From positions 66,779,159 to 66,843,158 of the forward strand of contig CM038467.1 in NCBI GenBank assembly GCA_021464415.1: a stretch of DNA of 64,000 bases, in the 5' to 3' direction. The notes beneath the pieces were generated by a model that was not told the DNA's origin, did not search any database, and saw nothing but the letters and a program-made list of their open reading frames with translations. Within the stretch, counting starts at the first letter, position 1; every line of letters starts with the position of its first letter. The DNA comes from Lonicera japonica. Its lineage: Eukaryota > Streptophyta > Magnoliopsida > Dipsacales > Caprifoliaceae. Made by a program: the position numbers and the translations under genes. Positions 1-64,000 of the stretch are shown here, piece by piece.

Positions 1-869
1 AACTCAAGTAAATAATGATTGATCAATACAATTCTTAAATCTTAGAATGTTTGAAATAGATGAAGAGTATAGTATAAAGATGATCCAAGTTGGTCAAATT
101 TGTCTCAGATAGTGCATATATAGTCCCAAAAGTGAAATAGCCGTTTTTGAGGTTTGGTAGAAGTTTGGTACCAAAAATGGTAAAAAAAATCAGAAATCCA
201 TTAGCTATATTCTGGGCCATCAGTCGACTGAGCAAAGCTCCTTAGTCAACTGAGCAGCTCTGTCAAGTTAGCCAAAATCCCAAATTTTACACTTTTGCAT
301 ATAAGCTCCAAAATCAATTCTAATACTTTAAGGACCTCAAATATATATCCCTAAGACATATGATCGTTTTTTAATTTAATAAGAATTTATTTTAAAACCG
401 GTTTTTATAAGAATGATGTTTTGAAATGATTTTGATTCAAACTTTGCTTTGCTCAATCTAAGAATGATATATCAATATGTATGAGCTATATAAATAATCA
501 AATAAAAAACTTTACATAAATCCTAAGCACTCACTCAAATATCGAATTTACGAGTCTTTGAATACTTCAATTTGTTTCTTCAATTTAATTTCCACTTGAA
601 GCTTTTGTATGAGATCCTTGATCTTTTGAGTTTCATGAAATGCATTGATAGCATGTGTGTGATGAGATATGATCTTCTTTGCTAGTCCAATGTGTAGTTG
701 ACTTGATCGGATAATATTCCGATGATCCTTGTCATGCTTCCTTTGAGCAATCATGCTATTCTTGATATTCCAAGTAAGTGAACTATAAACTTATATCAAG
801 AGAGAAGTTAAATTACAGATGATTAATTTATTGTTATTATCAAAATAAGATTAAGACACAAGGTCAACA
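1..869 (-). mobile_element. LTR-like repeat, partial (terminus at 869)
   Basis: This segment is related to 53093-54645. Both carry the same body sequence (for example the stretch around 120-185 versus 53805-53870) and the same minus-strand terminus, TGTTGACCTTG, followed by a conserved AT-rich block. At 869 the terminus abuts Copia integrase coding sequence that reads on without a gap of meaning, so the repeat inserted into that Copia copy. The other end lies outside the window. A 68-codon open frame at 548-754 has a diverged relative at 54323-54529, but I see no known domain and no strong sign of selection. The TG start suggests an LTR; the superfamily is not assigned. Confidence 0.6.
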
Positions 870-2365
870 TCACGTATAATGTTCGAGTGTGAGGGTGATA
901 ACACCTATACCCTTTCTGAGATGATGAATAACCCAAAAATACGCATTTAAGAGCTTGAGATTCTAAGTTGTTTCATTGTTCTTTCAGGAAATGAACAAAT
1001 GCAACACATCCAAATACACGATGAGGCAAATTCGATACTATAAGAGCCAATATAGCTTTGTGAAAAACGTGAAATGATGTTTGAAAATCAAGGACTGCTG
1101 ATGGAACACGGTTAATCAGATATATAGACGGTAGAGGCAAGTGCTTTGCCCTAATAAGATGTTGGCACATTGGCCTCAATTAGTAACGCACGTACTACTT
1201 CTAGTAAATGCCTGTTCTTCCTTTCTGCAACACCATTTTGCTCAGGTGTATATGGGCATGTTGTTTGATGAACAATCCCATGATACTTGAAATACTCTTG
1301 CAAATCTGTACTCATGTAACACCTCCATTATCACTTCGAAGGACCTGAATAATAGCGTTGTACTGTGTACTGACCAGTTTATGGAATCTCTGAAACAAAG
1401 AACTTACTTCACTTTTAGATTTCATAAGACATACCCATGTCATTCTTGTACAATCATCAATGAAAGTGACAAACCAACGAGCACTATTTGAAGATGGAGC
1501 AAGAGAAGGCCCCCATACATCATAGTGGATTATCATGAACATTTATTAAGTTATGGTGGGAAGGACGAACGATGGCTCTTTGCAAGTTCACAAGTTTCGC
1601 AGCGAAAAACTGATAGCTCAACGTTCCTAAAACTTTTAAGAAATAACCTTTTTAAATAGCTAAAGGATGCATGACTTAATCGGCGATACCACAGTCAAAT
1701 CTTATCTTCAGCCTTTTTTCCTACCGTCATATCAGTTTACAAGGCCTGATGTAACTGATTCGCATTTGTCAATGCCAAATTCAAATAGTACAAATTTTCT
1801 CGCCTCACACCATAACCAATTGTCTTTCTTGTCTGAATATCCTTAAAGACACAAAGAGAATGCCCGAAAATAACGATACAATTTAAAACATTAGTAATTT
1901 AAAACATTAGTAATATGAGCGACAGACGATAAGTTATTTTTTTAGTGAGTGGACTACAAGCGTAGAGTTAAATTTAGAGGATTTGATAAATGAATTGACC
2001 TTCCCCAATAACAGGGATTGGATAACCATTAGCCGCGGAGATAAACTTTTTTGATAAGGGGGAAGAGATGCAACCTGTCTAGAATTGAATGTCATATGAC
2101 CTGTAATACCATAATCAATTATCCATGTATTTTTCAAAACATATGCAGAATTTAATGCTTTACTAAGTGTCCTAGTGGTTATGAGCAATCCCGAATATTT
2201 TTTATCATTACTTTGATTTGAACGACGACTCCGAGAATGATCCCACCTGCCTGGATAATCAATTGCTTTATAGCACCCCTTCTTTGAATGCCCGGTCTTT
2301 TCGCATACTGAACATGGTGTATACTTTGAACTAGAATGATTCTGGAAGACTTGGTTGTATGCCAT
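870..2365 (-). pseudogene. Copia gag-pol fragment (zinc knuckle, protease, integrase), decayed
   Basis: Read on the minus strand, the order is gag zinc knuckle (CSVCEKTGHSKKGC, about 2310), then protease with the active site WIIDYG where DSG is expected, then gag-pre-integrase (near 1830 and 1660), integrase core (1312-1542, with DVWGP and RSDNGG), and the post-integrase segment RVFGC...FLGYSSSQKGY down to about 870. The frame is interrupted repeatedly and the catalytic serine codon of the protease reads Tyr. The N-terminal gag domain is absent. Reverse transcriptase and RNase H are absent because the LTR-like repeat interrupts the gene at 869. It resembles RE1-type Copia polyproteins. It is a dead retrotransposon. 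Confidence 0.85.
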
Positions 2366-2807
2366 TGTGTGGATTTTTAAAATCGAGGCGGGTTATGAAA
2401 AAGGACAAAAACTTTGTGGATCGAAATGCAAATTACAGAAACTTTTTCTTCTTCTTCTTCTTCTTCTTCTTCTTCTTCTTCTTCTTCTTCTCTTTTGGGC
2501 TAAATTGCAAATAACCAAAACTTCTAGGGCCAAACTATAAATATTAGAAACTTATGGGGCCAAATTGTAAATATTAAAAACTTTTGGGGTCAAACTTTGG
2601 ACTAGTCAACGCTGATGTGGGTGATGACAAAGCGAAAGGATGATGTGGCGTAATGTGGCTGTTGACGAGGCTGCTAACGTGGCTGCTCAAGGTTATATGC
2701 TATAGGTTAAAAATTAAAATGGTGCTGCTAGGATTTGAACCGCGCACAAAGATGATGATGGTGGCTGCGTGGTGAGGGCAGCTAGGGTTTGTGATGGATC
2801 GTGTATT
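2366..2807 (-). other. Copia leader region with CTT microsatellite
   Basis: This is non-coding sequence between the primer site and the truncated gag. A perfect TTC/CTT microsatellite of about 50 bp lies near 2444-2495. It is followed by three loosely repeated phrases of the type 'caaattgtaaatattaaaaacttttggggt' (2500-2600). No gene is seen. Confidence 0.5.
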
Positions 2808-2819
2808 CCTCTGATACCA
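2808..2819 (-). other. Primer binding site (tRNA-iMet type)
   Basis: The minus strand reads TGGTATCAGAGG directly after the LTR end. TGGTATCAGAGC is the standard plant Copia primer site complementary to initiator methionine tRNA. It fixes the orientation of the decayed Copia element as minus. Confidence 0.8.
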
Positions 2820-2957
2820 TCTTGAGGATAAGACAAAATTAATTATATTACTTAATATTGATACAAGAAAAGCTCCTATTTATAAGGTTAAGAAACCTAA
2901 CAAAAGAAAGAAACCTACTAGCCTAAGGAAACTAAATAATATTTTTTAACAGTTACA
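2820..2957 (-). mobile_element. Short 5' LTR of the decayed Copia element
   Basis: The segment starts with TGTAACTG on the minus strand and ends at the primer site. It is about 138 bp and carries a TATA box (TTATAAATAGGAG, near 2876-2886). The 3' LTR is not in the window, so no LTR comparison is possible. The end dinucleotide is not a clean CA, so this boundary may be off by a few bases. Confidence 0.6.
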
Positions 2958-3634
2958 TATATGTACTGGTCTTCTTTGAATTTTTTTGTATCAATTTTTC
3001 AATTTCTTTCATTTAGTAGTACTTATGTAGATTTTAATATTAAAGAAAAATAAATAAATTAGTAGCCTCATGCAAAATATTATTAAAATTCATCCGGAAT
3101 TGGTTGGGGGCACAATATGTTTTTAACTAGGGCACATCTTATAAAAAAAAATTTTATTTTTATCATTTTCTCCATCATTTGGTATTTCTCCATTCTCCGT
3201 TACCATTCAAATTCAACTAAATTAATATTTGGATCGAGACTCTTACAATATAAAAAATTGTGCGTGTTATGAATGAAGGTATAATGATCATTTGTCATAT
3301 TAGTAGTATCTATATCAATTTTTAATTATTTATAATAAGTGGGATATATTCAATTATTATAATTTTAATTTAAATATTTGTTTTGTGAAACAAGTAATTA
3401 AATAACTAACCATTTATTTATGAGAAAGCAACTTCCAAAAATAAGAGATATCTTGCCTTTAAGTAAAAATTAATGTGTAAACCACATGATGCGTGAATGC
3501 TTAATAATTAATAGAAACCATATTATATGTTTCATATGATATTTTAGTGGTATATATTTGCCTTGATTAATGGTTTATTTATATGGATTTGCCGATGCTA
3601 TATTTTATTATCGTGAATTCAAGTTTTTGTAATT
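2958..3634. other. AT-rich sequence without recognised features
   Basis: I see no coding frame, RNA gene or repeat boundary that I can support here. The sequence forms the left flank of the Tekay-like remnant. Confidence 0.4.
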
Positions 3635-3639
3635 TATAT

Positions 3640-5754
3640 TGTAACATCTCATATTTTCATATTAAAAAATATATAATATTCTATATATATATGTATATAT
3701 ATATATATATAGTTTGGTGTATAAGAAGTGGCGTGTTTCAAATTTCTAATAGGTTATAATGGAGATGACTAAGATGCTTAAGTGGCATGATTTACTTTAG
3801 AAAAATTGATGAGTCACCCAACAATTTTTGGGTTAGGGGACCCACTTGTTTGAGTGTAATTTGGGTTTTGGCCCTATATAATTTTTATAAAAAGTTTGAT
3901 GTCTAATTTTATTTTTTCTTGAACTTTGACCCCCAAAATGGATGGAATCGTTAACTTCAAGGTCAAACCATTAATTAAGTCACATTTTTTTTGCAAAACT
4001 ACCCAAAATAACCTATAATAATTTTGTAATGATTTAGTTTCTATATTGGGTTGTAACTTAAAAAAACAGTAATTCAAGCCCGAGCTTGTATTCAAAAAAA
4101 GAAAAAGGAGAGAGATAGATAGATAGATCAAAAATAATTTGTGCACAAAATTAAAATGTGAAAAAATTATAATCTTGCAGTCTCACCATAAGTTTTTCTT
4201 TTTCTTTTTTGATTCGCGTTATCACTTAATTTTTTTATTTAATTTGGTACATAATCAATACATTAACTTATATTGTAGTAAATTCATCAAGAATTAACTT
4301 TGTTGTTATTAAATTGTACAGTTTATCTTTTTAACTTTCTTAAAGTTTAATGTTTGATTTATATTATTTAAAAAGTTGCAAAATTTCAAATACGTTTAAA
4401 TAATTTATAAAATTTGAATTTTTTTTTAAATTGTTATAAATCCTAAGATAAATTAAATCTATATTGTAAAGTAAACACCCAAATAATAAGAAAAAATTGT
4501 AAGGCACGAAACCCATTAAATTATTTATTGAAATTTTCAGGAAATTATGTTTTAGATTTTTTGCTAAGAATGAGTTGAATTTAATATGTTATATTCAATG
4601 CATTTATTATGTACAAAAATAAAGTTTTTAATCAATTTTGGATTACCCAAAACGATAAGGAAACTTAATGTGAGACGAAACGATTATTATTTTTCACTTT
4701 TCAATTTGTTCCACTAATTATTTTTAGTACTTTTTTTGTCCCTTTTTTTTTAAAACTTGCTTTTGTCTTACAAAATTATTTTTTTTTCAAGAGAAAACCT
4801 ACTAAAGAAGTTAAATCAACACAAAATCAATGTTATGGATATTTTTAATTGGTAATTTTGTAATAACTATTACTTGATTAACGGTTCCATCCGCTTTGGG
4901 GGCCAAGGGTCAAAAATAAAATAAAATTAGGTACTAAATTTTATTATGAAAACTAAATGGGAGCCAAAACCCAAGTAACCCTTAATTTAAAGGAATAAAA
5001 AAATGTATGAGAAATATAAGTAAGGCGGTGTGCTTACCTAATGAAGGTAGTGGACTTGGTTTATCTATGGGGCTATTTTTGAGGTAATGAACTATATTTA
5101 ACATGTATTTAAATTTTCAGAGTATTCATTTGTTATTATATGCATTGTAGTGTTTTGGAAGTTATTACATTGATTGAATATATTCGATGTATTTATTTGG
5201 TCTCATTAATTAGTGTTATTTATTGATATTGGCTAAATTACGTGGAACCAATTGGTATATGGTTAAGTTTCTCGCTAATTGGTCTTAATAAACCACAGTC
5301 GTGTAAGCCTCGAAAATTAGTTTTGACGTTGTGAGATGGGTGAGGCTGGTTTTTTTTAACATATTACCAAGTGTGATTGTTGTAAGAGGTTGGTTGGTGT
5401 TTTGTTGAATTTATTGGTGCTATTGAATTATCGAGATTGTTGCATAGATTATCGTTGTGAATATTTTATTGTTGATAAAATATTCAATTGAGATGTTTTA
5501 GCTCCTACGTGTTATGTGATGTCCCCTTTCATTTTTTATGGCACAGATGACACGAGACGAAGTCGGTTGTTGACTAGCGAATCGGGCGTGATCTAGATTA
5601 TTATTTTTGTAGATAGTGGAGAGATGCTGCATTTTTTATTATGAAGAGCGAAGAGATTGTAAACTTTATATTTTTATAAATTATTTTAATATGTAAATGA
5701 AGTTAAATTTTATTTTTATTGTGTTTTTGAATCCAGCCTGATCAAATCGTTACA
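3640..5754 (+). mobile_element. 5' LTR of a Tekay/del-like Ty3/gypsy remnant
   Basis: It begins TGTAACATCTC and ends GATCAAATCGTTACA. It aligns along its length with 5849-7058 plus 51600-52014, the 3' LTR. Removing the inserted TIR element (about 3850-4985) leaves about 1 kb. The flanking 5-mer tatat (3635-3639) matches tatgt (52015-52019) at 4 of 5 positions, as expected of an aged target duplication. The family call rests on the start TGTAACATCTC and on the phrase before the 3' LTR (GGGACGAAATTTT followed by a purine run), which is typical of Tekay/del chromoviruses. Confidence 0.75.
3850..4985. mobile_element. Non-autonomous TIR transposon inserted in the 5' LTR
   Basis: The ends are inverted repeats of roughly 100 bp. 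The left end reads TTGGGTTTTGGCCC...GACCCCCAAAATGGATGGAATCGTTAA across 3855-3955. The right end, reverse-complemented, gives TTGGGTTTTGGC...GCCCCCAAAGCGGATGGAACCGTTAA. The matching place in the 3' LTR lacks it. The interior is AT-rich with no transposase. The 90-codon open frame on the minus strand at 3874-4146 runs through the TIR and is not taken as a gene. Superfamily unassigned. A related end is at 57600-57745. Confidence 0.7.
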
Positions 5755-5848
5755 TTTTAGATATTAGAGGTCAGGTTGCAACACCTCTTTAAATATAAGT
5801 AGATATATTTTAAAATTTCAGGGACGAAATTTTAAAAAGAGGGTTGAT
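5755..5848 (+). other. Interior remnant and polypurine tract of the Tekay-like element
   Basis: Only about 95 bp of interior remain between the LTRs. The last part reads TTTCAGGGACGAAATTTT and then AAAAAGAGGGTTGAT, a polypurine tract adjoining the 3' LTR. All coding sequence was lost by internal deletion, so the element can no longer move by itself. Confidence 0.7.
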
Positions 5849-6094
5849 TGTAATATCTTATATTTTCATATTACAAAAAAAATATATATTATATTTGTTT
5901 ATATCTTGTCTAGTCTATAAGAAACAGTTGTATTTTAAATTTCTAATAAGTTATAATGAAGATGAGTAAGATGCTAAGTGGCATGATTTGTTTTAGAAAA
6001 ATTGGTCAGGTCACCCAACAATTTCAACGTGGCATAATTTTGGGTTACGTGACCCACATGTTCATTGATGTTATGTGGTCCTACATATATATAT

Positions 6095-6265
6095 GGGAAT
6101 TTTCATATGCGGATTGTTCCGTACAGACCAGAACTTTTAGCGATGATTTTATGTCGTTAAAAGCATATCTCCCATATATTTGCGACGAAAAACCGTCGCT
6201 AAAGGTCGGGTCCGTACGGACCAGTCCGTATAAAAAATATACTATCTCTATATATATATATGTTG
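6095..6265. mobile_element. Foldback MITE
   Basis: The arms are inverted copies: TCCGTACAGACCAGAACTTT and TAGCGATGATTTTATGTCG on the left, and CGACGAAAAACCGTCGCTA and GTCCGTACGGACCAGTCCG on the right. They fold into one imperfect stem. The 5' LTR lacks this segment, so it inserted after the Tekay-like element. No coding capacity. Family not identified. Confidence 0.55.
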
Positions 6266-6569
6266 GTCTAGATATATTTAATTTGAAGGAGTATAAAATA
6301 TGTATGAGAAATATAGGTTAGGCAGTTAGTTCAAATTGTGAAGGCAGTGGACTTACATTTATCTATGGGGATATTTTATGGTGCTATTTTTGAGATAGGA
6401 GACTGTTTTTAACATATATTTACGTTGCGAAGGCTGGCTTAATTGGATTTATTTATGGGGATACTTGATGGTGTTATTTTCCAGAAAAGGGGTTGTATTT
6501 AATATACATTTAAATCTTTAGAATAGTGATTTGTTATCTTGTGCGTTGTATTATTTTTTGAATTTATTA

Positions 6570-6885
6570 CGGACTCGTTTGGATGGTAAATTATCTCATT
6601 AATAATTGTTTAATTGTAAATTAACAAATTGTAAATTGTTTTATTTTAGCAAAAACAATTTGTGGTGTGATTTTTTTTTCGCATGAACTTGTAAATAGTT
6701 ATACATTATGTAATTTCAACTATACTCTATGTTTTCTTATTTTATATTATTAGGAATTAATGTAAGTTTATGACTTTTGTACTAGTTCATTTTTGCTACC
6801 AAACTCTCAAATTGGATAATTCACTAATTAAGCAATTATAAATAGTTTAATTGATAAACTGAAGGATAACTAAACGGGCTCTATG
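6570..6885. mobile_element. MITE-like insertion in the 3' LTR
   Basis: The segment runs from 'ggactcgtttggatgg' to 'aactaaacgggctct'. The reverse complement of its right end (AGAGCCCGTTTAGTTATCC) resembles the left end (GGACTCGTTTGGATGG), a pattern common in plant MITEs. The 5' LTR reads straight across this position. The target duplication is unclear. Confidence 0.5.
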
Positions 6886-7826
6886 CTGATTGAATTTGGT
6901 GTATTTAATTTATTTTGCCTTATTAATTAGTGTTATTTATTGATGTTGGCTAAATTATATGTAGAACCAATTAGTACATGATTAAGTTTACTCGGCAATC
7001 CACCCTAATAAACCACAGTTGTCTAAGGTTTGGAGAGAAGTTTCAACATGGTGGGATGCAGAGGCGGACGGAGTGAAGGGCAAAAGGGATCAGCTGACCC
7101 CTTGGATCAAAAAATAAAAAGTATGGTCAAACTGAAAAACAGCTGGCAACAACAACTCTTACACCCGGAAAAAAAATTAATAAAAAATTGAACAAAGCAT
7201 TAAAGTTTCTCCCCGTCCCAGACTTCCGTAGTTTCGCTTTATTTTTTTTTTCTCATCTCAGTATCTCACAGTCTCACAAATCTCTCATCTCACAGTTCTC
7301 TTTCGCCTATTTTTTCTTCTTTTTCTTAGTTTCGTTTTTGCCTCTTCACTAGCTCCGCAGCTCCGCTCCGGCATCTCACCACTGCCTCCGGCATCCCACC
7401 GCCACCACCACGTGATGTGGGTATAATTTTCTAAAGTTATTTTTAATCATTTCTTGTCTCTTATAATTTAATCATGTTATTTATTATTTTGGATAATTTA
7501 TTAACTAGAGGTAATTCATGTTAAATGTATTATTGAAATATTATATTTTCCGTCGCTACGATGTTCTCATGTTACCTTCTAGTTTCTTTCTATAAAAATT
7601 GTAAGGAGAAAATATACATGTGGTTTACCTTAATTGGTTAAAGTAGATATATTTTACTAATTTATATATAGAGAGGCGAAAACAATAATTCCATTAAAAG
7701 ATGTAACTTTAACACTATATTTTCTCTTAATTTATGTGATATTGATCAGATGGGATATTACAAATTAAAAGGGATAAAATAGTTAACATAAACATATATT
7801 TTAATTAGTAAAATTAGATTGACACA

Positions 7827-9530
7827 TGTAGACACCCTAATATGTACTCCCGCAAGAACCCTAAAACCATCGAAAAAGCCCCTTTTTGAGCCTAGAACTC
7901 ACCAAAATACTAGAAACCGCTTCAGAAAGTTCGTAGCCCAGCTGTGAGAATCCGCAAATGCGACCCCTGGGTCTTGCTCTCGTCCTTGGGCGTCAGAAAT
8001 GTCGGAAATTATTCCGTCGTTCCATTTGCTTCGTCATGTTGAGGTTTTATATATTGGGTGTCCCTATGTTCTATTTCTAGATGCAAGAGGGTTCTTTCAG
8101 AGTCGCCAGTACGTTTTACGAGAAAACGGACAAAAAGGGGCGTGTAAGGGGAAAGGCTACAGATAAGCCTTTCTTTACACGTTTGTCTACGAAACCAGGA
8201 TTCTATAGGGTTCGGAAACTATGCTACAGATTTGGGAAGGTGTTAAGCACTCATTCCGCCCTTTCGGTCTCTAGTGGTCTTATATGTTTATTTTATGTTG
8301 AAAAACTTGAATGCTTTTACTGACAGTCTACTACGTTCCAGGTGAAAAACCCTAATTTCTGGGAAAAACGGGGAAAGGGATAAAAACCTTTGTGTTTCGA
8401 GATCCAATGTTTTGTTTTGGAAGATGTAAATACAAGTGACAAAAGTTGGTTTTATTTTAGGGAAAGTTTCCCATATTATTTCTCAGATAATGACGGTTTC
8501 TAACTTCTTTTTAGAAAAGTTTGGATCTTGTATCGGGACTAATTTAATATGGAATTAGAACTCTTGAGAGGGTTCTACCAGACATATCGCAGTCTATGGA
8601 AGAAACAGGATATACCGGGTTTTTAATTCCTAAGTAAGTTTTACTAGTCCGGTTTTTGAAAACAGAATTTTATCCGAATGATAATGTACTTACTCTTCTG
8701 GTTTTATAAATAGTTTTATCAGGGTCCTTTGTTTTGAAAACAGTAGACTATTTGTAACTTGGCAATAAGTTTACTCAAGTAAAATGTGGACAAAATAACA
8801 GAAGTAAAACAAGTACACAGATATCTAATGTTAAATACTAGAAGAGACTTTCTTTACCTTCCCGACAAGAATAATAATAAGAAAGAAAATATAATACGAC
8901 AGAGAGATCTTCGGCGATAATCTTTTCCTTCTTTAGATATTCCCGAGAATTCAATTCGGGATACGTCGAGTGTCGATAATAGATTCGATAATTCTTCAGA
9001 AATAAGATGATAATAGAGAATGCTTGACGAAAGACTAGAAAATCATATATAAGCCAAAAATTCTTCAATCCCCAAGTTGCTGTCTTTGAACCCTTGGGGG
9101 TGTTAGCCTATATATACTGCTTGGGGAGGATTGTCGCGCGACATTTCCCCAGAAAGGGCATGTGTCGCGCGACAATACGAACAATGTCGCGCGACAAACG
9201 GCTAAAGTGATGTCTCTGACTGACTGATGTGTCGGAGAGTGGATGGTCTGGGTCAGAGGGGTTTTGTCGTGCGATACAAGAGAGATTGTAGCGCGACATA
9301 CTGATCTGTCATGCAATAATCCCCCTTAAAAACAGGTTTGTTTGGCCAACAAACCCTTTCGGGGCAGTTTCGGGTGTTCGGGTGGGTTTTGGACTCCAGA
9401 AACAGTACTTATCGAAGGTCGTTAGGGTTCTTGCGGGGGTCACGGATCGGGGTGTCTACACCAGCAGACATGTTCCCAGAGGGATTTGTCGTGCAACAAA
9501 CCAGATTGTCACACGACAAACGTTCAGATC
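7827..9530 (+). mobile_element. 5' LTR fragment of element A, split by a solo LTR
   Basis: The pieces 7827-7942 and 9466-9530 align end to end with 40023-40230 in the A 3' LTR. The first piece stops at GCCCAGC and the second resumes at AGACATGTTCCCAGAGGG, exactly as the 3' LTR reads. Past about 9527-9530 the LTR match ends abruptly and a 68-bp tandem array begins. I read this as a deletion junction. Confidence 0.75.
7943..9460 (-). mobile_element. Solo LTR of the TAT family
   Basis: This is a complete LTR (TGTGAGAATCC...GGTGTCTACA on the plus strand, 1518 bp) with perfect 5-bp target duplications CCAGC at 7938-7942 and 9461-9465. No internal element sequence accompanies it, so it is a solo LTR left by LTR-LTR recombination. 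The orientation is minus. It contains three perfect TGTCGCGCGACA palindromes (9132, 9163, 9185) and degenerate ones at 9265, 9287 and 9307. A TATA-like box reads TATATAGG on the minus strand near 9110. The open frame at 8081-8323 falls in the LTR and is not supported as a gene. Confidence 0.85.
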
Positions 9531-9840
9531 TCATAATTACACCAAAGTACCCTCAGGTTTGGAAAATTACATAATTTACCCTTATAACCCTATATTTCTC
9601 ATAATTACACCAAAGTACCCTCAAGTTTGGAAAATTACAAAATTTACCCTTATAACCCTATATCTCTCATAATTACACCAAAGTACCCTCAGGTTTGGAA
9701 AATTACATAATTTACCCTTATAACCCTATATCTCTCATAATTACACCAAAGTACCCTCAGGTTTGGAAAATTACATAATTTACCCTTATAACCCTATATC
9801 TCTCATAATTACATCAAAGTACCCTCATAATCCTGTACTC
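9531..9840 (+). repeat. 68-bp tandem repeat array, element C copy (about 4.5 units)
   Basis: Units share the phrase AATTACACCAAAGTACCCTC, starting at 9534, 9603, 9671, 9739 and 9807, a period of 68-69 bp. The same family fills 28430-29650 and 37627-38110 in elements B and A. Its position just before exon 2 of antisense gene 1 places it in intron 1. Open frames here are products of the periodicity. Confidence 0.9.
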
Positions 9841-9856
9841 GTTCTTTTGTTTGCAG

Positions 9857-12463
9857 TGGGTTGGCCGTGGTTGGGGTTCCCCCAACACCATTTCTTTAGA
9901 GTGGCGACCGGCACCGGCCCCTGTCCAGGAGTTGTTCCTTGCGACTCCTTTTGGTTCTTTCTTCGATGCCCTTCCAGAGCGGGTATCTAGGGCGACTGTG
10001 TTGGTGTCGGCTCTGGCCTGTCATTGGTGGGACACCACTCATACCTTCCACTAGAGCTGGGGGGAGATGGCGATGACCCCGTTAGACCTGTTTACTTTGA
10101 TCGGGATTCCTTCAGGGGGTGTCCCTATCCAGATTAACGTCCCCTTGCGTCTGACGGCAGAGGGCATCGTCGGTGCATTAGGATGGTTTTCGGAGTGATG
10201 GAGTTCCGGTGATACGATTCCTCGGGCTGTTTTAGTCACGTGCCTGGCGACAAAGAGAGCCAAATTGATTGCTTCAGGAGCGCCGATGACCCGCCAGGAG
10301 GCGTGTCAGTATGCCTGCGTCCTTCTCTTACAGACGCTCCACGATTTGTTCGAGGCCCGTGGGGGGGACCCGACCCATCTCTGGTGGCTGCCCTATCTTC
10401 GGGATTTCAGTATTATGTTTGACTATGACTGGGGTGGTTTTATTCTTGCCGTCCTTTACAATGCTATGGACCAGGTTTCTCGCCATCTAGCCCTGAACCT
10501 CAAGGGCTTTTCTTTCCTGTGGGAGGTATACACCTTTGTTCTCTTATCTTTGCTTCAGTCTTTGTATATTATCTGTTGATTGTTGCTGATATTCTTTATT
10601 TTTCCTCTTCAAAGTTGGTTCGTGGCGTATACCCGTCTGGGTCGCGCCCAGGTGGATCTCCTCGTTGAGAACGAGGATCAGTTTCCCCTTCTCTGCCGAT
10701 TCATCGCGGGGAACTACAGGGCTCCCTATGTATACCGGACTCGAGAGACCGAAGCTGCTGTCGTCCATGACCTGTTGGAGGAGCAGGTAAATATCTTAAT
10801 ATTCTTTCTTTTCAAGTTGGACAAATAGTAAATGAAATACAAATAACTAAAAATTAAATTTTGTTTTTGTTCAGATTGAGTGGGCCCCCTAGGGTGATTT
10901 GGGCCTCCACTTCAAATATGGCCGTGCTTTGACCGCCTCGAGGACCAGGCGGCTTATTAGGGATGAGTACGGCCTCCATTTTTACTTGGGCGAGAGAGTT
11001 ATTCGCTAGCATACACCGGCCAGTGGCCTAGGGTTCCTTTGTTTTTGCCAGTTTTGATGAGGCAGACGGGTGAGATTGACCATGTGGTGGTGCAGGCGTT
11101 GGTCGACGGGCTCAGTTTTTAGACTTTCACCAAGGAAGGAGATTATGCTATTTTTGCCGCCCGTTACTTGATGAGAGAGCCGAAGGGGACTCGGGGACGG
11201 GTCTTCTATGAGAGGTACCGGGCATTGGGAGGTGATCCCAACTACATACGAGGATAGAATCATTTGTCCCGGACAGTTCCTAGTCAGCTGCCGCCTGTCC
11301 CCGATCAGAGGGACAACATTTTGGACTTTGACGATGACGATCCTGAGGGAGAGAGGGACATCCCTGCTGGTGCTGAGGGGAGCTATGATAGGCCCGGGGG
11401 TGATGATAGACCCGAGGGTGGTGAGGGAGGTAGGACAGCGGCTGTTCCAGAGCAGCCCCCTCAGACTACGCCTAAAGAGGAGCAGCCTGCCAAGGGTTTT
11501 GAGTTCCCCACCGTCCGTCAGCATCTCCGGTTGCTATTTTGAGGCTGCTGAGGCTACTGAGGGAGGTGCAGCAGATTTTTCGGAGCGGTCCTGGGAGCCT
11601 GCGGACTTTGGGGTCGACTATGAGCAGTTTGGGCGGACCCCTTCTGCTGCTGCGTGCACCACTCCTTCTAGCGGGGTCCCGCCTTTGAGAGCGACAGCTA
11701 TAGTGGATCCCCCAGGTGGTCGTACTTACGCCACACTGACCCCTCTTCCGTCGACTGTTATGGGTCCTCCGCCCGATCTCCGAGTCTCGGTAGCTCATCT
11801 TCTCGGCCTCCCCTGTTCCCGATTCGCTAGGAGGGTGGGTCCACTTCTGCTGATATTTCAGTGGGCTCGTCCATTCCTTCGGTAGATCTTCCTCCACTTC
11901 CCAGAGATATCTCTTATGTTGGCGTCGGTTTACATCGATATACTATTCCTGAGTATCTTCTTCCTGAGGATGCTTTTGACTTCTTGGGTGGTCGTTCTGG
12001 TGATGAGGTGACTACTTCAGCTTTCCTTGATGCTTTTATATCTATATTTATTTATTTCGACTGTGCTGATTCTCTTATCTTATGTCTTTCACAGTGGGTG
12101 AGTGTACGGGCGGCGGATTTGAGGGCTTGGCACGCCCAGCACCTCTACAACTGGAACCTCCTCTAGTACGTCGGTCGAGACCCTCCAGCATACATGCGTG
12201 ACTATCAGAGGGCGATTGATGTTTCTTTACGGCCGGGTGACCCTCTGACTTCTTTTCATGCTCGGACAGAGTCTCGGAGGAGCAGTAGTCGGACTTTTAG
12301 GCAGTCTCGGTCCTCGGTGATTCATCCTACGGCTCCTGCCCAGTCGATGGGGCCTTCCCAGGCAGTAGTCCCTCATACTCAGGGCGTCACAGTGGTTGAC
12401 CTTACTCCCGAGGAGGGCTCGGGTGATAGTGGGAGCGTGTCAAAGAGCGCTCGAGTAGATTAG
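9857..12463 (+). pseudogene. Antisense gene 1 of element C: PMD protein, exons 2-5, decayed
   Basis: It lies opposite to gag-pol. By comparison with copy B the exons are about 9857-10525, 10613-10786, 10875-12007 and 12095-12463, with GT-AG introns. Exon 2 shows the plant mobile domain core: WVGRGWGSPN, then VSRATVLVSALACHWWDTTHTFH, a GE-M-TPLDLF segment and GIPSGGVPI. Exon 4 has a D/E/P-rich acidic tract, and exon 5 has an RSE/SRRSSSR-type basic serine-arginine tract and ends KSARVD. Exon 1 and its promoter are missing because of the deletion near 9530. Stops interrupt exons 2, 4 and 5, mostly TAG or TGA at positions where copy B has Trp or Gln. The exon 3 acceptor reads AA where AG is expected. 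PMD genes captured by Ty3/gypsy elements are known in plants; the molecular role is not. Confidence 0.75.
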
Positions 12464-12867
12464 CTTTCTTTTCCTGCATTTAGTTAGTTCAGACAGATAT
12501 GTACATGTTTTAGACATAAATTTAGTTTTAAAAGCTGTTCTTTTTATTGGATTTATGAAAAATCTTTATTTGTGTCTGATGATGTACTTTTTCCTTATCT
12601 GTGATGAAAAGGTAATAATTACATGAATCGATAATTTAGGAGTCATACCATTGTGATGTGGCAGTTCTTAGGGTTCCTGCAAAAGAACAGAGTAAGCACA
12701 AAATGCATCCAGAAGTGATTATTTTGGCAAGAATGACTCTTATGTGTAAGAAAAGCAAAAATAGGGTGACACCAAAGGGGATTGTCGCGCGACAAACAGG
12801 CACAGGACCATCTTTTTTGCTATAAATACACCCATCTTCCTTCCTTCATCCCCGCACCTTTTCCAAA
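12464..12867 (+). promoter_or_regulatory. Promoter of antisense gene 2, element C
   Basis: A perfect TGTCGCGCGACA palindrome lies at 12783-12794. A TATA box (GCTATAAATACACC) starts at 12821, 26 bp further on, and the ATG follows at 12868. The palindrome and TATA arrangement recurs at 25393-25437, at 34170-34239 and in the LTR U3. The rest of the interval is AT-rich 3' flank of antisense gene 1. Confidence 0.7.
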
Positions 12868-14124
12868 ATGTCTTCTTATCGCACCAATTCTGATTTTTCT
12901 TACGTTAATGCTCGAGATGCTCTAATATCTTCTGAAAACGGCTTGAATTTTGGTGCTTTTAGCCCTTTAGCGGGTTGGTACCATCGTCCTGTAGATTTTT
13001 CCTTTTTGCTAGGTGCTTTGTATTTCTGGAGCCCTGCGGATCATCTTTTTCGTTTTGGGCTAGATGAGCTCTGCCCGACTTATGAAGAGTTCTCCTGGCT
13101 GTTGCGCTCTGATGTACGTCTTCCGATGGCTGTTCCCATAGAAGAAATCGGTCCTCGAGATATGCTGATTGCTCTGTTAGCTATTCCCCAAGCGGCCTGT
13201 GATGGTTTTATTATCGACGGGCTTCTTGACCTCCATAAAATGGTGAGGTTTTTTCATCGCTACGAAGAGAGAGCTTCTTATAGTATGGGGCGTACTGCGG
13301 CGGCCTTAATCTGTCTTGTTTCCGATATGTTACTGGTGACGGGCTCTTCCCGGGTCGATCCGACTATTCTGGGTTTGATTTACCATACTAGGAACGGGGA
13401 GTCTATAGTGCCAATTGTTCTTGCAGAGACTCTGAACGGCCTAGATGATCTTCAAAGGTGAGCTTCACCCTTTTTCACGGGAAGCCCTCGTTTGCTATAC
13501 ATGTGGCTGTTGGAGCATTTTCGATCGGTGGATTTCAACGGGGTGCGACTTGACAACCCGACACACTTTTTCCGTCGTCCTCTCTTTGGTGCTTTGACCA
13601 TGTCTTCCTCTGATTGGACGGTGTGGTTTTTGGAGAACTTTTGGACTATCCGGTGGAACATTCCTTGGTGGAAGCTGAGGGTGATGGTGCTTAGTACAGG
13701 GAATCAGAACTATGTTCGGCTCCGCGGACTCTGGTTTACCTCCTTTTATCTCCCAAGACGTTTTCTTCAGCAGTTTAACGTTCCTCAGGAGGTTCCCCTT
13801 GGTCTGAACAACTTCTCCTCTGAGTTTAAATTTGTGACCCCGCATGTTTCTTTATCGGTAGAGAGGATGTGGCGTGCTCGACTGACTCGTCAGTTCAACT
13901 ATGCCCGTTTCGGTTTTACCAGGCCCCTTCGGGCTGACATTTTCTGTTCTCGTTGAGGGTCTTTGGAAGGGGAGCTAATTGATGATCCCTTCCAAATGGA
14001 GTGGTTCCGGTTCATGGATTCTAAGCCCACAGAGGAGAACATTGTCTTTGCGTACCAGATCCTTAATGAGGCTCGAATTGACTTGGCTACTGGGGACCCT
14101 GCTTGGCCTACCCTTAGGGATTAG
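12868..14124 (+). pseudogene. Antisense gene 2 of element C: PMD/DUF-like protein with two stops
   Basis: This is a single uninterrupted reading register of 419 codons, the same length (1257 bp) as copy B at 24098-25354. It starts MSSYRTNSDFSYVNARDAL and ends AWPTLRD. Key segments are HLFRFGLDELCPTYEEFSWLL (about residues 65-85), RDMLIALLAI, and a Trp/aromatic-rich C-terminal half (WTVWFLENFW, WKLRVMVLSTG, RMWRARLTRQFNYARFG). The ELCPTYEEF phrase resembles retrotransposon-associated plant mobile domain or DUF7745-type proteins; I cannot choose between them by eye. TGA stops are at 13459 and 13954, where copy B has Gly and Trp. There is no intron. The 3' end points at the pol end of C, 220 bp away. 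Confidence 0.7.
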
Positions 14125-14343
14125 GTTTTTCAGTATGCTGTATCTCCTTTGTAACTTTCGGTGTTCTAAACCACCTTAATAATATATGAAGGACTATTTA
14201 TGGGAAATAAATTTCTTTACAAAGTTTAAACCGGGCCTGAAGTCACTTCTCAGGTTGCCTACGTTCCCCTTTTTGATTTTTCAAAAACACAAATTTGAGT
14301 TGGGGGCTCAGGTTTACGTAGTTCTTATCTGTACATGTTACAT
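14125..14343. other. Interval between convergent antisense gene 2 and pol, element C
   Basis: Antisense gene 2 (plus) ends at 14124 and pol (minus) ends at 14344. The 219 bp between is conserved in copy B (23881-24097), including a block reading CTGAAGTCACTTCTCAGG and AACGTAGGCAACC on one strand or the other. It must hold the 3' ends of both transcripts. I see no clear polyadenylation signal pair. Confidence 0.5.
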
Positions 14344-15599
14344 TTATTGGTAATACTTCTTCAGTCGATCTATGTTGACTGGTGAATGCAGTAACTGTCC
14401 GTCTAAGTCAGTGAGTATAGCGGCACCCCCTGTGTCAATCTCTTTGACGATGTATGGCCCCGTCCACTTCTGCCCGAACTTTCCCCTTGGGTCTCTGGCT
14501 GGCTCTCGAATTTCTTTTAATACGATGTCGTTCTCATTGATACCCCGAGTCTTCACTTTCTGGTTAAATGCTCGAGCAATTCTCTTCTGATACCCTCGGT
14601 GGTGGTATGCGGCTTTCAATCTTTTCTCATCTAGCAGTGCCAGCTCATTATAACGTGCCTGGACCCACTCCAGCTCATTGATTTGATTATCTAGCATTAT
14701 TCTGAGGGAGGGAACCTCTAATTCAACAGAGAGGACTGCTTCCATCCCGTATGTAAGTGAAAATGGGGTTGCCCCGGTGGAGACCCTCTCAGTGGTACGG
14801 TATTCCCATAATGCAAATGGCAATTTCTCGGGCCAGTCCCGATAGGTGTCGGTCATCTTGGTTAGGATATTCTTCAGATTCTTGTTGGCGGCCTCAACTG
14901 CCCCATTGGTTTGTGGTCTATATTACAAAGATTTGTGTCAGATGATACCGTATTCCTCCATGACTGTATTAGCCTCTCCTTCGAAGTGAGTGCCATTGTC
15001 CGAGATGATCTTATGTAAGACCCCATACCGGCAGATGATGTTCCGTCTAATGAATCGGGCAACTTTTCTGGCGTCAAGGGTTTGAAAAGACTCGGCTTCT
15101 ACCTATTTGGTGAAGTAGTCGATGGCCACTAGTATGAATTCATGGCCGTTGCTGGCTTTGGGTGAAATCTTCCCAATGATGTCAATTCCCCAGGTTGCGA
15201 AAGGCCAGGGAGCAATCATGTTGTACAACTCTTTCGGAGGAAGTTTCTGAAACATAGCGTAGATTTGGCACTTGTGACAGCGGCGTACGTGGTTAACGCA
15301 GTTGTTCTGCAGGGTAGACCAGTAATATCCTTGCCTGATGATTTTACGGGCAAGTGTATGACCGCTCATATGGGGTCCACAATCGCCCCCATGTATCTAA
15401 TCAATCATTTTGACAGATTTTTCTTCAGTGAGACATTGGAGATGGGTCCCGTCGTAGTTCCTCTTATATAGCCTTCCAGCACAAAGTATGAACCTTGATG
15501 CTAATCTCCTGAGTGTGACCCGCGTTCTCTTGTCTGTTTGCTCGGGATACCGATGATTCTTCAATAGGTTCCAGATGTCATAAACCAAGTGGTTGAGTC
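14344..15599 (-). pseudogene. Element C integrase, decayed
   Basis: The minus-strand order is zinc-binding domain (GGDCGPHMSGHTLARKIIRQG...CHKCQ, near 15270-15400), catalytic core (WGIDIIGKI near 15180, then ISDNGTHFEGEAN near 15000, then NGAVEAANKNLKN near 14890), and a C-terminal region (14344-14856) ending HSPVNIDRLKKYYQ. The DDE residues are visible. Stops or shifts lie near 15100, 14950 and 14930. The C-terminal segment is open for 170 codons. Integrase inserts the reverse-transcribed DNA; this copy is dead. The same segment recurs in element B at 23437-23880. Confidence 0.85.
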
Positions 15600-16181
15600 C
15601 CCATTCTTTTCATTCTCTACTTCCATGGCCATGCAGTGTGCTGGTCCTGATCTTCTTTGAATGGTAAGAGTTATTTCTTCCATCCCCTCCGGGGTATCAA
15701 TCATAGATGCCAGGGTTGCTAGTGCGTCATCAAAATTGTTTTGTGACCTGGGTATATAGTAGAACTCCGAATGCTCAAATTTTCTGGCGACATCCTCTAG
15801 CCGGGCAAGGTAGGGGACTAACTTTTCATCTCTGATCTTTCATTCCTTTAGAACTTGGTGGACCACTAATGCCAAATCTCCGTACACTTGTATTCTCTTT
15901 ATACCCCTTTGGAGTGCGATCTCTAACCCGATTATACAGGCTTCATACTCGGCCATGTTGTTGGTGCAGAAGAAGTCTAATCGATACGATACCAGGGAGT
16001 GAGTTTGGTCTGGAGAGACTAACAGGATGCCTATTCCGTTTCCGTTTCGGTTGGCGGCCCCGTCAAAGTACAGTTTCCAGTCTTCATTGATCTCAACATT
16101 CATGATAGTTTCATCCGAAAATTCGGCTTCTTCTAGCATGTCCCCCAATATCAGATTGTGGGCCAGGTAATCAGCTATGAT
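15600..16181 (-). pseudogene. Element C second (archaeal-type) RNase H
   Basis: The minus-strand frame 15840-16148 reads WKLYFDGAANRNGNGIGILL, then NNMAEYEACIIGLEIA and VYGDLALVVHQV. This is the archaeal-type RNase H (aRH) carried only by TAT-lineage plant Ty3/gypsy elements, between the first RNase H and integrase. D (FDGAA), E (AEYEA) and D (YGDL) are present. The downstream part (to 15600) is recognisable but carries stops. Its presence is the main basis for assigning A, B and C to the TAT lineage. Confidence 0.85.
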
Positions 16182-18021
16182 CTTGCCTTTGACTGCCTTC
16201 TAGGTCATGTAGGTGATGTCGAATTCGGAGAGTAGAAATAACCATTTTGTCATGCGGTTTGAGAGAACTGGTTTCTCGAAGAGGTATTTCAACGGATCAA
16301 TTCGTGATGCCAGGATGACCGGGGAAAGCCAGCATGTAATGCCGTAATTTCTGTGTTACCCAGACGAGGGCGGTGCATGATTTCTCCAATGGTGTGTAGT
16401 TTATCTCAAACGGGGACAGCTTCTTGCTAATGTAATAGATGGCCTATTCTTTCCGTGTATCGGTCAGATGTTGGGCTAGCATGGCTCCTGCAGCCGAATC
16501 AATGACGGTCAGGTATAGAATTAGTGGTAGTCCGGTCTGTGGTGGGGCTAACACTGGAGGTTTGGAGAGGTAGTCTTTTATTCTATCAAAAGCTTCCTGG
16601 CACTGATCGTCCCATTCTCCTGGTGAAGACTTCCTCAGGAGTTTGAAGATAAGTTCGCAAGTCTGAGTAAGCTGAGAGATGAACCTGCTAATGTACTGCA
16701 AATTACCCAAAAATCCTCGGACTTCCTTCTCGGTACGAGGCTCGGGCATGTCTCGGATAGCTCAAACTTTGGCAGGGTCTACCTCGATTCCCTTTTTACT
16801 GACGACATAGCCCAGGAGTTTTTCTTTGGTTACCCCAAACACACATTTCTGCGGATTGAGTCTTATCTGATACTGGCGGAGCCGGTTAAAAAAGGCTCGC
16901 AAGGCTAGTACATGGCCTTCCCTCTCTTTTGACTTGATTATCATGTCGTCCACATACACCTCTACTTCTTTGTGAATCATGTCGTAGAAGATAGCTGTTG
17001 CTGCCCTCTGATATGTTGCTCCGGCATTCTTCAGCCCGAATGGCATAACGGTGTAGCAGTATGTTCCCCACGGTGTGATAAATGCTATTTTCTCTTGGTG
17101 ATCCGGGTGCATCTTGATCTGGTTATACCCAGCAAAACCGTCCACGAATGATTTCAAGGCATGGTTAGCGGTATCATCTACTATTAGATCAATGTTGGGT
17201 AATGGGAAATCGTCTTTCGGGCAAGCTTTATTGAGATCTCGGTAATCTACGCACATGCGGACTTTCCCATTTGCCTTTGGAACGGGCACAATGTTGGCTA
17301 ACCATGAAGGGTACTCGATCACCCGCAAGAACCCCACACTTAATTGTTTCATCACTTCTTCTTTTACTTTTAAGGACCATTCCGGCGTAAGTTTTCTCAA
17401 CTTTTGCTTGACGGGCCTAAATTCCGGCTTGGTGTGTATCTCGTGCATGACTATCTGGCTGTTCAAACCTGGCATATCTGCATAGGACCAGGCGAAGATA
17501 TCCACGTACTCATTCAGAGTTTGTGTGAATTCTTCTCTTTCTGTCTCACTTAGACTTGCCCCAATACGGACCTCTTTTCTTTCCTCTCCTATCCCGAGGT
17601 TAATCACAAGAGTGTTTTCTTCCTTGCTCTGTATACGCTGTTCCTCATGTTCAGGGTGTTCGTTTAGTCTTTCCAACTCCATATAAGTAATTACAGAATT
17701 AAAATTAACAGGATAACGCAAAACAGAGTCTTCTTTATTGTTAATAGCGCTTATAGGTACAAGTTTAAACAGTAAATCTAAGAGTGACTCCTCCCTAGCC
17801 TTACCCTCACTCTTATCTCTCACCCTTACAATTTCACTATTTCCCCCTTTTTCTTGGTAATCCGGATCAGCGTGTATCAAGTGTACATGGTCGTCTCTTG
17901 GCTCGTCACCCCCTAGAGCCATGATGTCGAAGAGGTCTCCGATCAGTTCTTCCACTTCATCTTCCTTGTCTTCATTTTCTTCCTTCGGCCCGATCGTTAA
18001 CTTGGTAGAGAAGCTGTGCAA
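16182..18021 (-). pseudogene. Element C reverse transcriptase and RNase H
   Basis: The frame 16762-18021 (419 codons) begins with an acidic linker (EENEDKEDEVEELIG). It then holds reverse transcriptase with KVRMCVDYRDLNKACPKDDFP, FITPWGTYCYTVMPFGLKNAGATYQR and the catalytic EVYVDDMIIKS. The thumb follows (16444-16749) with EVRGFLGNLQYISRFI and the first RNase H (LTVIDSAAGAMLAQ). A stop separates the two frames, and RNase H decays after 16440. The YVDD box is intact. Confidence 0.85.
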
Positions 18022-18393
18022 AATATTTTCCTTGAGATAGAGGTCCTCTTCATAGAAGATTTCCCATCTTGGAAGGTTATCTCCGTCACTGTTTTTCCAA
18101 GGCTCCTGAAAGCCGCAAAAGAGGAAGTCCTCTCCTTCCTTGACGAAAAACCCATTCAGAGAGCTAAAACTTGGATACTGATGCCCTCAGCCCATTTTCT
18201 CTTGGTTGTCCTCTTCGGTGCGTTGGTACCCCAACCCTTCTCTTTCATGCCTCGTTACCGGTTCTAAGGCCTGAAGTAATCATGGCTGTCCCATTCCCAA
18301 ACTGGCCCCAGGTAAATATTTCATCATTCTTAGCATATTTGTGATCTTGGTGCTGAGACCGGAGATATTGTCAGGGGGTAGATACTCAATTCT

Positions 18394-19049
18394 CTAGGTG
18401 GTGAGAGCTTGTACTTGAGGCTCGTAAGAAAAGCCTCCCAGCTGTATGCTCTGACTCCCGATGCCCAATACAGGTAACTCCAGATCCGTCAAGGTCCTTT
18501 CAGGATTTCCTTGGATGGTGATTATTTCCCTTCGAACGGTATCTTGATCTTCTGGTGTAAGGAGAAGGGGAGTGCTCCTATGTCTTGTAGCCATGCTCTT
18601 CCCAACAGGAGGTTAAAACTAGAGGGAATGTCTATTATTTGAAAGTCAGCTGGAAAGTTTTCGGGACCGACCATGAGATCTAGCTTTAGGGAACCTAGAA
18701 TGCCCCTTCTGGTGTTGTCATAGGCTCTAACGGTCACAGCTGACGGGGAAAGTTCTGAGTCTAAGATACCTAGACATCTGGCGGTCTTCAAAGGGCAGAC
18801 ATTTATGGTTGACCCGTTGTCGATGAGGACCTGCGGCAGGATTTTCCCTCGGGTTCGGACAGTAATATTGAGGGCCAGACTGTGTTTCTTCCCTAATGGA
18901 GATAAGTCTTCATCTGAGAATGACAGACTTCTTTGGACTGTAAGGGACCCGATCATGTTTGGTAGTTGTTCTAGTGTGAAATCTGGTGATATGACGGCCT
19001 CGTCTAGGAGTTTGATGAAGGCGGTCCTATGAGGTTTGGAGGTGCCCAA
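18394..19049 (-). pseudogene. Element C protease region
   Basis: The minus-strand frame 18522-19049 contains a retropepsin-like active site, VLIDNGSTINVCPL, in a GKILPQ...SPSAVTVRAYDNTRRGILG context, then FNLLLGRAWLQDIGALP. The D-N-G-S form is usual in TAT proteases. The frame overlaps the end of gag, which implies a frameshift in this copy, and a second frame (18394-18594) continues the same domain. The gap 18022-18393 is a degraded linker toward reverse transcriptase. Confidence 0.8.
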
Positions 19050-21429
19050 ATGGTGATGTGTGCCTGAGTTTTCTTCAACTGTTCCAATACTCGATCTTCT
19101 CTTATTTCCTTAGGAGGTGGTGATTTCTCGGCATCCATTGGCGGTGGCTGGTATACCCTTCCTGAACAGGTAATTTGTTGTATCCAAAGGGATGCTGGGT
19201 CTGATCCCTCTGAGATTTCTGATGACTCTGGCTCTTCCGACCAACTGAAAGTCTCGGGGGAGGTTTCTGTCATACAGATTGTCTTTTTAGGGGGGCCTCG
19301 GGGCTTCCACGACTGTTTCTTCTTGTCCTTGGTTTTGATTGTAAGTGGTTGTGAGATCCCCTGATTGGTCTTTCCTAACCCTTGCCCGGGTAGGAAGTTC
19401 ATTTTAGCCATCCATTGGTCAATTATCGGATTGAGGCCTGGGGCCACTTGAGCCTTTGTTGGCAGTACAACGGGCGTCTTGTAGGCTGGGTCATCTCTAA
19501 TGAGTCCTACGGGATCAAAGCCTTCTTCATCAGTGGTTAAGGCGTTAATCCCCGCAGGTGGAGCATGGTTGGGAAGGGGGTTGTTGGTAACATTGGGCCC
19601 GCCGGGTGCGGGGATGGTTCCGGCTTCAATGAGGTCCTGGATACGATGGCGAAGAGCCAAGCAGCGTTCCGTGTCATGGCCCACTGCTTGATGGTATGCA
19701 CAGTTCTCGTTCATTCTCCAGGTGCTGGGAATAGGGTTTGGTGGGGGGCGCGGGTTGAGTGGAGTGATCAGTCCGGCCTTTTGGAGTAGTTCCAAGCTTT
19801 TGACCAGGGTAGTGGGAAGGGTGCAGAAGTTTTTTCTTTTCTTGGCCTCGGTGCTCGAAGAATCTCCTTGTGCAGCCAACTCATCGGAGGGGCTTGTTGT
19901 GACTATTGGAAGGGATTTTGTTGATAGGGGTATGAGCTTAGTTGATTCACGGCTGGAGTGGCTGTCTTTCTCCCGGTGTATGAGGCTTTCTTGGTATCAG
20001 TCACTACCTTCTTGGCCAATTCTTCCTCTACTTGCGACCCCATACTCAACAGGGCTCTGAAGTGTGGGAACACATGCTTTCCCATGCAACTTAGTACAGC
20101 TAGGGTGAAATTCTTCTGTATGATCTCCAACTGCTCTTCTTCATCGGGTCGTTTGGACATTTGGGAGGCCATCTCTCTCCAGCGTGTGACGAAATCGCTG
20201 AAGCTTTCTTTCTCGCCTTGCTTGGCCATTTCCAGGTGTTTACGGGTAATTTCCAAATCCTCGTTGGACTCGTATTTGGTCATGAACTCCTTGACGATAT
20301 CCCCCCAAGTTTTTGTGTGGTGTCTCTCCAAATCGAAAAACCATCTCAGGGCGGCACCCGTGAGAGTCATATGAAAGGCTTGAGCCAACTCCGGCTCTCC
20401 GCAACCGGACACTTGCATAGATCTGATGTAGGATTGGAGGTGAGTTTTCAGAGGTGTGGTTCCTGTGAATTTGGTGATGGAAGGGAGCTTGAATCCCTGG
20501 GGTAATCTTGCTTCTGGGTAGAGGGAGAAGGCATTCATATCTGTAATTTCGTCTGCCCCTTTTATTAGGGAAACCCCCCTTTGCAGAATTTTCATCTGCT
20601 CTTTCAGTTTCTTCATTTCTTCACTTTCTCTCGACACCTCATCGGGTTGTTCTCGAGCTATAACCTATTCTGCAAACACTGCTCGAAGTCGGTTGATGTC
20701 TGGGTACTCATTAGGAGGGGCTACTGGGGCCGATGGTGGAATAGGTCTTGCGGGGACTTGTGGCCATGGCTGGTATTGGGGATCAAGGCCTTGCTGAGGT
20801 TGTGGCCTGATGATGGGTGGCTCCTGTTGTTGGTAAGTGGGGCCTGAATCCGGGGCCTATTGATTTTGGTTATTGGGATCGGTCTGAACGGGACCGGGTG
20901 GGATAGGACCCGTTTTCTGTGGGTTGGTTCTTTGAACCGGGGGAAGTACTTGTGATGACTGCCCTTGATTCTGATCTCGATTCGGTGGTAGTCGTTCAAA
21001 CCCCGGTGGTGCGGCTCGTCTGGCTGACAACTCTTCTACTTGAACTCGGGTACTCTGTTGCTCGTTCGTGAGGTTTGCTAGACTCATGCTGACGGTCATT
21101 AGCAAACGATGCATCTCGGCTAAAGTTGGCTGAGGTGCAGACGCCTCGGCTAAGCTCTGATCTGTCTCTTGATTCTCGCGTCCATCGACCATTTCGGGTG
21201 TGCTTGGTCTTACTAGTCTTTCGGTATGATCTCGACCGGCCCAACCTTCCAGTCCGACGTTTGTTTTACGGCTGTAGACGAAACCACGTGGCGAAGATGA
21301 AGGAAGACTGTGGTGCGACTCAATTTTTGCCAAAAGAAACACTAAAAATTGTCGAGAAAAGACTCGGGTTTTAAAAAGGTGTTGTAAAGTAAGCCGTAAG
21401 GTGGTACATCCCCTATGGCTGTTTGACAA
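19004..21429 (-). pseudogene. Element C gag (capsid, zinc-binding and G-patch regions)
   Basis: Three minus-strand frames follow one another. 20857-21429 is a proline- and glutamine-rich N-terminus with a coiled-coil-like stretch. 19903-20637 holds the Retrotrans_gag capsid domain (GAALRWFFDLERHHTKTWGD, EFMTKYESN). 19004-19879 holds CAYHQAVGHDTERCLALRH, a modified zinc knuckle, and WMAKMNFLPGQGLGKTNQGI, a G-patch-like motif found in TAT gags. Stops or shifts separate the frames. Gag would package element RNA. The ATG at 21429 is tentative. Confidence 0.8.
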
Positions 21430-21924
21430 GTGTTTTAGTCAACTCGATCTTATATGCAGCGCAGGTGTACGAACGGTTAAGGCTTCAGGCTCCCTCCTTT
21501 TTGGCAAGACCTTGCAATATACCCCAGGGGCGGGTACGTGCAAGAGCCTTTTGATATACTTCCCGGGTATGTGAGTGTTCTCATCACTCGATATACCTCG
21601 GGGGCGTACTTGGCCAAGGAGAGTGGAAGTAAATGCTTTTGATTTATGTTGGCCCAAGCAAGCCAACTCCCTACTCACTTATAATACTTCCAAGGGTTTG
21701 GGGTAAATTCACACTCGTAGAACCAATGGATGATTTGTGAAAGTGCGTGTAAAGTTCGAAAGGTTGATTTCACAAATATCATTATCTTTATTACGTATTT
21801 TTGAAAAACTCCCATTTTTAGAAAAAGGTTTCTTCTCAATCAATTAACATAAGTAGGGAAAGCAGTAAAAACAAGTATTCAACAGATAAACAAAAGTCCA
21901 CATATAAGAGTCTAGTTTTCTACA
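21430..21924 (-). other. 5' leader of element C
   Basis: This is a leader of about 500 bp between primer site and gag. It has one 79-codon frame (21439-21678, minus) that I do not recognise and do not support as a gene. Confidence 0.5.
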
Positions 21925-21944
21925 GTCCCCAGCAGAGTCGCCAC
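21925..21944 (-). other. Primer binding site of element C (TAT type)
   Basis: The minus strand reads TGGCGACTCTGCTGGGGAC one base after the LTR end. TGGCGACTC-type primer sites are known from TAT/Ogre elements. This proves that 21945-23436 is the 5' LTR of a minus-strand element whose gag-pol lies to its left. Confidence 0.8.
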
Positions 21945-23436
21945 TGTGAGAATCCGCAAATGCGACCCCCAGGTCTCGTCCCCGTTGTTTGGGCGTCTGA
22001 AAGGTCGGAACAGATTTCGTCGTTCCTTTTACTGGAGTATCTTGGTTGATGGTTCACATCAGGTGTTCCTATGTTCTATTTCTAGATGCAAAAGGGTTCA
22101 TTCAGAGTCGCCAGTACGTTTTACGAGAAAATGGACAAAATGGTTGTGCAAGAGGAATGGCTACAGACAAGCCTTTCTTTACACATTTGTCTGCAAAATC
22201 AGGATTCTATAAGGTTTGGAAACCATATTACGGTTTGGGAAGGTGTTAAGCACCCATTCCGCCCTTTCGGTCTCTAGTGGTCTTATATGTTTATTTTATG
22301 TTGAAAAACTTGGATGCTTTTACTGACAGTCTACTACTTTCCAAGTGAAAACCCTAATTTTGGGAAAACGGAGAAAGGGATGAAAACCTATGTGTTCTGA
22401 GATCCAATGTTTAGTTTTAGGAAAGATAAATGTAAGCGACAAGAGTCGTTTTACTTTAGATGGAGTTTTACCGTATTATTTCTCAGATAACGACGATTTT
22501 TCTCGGGTTTTGACTTGTTTAAAAAAAAAGTGTTGGATCTTGTATCAGAACTAATTCAATATGGAATTGGAACTCTTGAGGGGAGTTCTACCAGACATAT
22601 CACAATCTATGAAACAGATAAGACATACCGGGTTTTTAATTCCTAAGTAAGTTTTACCGGTCCGGGTTTTGAAAATAGAATTTTATCCGGATGATAATAT
22701 ACTTACTCTTCTGGTTTTGAAAATAGTTTTATCAGGGTCTCCTTGTTTTGAAAACGGTAGACTATTTGTAACTTGACAATAAGTTTATTCAAATAAAACG
22801 TGGACAAAATAACAAAAATAAAACAAGTACACAGATATTTAATGTCAAATACAAGAAGAGACTTTCTTTACCTTCCCGACGAGAATAATAATAAGAGAGA
22901 AAATATAATACGGCGGAGAGATTTTCGGCGATAATAATCTTTTTCTTCTTCCGATATTTCTGAGAATTCGATTGCAAAGACGGGACACGTCGAGTACCGA
23001 GAAAATATTCGATAATTTTTCAGAAACAAGACGAGAATCGAGAATGCTTGATGAAAGACTAGAGAGTCAGATCTAAGCCAATAATTCTCCAATCCCAAGT
23101 TGCTACCCTTGAACCCTTGGGGGTGTTGGCCTATTTATAGTGCTCGGGGAAGATTGTCGCGCGACACTTCCCCAAAAGGGGCATATGTCGCGCGACAATG
23201 TGTCCAATGTCAGAGAGTGGATGGTCGGGGTCAGAGGGGTTTGTCGTGCGACAAAGAAGTGATTGTCGCGCGACATACTGATATGTCGTGCGACAATCCC
23301 ACTTAAAAATAGGTTTGTTGGCCAACAAACCCTTTCGGGGTAGCTTCGGGTGCTCGGGTGGGTCCTAGACTCTAAAAACAATAGTTCTCGAAGGTCGTTA
23401 GGGTTCTTACGGGGGTCACGGATCGGGGTGTCTACA
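21945..23436 (-). mobile_element. 5' LTR of element C
   Basis: It spans TGTGAGAATCC to GGTGTCTACA on the plus strand, 1492 bp. In the element's own direction it has U3 with TGTCGCGCGACA at 23155, 23186 and 23264 and TGTCGTGCGACA at 23242 and 23284. A TATA box (CTATAAATAG, 23131-23140) follows 14 bp after the nearest palindrome. The primer site adjoins the other end. The base 23437 continues element B pol, with GAGGG (23437-23441) as the surviving copy of the target duplication. Confidence 0.85.
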
Positions 23437-23880
23437 GAGGGTCTCCACAGGGGCAACCCCGTTTTCCCTTACATACGGGATGGAAGCAGTCCTCCCTGTT
23501 GAATTAGAAGTCCCCACCCTCAAAGTAATGTTAGAGAATCAAGTTAATGAACTGGAATGGGTCCAGGCACGTTATAACGAGCTAGCCTTGCTAGATGAGA
23601 AGAGATTGAGAGCCGCATACCACCACCAAGGGTATCAGAAGAGAATTGCTCGAGCATTTAACCAGAAAGTAAAGACTCGGGGTATCAATGAGAACGACAT
23701 CGTGTTGAAAGAAATTTGAGAGCCAGCCAGAGACCCAAGGGGAAAGTTCGGGCAGAAGTGGACAGGGCCATACATCGTCAAAGAGATTGATACAGGGGGT
23801 GCCGCCATACTCACAGACTTGGACAGGCAATTGCTACATTCACCAGTCAACATGGATCGTTTGAAGAAATATTACCAGTA
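23437..23880 (+). pseudogene. Element B pol, integrase C-terminal fragment
   Basis: The plus-strand coding matches the last 150 or so codons of the element C pol: GMEAVLPVELEVPTLKVML, NELEWVQARYNELALLDEK, AYHHQGYQKRIARAF and, after a TGA near 23717, the end near 23880. It starts abruptly where the C 5' LTR ends, so element C inserted into B pol here. The remainder of B pol is missing because of the large deletion. Confidence 0.85.
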
Positions 23881-24097
23881 GATATAACATGTATAGATAA
23901 GAACTACGTAAACCTGAGCCCCAACTCAAACTTGTGTTTTTGAAAAATCAAAAGGGGAACGTAGGCAACCTGAGAAGTGACTTCAGGCCCGGTTTAAACA
24001 TTGTAAAGAAATTTATTTCTCATAAAATAGTCATTCGTATTATTAAGGTGGTTCTGAACACCGGACGTTACAAAGGAGATACAGCATACATAAAAGC
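23881..24097. other. Interval between pol and antisense gene 2, element B
   Basis: It corresponds to 14125-14343 in element C, in inverted orientation. The conserved block includes AAAAGGGGAACGTAGGCAACC. It has the same convergent gene layout and no coding frame. Confidence 0.5.
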
Positions 24098-25354
24098 CTA
24101 ATCCCTAGGGGTCGGCCAAGCAGGGTCCTCAGTGGCCAAGTCAACTCGAGCCTCATCCAGGATCTGGTACGCAAAGACGATACTCTCCTCTGTGGGCTCA
24201 GAATTCATAAACCAGAACCACTCCATTTGGAAGGGATCATCAATCAGCTCCCCTTCGAGAGACCCCCAACGAGAACTGATGATGTCAGCCTGGAGGGGCC
24301 TGGAAATACCAAAACGGGCATAGTTGAACTGACGAGTCAGTCGAGCACGCCACATTCTCTCCACTGATAAAGAAACATGCTGGGTCACGAACTTAGACTC
24401 GGAAGAGATATTGTTCAAGCCGAGGGGAATATCCTGAGAAACATTGAACTGCCGAAGAAGACGTCCTGGGAGATAAAAAGAAGTAAACCATAGCCCACGG
24501 AGCCGAACGTAATTCTGCCCTCCGGTACTAAGCACCATCGCCCTCAGCTTCCACCAAGGAATGTTCCACCGAATGGCTCAAAAATTCTCCAAAAACCACA
24601 CCGTCCAATCAGAGGAAGACATGGTCAAAGCACCAAAGAGGGGACGATAGAAGAAGTGCGTCGGGTTGTCTAGCCGAACCCCGTTAAAACCCACCGATCG
24701 GAAACGCTCCAACAGCCACATGTATAGTAAACGAGGGCTTCCCTTGAAGAAAGGTGAGGCTCCCCTTTGGAGATCGTCTAGGCCGTTCAGAGTCTCTGCA
24801 AGAACGATAGGCACTATGGACTCCCCATTCCTAGCATGATAAATCAAACTCAGAATAGTCGGATCGACACGGGAAGAGCCCGTCACCAGTAGCATATCAG
24901 AAACAAGACAGATCAAGGCCGCCGCAGCACACCCCACGCTATAAGAAGTTTTGTCCTCATAACGATGGAAAAACCTCACCATCTTGTGGAGATCAAGAAA
25001 CTCGTCGATAATAAAATCATCACAAGCCACTTGGGAAATGGCTAACAGAGCAATCAACATATCTCGAGGACCGATCTCTTCTATAGGAATAGCCATTGGG
25101 AGACGAACGTCAGAACGCAACAGTCAGGAAAACTCCTTATAAGTAGGGCAGAGCTCATCTAGTCCGAAACGAAAAAGATGATCCGCAGGGCTCTAGAAAT
25201 ACAAAGCGCCTAACAAAAAGGAAAAATCTACAGGACGATGGCACCAGCCTGCCAAAGGACTGAATGCACCAAAGTTCAAGCTATTCTCAGAAGATATCAG
25301 AGCATCTCGGGCTTCAACATAAGAAAAGTCAGAATTTGTACGATAAGAAGACAT
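24098..25354 (-). pseudogene. Antisense gene 2 of element B: PMD/DUF-like protein with three stops
   Basis: It spans 419 codons from an ATG at 25354 (MSSYRTNSDF) to a TAG at 24098 (AWPTPRD). The length equals the C copy exactly, with no frameshift. Internal stops lie near 25190, 25122 and 24577, all where the C copy has Trp, so all are TGG to TAG or TGA. Absence of indels over 1257 bp in both copies suggests selection on the frame before the elements died. The domain assignment is as for the C copy. Confidence 0.7.
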
Positions 25355-25388
25355 TTTTGGGAAGGTGTGGGGATGAAGGAAGGCAGAG

Positions 25389-25469
25389 GGTGTATTTATA
25401 GCAAAAAAGGGGTCCTGTACCTATTTGTCGCACGACAAACCCATATCCAGGAGGGATTGTCACGCGACA
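25389..25469 (-). promoter_or_regulatory. Promoter of antisense gene 2, element B
   Basis: On the minus strand TGTCGCGTGACA-type (25458-25469) and TGTCGTGCGACA-type (25426-25437) palindrome variants precede a TATA box, TATAAATACACC (25393-25400), then the ATG at 25354. Each palindrome differs from the perfect form by one CG-to-TG or CG-to-CA change. Confidence 0.65.
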
Positions 25470-25797
25470 ATCCTCTTTCCTGTATCCCTATTTTTGCCTT
25501 TCTCACATATAGGAGTCATTTTTGCCAAAAGAATCACTTCTGAATGCATTCTTGTTCTCACTTTGTTCTTTTGCAGGAACCCTAAGTATAACCGCACTAC
25601 AAGGTATGGCACCTAAATCATTGATTCATATGAATATATCTTTCACAGATAAGGAATAAATATACATCACTAAACACAAATAAAGATTTTTTATAAATTC
25701 AATAAAAGAACAGTTTTTCAAAACTAAAATCTCTATCTAGCTGTCTAAAAAATAATTACATATCTGTCTGAACTAACTAAAATGCAAAAAAGAAAAG
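25470..25797. other. Spacer between antisense genes 1 and 2, element B
   Basis: AT-rich sequence, 3' flank of antisense gene 1, matching 12464-12780 of element C. No gene is seen. Confidence 0.5.
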
Positions 25798-28700
25798 CTA
25801 ATCTATCCGGGCGCGCTTCGACACGCTCCCACTGTCACCCCGAACCCTCCTCCGGAATAGGATCAACCGCTGGGACATCCGGATGAGAAGGAACTGCTGC
25901 CTGAGAGGGCCCCGTCGACTGAACCGGAGCTGTAAGGCAGATCACAGAGGACCGTGAAAACCTAGAGGTCCGACTACTACTCCTCTGAGACTCTGACCGA
26001 GTGCGGGAGGAGGACAGAGGGTCGTCCACCCGAAGAGATACATCGATTGCCCTCTAGTAATCACGCATGTATGCCGTGGGGTCTCGACCAATGGACTGGA
26101 GGAGGTTCCAGTTGTAGAGGTATTGGGCGTGGAGAGCTCTCAGATCTGCTGCACGAACACTCACCCATTGTAAAAGACATAAGAGAGGGAATTAGCATAC
26201 TTTTAAGATAAACAGATATAAAAGAACGGCAGAATACATAAAAGAAGGGACATACCTCGTCACCCACGCGGCCACCTAGATAATCAAAAGTATCCTTGGG
26301 TAAAGGATACTTGGGCATGGTATAACGGCGAAGACCGGCACCAACGTAGGTAATATCCCGAGGAAGGAGTGGGATGTCAACTAGAGGAACAGATGGACCC
26401 GCCGGTACCGCCGCAGAAGTGGACCCACCCTCCTCACGAATCGGGAACAGGGGAGGCCAAGAAGAAGAACCCCCGAGACTTGGAGATCAGGCCGGAGGGC
26501 CCATAGCAGCCGACGGAAGCAGAGTAAGCGTAGCATAAGTGCGGATGCCCGGAGGATCCACAACGGTCGTCGCTCTCAGAGGCGGGACCTCGCTAGAAGG
26601 AGAAGTCGCAGCAACAGGAGGGGTCCGCTCAAACTGCTCATAGTCAACCCCGAGGTCCGCAGGCTCCCAAGATCGCTCAGAAAAAGCTGCTCCCTCTCTC
26701 TCAGCAGCCTCCGCAGCATCGAAAACTACCTCAGGTGATACTGATGGACCGGTGGGAAACTCAAAACCCTCAGCACGCTGCTCCTCCATAGGCATCGACT
26801 GAGGCGGCTGCTCTGGAACTGCCGCTGCCCCACCTCCCTCGCCTCCCTAGGCCTATCATCTTCGCCCTCGGCAGCAGCAGGAATACCCCTCTCTCCCTTG
26901 GGGTCATGTCATCAGAGTCAAGAATATTGTCCCTCTGATCGGGGACAGGCAGCAACTGACCTGGAACCGTCTTGGACAAATGAATCTGTCCTCGTATATA
27001 GTTGGGATCGCCTCCCAACGCCCGGTACCTCTCGTAGAAGACCCGTCCTCGAGTCCCCCTCGACTCCCTCATCAAATAAAGGGCAGCAAAGGCAGTGTAA
27101 TCTCCCTCCTCGGTGAACGTCTGAAAGCCGAGCCATCTACCAAGGCCTGTACCGTCACCGGACCAATCTCGCCCGTCTGCCTCATCAGAATCGGTGGAAA
27201 CAAAGGAACTTGGAGCCACTGGGCCGGTGTGTGCTGGCGAATAACTCTCTCGCCCAAGTGGAAATGGAGGCTGTACTCATCCCTGATAAGCCGCCTGGTC
27301 CTCGAGGCGGTTAGAGTGCGGCCATATCCGAAGTGGAGACCCAGATCACCCCAGGGGGCCCACTCAATCTGAACAAAAACAAAATTTTATTTTAGTTATT
27401 TGTATTCTATTTACTATTTATCTATTTGAAAAGAAAGAACACTAAGATATTTACCTGCTCCTCCAGCAGGTCATGGACGGCAGCAGCTCTGGTCTCCCGA
27501 GTCCGGTATACATAGGGAGCCATGTAGTTCCTCGCGATGAATCAACAAAGAAGGGGAAACTGATCCTCGTTCTTAACGAGGAGATCCACCTGGGCACGAC
27601 CCAGACGGGTATAAGCCACGAACCAACTCTGAAGAGAAAACATAAAGAATATCAGCAACAATCAATAGATAATATATAAAGGACTGAAAACAAAGATAAA
27701 GGAACAAAAGTATGTACCTCCCACAGCAATGAGAAGCCCTTGAGGTTCAGGGCTAAATGACAGGAAACCTGGTCCATAGTATCGTAAAGAACAGCAAGGA
27801 TAAAACCCCCCAGTCATAGTCGAACATGATACTGAAGTCTCGAAGATAGGGCAGCCACCAGAGATGGGCTGTGTCCCCCCCACAGGCCTCGAATAGATCA
27901 TGGAGTGTCAATAAGAGGAGGACGCGGGCATACTGACGCGCCTCCTGACGGGTCATCGGCGCTCTAGAAGCAACTAGCCGGGCTCTCTCTGTCACCAGAC
28001 GCGTGACCAAAACTGCCCGAGGGATCGTATCGCCCGAACTCCGTCGCTTAAGAAACCACCCTAGTGCGCCCACGATACCCTCTGCCGTCAAACGCAAAGG
28101 GACATCGATCTGGATAGGGACTCCCTAAAGGAATCCCGGTCAGAGAAAATAGGTCCAGGGGGTCATCGTCATCTCCCCCAGCTCCAGTGGAAGGTATGAG
28201 TGGTGTCCCACCAGTGAGAAGCCAGAGCCGACACCAGCACAGCCGCCCTAGATACCCGCTCTGGAAGGGCATCGAAAAGATGACCAAATGGAGTCGCAAG
28301 GAATAACTCCTGGACAGGCGCCGGTGACTGTCGCCACTCCAGAGAAATAGTGTTGGGAGAACCCCAACCTTGGCCAACCCACTGCAGACAACAAAGAGTG
28401 ATGTATATATAAATATATGGTTATTGGTGTAATTATGAGAATTATGGGGTTATAGGGATAAATTATATAATTTTCCAAACCTGAGGGTACTTTGGTGTAA
28501 TTATGAGAGTTATGGGGTTATAGGGGTAAAGTATGTAATTTTCCAAACCTAAGGGTACTTTGGTGTAATTATGAGAGTTATGCGGTTATAGGGGTAAATT
28601 ATGTAATTTTCCAAACCTGAGGGTACTTTGGTGTAATTATGAGAGTTATAGGGTTATAGGGGTAAATTATGTAATTTTCCAAACCTGCGGGTACTTTGGT

Positions 28701-30038
28701 GTAATTATGAGAGTTATAGGGTTATAAGGGTAAATTATGTAATTTTCTAAACCTGAGGGTACTTTGGTGTAATTATGAAAGTTATAGGGCTATAAGGGAA
28801 AATTAGGTAATTTTCTAAAACTGAGGGTACTTTGGTGCAATTATCAGAGTTATAGGGCTATAAGGGAAAATTAGGTAATTTTCCAAAACCTAAGGGTACT
28901 TTGGTGCAATTATGAGAGTTATAGGGCTATAAGGGTAAATTATGTAATTTTCTAAAACCTGAGGGTACTTTGGTGCAATTATGAGAGTTATAGGGCTATA
29001 AGGGTAAATTATGTAATTTTCCAAAACCTGAGGGTACTTTGGTGTAATTATGAGAGTTATAGGGCTATAAGGGTAAATTATGTAATTTTCCAAAACATGA
29101 GGGTACTTTGGTGCAATTATGAAAGTTATAGGGCTATAAGGGTAAATTATGTAATTTTTTAAAACATGAGGGTACTTTGGTGTAATTATGAGAGTTATAG
29201 GGCTATAAGGGTAAATTATGTAATTTTTCAAAACCTGAGGGTACTTTGGTGTAATTATGAGAGTTATAGGGCTATAAGGATAAATTATGTAATTTTCCAA
29301 AACCTGAGGGTACTTTGGTGTAATTATGAGAGTTATAGGGCTATAAGGATAAATTATGTAATTTTTCAAAACCTCAGGGTACTTTGGTGTAATTATGAGA
29401 GTTATAGGGTTATAGGGGTAAATTATGTAATTTTCCAAAACCTGAGGGTACTTTGGTGTAATTATGAGAGTTATAGGGTTATAAGGGTAAATTATGTAAT
29501 TTTCCAAAACCTGAGGGTACTTTGGTGTAATTATGAGAGTTATAGGGTTATAAGGGTAAATTATGTATTTTTTCAAAACCTGATGTTACTTTGGTGTAAT
29601 TATGAGAGTTATAGAGTTATAGGGGTAAATTATGTAATTTTCCAAAAGGGTATCACAAGTAAAAGTATGTGTTCACTAAGTCGGACGTTATTTCTAAGCA
29701 GACATGCATACTAACACAAGAATTGTTTAAAACACATGCAGGAAACGACAGAAATAAATCGAACAAATAAAACACACAAAAGGAAGGCATACCAGAGACT
29801 GTCGACGGATCTCGTGAGAAACAGGCTCCATCAAGAGCCACGGAACATCCGGGACTGGAGCAGCCCGGGTGACGTCTCGATAGACCACCGCCAGACCGCG
29901 GTCCACCCCGTCCTCGCCATACCAGTCGAGGTCCGCCCAGTCGTCATGACGAGGGCTGCATCGGAGAACGCCCTGAGCGTCGGTAACAGTGACCTCCTCC
30001 TGGTCACCCTCTAGTCTATCGGGCTGAGCAGGGTCCAT
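25798..30038 (-). pseudogene. Antisense gene 1 of element B: five-exon PMD protein, decayed
   Basis: This is the most complete copy. The exons, in transcript order, are 30038-29793 (MDPAQPDRLEGDQEEVTVTD..., 82 codons), 28381-27718 (WVGQGWGSPN and PMD core), 27628-27455 (AYTRLGRAQVDLLVENEDQF), 27368-26256 (acidic and proline-rich) and 26167-25798 (serine/arginine-rich). Introns have GT donors and AG acceptors. The exon 5 acceptor reads AA at 26168. Intron 1 is 1.4 kb and consists almost wholly of a tandem array. A frameshift lies in exon 2 near 28180, exon 4 has stops, and an extra G near 25840 shifts the end. PMD proteins (the MAIN/MAIL family in Arabidopsis) act in the nucleus on gene expression; for the element-borne form the role is unknown. 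Confidence 0.75.
28430..29650 (-). repeat. 68-69-bp tandem array in intron 1 of antisense gene 1, element B (about 18 units)
   Basis: The plus strand repeats GGGTACTTTGGTGTAATTATG, then AGTTATAGGG and GTAAATTATGTAATTTTCC. Many units are 69 bp, so reading frames persist on both strands (23-residue periods), but they arise from the period length alone. The array lies wholly between the exon 1 donor (29792) and the exon 2 acceptor (28382). Tandem arrays in the 3' region are known from Retand-type TAT elements. Confidence 0.9.
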
Positions 30039-30241
30039 CTGTGTATATGGAGAGTAGTGAGAAAGTCGGAAAAATCAGAAAAGCGGCAAGGCTTCCGCGC
30101 TTGAGAAAAGAGAGAAAGAGAAAAGAGAGAATGAGGTAGAATGAGCTCAGCAAGGGGCTTATATAATGGATCAGTTTGTCGCGCGACAAACAGGCTCATT
30201 GTCGCTTGACAAACACCTCTCCACCGAGATGTCGCGCGACA
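30039..30241 (-). promoter_or_regulatory. Promoter of antisense gene 1, element B
   Basis: On the minus strand, perfect TGTCGCGCGACA palindromes at 30230-30241 and 30177-30188 and a variant at 30200-30211 precede a TATA box (ATTATATAAG, 30159-30168). A CT-rich 5' UTR and the ATG at 30038 follow. The layout matches the LTR and antisense gene 2 promoters. Element A has lost this block. Confidence 0.7.
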
Positions 30242-31084
30242 TTTGGCCCTCTTCCCTGTTTTTTTGACCTCTGTCTCGTTTTTTCTCCTGCAGGAAGGCT
30301 TCTGAGAAACAATTTTCGAAAAACCTTTCTAAAATACCGCACACCCATGATAAAGATTCGAGGGAAAGACTTCCAAATCATCTCTCTGAAAATGCGAGAA
30401 CAAGATACAATGATTAAAGTAATCTCTGATCTTCGAAAAACCATCTTTGGAAAAAAGAGAAAATATCAGAATAAGACGGGAATAGAAAAAATTGAAAAAG
30501 TAGAAAAGAGAAGGAACCCGCATGAGCACCCAGAGCAAACGAGAGAAACAGAAATGCAGAGTGACAGGGAGAGCCACACCAAAAGTGACAGCTAGGCCAA
30601 AACCGGCTCAAGGCTTCATTTTGGGTGAGTAAGGCTCCTGATCACGACAAAGGGATAAAAAGACTCCTAGTCAAAAACAGAGAAGGCCGGGAAAGGTCTT
30701 TCCCAAAAAGAGGGAGAAATAAGGGCATCGAAAAACAGAAAACGAGTGGGCCCACAAGATGAGAACTAAGTATACCAGAGGTCAGAGGTTGAACTTTCAA
30801 ACAAATTTTCTTTTCAGCACGTTACAGAAGAGATGATTTGGAAGTAAAACCTCGAATCAGTACTCTGCGAAGAACAGAAAAGGTCCGAAAACTGCTTTCA
30901 AAAAGAGGTATCCTCGCTCGAGGAAAACATGAGAGTAAAATTTCAGAAATACGGGGAAAGGGGACATGCGAGTAGAGATTAAAAACCCGAGAAGCTCTTT
31001 TCACTCTCACACAGAATATCTCTCTCTCTCACTCTGGCAATCTAAAGAGAGAGACAACCATCATCACCATAATACAACACAAGC
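30242..31084. other. Non-coding 3' region of element B
   Basis: Aligns in pieces with 38610-39420 of element A (for example GAGAACCC-type blocks near 30510 and GGCTCC near 30600). Open frames on both strands here are not conserved as frames. No gene is supported. Confidence 0.5.
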
Positions 31085-31985
31085 CCTCCTCGAGGCAAAT
31101 CACGAGCACAAGCCCTCGTCAGAGGCAAAAGTACTCACAAAAGCCCTCCCAGAGGCAATTTTTTTTCTTTTTTATAGATCGAAAGCCCTCCCAGAGAGGC
31201 ACAGTGGAGCAATGTTAGTCCTCCCACATGAGGCAAGAAGATCAAAGCCCTCTCAGAGAGGCACAACGTAGCAATGGTAGTCCTCCCACCTGAGGCCAGA
31301 AGAACAAAGCCCTCCCAGAAAGGCACAGTGGAGCAATGGTAGTCCTCCCACCTGAGGCGAAAAGATCAAAGCCCTCCCAGAGAGGCAAAATGGAACAATG
31401 GTAGTCCTCCCACCTGAGGCGAGAAGAACAAAGCCCTCCCAGAGAGGCACCGTGTAGCAATGGTAGTCCTCCCACATGAGGCAAGAAGAACAAAGCCCTC
31501 CCAAAGAGGCACCGTGTAGCAATGGTAGTCCTCCCACATGAGGCAAGAAGAAAAAAGCCCTCCCAGAGAAGCACAGTGTAACAATGGTAGTCCTCCCACA
31601 TGAGGCAAGAAGAACAAAGCCCTCCCAGAGAGGCACAGTGTAGCAATGGTAGTCCTCCCACCTGAGGCGAGAAGATCAAAAGCCCTCCCAGAGAGGCACA
31701 GTGTAGCAATGGTAGTCCTCCCACCTGAGGCGAGAAGAACAAAGCCCTCCCAGAGAGGCACAATGTAGCAATGGTAGTCCTCCCACCTGAGGCCAGAAGA
31801 ACAAAGCCCTCCCAGAGAGGCACGGTGTAGCAGTGGTAGTCCTCCCATCTGAGGCGAGTGGAACAAATGGTAGTCCTCCCATTTGAGGCAAGTGGAGCAA
31901 ATGAAAGTCCTCGAAAGAGGCAAGGAGGTAACACAAGCCCTCTCCGGAGGCAAAACCAAACACAAGCCCTCTCCAGAGGCACTCA
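31085..31985 (+). repeat. 62-bp tandem array (CCTCCCAGAGAGGC family), element B (about 11 units)
   Basis: Units read AAAGCCCTCCCAGAGAGGCA, then CAGTGTAGCAATGGTAGTCC, then TCCCACCTGAGGCGAGAAGA. Each unit contains two imperfect small inverted repeats (CCTCCCAGAGAGG and CCTCCCACCTGAGG). Edge units are diverged. Long minus-strand frames here (up to 246 codons) differ only by register within the repeat and are rejected as genes. It lies just upstream of the 3' LTR. Confidence 0.9.
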
Positions 31986-32083
31986 CAAACACTTTTTGCA
32001 TACGCACACTTCCTTAGAGTTCTTGCGGGAGCCATGGATCACGGTCTCTTCCAGTCGCCTCAATTCCTTGCAAGCAAGAAACT

Positions 32084-32098
32084 TGAGTCAAGAGGGTC
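32084..32098 (+). other. Polypurine tract of element B
   Basis: GAGTCAAGAGGGTC adjoins the LTR start. The same phrase (GAGTTGAGAGGGTC) precedes the A 3' LTR at 40023. It is the likely primer for plus-strand synthesis. Confidence 0.6.
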
Positions 32099-33653
32099 TG
32101 TAGACACCCCGATCTGTGAACCCCGCAAGAACCCTAACGACCTCCGAGAAGTACTGTTTTTGGAGTCCAGGACCCACCCGAGCACCCGAAACTGACCTGA
32201 AAGGGTTTGTTGGCCAACAAACCTGTTTTTAAGTGGGATTGTCGCACGACATATCAGTGTGTCACGCGACAATCACTGTTATGTCGCGCGACAATCACCC
32301 CTTATGTCGCACGACAAACCCCTCTGACCCAGACCATCCACTCTCTGACACATCAGTCTGTCAGAAACATCACTTCAGCCGTTTGTCGCGTGACATTGGT
32401 CAACATGTCGCGCGACACTTGCCTTTTCTGGGGAAATGTCGCCCAACATTCTTCCCCGAGCAGTATAAATAGGCCAACATCCCCAAGGGTTCAAGGACAG
32501 CAACTTGGAATTGAAGAATTATTAGCTTATATCTGATTTTCTAGTCTTTCGTCAAGTATCTTCTGTTATAATCTTATTTATGAGGAATTATCGAATCTAT
32601 TCCCGACACTCAACGTGTCCCGTTTCTGGAATCAAATTCTCGGAAATATCTGAAGAAGGAAAAGATCATTATCGCCGGAGATCTCTCTGCCGCATTATAT
32701 TTTCTTTCTTATTATTATTCTCGTCGGGAAAGTAAAGAAAGTCTCTTCTAGTATTTAAATTATATATCTGTATACTTGTTTTACTCTTGTTGTTCTGTCC
32801 ACGTTTTATTTGAATAAACTTATTGCCAAGTTACAAAGTAGTCTACTGTTTTCAAAACAAAAGACCCCGATAAAACCATTTGCAAAATCAGAAGAATAAG
32901 TACATTATCGTCCCGACAAAATTCTGTTTTCAAAACTCGGACCGGTAAAACCTACTTAGGAATTAAAAACTTGGTGTATCCTATATCTTTCATAGACTGT
33001 GATATGTCTGGTAGAACTCCCCTCAGGAGTTCTAATTCCATATTAAAATTAGTCCCGATACAAAGATCCAAGCTTTTCCAAAATAAGTCAAAACCCGAGA
33101 AAAACCGTCGTTATCTGAAAAATAAAACGGAAAATTCTCTCTAAAGAAAAACAACTTTTGTCACTTATATTTACGTCTTTCAAAATAAAACATTGGATCT
33201 CGGAACACAAAGGTTTCCATCCCTTTCCCCGTTTTCCCCTGAAATTAGGGTTTTTACTTGGAAAGTAGTAGACTGTCAGTAAAAGCATCTAAGTTTTTCA
33301 ACATAAAATAAACATATAAGACCACTAGAGACCGAAAGGGAGGAATGGGTGCTTAACACCTTCCCAAACCGTAATATAGTTTCCGAACCTTATAGAATCC
33401 TGGTTTCGCAGACAAATGTGTAAAGAAAGGCTTATCTGTAGCCTTTCCTCTTACACAACTATTTTGTCCGTTTTCTTGTAAAACGTACTGGCGACTCTAA
33501 ATGAACTCTCTTGCATCTAGAAATAGAATATAAGGACACCCGATATGGAAAATTCAACTCGACGAAGCAAATGGAACGACGGAATCCTCTTCGACGTTTC
33601 AGACGCCTAAGAACAGGATCGAGACCCGGGGGTCGCATTTGCGGATTCTCACA
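32099..33653 (+). mobile_element. 3' LTR of element B
   Basis: It spans TGTAGACACC to GGATTCTCACA, 1555 bp. U3 contains palindromes at 32240, 32260, 32282 (perfect), 32305, 32384, 32406 (perfect) and 32437 (diverged), then a TATA box (CAGTATAAATAGG, 32462-32474). The next bases, GCTGT (33654-33658), begin pol sequence of element A and are probably the right target-duplication copy. Confidence 0.85.
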
Positions 33654-33785
33654 GCTGTACAAAAAAAATTACGATAAGACTCATATCCAATGTCTCACAG
33701 AAGAGGAATTCGTTAAAATGATGGATCAAATACATGATGGAGACTGCGGACCCCACATGAGCGGTCATACACAGGTCGTCTGAGA
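33654..33785 (+). pseudogene. Element A pol fragment (integrase zinc-binding region)
   Basis: It encodes LYKKNYDKTHIQCLTEEEFV and then GDCGPHMSGHT, matching element C at 15270-15480 on the minus strand. About 130 bp remain. It starts where the element B LTR ends, so B inserted into A pol at this codon. It ends where an internal deletion joins it to antisense gene 2. Confidence 0.85.
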
Positions 33786-34103
33786 AAAAGATTATAAGGT
33801 AATAAGCATATCCCGATGACTAACATCCTCAATCAGAGCAGCCATGGGGAACCGTGTATCAAAATGTAAGAGCCATGACAACTCTTTGAAAGTTAGACAG
33901 AGCTCGTCTAGACCAAAGTGAAAAAGATGTTTATCCGAATTCCAGAAGGCCAAGGCACCTAGAAGAAAGAAGAAATCTACGGGACGGAAGCCCCACGCAA
34001 CCAATGGGCTGAAAACACCAAAGTTTAAACCATTTTTCGAAGATACTAAGGCATCCCGGGCTTTGATATATAGAAAGTCAGTTTTTGAATGGAAAGAGGA
34101 TAT
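33786..34103 (-). pseudogene. Antisense gene 2 of element A, N-terminal fragment without start codon
   Basis: The sequence matches the first 105 or so residues of the B and C copies (FLYIKARDALVSSKNGLNFG, HLFHFGLDELCLTFKELSWL). Where they have ATG, this copy reads ATA at 34101-34103. An upstream in-frame ATG at 34244 exists but falls in promoter sequence. The C-terminal three quarters are deleted. This copy is the most diverged of the three. Confidence 0.7.
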
Positions 34104-34330
34104 CTTCGTATGAAAAAGGGAAAAGAGAAAAGAATGGTGTAAGAATGAAGGAAGGAACATAGAATATTTATATGGAGAGGGTGTCCTGTGCCTGTTTGTA
34201 ACACGACAAACCAATCTCAGAAGAGATTGTCGCGCGACAAACATTTATTTATGAGGGTTCCTCGCGTGACAAACTCTTTAAACTCACCCCTTTGACTATT
34301 TTGCCAAAAGAAGTACTTTCGTATGTGTTT
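34104..34330 (-). promoter_or_regulatory. Promoter region of antisense gene 2, element A
   Basis: It carries a perfect TGTCGCGCGACA at 34228-34239, a degraded one at 34197-34208 and a GCGTGACAAA remnant near 34265. The TATA-like TATAAATATTC lies near 34165-34175 on the minus strand. Same order as in elements B and C. Confidence 0.6.
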
Positions 34331-34607
34331 TATACTTACTATGTTTTTTTAGAGACTTTAGGGCTTCTTTAAACCAAGGTATGATCTTCCCAAAACAAAC
34401 ATATTTCAAATACAGTTAATATATATATATATGCACATCACCAACACACATGAGAGAAAAACATTCGTTAAATCATAATAAATAAACTATTTCATCAAAC
34501 ATTTCTTATAAAAAACAGTTTTCTAAAAAAGAGATAAAGAAAAGAATTGAACTAATGACTAATGTTTTTTTTTCCAAAAATCCTAAGACTATGCAGAAAA
34601 ACAAGGA
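34331..34607. other. AT-rich spacer, element A
   Basis: 3' flank of antisense gene 1 in element A, homologous in part to 25560-25797. It has a short TA run near 34420. No gene is seen. Confidence 0.4.
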
Positions 34608-35007
34608 CTAATCATGACGAGCGCGCTTCGACACGCTCTCGCTATCACCAATGGCCTCCTAAATTGGGTCTACTGTAGGAGCCGCCTGGGAAGACCCTAC
34701 AACTCGAGGGGCTAGAGTAACATCCGCGGTCCGAATGCAAGTCGAGGGCCGAATCACCGAAGATCGTGAATGCCTATAGGCTCGACTATCACTCCTCCGG
34801 GACTCTGACCTCGAGCGAGAGGAAATGATGGGATCGTCCACACGTAAAGAAGCCTCCACGGCCCGCCAATAGTCGCTCGCGTACGATGGGGGATCCCGAC
34901 CTACAAACTGGAGCAAGTTACAGTTGTATAGGTAATGCGCATGTAGAGCTTGCAAATTTGCAGCACGAACAATCACCAACTGTCATAACATACAAAAGGG
35001 AGGAAGA

Positions 35008-35169
35008 TTAGCATAATCAAAATATATAAATAGGCAGTGAGGAATATAAAAAAGGTGAAGAAAGGGGAATAAAGAGTTTACCTCATCATTAGCATAATCA
35101 AAATATATAAATAGGCAGTGAGGAATATAAAAAAGGTGAAGAAAGGGGAATAAAGAGTTTACCTCATCA
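35008..35169. repeat. 81-bp perfect tandem duplication
   Basis: 35008-35088 and 35089-35169 are identical by eye (TTAGCATAATCAAAATATAT...TTACCTCATCA). The unit spans the splice donor at the end of exon 4 of antisense gene 1, so this copy has two donors. Absence of differences points to a recent event. Confidence 0.85.
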
Positions 35170-36316
35170 CCTGTACGCCTGCCCAAGTAGCTAAAAGTAT
35201 CATCTGGGAGGGGAAACTCTGGGACGGTGTATCGGCGTAGACTTGCACCGATGTAATCAATATCCCGAGGCAAAGGCGGTATAGTCACCACCAGAACTGA
35301 AGGACCTGCCTGAGCTGCAACAAAGGAAGAACCACCCTCTTCACGAGTAGGGGCTGGAGGGTGCATGGTAGCAGGAGATAGTGAAGTCAATATCGCATAT
35401 GTCTATACACCAGGCGGGTCTACCATAGCAGTCTTTCTCAGGGGTGGGACCCTACTCGAATGAGTAGTCACGCCAGCAAGAGATGTCTGCCCAAATTGAT
35501 CGTACTCAAAACCAAGATCGAGATCTGTAGGCTCCCAAGATATCTCAGAAAGACACCCCTCCCTCCGCAACCTCAACCTCCTCAAAAATAGTCCCCAAAG
35601 ACTCAATAGGACCAGTGGGAACCCAAAAACCCTCAGTAGTAGTGCCTGGAGCCATATGTGGTCCCTCTGTCGGTACTGCCCTAGAACGTTGCCCAGAAGC
35701 TAGAACAGACTCGCTCTTGGCCTCAACACCGTCTTCTTCCTTCGATCAAGCAACTCCACCACTGGCAGCCGGAGGTACCACCCTCTCGCCATCAGGGTCC
35801 TTATCATCCGAATCTGGTACGTTGTCCCTCTAGTTAGGGACTGGTGGCAGTTAACCCAAAACCGTCCTCGACAGGTGAAACTGCCCCCATATACAGTTAG
35901 GATCGCCACTTAACGCTTTATGTCTATCATAAAAGGCCCGACCACGAGTCCCTTTCCGCTCCTTTATCAAGTATCGAGCAGCGAAGGCCGCGTAATCACC
36001 CTCTTTGGTGAATGTTAAGAACTCGAGCCCATCTACCAATGCCAGCACCGTCACCGGATCAATCTCCCCGGTCCGCCTTATCAGAGCCGGTGGAAACACC
36101 GGAACCCGAGGCCACTAAGCAGGAGTGTGTTGACGAATGACCCGCTCGCCTAGTCCTCGAGGCAGGGAGAGCTCAGGTTTATCCAAAATGCAGCCCCAAA
36201 TTGCCCCACGTGGCACACTCAATCTGAAAGAGAAGAACAAAGAAGAATTTTTGCTTTTCAGTCATTTATTTATTTATTTGCTTGTTTGAAAATATAGACT
36301 CAAAAATAAACACTTA

Positions 36317-36677
36317 GGGCATGTTTAGTGAGTGTTTATTTTTCCCAAATTTTGAAAACTCAACTAAAAATTAACTCTACTTTTATACTTCTCAAAATTT
36401 ATTTCACTTTATTTTCTCTCTCTAAAAAAACTTTTAAAACACCATAACTTTAAATCCAAAAATCAAAATTAGATAAAAAAAATATATATTTGAAACCTAC
36501 TCATCGAGATCTATAAAATAAGATCTATTATGACTATTTTTTTAATTTTTTTATGAGATTTTTTAGTTGGTTGAAAAAAACTTAAACAAAAACCAAATTC
36601 ACTTTTCAACATACTTCTAAATTCTACCAAACACTAGATTTTAAAAACTCAACTCAAAACATCAACCAAACATCACC
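36317..36677. mobile_element. Tourist/Harbinger-like MITE
   Basis: It starts GGGCATGTTTAGTG and ends CAACCAAACATCACC (reverse complement GGTGATGTTTGGTTG), flanked by TTA on both sides (36314-36316 and 36678-36680). The terminal repeat and TTA target duplication fit PIF/Harbinger MITEs. It is 361 bp, AT-rich and non-coding, and absent from elements B and C. Confidence 0.75.
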
Positions 36678-37626
36678 TTAAATCCTCCTCCAACATGTTA
36701 GAAACTGCAGTGGCACCGGTCTCCCTGGTCCGGTATACATAAAGAGCCCGATAATTCCCCGTTATAAACCGGCAAAGAAGCGAGAACTGGTCCTCGTTCT
36801 CCACGAGAAGATCCACCTGAGCAAGACCCCGGCGGGTTTAAGCTATAAACCAACTCTGATAAAGAGAGAGACATAAGGATATTAGTAACAAGTTATCAGA
36901 AAAGATATAAGTATAAGAAAAACAGAGAATATTACCTCCTATAGTAAAGAAAAACCCTTAAGGTTAAGGGCTAGCTGACGCGAAACCTGATCTATGGAAA
37001 TCATACAAAACGGCCAAGATAAAGCCACCCCAATCATAGTCAAACAAGGCGCTGAAATCCCTGATATATGATAGCCACTAGAGATGGGCTGTGTCCCCCC
37101 CCCCCCCGAGGGCCTCAAACAGATCATGGAAAGTCAACAGTAACAGAACCTGCGAATACTGATGCGCTACCTGTTATATGCCCTCCGGCCGTAGTAACTC
37201 GATCTCACTCCGACACCAAACGTGCCATCAGGACAGCCCGAGGAATAGCATCGCCTGAACTTCGTCGTTCCGGGAACCACCCCAAGGCCCTGACTATACC
37301 CTTAGGAGTGAGATGTAGGGGTACATCGATCTGAATGAAAGTCTGTCCCGAGGGTATCCCAGTCAGAGCAAACAAATCTAAAGGCGTCATGATCATCTGC
37401 CCCCAGCTCTAGTGGAAGGTGTGTGCAATGTCCCAACAATGGGAGGCCAACGCCATCACCAAAAATGCCGCTCGAGACACCCGCTCTGGTAGTGCGTCCA
37501 AGAAAGATCCAAAAGGAGTGGCAAAAAACAATTCCTGCACAGGCGCCGGGGCCTGTCGCCATTCTGACAAGATAGTGTTGGGCGAACCCCAACCACGGCC
37601 TGGCCACTGCAAGAATTACAGATGTA

Positions 37627-38110
37627 TAAATATGAGAGTTATGAGAGTTATAGGAGTAAATTATGTAATTTTCAAAACCGGGGGCTACTTTTGTGCAAAT
37701 ATGAGAGTTATGAGAGTTATAGGGGTAAATTGTGTAATTTTTAAAACCTGAGGGTTCTTTTGTGTAAATATGAGAGTTATGAGAGTTATAGGTGTAAATT
37801 GTGTAATTTTAAAAACCTGAGAGTACTTTTCTGTAAATATGAGAGTAATGAGATTTATAAGGGTAAATTATGTAATTTTAAAAACCTGAGGGTACTTTTG
37901 TGTAAATATGAGAGTGATGAGATTAGGGGTAAATTATATAATTTTCAAAACCTTAGAGTACTTTTGTGTAAATATGAGTTATGAGAGTTATAGGGGTAAA
38001 TTATGTAATTTTCAAAACCTGAGGGTAATTTTGTCTAAATATGAGAGTTATAAAGGTAAATTATGTAATTTTCAAAACCCAAGACTATTTTGGATAATTG
38101 TGGTAGTTAT
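37627..38110 (-). repeat. Tandem array in intron 1 of antisense gene 1, element A (about 7 units)
   Basis: This is a diverged form of the 68-bp family: units read TTTTGTGTAAATATGAGAGT, then TATAGGGGTAAATTATGTAA and TTTTCAAAACCTGAGGGTA. Several units have deletions. It starts about 20 bp past the exon 2 acceptor. Confidence 0.85.
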
Positions 38111-38574
38111 ATTTCCCTTATCTTATGAATGAAGAAGTGAAGTATGTAACTCCTAAAATCGAATAATCATCACTCGAGAAATTACATAAACTAACTAAAT
38201 GTTGTTTTAAAAATGCAGGGAAGTAAAACAAGTATCCTTACATGGAAAATATATACATATCTAGCATACATAAGTATCTGCACAAGTATGGAAAAATACA
38301 AATTTGCAGAAAGACATACCAGGCATCGTCGACGAATCTCATGGGAAACTGGCTCCATCAGAAGCTAAGGAACAGTTGGTACAGAGACAGCCCGGGTCAC
38401 GTCCCGGTATACCACGGAACGGCCACGATCCACACCATCCTCGCTGTACCAATCGAGGGCATCCTAGTCTATGTGGTGGGGGCTGTAGCGTAAGACGCTA
38501 TGAGCATTGGTAAAGGTGACATCCTCCTGGTCACCCTCTAGTCGGTCAGGCTGTCCTCCCTGAGCAGGATCCAT

Positions 38575-39425
38575 GAGAAGTATCCGTAAAAGTGGGAAGA
38601 AAGCCGGAAAAATTTTCTTTGACTTTTTCCTACCTTTGTTTCATGCAGGAACACCTATAAAAAGAGTTTTCTAGACTTTCTTTAATAAAAACGCATTCAA
38701 GATAATAAATAAAAGCAAAAATTTTGAGAGTCATCTCTTCAAAAAAGCGAGAACAAAACAGCCCACAAAGAAATTTCTGATCACTAAGGAACCAAATCTG
38801 ACCTTGAAAAATATATATACGGGAATATAAAAAATTGAAAGAGTAGAAAAGAGAAGAACCCCGCATGAATGCCCAGAGCGAGCGAGAGAAACAGAAATGT
38901 ATGAAAGTGGCAGGGAGAGCCACACCAAGAGTGACAGCTAGGCTAAAATGGCTCAGGGCTTCATCTTAAGTGAGTAAGGCTCTTGATCAGGCCAAATGGG
39001 GTCAAAAGGCTCATGGTCAAAAAATAGAGAGGGCCAAGAAAAGCTTTCCTAAACAAGGAAAAATAAGGACATTGAAAAACAGAAAACAATGTGGGCCCAC
39101 AAATTTCTCAAAAAGGATAACGGATAAGGACCAAAAAGATTAGAGATTCCTTTCAAACAAATTTTCTTTTCAGCATGATACAGAAGAGATGATTTGAAAA
39201 TAAGTCTTCGAATCATGACTCTGCAAAAACCGATGAAATCCAAAAAATTGTTATATCATAAGATGTGTTCTTTCTCAGAAACAAATCAAGCAAGTAAAGC
39301 TTCAAAAAAATCCCGGAGGGTAAAAAATGTAACTTGATTAAATAAACTCATGACGAGTTCCTTCACTCCCCAAAAATTTTCTCTTTCTCACTCTAGCAGC
39401 AGGAGAAGATACAGAGAGCATGATC
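38575..39425. other. 3' region of element A without antisense promoter
   Basis: Aligned to element B, sequence is continuous to about GCCGGAAAAAT (38610-38620) and then jumps to the block ending CATGCAGGAA (38640-38652). The roughly 180-bp segment with TATA box and palindromes is missing. No gene is seen in the remainder. Confidence 0.6.
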
Positions 39426-39930
39426 CCTTAAAATCACAAGCACAAGTCCTCTCCTGAGGCAATCACAAGCACAAGCCCTCTCCGGAGGCGAATCTTAACT
39501 ACAAAGCCCTCCCTGGAAGTAATTATCGTTCATTTTTCTTATACACAGGAAAAGAAGTCCTCCCAGAGAGGCAGTGGAGGAAACAAAGTCCTCCCAGAGA
39601 GGCAGTGGAGCAACGAAGTCCTCCCATAGAGGCACGTTAAGCAACGAAGTCCTCCCATAGAGGCACGTTGAGTAAACGAAGTCCTCCCAGAGAGGTGGTA
39701 AAGCAAACAAAGTCCTCCCAGAGAGGCATTAAAGCAAACAAAGTCCTCCTACAGAGGAAGTGGAGCAAACAAGTTCTCCCAGAGAGGCGGTGGAGAAAAC
39801 AAAGTCCTCCCATAGAGGCAGTGGAGCAAACAAAGTCCTCCCGAAAGGCAGTCAAGTAAGGGAAGCCCTCTCTTGAGGCAAACACCATCACAAAGACCTC
39901 CCCAAAGGCACTCACAGTCACTTCTGCATA
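39426..39930 (+). repeat. Short tandem array (CCTCCCAGAGAGGC family), element A
   Basis: Units of about 30-33 bp read AAAGTCCTCCCAGAGAGGCA and then GTGGAGCAAAC. This is half the 62-bp unit seen in element B, which suggests that the B array grew by amplification of a dimer. Minus-strand frames are artefacts of the repeat. Confidence 0.8.
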
Positions 39931-41045
39931 CGCTCTCTTAGAGTTCTTGCAGGAGTCATGGATCATGGTCTTTTCTAGTCGCCTCAATTCCTTATAAGCA
40001 AGGAGCTTGAGTTGAGAGGGTCTATAGACACCCCAATTCGTGACCCCCCGCAAGAACCCTAAAACCCTCGAAAAAGCCCCTTTTGAGACTAAAACTCACC
40101 CAAAATACTAGAAACTGCTTCGAAAAGTTCGTAGCCCAGCAGCCCTGTTCCCAGAGGGATTTGTCGTGTGACAAACCCATTTTTAGAGGCCTTTGTCGTG
40201 TGACAAACCAGATTGTCGCATGATAAACCTTCAAATGTGGCAAGATAACCCCCCTCTGACCCAGACCATCCACTCCCTGACACATCAGTTTGTCAGGGAC
40301 AACCATTCAGCCGTTTGTGGCGCGACACCTAAAAAGATGTCGCGCAATAGTTCCACTTTTGAGGAGAATGTTGCGTGACAAACTCCTCCAAGCAGTATAA
40401 ATAAGCCAAACACCCCAAGGGTTGAAGTTTGACCAGAAGAAAATGCTATTATCTCTCTAATCTAATTTTTTAAGTTCAACTTATCAAGTTTTCGAAGAAT
40501 CTCCGAGTTTTTAAATTCTCAATGTCTCGTATTTCAAAGTCAAATTCTCGACTGTATCTGGAGGAGAAAAGTCTATATTTGTCGGATTATCTTTGGTCAT
40601 ATTATTTTCTCTCTTTCTTATCTTATTTATCTCATCGGGAAGGTAAAAAAGTTTCTTCTAGTGTTTAAAGTTGATATATATGTGTACTTGTTTTCCTTTG
40701 TGTATACCCGTTATTCCATCCAATTTTTATTTGAATAAACTTATTGTTGAGTTATAAGTAGTCTATTGTTTTTTTAAAACAAAACCCTAATAAAATCATT
40801 TTTGAAAACCAGAAGAAGTAAGTATATTATTGTCCGGATAAATTAAGTTTTCAAAACCCGGAACGATAAAACTTACTTAAAGGATTATGATCGGGTATAT
40901 CCAGTCTCCTATATAGATTATGATATACCTAATATACTCACCTCAAAGAATCCAAATCCATATCAAATAAATTCCAAACGAGAATCTGATATTTTCAAAA
41001 TAAACCGAAGCAAAAATGAAAATAATATTGTTATCTGATTAAACA

Positions 41046-41372
41046 ATGTTGGTTTTTGGGCCTATTGGTTTAGTCCAATAGGGACACCCACAGTGGGTCT
41101 TAGGGTTTCAAAGCCCTTTAAGGCTAATGATATATATTTAGGTCTTTAGACCTAAATAATATACATAATACACAACACAAATTTAGAGGCGGCCGTCATC
41201 TCTTCTCAAGCACATTCTAGGGTTCCTTGTAGAGAGTACTTGAAGCTGTGGGCATAGTGGTAGTCGTTCGTGTAACGCTACACAACGAGAGTATCGTAAG
41301 GCCAATTTCACAAAATCCAATATTATTTCCGCTGTGCATACAGGTACGCATACTTGTATTAATTTTCCAACA
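41046..41372 (+). mobile_element. 5' LTR of Copia
   Basis: It begins TGTTGGTTTTTGGGCC and ends TTTTCCAACA, 327 bp. A short inverted repeat, CCTATTGGTTTAGTCCAATAGG, lies near the start. It has an AT-rich stretch with TATATATTTAGG (about 41130) that may serve as promoter. Confidence 0.95.
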
Positions 41373-41386
41373 TTGGTATCAGAGGG
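41373..41386 (+). other. Primer binding site of Copia
   Basis: TTGGTATCAGAGGG follows the LTR directly and fits the tRNA-iMet primer. Confidence 0.85.
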
Positions 41387-41689
41387 ATACAGATTGGTCT
41401 TCATACATAATCACGTATATATATATATTTTTCGCATGCTTGGATCTGCATTTATATATATACATGATTAGATCTGCGATCTGTGCATACTGTTTTGTGC
41501 TTTAATATGACTACTATTGCTGTTGCTTCAATTATATATATAAGATCTTATCTTTATTATTATGGCATACAGCAAGTACAATTTCTTAATGCCGTAGCCA
41601 TTATTTTTTTTTGGGAGGCACAGTTTCCTAATTTTTTTTGGTGGCTACCGTTCAAGTTTTCGACAATCGGTTGTTTACCATTCTTTATA

Positions 41690-42640
41690 AAAAAATAAAA
41701 ATAAAAAATAAAACAGTTTTTGTTTTTCTGTTTTTTGGAAAAACAGTTTTTTTTATTAGAAAATAAAACAGTTTTGTTTTTCTGTTTTTTTTGGAAAAAC
41801 AGTTTTTTGTTTATTAAAAAATAAAACAGTTTTTGTTTTTCTGTTTTTTGGAAAAACAGTTTTTTTTTATTTATTAAAAATAAAACAGTTTTGTTTTTCT
41901 GTTTTTCTTGGAAAAATAGTTTTTTTTATTAGAAAATAAAACAGTTTTGTTTTTCTGTTTTTTGGAAAAACAGTTTTTTTTTTTATTTATTAAAAATAAA
42001 ACAGTTTTGTTTTTCTGTTTTTTTTGGAAAAACAGTTTTTTTATTAGAAAATAAAACAGTTTTTTTTTTCTGTTTTTTTTGGAAAAACAATTTTTTGTTT
42101 ATTAAAAAATAAAACAGTTTTTGTTTTTCTGTTTTTTGGAAAAACAGTTTTTTTTTATTTATTAAAAATAAAACAGTTTTGTTTTTCTGTTTGCTTTGGA
42201 AAAACAGTTTTTTTTATTAGAAAATAAAACAGTTTTGTTTTTCTGTTTTTTGGAAAAACAGTTTTTTGTATACTAAAAAATAAAACAGTTTTTGTTTTTC
42301 TGTTTTTTGGAAAAAAAGTTTTTTTTATTAGAAAATAAAACAGTTTTGTTTTTCTGTTTTTTGGAAAAACAGTTTTTTGTTTATTAAAAAATAAAACAGT
42401 TTTTGTTTTTCTGTTTTTTGGAAAAACAGTTTTTTTTTATTTATTAAAAATAAAACAGTTTTGTTTTTCTGTTTTTTGGAAAAACAGTTTTTTTATTAGA
42501 AAATAAAAACAGTTTTGTTTTTCTGTTTTTGGAAAAACAGTTTTTTTATTTATTAAAAATAAAACAGTTTTGTTTTTTCTGTTTTTTGGAAAAACAGTTT
42601 TTTGATTATTAGAAAATAAAACAGTTTTTGTAGTTTTTTT
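41690..42640 (+). repeat. T-rich tandem array in the Copia leader
   Basis: About 14-15 imperfect units of about 60-68 bp are built from AAATAAAACAGTTTTTGTTTT, TCTGTTTTTTGG and AAAAACAGTTTTTTTTATTA. Each half-unit contains AAAACAG/CTGTTTT inverted phrases, so the RNA could fold. It fills most of the 1.6-kb leader before the polyprotein start. The minus-strand frame at 42437-42655 is a product of the repeat. Confidence 0.9.
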
Positions 42641-42956
42641 TTTGCTACGATACATGCAATTTTGATATTATTTACTGTTATATATATCATCATTGTGTTG
42701 CATGTTTTATCTATTTTATATATAGTGGGAGTGTAGTGGTAGCTTAAAGCTCCTATACAATTTTTTGCGCATAATTTAAATTTTAATTTGATAATATCAC
42801 ATGATGGGGGAGATAATTTTGAACGTAGCGATCTTTCGATCTCGTGTCATGTTTGAACTATTAAATTTTATTTAAGATTTGTGTTGCAAAATATTATGTG
42901 TGTTGTGCTGATAATAATATCCTTATTAAATATCCTTATTTTTGGCGCATAATTAG

Positions 42957-45900
42957 ATGACTTCTAAGAGCATTGTTGCTGACTTGAACAAAGGAGAGAA
43001 ATTGGATGGTGACAATTATGATATTTGGCACCGTAAAATCCAATATCTCCTTGATGAGCAAGAGGTTTTGGAAACCTTAACCCAGTCTTTGACTCCACCA
43101 CCGGAGGATGGCAATGGTGCCCAACATCGGCGCGATCAAGAGGCCTACACTCAGTGGGTCAAGAAGGATCGTTGTGCGCGCTTTGTTATGCTTAGCAGCA
43201 TGCACAATGACTTGATCAGCGCGTTCGAGGACTGTAAGACTGCTCAAGAAATGTGGGATGCCCTGAAAGCTAAGTATGGTTCCACTTCAGCTACTAGGTT
43301 GCGCGCGTTGACTTTGAAGTTTGACTCATATAAGATGCGTTCTAACACCCCGATGAAGCAGTATCTTAGACAGATGTCGATTATGATTCGCGAGCTCAAG
43401 GCAGCTGGGAACAACTTGAGCGATGAGCAGCAGGTTCAAGCTGGAATTCGTTCTCTACCTGATTCGTGGGAACATATGAGAGTCAATATGACGCACAATG
43501 AAAATATCAAAACTTTTGATGATCTTGCGCGTCATTTGGAGTTAGAGGCGGAGCGCTTGGAAGCTGCTAAAGCTAATAATTCCTCTTATGTGGTTCACTC
43601 TGGTTCGCGCAAGGCATCTGGGTCTAAGCGCAAGAACCAAAATAATGGGAAAAGGAATGATGATGAACGTGCGCCTAAGAAGGCAAACTCTACCAAACGC
43701 AAGCGGGGCAAGCGTGGTGGTAAGAAGGGCAATGCCGACAAAGCATGTTTTAACCGTGGTAAGGAAGGTCACTTTGCTCGTGACTGCGCTGAGCTGAAGA
43801 AGGTACTCTCAAGTTCTAATTCTCCTTTTGTTTATGTAACAAGTCATGTTATGGTAGCTCATCCTTCCTATGATTGGATTGTGGATTCAGGAGCGTCCGA
43901 ACATGTCGTGAGGGATATAGTTGGATATGTGGAGTACCGCCGAATACCAGCAGGAAGCAGAGTACTTTACGTGGGCAATGGAGAAGCTGTTCAGGTTATA
44001 GGTATTGGTACCTACAAGCTGTGCATGCGCGGTGGACGCGACCTATTGATCCATGATGTATTGTTTGCTCCTGATATTCGACGGAACCTTTTATCAGTTT
44101 CTGCTTTGTTTAGGCTAGGATTTCGAGTAGTTTTCGAGAACAATAATGTTAGTATTTTTAATGGAACAATTTTTTATGGTAGTGGTTTTATTTCGGATGG
44201 ATTATTTGTTTTGGATATTTGTTATTCCAGTAATAATAATTCTATTTCTTTTGTGGCTTCTACTAATAATTCTATAATTTGGCATGCTAGACTTGGTCAT
44301 ATAGGCCAGGACAGAATGAATCGATTAGCTAGAGAGGGCTTATTAGGTCAGCTCGCTAAAGTTAGTTTGCCCAATTGTGAGCATTGCTTAGTAGGAAAGT
44401 CAACTAGAAAACCGTTTGGAAAGGCCACTAGAGCATCTTTTTCTTTGCAATTAGTACATTCAGACATCTGTGGCCCACTTAGTGTGAGGGCAAGGCATGG
44501 TGCTAGCTATTTCATCACATTTATAGATGACTACACACGTTACGGTTTTGTATATTTGATCTCCCACAAGTCTGAAGTATTGGATTGCTTTAAGCGTTTT
44601 ATGAGGTTGGTTGAGAATCAAAGTGGAAGGACCATTAAGGCTCTTCGTACTGATCGTGGACGTGAATATTTATCTGAGCTATTTAAGCAGCTCTGTGATG
44701 AAAAAGGTATTCAGAGGCAGTTAACTACTCCATATACTCCGCAACAAAATGGTGTAGCGGAGAGAAGGAATAGAACCCTTTTGGATATGATTAGATCGAT
44801 GATGGCGCAAGCTAACCTCCTAATATCTTTCTGGGGGGATGATATCTTAGCTGCTGCCTACATCCTCAACCGTGTGCCTTCTAAATCTGTTTCATCAACG
44901 CCTTATGAGCTTTGGATGGGCAGGAAGCCTGACTTAAGCCATTTGCGCCCATGGGGCGCGGCGGGATATGTTCACACTAGTTCTCATTCGCATGGGAAAC
45001 TAGGCCCTAGAGCACATAAGTGCATATTCATTAGATATTCTAAGGAATCTAAAGGATATGTGATGCTTGGTGAACAAGAAGATGGAACTGTTTGTGAGAT
45101 TGAGTCACGAGATGTGGATTTTCTAGAGAAGGAATTCCCCAAGAGAAGGGATGTGGACAGAAACATAAAGTTGTTTGAAATGGTCGAATCGAATGAAGGC
45201 GTTTCAAATCCGAATGAGGATGTTGAGAGCGACTCGCTTCCTAGTGGGAGTGTGCAACCTCCTAGTGGGAGTGTCCCTCCATTAGAGAATGATTCCCAAA
45301 GTCCACACTTGCGTAGGAGCAATCGTGAAAGTATCCCACGTCGTCGTTTTGAGATTGAGGGGGCAGCTTTCATGTGTACTCCGCAAGATGTAGATGAGCC
45401 TAGAAATTATCAGGAGGCTATCACATCCCCTGCTTCGAATGAATGGAAAGTTGCAATGATTGATGAGATAGAGTCTATGAGGAAGAACAATGTCTGGGAC
45501 TTGGTAGATCTTCCGCCGGGGCGAAAGACTATTGGAAACAAATGGATTCTAAAAGCCAAACGCAAGGCAGATGGTTCCATTGATAGGTATAAATCTCGCC
45601 TTGTGGCGAAAGGCTACACCCAAAAGGAAGGCGTTGACTATGAGGAAACGTTCTCACCGGTAGTGAGGTTTGCCTCAATCCGTCTCATTTTAGCTATTGT
45701 CGCTCATATGGATTTAGAACTTTTTCAGATGGACATTAAAATTGCATTTCTCAATGGAAAACTAGATGAGGAAATCTATATGGATTAACCTGTTGGTTTT
45801 ATAACTAGCGGGAAAGAGCGCAAAGTTTGTAAGCTCAAACGATCCATTTATGGGTTGAAGCAGTCATCTAGACAATGGTACCTGAGATTTCATCGAGCCA

Positions 45901-46961
45901 TTTCTTCAAATGGGTTTACGATGATCGAGGAGGACCATTGTGTGTACGTTAAACGTTCTGGGAATAGTTTCTTGATTCTCTCTTTGTATGTAGACGACAT
46001 ACTATTAGCTGGAAACAACAAGGAGATGGTTGTTGCCACACAAACATGGTTGTCTTCAAATTTTGAAATGAAAGACATGGGAGAGGCAATCTATGTGCTC
46101 GAAGTTAAGATCCTAAAAGATCGATCAAGGAAACTTCTTGGTTTGTCTCAAGAGACTTACATAAGAAATGTACTTGAGCATTTTCAGATGCAAGCTTGTA
46201 AACCCATAGACACTCCTGTTGAGAAGGGTAATACCTTAAGTCTGGATATGTGTCCTAAGACTCTTGATGAGAAGGAAAAGATGGCTCGTGTTCCGTATGC
46301 TAACGCTATTGGTAGCCTAATGTATGCGATGATGTGTACGCGGCCCGACATTTGCTATGCAGTTGGTCTTGTTAGTAGATTCCAAGGGAATCCTGGCGTT
46401 GCTCATTGGAAAGCAGTGAAGAGAATACTCCGATATCTGAAAGGGACAGCTGACTATATGCTTTGCTATCAAGCATCAAATTTTCGTGTGGTTGGATACA
46501 CCGACACTGACTGGGGAGGGGACCCAGACGGACGCAAATCGACGTCAGGCTATGCTTTCTTGCTCAACGACGGAGCAATATCATGGTGCAGCAAAAAACA
46601 GACTTGTATTGCACTATCTACGATGGAGGCGGAGTACGTTGCTTGTTCAGCTGCTGTTCAAGAAGGTGTTTGGTTGAGAAGATTCCTTCGAGAGTTTGGC
46701 ATTGTTAAAAGCGCTTCAGAGCCGATTACGATATATTGTGATAGTTCGGCAGCTCTTGCATACTCCAAGGATCCCAAGTATCATGGGAAAACCAAACACA
46801 TAGACATTAGATACCATTTCATTCGTGACATGGTTGCGCAAAAGGAGGTGGTCCTTAAGCATATCTCTACTAGCCGCATGGTTGCGGACCCCTTGACTAA
46901 ACCTATAATTAGAGATGTTTGCCAGGCTCATGTTAGGAGTCTAGGATTACGTAGGTTGTGA
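42957..46961 (+). pseudogene. Copia gag-pol polyprotein, one in-frame stop
   Basis: This is one frame of 1335 codons with a single TAA at 45786-45788. Domains: UBN2-type gag (about residues 30-230), zinc knuckle CFNRGKEGHFARDC (about 264-277; the second Cys reads Arg), protease WIVDSGASEHV (about 307), gag-pre-integrase (IIWHARLGHI), integrase with DICGP, TDRGREY and NGVAERRNRT (about 500-605), reverse transcriptase from about 830 with YVDD near 1010, RNase H with YTDTDWGGD near 1181 and a C-terminal ADPLTKP. The stop falls inside reverse transcriptase after EEIYMD, just before the finger-palm region continues, and would truncate the enzyme. Other motifs are intact. A TAA from CAA is the simplest origin. 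Confidence 0.9.
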
Positions 46962-48080
46962 TTATTTTCTTCCTGACCATAGAGGATATTTGATGTCGTT
47001 GATATTATTATTAATGAATTTTTTGAAATTTGTTGCTCTTATGTTATTATTTTAATATAACTGCTAGCACACACATTACCCATGGTTGGGATATCATGGT
47101 ATGAGTATGTCAATAGGTATGGATCGACTCTCTCACACGAGTGATCACCTTTAGCGCCTGGAAGGCGAGCAAAGATGAGACACGTCAAGCTTTTGGCGCT
47201 GTAATAGTGAGCTGAGCTGACATTGATTGAAGTGTCGACTTGGAAAGGGCCAAGATAAAGTCTTTTGAAGACCGAATATGGATACCCCACTATCCATATA
47301 TAACCTGTGAATAGCCGGATGCGAAATTTCATCTAGGCACTAAAACGAGCGAGCAAGTAGATTTTTTGGGTTAGGCGCTTAACAGCGACTGGACTAAGAT
47401 CTGTACGGTGTTTGGTAGTGACATACGCTCTTTATTAAAAGAGAACTCCACCGTAACATGTAAGTCATACTACATGTGCTTCGCGACCTATATAAGGAAG
47501 TGAAAGAATGATCCCTGCTTCTTAACTGCGTGAGTCCTTATGGATTGATACAATATGTATGATCCTCTACTATTTTTTCCCTATGTGACTTTTGACTGTA
47601 TCATGAAGAGGAAGTTCAGTGTATGCTACTTTGATGTGTGTATCCTATGGCTAAGACTGATGCAGCCTAAAGGGACATCGTTGGGAAAGCAATTGAATAT
47701 AATCTAAGTGATATGAGGGCGAAAGGATGACTGTTTGGTAGCACGTTCAAGTTTTATGATCACTGGTACCAAGTTATGTCGCTTTCTGAGAATAGCGACG
47801 TAGCTGTGAGAATAAAATGGGAGAATTTTAAGCGTTGATCTGAGATGTGACTCCGAGGGATTAGAAATGCTTAATCTGAATGTTGCTAAATAGGTCAGGG
47901 GTAGAACGAGACGCTATGGGGATGTTCTATGCTGGTTCTTTGGGAATTTGGCATAGTACTCCAAATATTTTCTTTTCAGGTGGCTCGCGGTCGCACAACT
48001 CATTTACTAAGTATGAACGGGGAATCTAGAATGGTGCAAGGGAGAATGCGATTATTTGCCCACTATGTACGAGTGGGAGA
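46962..48080 (+). other. 3' untranslated region and polypurine tract of Copia
   Basis: 1.1 kb without a supported gene. The end reads GAGTGGGAGA (48071-48080), the polypurine tract directly before the 3' LTR. The open frame 47929-48183 runs into the LTR and is not a gene. Confidence 0.7.
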
Positions 48081-48406
48081 TGTTGGTTTTTGGGCCTATT
48101 GGTTTAGTCCAATAGTGACACCCATAGTGGGCCTTAGGGTTTCAAAGCCCTTTAAGGCTAATGATATATATTTAGGTCTTTAGACCTAAATAATATACAT
48201 AATACACAACACAAATTTAGAGGCGGCCGTCATCTCTTCTCAAGCACATTCTAGGGTTCTTTGTAGAGAGTACTTGAAGATGTGGGCATAGTGGTAGTCG
48301 TTCGTGTAACGCTACACAACGCGAGTATCGTAAGGCCAATTTCACAAGATCCAATATTATTTCCGTTGTGCATACAGGTACGCATACTTGTATTAATTTT
48401 CCAACA
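48081..48406 (+). mobile_element. 3' LTR of Copia
   Basis: 326 bp, TGTTGG...CCAACA, followed by the duplication AACAA. It differs from the 5' LTR at about eight positions, mostly transitions. Confidence 0.95.
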
Positions 48407-49096
48407 AACAATATTAGAACACCCTTTCAAAATTTACTAATTTTTGTCATTTGCATTTGTTTTCCTATCAAAACAAAAGATCAGATTACAGAATACAAGG
48501 ATTTTATCCCCTTTCCCGTTTTTCCCAAAGTTGGGTTTCTTTATAAAACGTATTTTAGAAAAGTAATAGACTTCTTAGTAAAGGCATCCAAGTTTTTCAA
48601 CATAGAATAAACATATAAGAACCACTAGAGACCGAAAGGGCGGAATGGGTACCTAACACCTTCCCAAACCGTAACATAGTTCCTGAACCTTATAAAATCC
48701 TGGTTTCGTAAACAAAACGTATGGGGATAAGGCTTGCTTTGGCCTTTACCCCTACACGATTTTTTTGTACGTTTTCTCATAAAACGTGCTAGCGACTTTA
48801 AACAAACCCACTTGCATTTAAAGATAGAAAATAGGATATATTCATATATCGAAGCAAATAAAACAACGAAATTCATTCCGATTTTTTAGACTCCCAAACA
48901 CAGGATTGAGACCCGGGGTCGCATTTGCGGATTCTCACAACACAAAAACACAAAATTAGTAATAAAAAATCATTTCATTTCTTTATTAAAGTATTAATTT
49001 TTTAGGCTTGTAGCCTTGGTTCAAATGTGTTTATTTCTTGATCTTATAATTTGGATAAAAATTAATGATTGATTGAATTAATTGATTTGTACATTT

Positions 49097-51446
49097 ATGG
49101 AACGATTCTTTAAAAGAAAGTTATCTACGGATAGTCGTTCTCCATCTAATTCGGGTAGTTTAAATGCAAGACCAATTGAAGTAGATGAGATATTAGCTAA
49201 TCTTCATGCAGACCCTGGACTAAGAACTTGAATGGCGGATTATAGTCCTAATATTCGAGATGAGATGCGAAGAGTATATATACAAAAGGGGCCTTGTCAA
49301 CCTAGAAGTTATAAATTCCCATAAACTAATCAATTAAGAATTAATAGACGCTTCATTGCTCAATGGTTTGATGAGTATGATTGGTTAGAATATAGTATTG
49401 CTAAAGATGCCGCGTTTTGTCTTCATTGTTATCTCTTCAAATCTAATTTTGATCAAGTGGGTGGTGGTGCATTCATTGGGGTAGGCTTCAATAATTGGAA
49501 AAAGGCAAAAAAAATATTTAACCTTCATGTTGGAATGGTTGGTAGTGTTTACAACTAAATTAGAGAAGTTGCTTATAATTTGATGCATCAAACTACACAC
49601 ATTGAAACAATTATGATCAAGCAAACAAGCCAAGCTCACACGGATTATCTCACTTGCTTGAATGCATCATTTAAGTGCACTAGGTATTTGTGGCCATAAG
49701 GTTTTTTTTGTGGTCGTGATGAAAGTGCACAATCAAGTAATAAAGGGAATTATTTAGAGCTCTTGCAATTTCTTGTTGATCATGATGAAAAGGTCAAGGC
49801 CGTTGTGTTGGAGAATGCTCCGAAAAATTTAAAGTTAATAGCTCCTTCAATTCAAAAAGATCTTGTCAATTCTTGTGCTAAAGAAACCATTGGTCTTATC
49901 TTGAGTGAAGTAAAAGATAGATATTTTTCAATAATAGTGGATGAAGCACGTGATGTTTCAATAAAGGAGCAAATGGCGATGATGATGCGTTATGTGAACG
50001 ACATAGGACAAATAATTGAAAGATTTGTGGGGTTTCAACATGTAACCGACACTACTTCAAATGCGGTAAAGGAATCCATTGATGGATTCTTTTATTCCGC
50101 GAATTTGAGCTTTTCCAAGTTATGAGGACAAGGTTATAATGGAGCTAGTAATATGAGAGGTGAGTTCAATGGCCTCAAGACAAAGATTTTGAGAGAACAA
50201 CCTTGTGCATTTTCTATTCATTGCTTTGTTCATCAACTTCAACTAGTTCTTGTTGCGGTAGGAAAGAAAAACATTGATGTTAACTCTTTTTTCAAAACGG
50301 CTAATAGTTTGGTTAATGTTGTTAGAGCATCTTGTAAGCGTCGCGATGCACTTATAGCACAATGCCAAGAAGAGCTTGTGAGAGCTTTTAAAAATGATTG
50401 TCTTATAACAGGGTGGGGCTTAAATCAAGAAACTATTCTCAAATGTGCTGGCGATACACGATGGAACTCACATTATGGTACATTGATTAGTATCATTTAT
50501 ATGTTTCCATCTGTGGTGAATGTGCTTCAAATGATTGTTAATGATAATCTTAATGATAGTTTAGGTGAAGCCTATAAGTTATGGAGAGAAATACAATCTT
50601 TTGAGTTTGTGTTTCACTTCTTTTTAATGAAAGCTATATTAGGAATAACAAATACTTTATCTTTAGCATTACAAAAGAAAGATCAAGACATTGTGAGTGC
50701 AATGAGTTTAGTGAAAACATGCAAGGAAAACCTACAGTTGATGAGGGATAATGTGTTTGAAGAATTGGTTGAGCAAGCATCTTCATTTTGTTACAAACAC
50801 AATATTACAGTTCCTACCATGGATGAGGAATGTGTAATTCCAGGGAGATCACGGCGTAATGCTCCAATGAAGAAAAATTATCATCGTTATTGTGTGGAGA
50901 TCTTTATTCATGTAATTGATGGGCAACTTGCGAAATTAAATGACCGCTTTAATGAGGTAAGTACTGAGTTACTTACTTGTTTGGCATGCTTGAGTCCGAA
51001 AAATAACTTTGTAGCTTTTAACAAACGAAAGTTAGTTCTTCTTGCTCAATTTTATCCTTATGATTTTTCGGATAGAGACTTATTGATGCTTGAAAATTAA
51101 CTTGGTGTTTATGTCCATCATATGCGTTCGAGCAGTGATTTTTCTCAATTGGAAGGGATTAGTAGTCTTGCAGAAAAAATGGTGGAGAAAGGAATGCATG
51201 AAATATTTTCTTATATGTTTATTTGCTTTTTACATTGGCTTTGGTTTTACCGGTTGCAACTGCTTCAGTTGAGAGGGCATTTTTTGCCATGAATATTATT
51301 AAAAATTCACTTCGCAATAGATGGGAGATCAGTGATTGGATGATAGCTTGATTGTTTACATTGAGAGAGATGTTTTTGCATGTATTGATAACGAAACTAT
51401 AATGCAACATTTTCAGAATATGAAAATTCGTCGTGAACAATTGTAA
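49097..51446 (+). pseudogene. hAT transposase (TTF/ZMYM1-like), decayed
   Basis: The frame from ATG 49097 (MERFFKRKLS) includes a TTF-type zinc finger region (RFIAQWFDEYDWLEYSIAKDAAFCLHCYLF), then a DUF4371-like catalytic part (YFSIIVDEARDVSIKEQMA, RFVGFQHV, QGYNGASNMRGEFNGLK) and CSIHCFVHQLQL-type helical sequence. A 315-codon frame follows (50153-51100). The C-terminal hAT dimerisation segment appears in another frame at 51225-51446 (VATASVERAFFAM, DNETIMQHFQNMKI). Stops lie near 49228, 49323, 49556, 49697, 50123 and 51098, plus a frameshift near 51220. The catalytic Asp (VDEARD) remains. Related plant genes are annotated as zinc finger MYM-type protein 1-like. It cannot make an intact transposase. 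Confidence 0.85.
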
Positions 51447-51599
51447 CTTGTATTATTGGTTTTGTTATGAATTATGAATGGAAGTACTATCTTTCTATTT
51501 TTTTAGCATTATTTTCTTAATTTGTAGAATTTTATTTTTTTTACTTTTACACTTAGCCCCCTTGGCCCCCATAATCCTAGATCCGCCACTGGTGAGATG

Positions 51600-52014
51600 G
51601 GTGAGGTGAGTTATTTTTAATATGTTACCAAGAGGGACCTATGTAAGAGGTCGGTTGGTGTTTTGTTAATTTATTGGTATTGTTGAATTACCGAGATTGT
51701 TGCATTGATTGTCGATGTGAATATTTTATTATTGATAAAATATTTTGTTGAGATACTTTCACTCATGTGCGTTATGTCTTACTCCCTTTTAGTTTTTATG
51801 GCACAGGTAACATGAGACAGAGTCGGTTGTGGACTAATGAGTCAGACGCGGTCTAGATCATTATTTTTATAAATAGTGGAAAGATGATGTATTTTTAATT
51901 ACGAAGAGTGGAGATATTCTAAAGGTTATATTTTTATAAATTACTTTGATATATAAACAAAGTTGAATTTTATTTTTATTACATTTTCAAACTCAACCAG
52001 ATTGGATCGTTACA
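51600..52014 (+). mobile_element. 3' LTR of the Tekay-like element, right part
   Basis: It continues the LTR from where it broke at 7058 and matches 5337-5754 throughout, ending GGATCGTTACA. TATGT follows and pairs with tatat at 3635-3639. Confidence 0.8.
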
Positions 52015-53092
52015 TATGTGCTATTAATTATTATTTACGACAAAAGATGATGATGTGCTTCTACCATTAACCAAATTCATTTGCAAAAATATGCGCCAGA
52101 ACCATTGCCACGATTCTAGGCATCGGGACCTCGTTTTGAACTACTTGATATTGATTGAAGAGTTTTAGTATTAATAAATCATTCACAAAAAGTTTTCTTG
52201 AACTAAAGTTTAGATTATAATTGATTTTAGAAACTAAAAATTTTAATATTCCAAATTTAGAATTTTTCATATTTTTAACATTCGTCCATCATTAATTGGG
52301 ATTCCATTCAAATGCTTTGTGATTTATTAGTAGGCAGTTAATTAATGTGGAAACAAAAGAATTTAGATACTTTTCAACGCTTTCAAATCTATCTGAAATA
52401 TATATATATATATATATCCAAAAATGCGACCTCTCATTTAGAAGGATAAATGAATAAATTTTTCATAAAATTTGGTAGAAATGATCTCTATTAAAATATC
52501 ATCAAAATAACTCAAGTTAAAAGTTTGTAATATAATCATAAAAAAATTCAATGGCCCATATGCAGCCATAACTATAATTAAATTATTAGAATAATACAAC
52601 AAATATAAACCGTACAATTTAAAGAGAAACAAACAAATCTTAACCACCAATTAAAAGGAGAAGCAAATGTCTTTGTAATTTATTAATATATGTTATCTAA
52701 ACTTTTTGTTGCTTAATATACTCAAAACATGCATTTAAATAAAACTAAAACGTAGGCATTTCGGTCATCAATTTTAATGGGCCGTCTTTAGTTGGACTAA
52801 ATTGGAACAATCTCCAAACATTGGGGTCTTATACGTAAAATTAAAACATTGCGAATGGTAGTGAGACAGGGGCCATACTTCAGGAATCAAATGTGTTAGC
52901 AACTTTAGAATTTGGTACCAAAAACTATGAATTTATTTAAATATCATTACAACACCCTCAAAAGAAAATTGATCCAACAAGCTGAAATGGAAAAAAAAAA
53001 CACACACACAGAGCATAAACCAATTTAAGAAATTAAGCAATGTGTGCTTATTGAATACAAATGGACAATACTAATTACCATATATCAAGTAT
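52015..53092. other. 3' flank of CYP716A copy 1 (duplicated segment)
   Basis: From about 52055 it aligns with 61690-62170 (CGGGACCTCGTT, then TAATATACTCAAAACATGCA, then TTAGTTGGACTAAATTGGAACAA). A segment of about 550 bp (near 52170-52715) is extra in this copy. It includes an AT run and a piece resembling the foldback MITE at 56926 (ATTTAGAAGGATAAATG...GTAGAAATGATCT, near 52436-52490). No gene. Confidence 0.6.
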
Positions 53093-54645
53093 TGTCTAGC
53101 TATCCTAGAGGGGGTGAATAGGGTTTAAAAACTTTAATGCGAAATTAAAAACTTTTCTAACAATGTTTAAGTAAAACAAATTTATTAAACAAATATATCA
53201 AGGAATGTAAGCACATAAACAATTAAATAAACAATCTCAAGAGCAAATAATCAAACAATCAATAATAAAAAGATTGAGTAAGAAAGATTGAACCGATTTG
53301 AAGTCCAAGGCTTTTTGTCCACACGGTTTTGGTTTACCAAACCATAATCCGCGCTCGGTTAGTTCCCTGAGAATTTCCACTAATAACAATCTCCTTCCGG
53401 GTGAAGATCAAACCACTACAAGTATATCCTCTCACACACTCTTTACAAATATTGCTTGACCACAATATTCACACAAGAAACTCTCTCTTGCTAACCTTGT
53501 GAAATTTACCTTTCACAATTTCTAAACAAGAATTTACCTTCTTGTTTTTCCTATGAGATTTACCTCTCACAATTGAATACTAACTTGTTTGGTGATTCAC
53601 ACCAATTAACAATAACTCTCAAGTGTTTAAAGAATACAATTGAAGCTCACACTAGAGTTACTTGATTGATCAAGATTTATAGCTCAATAAGAATGATTGA
53701 TCAAAAACAATTTCTTGAATCTTTTAATAATGAAGATAGATGAAGAATAGAGTATATGAATGATTAAATGTGTTTAGAATGAGTCTTAGATAGTGTATAT
53801 ATAGTCCCAAAAGTGATATAGCCGTTTGTGAGGTTTGGTAGAAGTTTGGTACTAAAAATGGTAAAAAATTAAAAATCCAACGGCTATATTCTGGAGCATC
53901 AGTCGACTAAGCAAAACCATCAGTCGAATGATGAACCCTTAATCGAATGAGCAAAGCTGCTTAGTCGATTGATGGAGCCTTAGTCGACTGAGCACACTCC
54001 TTAGTCAACTGATGGACCAGACTGCCCAACAGGCCCCAAGGCCAAAAATCCCAAATTTTGCACTTTTGCATATAAACTCCAAAATTAATTCTAATGCTTT
54101 GGGGACCTTAAAAATAAGTTCCTAAGACATCTATTTTTGGGAAAACTCAAAATATGATCATTTGAATTTAATACGAATTTATTTCAAAACCGGTTTTTGC
54201 TAAAATGATGTTTTGAAATGATTTTCGATTCAAACTGATTTTGATTAATCTAAGAATGATGCATGTTCATGTTTGAGTTATATAATCAATCAATTAAGAA
54301 ACTTTACATTAATCCTAAGCAATCACTCAATTACCGAATAGGTGAGTCTTCGAATGCTTTGATTTGTTTCTTCAAATTGATTCTTCCTTTGAAGCTTTTG
54401 CGTGTGATCCTTGATCTTGATCTTCATCAATTGCATTGATGAGATTAATCTTCTTGCTAGTCCAATGCTTCGTTGACTTGATCGGATATTGATTGAACGA
54501 TCCTTGTCAAACTTCCTTCGAGCAATCATGCTATTCTTGATTTTCCAAATAAGAAAGTTATAATCTTAAATCAAGAACATGTTAAATTACACAAGATTGA
54601 TTTATTGTTATTATCAAAATAAGATTAAGACCTACAAGGTCAACA
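53093..54645 (-). mobile_element. LTR-like insertion downstream of CYP716A copy 1
   Basis: It spans TGTCTAGCTATCCTAGAGGG to AAGGTCAACA on the plus strand, 1553 bp, so TG...CA in both directions. The flanks are AGTAT and AATAT (4 of 5 match). The paralogous site near 62160-62200 lacks it. The minus-strand end is the same as at 869. It contains about eight AGTCGACT-like palindromes at 53893-54010. No coding region is convincing. It may be a solo LTR or a LARD-type element. The exact left boundary is uncertain because TGTCTAGCTAT also occurs at the empty site. Confidence 0.6.
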
Positions 54646-55141
54646 AATATCACATGTATAATGTTGATCACTTCTTTATTTGAGTGTCTTTAACTTTGGC
54701 TTTGCTTGATAGTCAATAATAAGCCAAAATTATGTTCCCAAATCAGGCTTTTGGAGGATAAAGGCGGACAGGGAGACCCTTCTCAGGAATGGGCATGGGG
54801 TTCACGATAATCTTTTCCTTGGGAATCACTTTCTCCCACTTGAACCTCTTCACTAAGTGATGCATGAACACGAGTATTTCTAGTCTAGCATACTCTTTCC
54901 CAGGGCACATTCTAGGCCCACCACCGAAGGGCACGAACGTGTATGGAGCCGGTCCGCTTCCATCGAATCTTGATGGGTCGAATTTCAAGGGATTTGGGAA
55001 GAATTCAGGATTTCTGTGCGTTGAGTTTATGCTCCAGTATATCTATATAAAAAAACTTGTTGGTTCAAAAATACTTCATTATATTCAAAAGAGAATATCG
55101 TGTTACACTATCTTATTAATTTTTAAAAAAATTTTGGTCTA

Positions 55142-55360
55142 GATACTTTATAGTACCACAGGTCGACTAATCCCTGTTAGCGGAACACGATTGCCAACCG
55201 TTGGCCACACAATGTTTTTGCAGCTATCGGGAATCGACGGATCAGTGGCCAGCAGCAGGCTACCAGATATTTTTGCAGCCTGTCAAAATTCGACCAGAGG
55301 AACTTCCAGTCGAACCCAGCGCTAATCCCAGTGCGCCACCACTGGGCCACTTGCTGGCGG
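55142..55360 (-). mobile_element. tRNA-derived SINE in CYP716A intron 2, copy 1
   Basis: On the minus strand AAGTGGCCCAGTGGTGGCGC resembles a pol III A box, and GGGTTCGACTGG about 30-40 bp on resembles a B box. A tRNA-unrelated body with GCAAAAATATCTGG follows. The paralogous intron has a shorter version at 62676-62815, so it inserted before the gene duplication. Confidence 0.6.
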
Positions 55361-56581
55361 TTATGTCTTATTTATTATATACACAGTTTAATTAATTCAA
55401 TTACCTTACCTTCCAGCCTTTTGGAATTGTAAAACCAGTGTACATGAAATCAGTGAGGGCTTCTTTAAAAGTTCCTTGAAATGGTGGAGCAAGCCTTAGA
55501 ATTTCACATGCTACATTCCATGAATATTTCATCTTCTGAATATCATCCCAATTTAGTAATTCACCAGGTGCTTTTTTCTTTGCAAGCTCCATTTGTTCTA
55601 AAAAAAAGACAACAAAAAGAATAAAATAAATAAATAAGATAAAGCAAATAAACAAATATTTTTTACTAGGCAACAACACTCTTCTACTGGATTATTAATT
55701 GCCCGGCGCTCAAGGACCAAATTAATAAACATAAAGAAAATATAATTTTTTTTTTATCAATTAATAATTCTATCAAGTTCTAGCTTGTTATGTCCTATAT
55801 TTATATTAAGAAGAAAGTAAAATAGCAGTCATTGATTCTTTTACCACTTAAAGTGTACATGTATTCTCATTTTGGTCACTTAAAGTGTACATGTATTCTC
55901 ATTTTGGTCGACTTTACGTTTTAATCGTTACATTTTGGTTCTCAAGGTTTGAGTAGAGTTACACTTTGTTCCAAAATTGACGGAACGTTCAATTTTAGAT
56001 GAAAATGCAACTTGGCTTAAATTTGAAGGATTGAAATATAACAAATGAAATATTAGGGACTAAAATATTTTCCATTGACATAGAAGGATGTAAATGGAAA
56101 ATCATGGAAAAAATAAGAAATTAAATTATTAGCTTTGGTCAGTAACTCAACAATTGACCTTAATTAATTATTCAATGGTGGCTTGCTAGCAAATTCATTT
56201 AATTAATTTATAGTTTTTCATACTTGTACTCCATTACTTATCTTGACTATTAAGCCAAAGAAGAAAAAGATCTTTGACTATTAAGGAAAAAAATATTAAA
56301 CTCTAGTGCCATTTCATAATCTCTCTTTAAATAGTAGTTATATTTTATGCATATGAGATGCGTGTTATTTAATATATGTATTTTAAAAAAGAAAATATCA
56401 CTTAAAAAGATAATATACAATTCAGTGGTTAAGAGCCTTACTATTTTTGTTAATAGCATGGTTCGTAATCAATTGCTTATGCTATAACGTAAACATATAT
56501 TTTCTTTGAACTGAAAGCTCGCAAGGTAAAATTTGAAAATAAAAAATCCAACACATTTCTAATAACTGTGAAATGACTTTC

Positions 56582-56629
56582 TACTTTATATAATAGTAAA
56601 TATTTATTCATTTACTATTATATAAAGTA
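56582..56629. repeat. Perfect 20-bp hairpin in CYP716A intron 1
   Basis: TACTTTATATAATAGTAAAT (56582-56601) is followed after 8 bases by its reverse complement (56610-56629). Function unknown; it may be a remnant of a TIR element. Confidence 0.7.
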
Positions 56630-56925
56630 AATGAATTCATTTAGGCTTTGGAGCCATTTAGTTCTTATACTAGTGTTTGCTTGCTCTTTTATATTTCTTT
56701 TAACTTTTGATTAACCCTCATTTAATTTTAGTTGGAATCTTTTAGTCTATTCTTAATCAACCTACTCAAATGTTAAAAATACCCTTTCTTAAAAATACTT
56801 TAGGATTGTTTGGTTGAGATAAAAGTAAACATGCAATAATGATTTTTTAAAAAAAAAAATCAGAGTTCAAAATATGAAAATTTGTTTGGAGATGTTCAAA
56901 TAAGATAGATATATATATGTATAGT

Positions 56926-57315
56926 TAGGCTATAAAGAGGGATTCCCTCACTTTAACAAAAAGAAGGGATGACTATTTAGAGGGGTAAATCGATGAATTT
57001 TTTTATGAAAATTCGTAGAGATGATCTATATAGTGAGTAGATCACATCCGCAAAAATTCATAAAAAAATTCAACCTAGAAGTGAGTGTTTTGCAAAATTG
57101 ATATATATGTACATTTTGGGCCGTTAAAATTTTTGACGATCATCTCACTCACTTTTAGGTTGAATTTTTTTATGAAATTTAGTGGAAGTGATCTACTCAT
57201 AATATAGATCATCTCTACAAAATCTTACGAAAAAAATTCATCGATTTACCCTTCTAAATGGTCATCCCTTCTTTTTGTTAAAGTGAGGGAATCCCTCTTT
57301 ATAGCCTAGCTCTAT
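56926..57315. mobile_element. Foldback MITE in CYP716A intron 1
   Basis: The arms of about 180 bp are near-perfect inverted repeats. The left begins TAGGCTATAAAGAGGGATTC and contains TTTAACAAAAAGAAGGGATG. The right arm ends with the complement (GAATCCCTCTTTATAGCCTA). A short loop (TGTACATTTTGGGCCG) lies near 57110. There is no open frame. A pre-mRNA through it could form a long hairpin. Confidence 0.8.
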
Positions 57316-57599
57316 ATATGTATATATATAACCTATTAAAGTATTATTAACTAGCAGGTTACGGAATTTTCGTTAACATTAGAAAACATTTTGGTATATA
57401 AATATGTGTAAACTAATAATGTATAAATTATGTATGAACGAATGCAATATGAAACTTTCATTATTTAAAATTAACATATATTTTTTTAATTCAATTAATT
57501 AATATTTCTAATTGTTATCTTTATATATTTTTTTTTATTTTTTTATTGAAATAAGTAACATTTCAAATTAATATTTCATTTTTATTTATCGTCTCAATC

Positions 57600-57745
57600 A
57601 AAAAAGTCCTAAGTAATTGTAAGGAGCGTATTTTTGATATTTGACTAAATTGATTAACCATTGGGGGCAACGTCTACGAAAATATAAGAGTTCATACCAA
57701 ATTTAATTATGAAAACCAAATAGGGGCTAAAACCTAAATAACTCT
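57600..57745. mobile_element. End fragment of a TIR element related to 3850-4985
   Basis: GATTAACCATTGGGGGCAAC and AATTATGAAAACCAAATAGG with CTAAAACCTAAATAACTC match the right end of the TIR element at 4870-4985. The opposite end was not located. It lies in intron 1 of CYP716A. Confidence 0.5.
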
Positions 57746-57779
57746 TCCTATAAAATGTATTAAAAAATAATTTTTTTAG

Positions 57780-58013
57780 GCTCTATTTAATGCGCCAGGT
57801 AAGAGGATGTGATAGGATAACTTTGTCCTATCCCATATTTGGTGTTCGTCGAGATTGGATATTGGAGTGGATTATTTATCACACTAAAGCTTTTTATTCT
57901 ACTGATAGAAGGATTAACGAATCTCACCTAAGAAGTGTGATTGTTTTATCCTGTTGGGAGAGGATTAAATAATTCAATCAGACTCTCTAATTCGGCGCTT
58001 CAAACACAACCTT
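57780..58013. mobile_element. MITE-like segment in CYP716A intron 1
   Basis: The left end is GGCTCTATTTAATGCGCC. The right end, reverse-complemented, is GGTTGTGTTTGAAGCGCC. The body includes two inverted copies of GATAGGATAA/TTATCC-type words. The 60-codon frame inside is not a gene. Low certainty on borders. Confidence 0.45.
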
Positions 58014-59321
58014 ATGATTACACTATTGTCATTGCAGTTTTCTTTAATGTCAAAGCAATTTACGACACTTAAAGCATGATGTACAACCATGCAATGATTA
58101 TTTGCTTTGACGTGAGTGAAAACTGCTTTGGAAATAGTATTACAGTATTACCTTTCTTTCAAGAAATTAAACAAATAGATTTTGTTTATAAAATATGTTC
58201 CTTGTATGATACGATCCATTGTTTACACACATGTGCAGAATATTAAGAAACAAAATTAAAAATGCAATAACATTAACAAATAGAAATGAGATCTTACCAT
58301 TATAGACTTTGTCATAAACATTAGGCAGCTCAGCAAGATATTTAAGAATGAAGGTACAAGCAGAACTAGCAGAGACATGACCTCCAATCAACAAACCCAA
58401 TATCTTATTAGCTATGTCCAACTCATTCATAAACTTGCCATCTTCATCACTTGTCGTCAACATGTGTGACAATATATCTTGTGTTGGCGTGGCCTTTCCC
58501 TCGGCCAAATCGATCTTCCGTTGTTTTATGATCAGAATAAGTTCTTTTCTTATGTAACTTGATGCCTTAATGCCACGTTTAAACGGTGTTCCAGGCAAGT
58601 CGATAGGGAAAGAAAACAAGCCCAAGGCTATATGTTCAAAGGGCTCCTCGAATTTTTTGGCGTCGTTAGGGTCTTCAATGCTCATAAACAAACGACATGC
58701 AAGCCAAAAAGTGAAGCGTTTGGCGAGAAGGAATACGATGACTTCATCTTTGTTGTCTCACTCTGATGCAAAGTGTATTTTCGTGACTTGATCCATTATT
58801 CCAATATATACTCGTAGAGATTCCGGTTTGAAGAAGTTCGGCATCATTTCTCTCACTTTCATCGCTTCTTTTTTTGATGAGCTCAGCTGATTTTCATTTG
58901 CCGGAGGGAAGATCTTGTCGATCGAAGCAGGCCACCACGCTTGAACGAGCTTGTTCTCGTTCGAGAACAAGAACTTGTTGCCTCCGGCCCCACAAAGTAC
59001 CACAGTTTTTTCTTTAAGTAACGAAGTCTTGAAGACTTTGGGCGAGTATTTAGACATTCGGTCAAAGATAAATTTCTTTGGATGACCTTTCCAGCCAGTG
59101 GACAAAAACTCAAGACTCTCTCCGATCACCGGCCAGCCAGTCTTGCCCGGTGGAAGTTTTATGCCGGTGCCAAAACTAGACTTGTACAAGAAGTGAAATA
59201 AGAGAGAGCCTAGGATAAGAAAGAGAGTTAAGAGAGAGACATAAAAGAACTCCATTTTTTTGGTTCTTTTTTGAGTTTTGAGTATGCTATTGTATTCTAG
59301 GGATCCTAATTCATATAGACA

Positions 59322-59333
59322 AATTTATAAGCT
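59322..59333 (-). promoter_or_regulatory. TATA box of CYP716A copy 1
   Basis: The minus strand reads GCTTATAAATTT about 70 bp before the ATG at 59255. The A-rich leader (CAAAAAAGAACCAAAAAA) precedes the start codon, a common plant context. Confidence 0.55.
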
Positions 59334-61680
59334 TTTGTGAGTATGGGGATATGAAAGTCAACTTCTTATAGTTTTGATTAATATTAGAATATGACACAAT
59401 TGGACAATATTAAAAGTCACTCAAATTTCTCGTTTAGGGAGAAAGCATTTTGAAAGAATAGGTTGGTCCAGTGATTTGAGACCCCCACAAGACTCATTAA
59501 GGGATTGAAAAAAATTAAATACTAAAGTCATCTTCTTTATTTGACTTTTTCTTTACAAATATTTTCGGCCCAGCACCAAACTTTGGTTTTTTTAAAAAAT
59601 TAAAGCCTAGCTCTTCTTTTTTAGAATGATTTAGCTTGCGATCCATAACTTTTTTTAAGTAGCTCGCAGTCTTTAGTGACTATGGTGATAAGTTACTCAA
59701 GTACGGTGACCATTTACTTAAGTATGGTAACTAGTTAACCAACTCAATTACCCAAATACGATAACCGGTATTTGGTAAATGCATAATATTGTCATTCATA
59801 CTCTCTTTTTCTAAGTTGTTTGATGCATTTATCTCTCTAAAGCTGCTTGGTTTTCCAACTTGTTTCGCAATTAGTCTCGTAGCACTTTTGTATTTAACAA
59901 TGCTAATGCACGATTTGTCTTTATTTTTGATGCCTTTAGATCTCAAGAAATGAATTGAACAAAGGAAGAATGATCATCCAAGCAATTTTGGCCTCTAAAG
60001 CAAAAACTCAATGGAAAGTCAAAGAGCTAGATCAATCTAGCTCATTTCAAGATCAATCTAGATTTGACAAAAAGTATGTGAGATCAATCATGGAATTATT
60101 AATAACACTTGGATCAATCTAGCTTAAGCCAAGATTGATCTAAGAGACATACTCAATGCTTTATGCACATCCCTTTTATTTCTCTACTTACCATAGCTTG
60201 CTTAAAGGGACAACTTTAGCTAAGAAATTGGTTAATAGAATTTATTATTTTAATTAGTGGTTGTTTTGCCCATGCTATAGAGTGAACAACTCTTGACTTT
60301 TGAATAGAAAATGGGGAGGGAGGCAACATATATCTATTTATAGTCTTCATTGTCCTATTTGAGGATATATCTTTTATCACTTTTCATCTCTCAATTTATT
60401 GAGAGCTTGTAATTTTTTATTGAAGAGAAATGGAATACACTTCTATAATTCTTGTCTCTATATTTATTATGGAGTAAATTTATTTGCTAAGGCTAAATTA
60501 AAGATGAAGTTTGCAATGCATATATTAATTATGTAAGTTTAATTCTCATTCCATTGTTAGTATTGTTAAATACTTGTTGAATCCTTCATTTTTTTTCATT
60601 TAATCAACTATTCATAAGCTAGTAAGATAATTTTCATAAGATGATTTGACTTTGTATGCCTTGTATACACAGATCTTAAGCATTAATGAGGAAATGATAC
60701 ACTTGTGTATTTCTTACTAACATGTGTCCATTCCTTCTATGAATGAGATACTTTTCATTACCAAGCATGATTAGTCTTTGAATATTCATGGAAACACCAT
60801 AAATTTTAGATTTCAATCCTTGAATTCTTTAATGACATGTTGAGTGCTTTCTACACTTCATATGATTTTGAGACTCAATATTTTCTTAGTTAAAGTGTTG
60901 CTAAGGAAGATCTCTTAAGTTTATGCCATAAACAACTTCACTAATCATTTTAAGGATTCAATTTGTATTTATTAAATATGTCTAAATTGGATGATTTAAT
61001 CTCCAAGTAGACCTCCCAATCTTAGACAAAAAAATGTTATGATTTATTGTGCCAAACTCTTTGTAGTTAGCCATTTTCATAATCAAGTCAATTGCTTAGG
61101 AGAAACTAACAATGAATTCTCAAGTGCCTAGTTTAAATTTATACCTTTTCTTTTGGTGTATCTCAAGTTTTTATCTTGGTTGAATATTATATCGAAATGG
61201 GTTGCACTTGCTTCATACCTTTTGTTACAAGATAAAAATGAAAGATACACTTGTGTTGAATTTTGCTTACATGCTTTCTTTATATTGCATTTATATGGAA
61301 ATGGGTTGCTTATGCGTCACACCCTTTTGCTTAGAAAAGTGTAAGATACTCAATACTTAGGAATTGCATTGAGAACATTGAATAAGATTGATTATACATA
61401 ACATTGCAAAGCAAATGAATTCTATAATGCCTTAGCCCTTTCTCATCATTTGATACATCACTTTAATTTTTATTGCAAGACTTTAAAATCAATAACTAAA
61501 ATCAATCAATCAATTTCTTTAAACAAAGCCTTCGACTCGTAATCGCTACATCGACTTTCCAACAATTCTTGTGGTTCAACACTTTAACTTACCAAGTATT
61601 ATAACTTGACAACCTACACTTGGGTTCCTAAGTGCGGAAGTATTTTTGCCGCGTCAGTATTTCTTGGCATTTTTTCGGTT
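59334..61680. other. Intergenic sequence upstream of CYP716A copy 1
   Basis: AT-rich with no supported gene. At 60020-60150 the phrase GATCAATCTAGC and its complement recur four or five times. Near 61550-61650 the phrases TTCTTGTGGTTCAACACTTT and TACACTTGGGTTCCTAAGTG resemble LTR ends of some plant Ty3/gypsy or LARD elements, so part of 60000-61670 may be an old LTR. Borders not found. Confidence 0.4.
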
Positions 61681-62290
61681 ATGTACCTATGAAGCAAATT
61701 CAATCGTAGAAATACGAGCCATAACCACCGTCACGACCCTAGGCGTCGGGACCTCGTTGCGGACTACTTGACATTGATTGGAGAGTTTTTGGCACTTGTG
61801 CATAACATAGTAATTGCTTAATATACTCAAAACATGCACATATAAAACTAAAACATACTTTTTGGTTATCAATTTTAACAGACCATCATTAGTTGGACTA
61901 AATTGGAACAATTTACAGGCGTTAAGGTCTTATACATAAAAATTTAAACATTGGGGATAGTAGTGAGACAGAGAACATACTTTAGGAGTCAAAAGTGTTA
62001 ACAACTTTAGAATTTGGTACCATAAACTAAAAATTTATTTAAATCACGTTACAACACCCACAAAAGAAAATTGATCCAACGTGTTGAAATGAAAAAAAAT
62101 TACGAAATTAAGTAATGTGAGCTTATTGAATACAAATGGATAGTACTAATTACTATATTTCAAGTATTTGTCTAGCTATACACTTCAAGCCCTAATATCA
62201 CATGTATAATGTTGATCACTTCTTTATTTGAATGTCTTTAACTTTAGCTTTTCTTGATAGTTAATAATAAGACAAAATTATGTTCCCAAA
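61681..62290. other. 3' flank of CYP716A copy 2 (duplicated segment)
   Basis: Aligns with 52055-54742 minus its insertions. It shows the empty site (TTGTCTAGCTATACACTTCA, near 62168-62190) for the LTR-like insertion at 53093-54645. No gene. Confidence 0.65.
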
Positions 62291-64000
62291 TCAAGCTTTA
62301 TGAGGATAAAGGCGGACAGGGAGACCCTTCTCAGGAATGGGCATGGGGTTCACGATAATCTTTTCCTCGGGAATCACTTTCTCCCACTTGAACCTCTTCA
62401 CTAAGTGGTGCATGAACACTAGTATTTCCAGTCTAGCATACTCTTTCCCAGGGCACATTCTAGGCCCACCACCAAAGGGCACGAACGTGTATGGCGCGGG
62501 TCCGCTTCCATCGAATCTTGATGGGTCGAATTTCAAGGGGTCTGGGAAGCATTCAGGATTTCTGTGCGTTGAGTTTACACTCCAGTATATCTATATAAAA
62601 AAAACTTGTTGATTAATATTCAAAAATACTTAATTCATAAGAGAATATTGTTTTACACTTTATTATTTTTTTGTTCGACTAATCTCTGTTTGTGAAACAG
62701 TGGCCAACAGCTGGCCATCAGATATTTTTGCAACTGTTGGGATTCGACCTAGAGAACTCCCAATTGAACCCAACGCTGATCCCAGTGTGCTACCATGAAG
62801 CCACTTGCTGATGGTTCTATCTTATTTGTTATATACATAGTTTAATTAATTCAATTAGCTTACCTTCCAGCCTTTTGGAATTGTGAAACCAGAGTACATG
62901 AAATCAGTGAGGGCTTCTCTGAAAGTTCCTTGAAGTGGTGGAGCAAGCCTTAGAACTTCACATGCTACATTCCATGAATATTTCATCTTCTGGACATCAT
63001 CCCAATTTAGTAATTCACCAGGTAGTTTTTTCTTTGCAATCTCCATTTGCTCTAAAAAGGCAACAAAAAAAAAAATAAAAAAAATAAGAGAAAACAAATT
63101 GCCCGGCACTCAAGGAAAAAATTAATAAACATAAAGAAAATATAATTTTTATTTTATCAATTAATAATTCGAACAATGAATATTCTAGCTTGTTATGTCC
63201 TATAAATATATATATATATAGATATTAAGAAGAAAGTAAAATAGCAGTAATTGACTGTTTTACCACTTAAAGTTTACATGTATTCTCATTTTGGTCCCTA
63301 TATTTTAATTGTTATAGTTTGGTTCTTATGGTTTGAGTAGAGTTACACTTTCATCCATAATTAATATAACATTCAATTTTAGATGAAAATGCAACTTGGC
63401 TTAAATTTGAATTGAAGGATCGAAATATAAAAAATGAAATATTAGGGACTAAAATATTTTCCATGGGCTTAGAAGGATGTAAATGCAAAATCATAGAAAA
63501 GTTGAAAGTCAAAATTTTGAGCTGCTCTATGGTCGAAAAAAAATAAGAAATTAAATTATTAGCTTTGGTCAGTAACTCAACAATTGACCTTAATTAATTA
63601 TTCAGTGGTGGCTTGCAAGCAAATTCATTTAATTAATTTATAGTTTTTGATACTTGTAATCCATTACTTATCTTGACTACTAAGCCAAAAAAGAAAAAGA
63701 TCTTTGACTATTAAGGGAAAAAATATTAAATTAAGTGTCATTTCATAATCTCTCTTTAAATAGTAGTTATATTTTATGCATATGAGTTCTGTGTCATTTA
63801 AACATATGTAGTTCTAATAAAAAGAAATCAGTTAAGAAGATAATATACCGTTCAGCAGTTAAGAGCTTTATTGTTAATAGCGGTGGTTCGTAATCCGTTG
63901 TTTACACTATAGTGTAAACATATATTTTCTTTGAACCGAAAGGTCGTAAAGTAAAATTTGAAAACCAAAAATTTGACACATCTTTAATAACTACTGAATA
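62291..64000 (-). CDS. CYP716A: Cytochrome P450 CYP716A-like, copy 2 (exons 2-3, partial)
   Basis: Exon 3 is 62590-62291 (300 bp) and exon 2 is 63051-62864 (188 bp), the same sizes as copy 1, with GT-AG borders. Exon 1 lies beyond 64000. Exon 2 reads [23 protein letters not shown] (ExxR) and [13 protein letters not shown]. Exon 3 has FDPSRF and [13 protein letters not shown] and ends LYPHKA, as in most CYP716A enzymes. No stops are seen. It is closer to the family consensus than copy 1 (for example PLQGTF versus PFQGTF), so it may be the functional copy, but the I-helix cannot be seen here. Confidence 0.8.
62676..62815 (-). mobile_element. tRNA-derived SINE in CYP716A intron 2, copy 2
   Basis: On the minus strand AAGTGGCTTCATGGTAGCAC (A-box-like) and AGGTCGAATCCCAAC (B-box-like, near GGTTCGAATCC) appear, then GCAAAAATATCTGATGGCC. 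It occupies the same place as 55142-55360, with an internal deletion. Confidence 0.6.

Follow-up and report, generated by a model that had tools for sequence, protein, structure and literature searches.

Palindrome arrays in the window

The window, i.e., the whole 64-kb stretch of honeysuckle DNA analyzed here, contains LTR retrotransposon sequences designated elements A, B, and C, with a gag-pol gene and the antisense genes AS1 and AS2 (Table 1). Copies of the 12-bp perfect palindrome TGTCGCGCGACA are present in the LTR U3 regions and the antisense-gene promoters. All 12 perfect copies listed in a preliminary description were recovered at the same window coordinates (between 9132 and 34228), and 22 sites with at most one mismatch were observed vs. 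0.03 expected, the maximum over 100 shuffles being 1. In total, 42 sites have three or fewer mismatches. All 31 sites with up to two mismatches fall inside the U3 regions or antisense-gene promoters, which were delimited post hoc and occupy approximately 3.6% of the window. Block shuffling gives an expectation of 1.55 sites at exactly two mismatches and 11.5 at three; the 11 three-mismatch sites have a chance-like distribution (3 in these regions, 8 elsewhere). A related 20-bp perfect palindrome, GGTTTGTTGGCCAACAAACC, was overlooked in the preliminary description and occurs at 23312 and 32204; this sister U3 site retains its symmetry although the core is altered. As a candidate binding site common to the main promoter and both antisense-gene promoters, the palindrome is a good candidate for the target of one controlling protein.

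Table 1. Palindrome arrays, TATA boxes, and genes in the window (coordinates are window positions)
Feature	Position	Strand	Details
Two decayed sites, C-type LTR fragment interrupted by solo LTR	9487..9518	+	2 mismatches each
TATA of solo LTR (7943-9460)	from 9116	-	
U3 array, solo LTR (7943-9460)	9132..9298	-	9132, 9163, 9185, 9265, 9287
AS1 promoter site, element A	12783..12794	+	single copy; TATA 12821, ATG 12868
AS1 gene, element A	12868..13956	+	antisense to gag-pol; in-frame stop 13459-13461; appears weakly PMD/DUF7745-like
gag-pol, element A	14344..20664	-	gag, protease region, RT, RNase H, second RNase H (aRH), integrase
TATA of element A 5' LTR	from 23139	-	LTR end at 23436
U3 array, element A 5' LTR	23155..23331	-	23155, 23186, 23242, 23264, 23284; 20-bp variant palindrome 23312-23331
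AS1 gene, element B	24098..25354	-	broken by stops
AS1 promoter sites, element B	25426..25469	-	25426, 25458; 32 bp apart, 1 mismatch each; TATA from 25400
AS2 gene, element B, 5' part	27753..30038	-	exon 1 to ~29790, later PMD-like exon
AS2 promoter sites, element B	30177..30241	-	30177, 30200, 30230; TATA from 30165; ATG 30038
U3 array, LTR B	32204..32448	+	20-bp variant palindrome 32204-32223; 32240, 32260, 32282, 32305, 32384, 32406, 32437
TATA of LTR B	32464	+	downstream of U3 array 32204..32448
AS1 promoter sites, element C	34197..34271	-	34228 perfect; 34197 and 34260 with 3 mismatches
Decayed U3 array, LTR C	40162..40380	+	40162, 40194, 40214, 40316, 40338, 40369; TATA 40396

The leftmost LTR is a solo LTR flanked on both sides by its own target-site duplication (CCAGC) and located inside a fragment of a C-type LTR. 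Element A has neither a 3' LTR nor an AS2 promoter within the window and, compared with element B, lacks about 32 bp between two sites of its AS1 promoter; element C lacks the AS2 promoter present in element B, and its LTR has decayed copies only (1–3 mismatches). Thus, the proposed clustering in three places per element (U3, AS1, and AS2 promoters) is complete within the window only in element B, although it is borne out by the genome-wide samples described below. The 5' LTR is followed by the PBS-like sequence TGGCGACTCTGCTGGGGAC. In element B, where the AS2 exon limits are our own reading, a 69-bp tandem array separates exon 1 from the PMD-like exon.

Element classification and antisense products

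Judged from their domains, the elements are Ogre-type Tat Ty3/Gypsy retrotransposons. A second RNase H, the mark of Tat, is found in element A (RT_RNaseH_2 at 16444–16761, 4.6e-11; RVT_3 at 15840–16199, 3e-10, which we read as aRH), and the minus-strand order RT, RH, aRH, integrase zinc domain (2e-05; 25.1 bits, marginally below the 25.5 cut-off) places aRH between RH and integrase, as in Ogre and Retand. A PMD-type extra ORF, found in 57% of Ogre (PMC6317226), is also present, weakly, all PF10536 matches being under the cut-off. The antisense ORF domain TRP28 (PF04195), found in 97% of recent Retand clusters (PMC11963269), gave no match at E ≤ 1 in 10 antisense-region ORF pieces or the seven AS1 relatives (P0001–P0007). 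The earlier label TAT/Retand holds at the Tat level; below it, PMD-type antisense genes favor Ogre over Retand as the subclade (PMC6317226).

The AS1 protein is 91% identical to a protein of Lonicera macranthoides. Between elements A and B, the dN/dS ratio of AS1 (0.11–0.16) is close to that of integrase (0.08–0.115), i.e., AS1 is constrained about as strongly as integrase. Ratios among 30 AS1 loci of the genome (L070–L099), which are the best protein matches and include the window's own copy, range from 0 to 0.13 (mostly 0.03–0.06) and are biased low by this choice; thus, we rely on the comparison of A with B.

Both antisense products are weakly PMD-like. The AS2 segment of element A at 10199–10579 matches the Pfam PMD family (PF10536, 3.1e-05, below the 34.9-bit cut-off), whereas none of the other nine antisense-region ORFs scanned has a PF10536 match below 0.001, and the Pfam scan gave no PMD match for element B's own AS2 segment. 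Three AS1 relatives also match PF10536 below the 34.9-bit cut-off (P0001, 1.6e-05; P0005, 6.6e-05; P0002, 9.8e-05), the matches of the other four being above 0.02 or absent; P0002 is better described as DUF7745 (1.7e-06, exceeding the cut-off of that family). Pfam and NCBIfam scans of AS1 and AS2 pieces revealed no known DNA-binding domain, and NCBIfam gave no match for the three proteins scanned. Two AlphaFold2 models of AS1 are poor (mean pLDDT 49.5 and 48.9), and a Foldseek search with the first of these low-pLDDT models gave no match at E ≤ 0.001. A sequence search of the PDB yielded no relative, and no AS1 relatives were found in a viral contig collection.

Distribution, decay, and geometry of the sites

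The 886-Mb source genome contains 29,561 perfect copies of the palindrome vs. 1 of the backwards control. Sharing of the site by sense and antisense promoters, as claimed initially, holds genome-wide for promoters chosen without regard to it. A perfect site was found in 49/50 AS1 promoters, with the palindrome present in 30/30 of the first set (30 of 150 scored matches) and 19/20 of the second (20 of 102). All 20 AS2 promoters examined (20 of 150) were positive, 18 with a perfect copy, and 12/12 U3 regions selected by R/U5 similarity (12 of 40) contain an array of the LTR-B kind. The second 20 AS1 loci and the 20 AS2 loci were hand-picked from longer match lists; AS2 exon 1 has 2866 first-look candidates in the genome. 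LTRs were assigned to pairs by strand and by their separation (~17–19 kb), and the target-site duplication was checked for L109/L111 only. The copies share descent, so that these counts do not represent independent events; in one AS1 copy (L114) both sites are gone through deletion.

Random spread over the element, which would have contradicted the preliminary description, was not seen in a sample of 13 stretches taken from the palindrome list for the first 4.6 Mb of C1. All 98 sites with up to two mismatches belong to this superfamily and lie in LTRs (78, all in U3) or in AS1 (8) and AS2 (12) promoters; the same is true of the perfect sites considered alone (53/53 inside the superfamily, 0 elsewhere), for a sample blind to host sites amounting to less than ~5%. 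Coverage of other species was through the L. macranthoides protein P0001 only, whose N-terminal translation (GLSRDT..., VCRATN) is compatible with a pair of palindromes separated by 32 bp in equivalent promoter places. A U3 translation used as protein query matched three L. macranthoides gene models containing LTR starts, and no palindrome peptides were seen in these three. GTTTGTCGCGCGACAAAC had no match in the viral contig collection, and TTGTCGCGCGACAA was found in 65 stretches of other collections, 63 of them single-site and presumably due to chance. The full 12-mer also occurs in a paper on chicken PRMT4, among the literature matches listed.

One-mismatch copies mostly represent methylation-type decay, as CpG transitions account for 65 of the 84 mismatches counted over 129 sites. 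A comparison for protection from CpG decay gave 11/90 vs. 25/109 (p = 0.06), and 13/113 vs. 29/172 (p = 0.24) with a seventh pair added. The transitions suggest germ-line methylation of the sites at some stage and thereby speak for a silencing target, i.e., a host repressor or methylation pathway reading the triple-CpG palindrome, whose presence is tolerated rather than selected. We consider this improbable: 19 of the 30 AS1 loci are identical over 591 coding bases and form the subfamily looking youngest, and 17 of their promoters keep three perfect copies (the other 2 have one), which is unexpected if the site is purely harmful.

Neighboring perfect copies are regularly spaced, with 8,257 pairs at 20–23 bp, 50 at 24–29 bp, and 4,803 at 30–32 bp genome-wide, the two large classes corresponding to about two and three helical turns. 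A further 915 pairs are 33–41 bp apart; among 50 of these that were listed, 37 are at 40–41 bp and 13 at 33–34 bp, and 36 of the 37 enclose another exact or near-exact copy. Out-of-phase spacings (34, 42, 53, and 56 bp) also occur, and copies on either side of the U3 spacer are often 79–81 bp apart. The gap between palindrome and TATA box, put at 10–26 bp in the preliminary description, measured 11–26 bp in the window (15 in LTRs, 24–26 in AS1, and 11 in AS2); genome-wide, the center of the proximal LTR site lies 21.5 bp from the TATA box in 10 of 12 LTRs and 22.5 bp in 1, no TATA box being found in the remaining one. Taken together, the existence of a shared, phased array of putative binding sites is well supported, and we regard it as very probable.

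Two readings would dispense with such a site. The copies could be functionless tandem-duplication remnants spread by transposition, the three promoters having acquired them via an old internal duplication. Consistent with this, AS1 sites are embedded in a repeated 32-bp unit, whose duplication partly accounts for the 32-bp AS1 spacing, the U3 copy number differs by whole units, and the AS1 and AS2 promoters of element B retain slight similarity after masking of the palindromes (score reached by 9 of 100 shuffles). Nevertheless, functionless copying is about as improbable as the silencing reading: the three masked promoters of element B show no significant likeness against 100 shuffles (scores reached by 68, 95, and 9), sites are retained across LTRs only ~62–73% alike, 24–29 bp spacings are nearly missing, and arrays terminate near a TATA box. 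Alternatively, each copy might form an RNA hairpin with a self-complementary GCGC loop and act as a dimerization or packaging signal; the core is indeed self-complementary, and the copies would fall in the 3' part of the genomic RNA (3' U3 and the pol–LTR region). This is the least likely reading of all, since it predicts neither that the distance to the TATA box is almost constant in each of the three promoter types nor that the spacing classes fall near two and three DNA turns.

Candidate binding proteins and comparison with known systems

The sites have perfect dyad symmetry and are spaced in phase, which would fit a DNA-binding protein that acts as a dimer. We propose that the palindrome serves as a promoter-proximal target of a sequence-specific protein, probably a dimer; several dimers would occupy one DNA face beside the TATA boxes, given the spacing of about two or three turns. 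Three promoters would be served, i.e., those of the LTR (sense gag-pol RNA), AS1, and AS2. The factor would most likely be the element's own antisense PMD-like protein, with AS1 as the first candidate, so that the element would control sense and antisense transcription via one private site through an activator, a repressor, or an anti-silencing factor. What we observe are the sites, their restriction to these promoters in the samples, their spacing, TATA distance, and conservation, and the constraint on AS1; the binding, the dimeric state, the origin from AS1 or AS2, and the sign of regulation are inferred. We give somewhat below an even chance to regulation of the element's own sense and antisense transcription by a PMD-like protein that it encodes and that binds these promoter arrays.

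That reading is slightly favored over a host-factor enhancer, in which a host transcription factor would recognize the palindrome, and the LTR and antisense promoters, having both recruited it, would be switched on jointly without an element regulator. A host factor would account for the cis data about as well and is a serious, though less probable, contender. U3 repeats of LTRs are commonly read by host factors, e.g., the Tnt1 boxes, and the lack of a known DNA-binding domain in the scanned AS1 and AS2 pieces points the same way, whereas the confinement of all perfect C1-sample sites to the superfamily points, within the sensitivity of that sample, away from it. By inspection, the palindrome is unlike the consensus sites of CAMTA, E2F, and spaced ARF. 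If a host factor does bind, it would be one exploited by an element family that has expanded greatly and in part recently. The element-encoded reading can be extended to a closed circuit, in which Ogre-type antisense PMD-like proteins would recognize TGTCGCGCGACA arrays on one DNA face and act on the LTR and both antisense promoters; we put this forward tentatively. If true, it would define what DNA the PMD family targets and point to an origin for the chromatin function of the host proteins MAIN and MAIL1.

Our literature search showed, among the matches listed, no account of the palindrome or of a site common to LTR and antisense promoters. One close parallel is the VANC/VANDAL system of Arabidopsis MULEs (PMC5735166, PMC10398659), where a short motif is likewise dense in the non-coding parts of one TE family and rare in other TEs, as in our C1 sample, in which all 98 sites lie in one superfamily; there, too, arrays evolve through unit duplication, and the motif is bound by the TE-encoded VANC protein. 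VANDAL is a DNA transposon, and its motif (YAGTATTAY) is non-palindromic and located in introns, intergenic, and terminal regions (PMC5735166, PMC10398659). The putative honeysuckle binding site is by contrast a perfect palindrome beside the TATA boxes of LTR retrotransposons.

Ogre elements (PMC6317226) share with the honeysuckle ones the order RNase H, second RNase H, integrase, a PMD-like extra ORF, and a long region between pol and the 3' LTR; no common palindrome or promoter architecture is described in the accessible part of that report. The gene23 of Grande is transcribed from a separate promoter of its own, and a regulatory role was proposed for its product, a nuclear protein (PMC11963269, PMC7264820). 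Nearly all recent Retand clusters carry TRP28 proteins, unlike the honeysuckle elements with their PMD-like products, and the accessible text on Retand and Grande antisense ORFs proposes no cis target site (PMC11963269, PMC7264820). The host PMD proteins MAIN and MAIL1, which act with PP7L, belong to the superfamily of the AS1 and AS2 products and are relatives of Gypsy-encoded PMDs; together with PP7L they are required for the expression of genes with the common promoter motif "DOWN" (PMC7156037, PMC9899485, PMC5418596). That motif, CATGCAGTTT in the MORC1 promoter (PMC9899485), is unlike the palindrome by inspection.

The contact of the PMD complex with chromatin is stated as unknown, and what PMD proteins recognize is an open question (PMC9899485), as is what the antisense genes do in the Tat/Ogre/Retand elements that populate many plant genomes in large numbers (PMC11963269, PMC7264820). 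A conserved 12-bp site with tens of thousands of copies joins the two questions into one binding problem.

HTLV-1 has 21-bp repeats in U3 that work with Tax, and its antisense gene HBZ feeds back on sense transcription. HBZ is mentioned in the accessible text on antisense ORFs (PMC11963269). The proposed honeysuckle system would work alike, combining repeated U3 sites with antisense feedback, with no relation of sequence or family; unlike in HTLV-1, the honeysuckle site also occurs in separate internal antisense promoters.

Elements carrying the palindrome

The window contains parts of three Tat-type Gypsy elements (A, B, and C) and one solo LTR, and the main features are listed in the table. 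Pfam domains detected in element A comprise gag, RT, RNase H, and a second RNase H, with the integrase zinc domain matching slightly below the cut-off. As described in PMC6317226, Ogre and Retand are marked by an additional RNase H that lies between the first one and integrase, and extra open reading frames with the plant mobile domain (PMD) occur in 57% of Ogre elements. Since the second RNase H position and PMD-like extra ORFs fit these criteria, the elements are here called Ogre-type. The left LTR of the preliminary description (7943-9460) is indeed LTR sequence, but it is actually a solo LTR with CCAGC on either side, and it sits in a fragment of a C-like LTR. Element A is broken within a tandem array near 9529.

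Features of the three Gypsy elements and the nested Copia element (window positions)
Feature	Position	Strand	Remarks
Element A 5' LTR	about 21943-23436	minus
Element A gag-pol	20664 to 14344	minus
Element A antisense gene 1 (AS1)	starts 12868		antisense to gag-pol
Element B	starts at 23437	plus	begins within integrase
Element B AS1	start codon 25354	minus
Element B antisense gene 2 (AS2)	start codon 30038	minus
Element B LTR	32099 to about 33653
Element C	from about 33660		more decayed; LTR split by Copia element
Copia element inside LTR of C	41046-48406		327-bp LTRs 97.6% alike

Several tandem arrays accompany these elements. A 69-bp array of 17.8 copies (28424-29647) is flanked by AS2 exon 1 and a PMD-like exon and is thus probably intronic; it is present with other copy numbers in A (9529-9827) and C (37623-38051). 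Arrays of 62 bp in B (31182-31867) and 31/61 bp in C (39549-39852), related to one another, separate the AS2 region from the LTR. In the Copia element, gag-pol consists of two adjoining open frames, and a 57-bp array lies at 41702-42628. A 324-aa open frame at 50126-51100 produced no Pfam matches at E ≤ 0.01.

Distribution of the palindrome

All 12 perfect copies of the 12-bp palindrome TGTCGCGCGACA reported in the preliminary description were recovered at their positions, and 22 window sites have at most one mismatch against 0.03 expected. The described confinement to three promoter places also held: all 31 sites with two or fewer mismatches are located in LTR U3 or antisense-gene promoters, regions that cover approximately 3.6% of the window, their limits having been set after the sites were known. 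Sites with three mismatches (11, against a shuffling expectation of 11.5) include 3 in those promoters and 8 outside.

The window corresponds to C5:66779159-66843158 of a source genome of 886,079,548 bases, which contains 29,561 perfect copies, whereas the same letters read backwards occur once. Thirteen 10-kb stretches picked by the palindrome (the first listed places, all on contig C1, 0.55-4.54 Mb) include 98 sites with at most two mismatches, distributed among LTR U3 (78), AS1 promoters (8), and AS2 promoters (12), and none elsewhere. Since this sample had been picked by the palindrome itself, loci were then picked by other features, and the palindrome recurred in all three kinds. It was present in 30/30 AS1 promoters picked by coding similarity (drawn from 150 listed best hits, including the window copy, with identical coding starts in 19) and in 19/20 found with a more distant query (from 102 listed best hits). 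The sole exception lost both sites in one deletion, retaining TATA and ATG; each of the 49 site-bearing AS1 promoters has at least one perfect palindrome. Sites were likewise observed in 20/20 AS2 promoters picked by exon 1 similarity (perfect in 18; from 150 listed best hits) and in the U3 of 12/12 LTRs picked by R/U5 similarity (from 40 listed best hits). Three loci (C1, about 4.187-4.207 Mb) apparently form one long relative with ATTAC adjoining both LTRs, which looks like a fairly recent insertion, as its LTRs are 98.9% identical.

Among 129 sites compared, CpG transitions constitute 65 of the 84 mismatches, as expected if the three CpGs of the palindrome are methylated. A comparison of CpG loss after insertion, palindromic CpGs against other CpGs, gave 11 of 90 against 25 of 109 (p = 0.06), and 13 of 113 against 29 of 172 (p = 0.24) with a seventh LTR pair included. 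The outermost U3 site has the core TTGGCCAA in many U3s and TTGCGCAA in others, the dyad being kept in both; in several LTRs it is disrupted by an additional A, and in the LTRs of A and B the site is lengthened to a perfect 20-bp palindrome. This symmetric variant, GGTTTGTTGGCCAACAAACC (23312-23331 and 32204-32223), lies about 32 bp from the neighbouring site. The copy at 12783-12794 in the AS1 promoter of A resembles the product of a deletion between two palindromes, with one hybrid copy remaining.

Spacing and distance to TATA boxes

Pairs of perfect copies, counted genome-wide at spacings of 20-41 bp, fall into classes that correspond roughly to two, three, and four turns of the helix: 8,257 pairs at 20-23 bp, 50 at 24-29 bp, 4,803 at 30-32 bp, and 915 at 33-41 bp, counts that are not independent trials because the copies share descent. 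The 50 listed places of the last class comprise 37 pairs at 40-41 bp, 36 of them with a further exact or nearly exact copy between, and 13 at 33-34 bp. Spacings are 20-22 and 31 bp in LTRs (one of 53, and 79-81 where a conserved spacer intervenes), 32 bp in AS1 promoters, and 23 and 30-31 bp in AS2 promoters (one of 51); off-class values in the window and C1 sample are 34 bp, seen three times, and single cases of 42 and 56 bp. Despite the common descent, these classes recur in three promoters that, compared in element B, show no significant similarity to each other besides the palindromes (the AS1-AS2 score was reached in 9/100 shuffles).

The distance from the proximal site to TATA is nearly fixed within each promoter type. 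In LTRs the site centre lies 21.5 bp from TATA in 10/12 cases, and the start-to-start distance is 38 bp in the 30 best-hit AS1 loci and 23 bp in 18/20 AS2 loci, those with a TATA found. Promoters of the youngest-looking AS1 subfamily mostly have three perfect sites, each exactly 32 bp from the next, and many other AS1 promoters have two, suggesting growth or loss by 32-bp units.

Candidate binding factors and known systems

From their sequence, the palindrome arrays are very probably shared binding sites. Because the palindrome is perfect, forms arrays near TATA boxes, and is common to oppositely directed promoters, one dimeric factor would bind it at both sense and antisense promoters. Of the earlier proposal of one such protein, the shared sites and the arrays near TATA stand, and the predicted factor is the best reading of them.

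The factor may be encoded by the element itself, a proposal to which we give slightly less than an even chance. The site is confined to the element in our samples, and AS1, as judged from its codons, is a protein under selection: dN/dS between A and B, a pair picked without regard to coding quality, is 0.11-0.16, compared with 0.08-0.115 for integrase. First-look AS1 candidates number 3,270 in the genome; 150 of them were scored, and in many of these a frame of 431-449 codons stays open. An annotated Lonicera macranthoides protein (P0001), the single piece of evidence from a second species, is 91% identical to AS1; its residues 1-41 resemble translated promoter DNA, with LSRDT and VCRATN fitting two palindromes 32 bp apart. 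Apart from the confinement of the site and the constraint on AS1, points in favour of an element-encoded factor are the nuclear Grande gene23 protein, the prediction that Retand TRP28 binds DNA (PMC11963269, PMC7264820), and the precedent of VANC, the VANDAL-encoded anti-silencing proteins (PMC5735166). On the other hand, no known DNA-binding domains were found in the antisense products scanned, and structure models of AS1 are poor. PMD matches with E < 0.001, all weak and below the curated Pfam cut-off, were obtained for 1/10 antisense-region ORFs (3.1e-05, in the AS2 segment of A) and for 3/7 AS1 relatives (P0001, 1.6e-05), and the DOWN motif, a promoter motif linked to host PMD proteins, is unrelated to the palindrome. 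We regard a host protein as the binding factor as only slightly less probable than one encoded by the element.

A search of a literature collection that includes only a minority of subscription papers returned no published report of a palindromic site common to an LTR promoter and antisense promoters. VANDAL elements are known to have motif arrays that are restricted to one TE family and recognised by a protein which that family encodes (PMC5735166), and the antisense gene of Grande is known to have a promoter of its own (PMC7264820).
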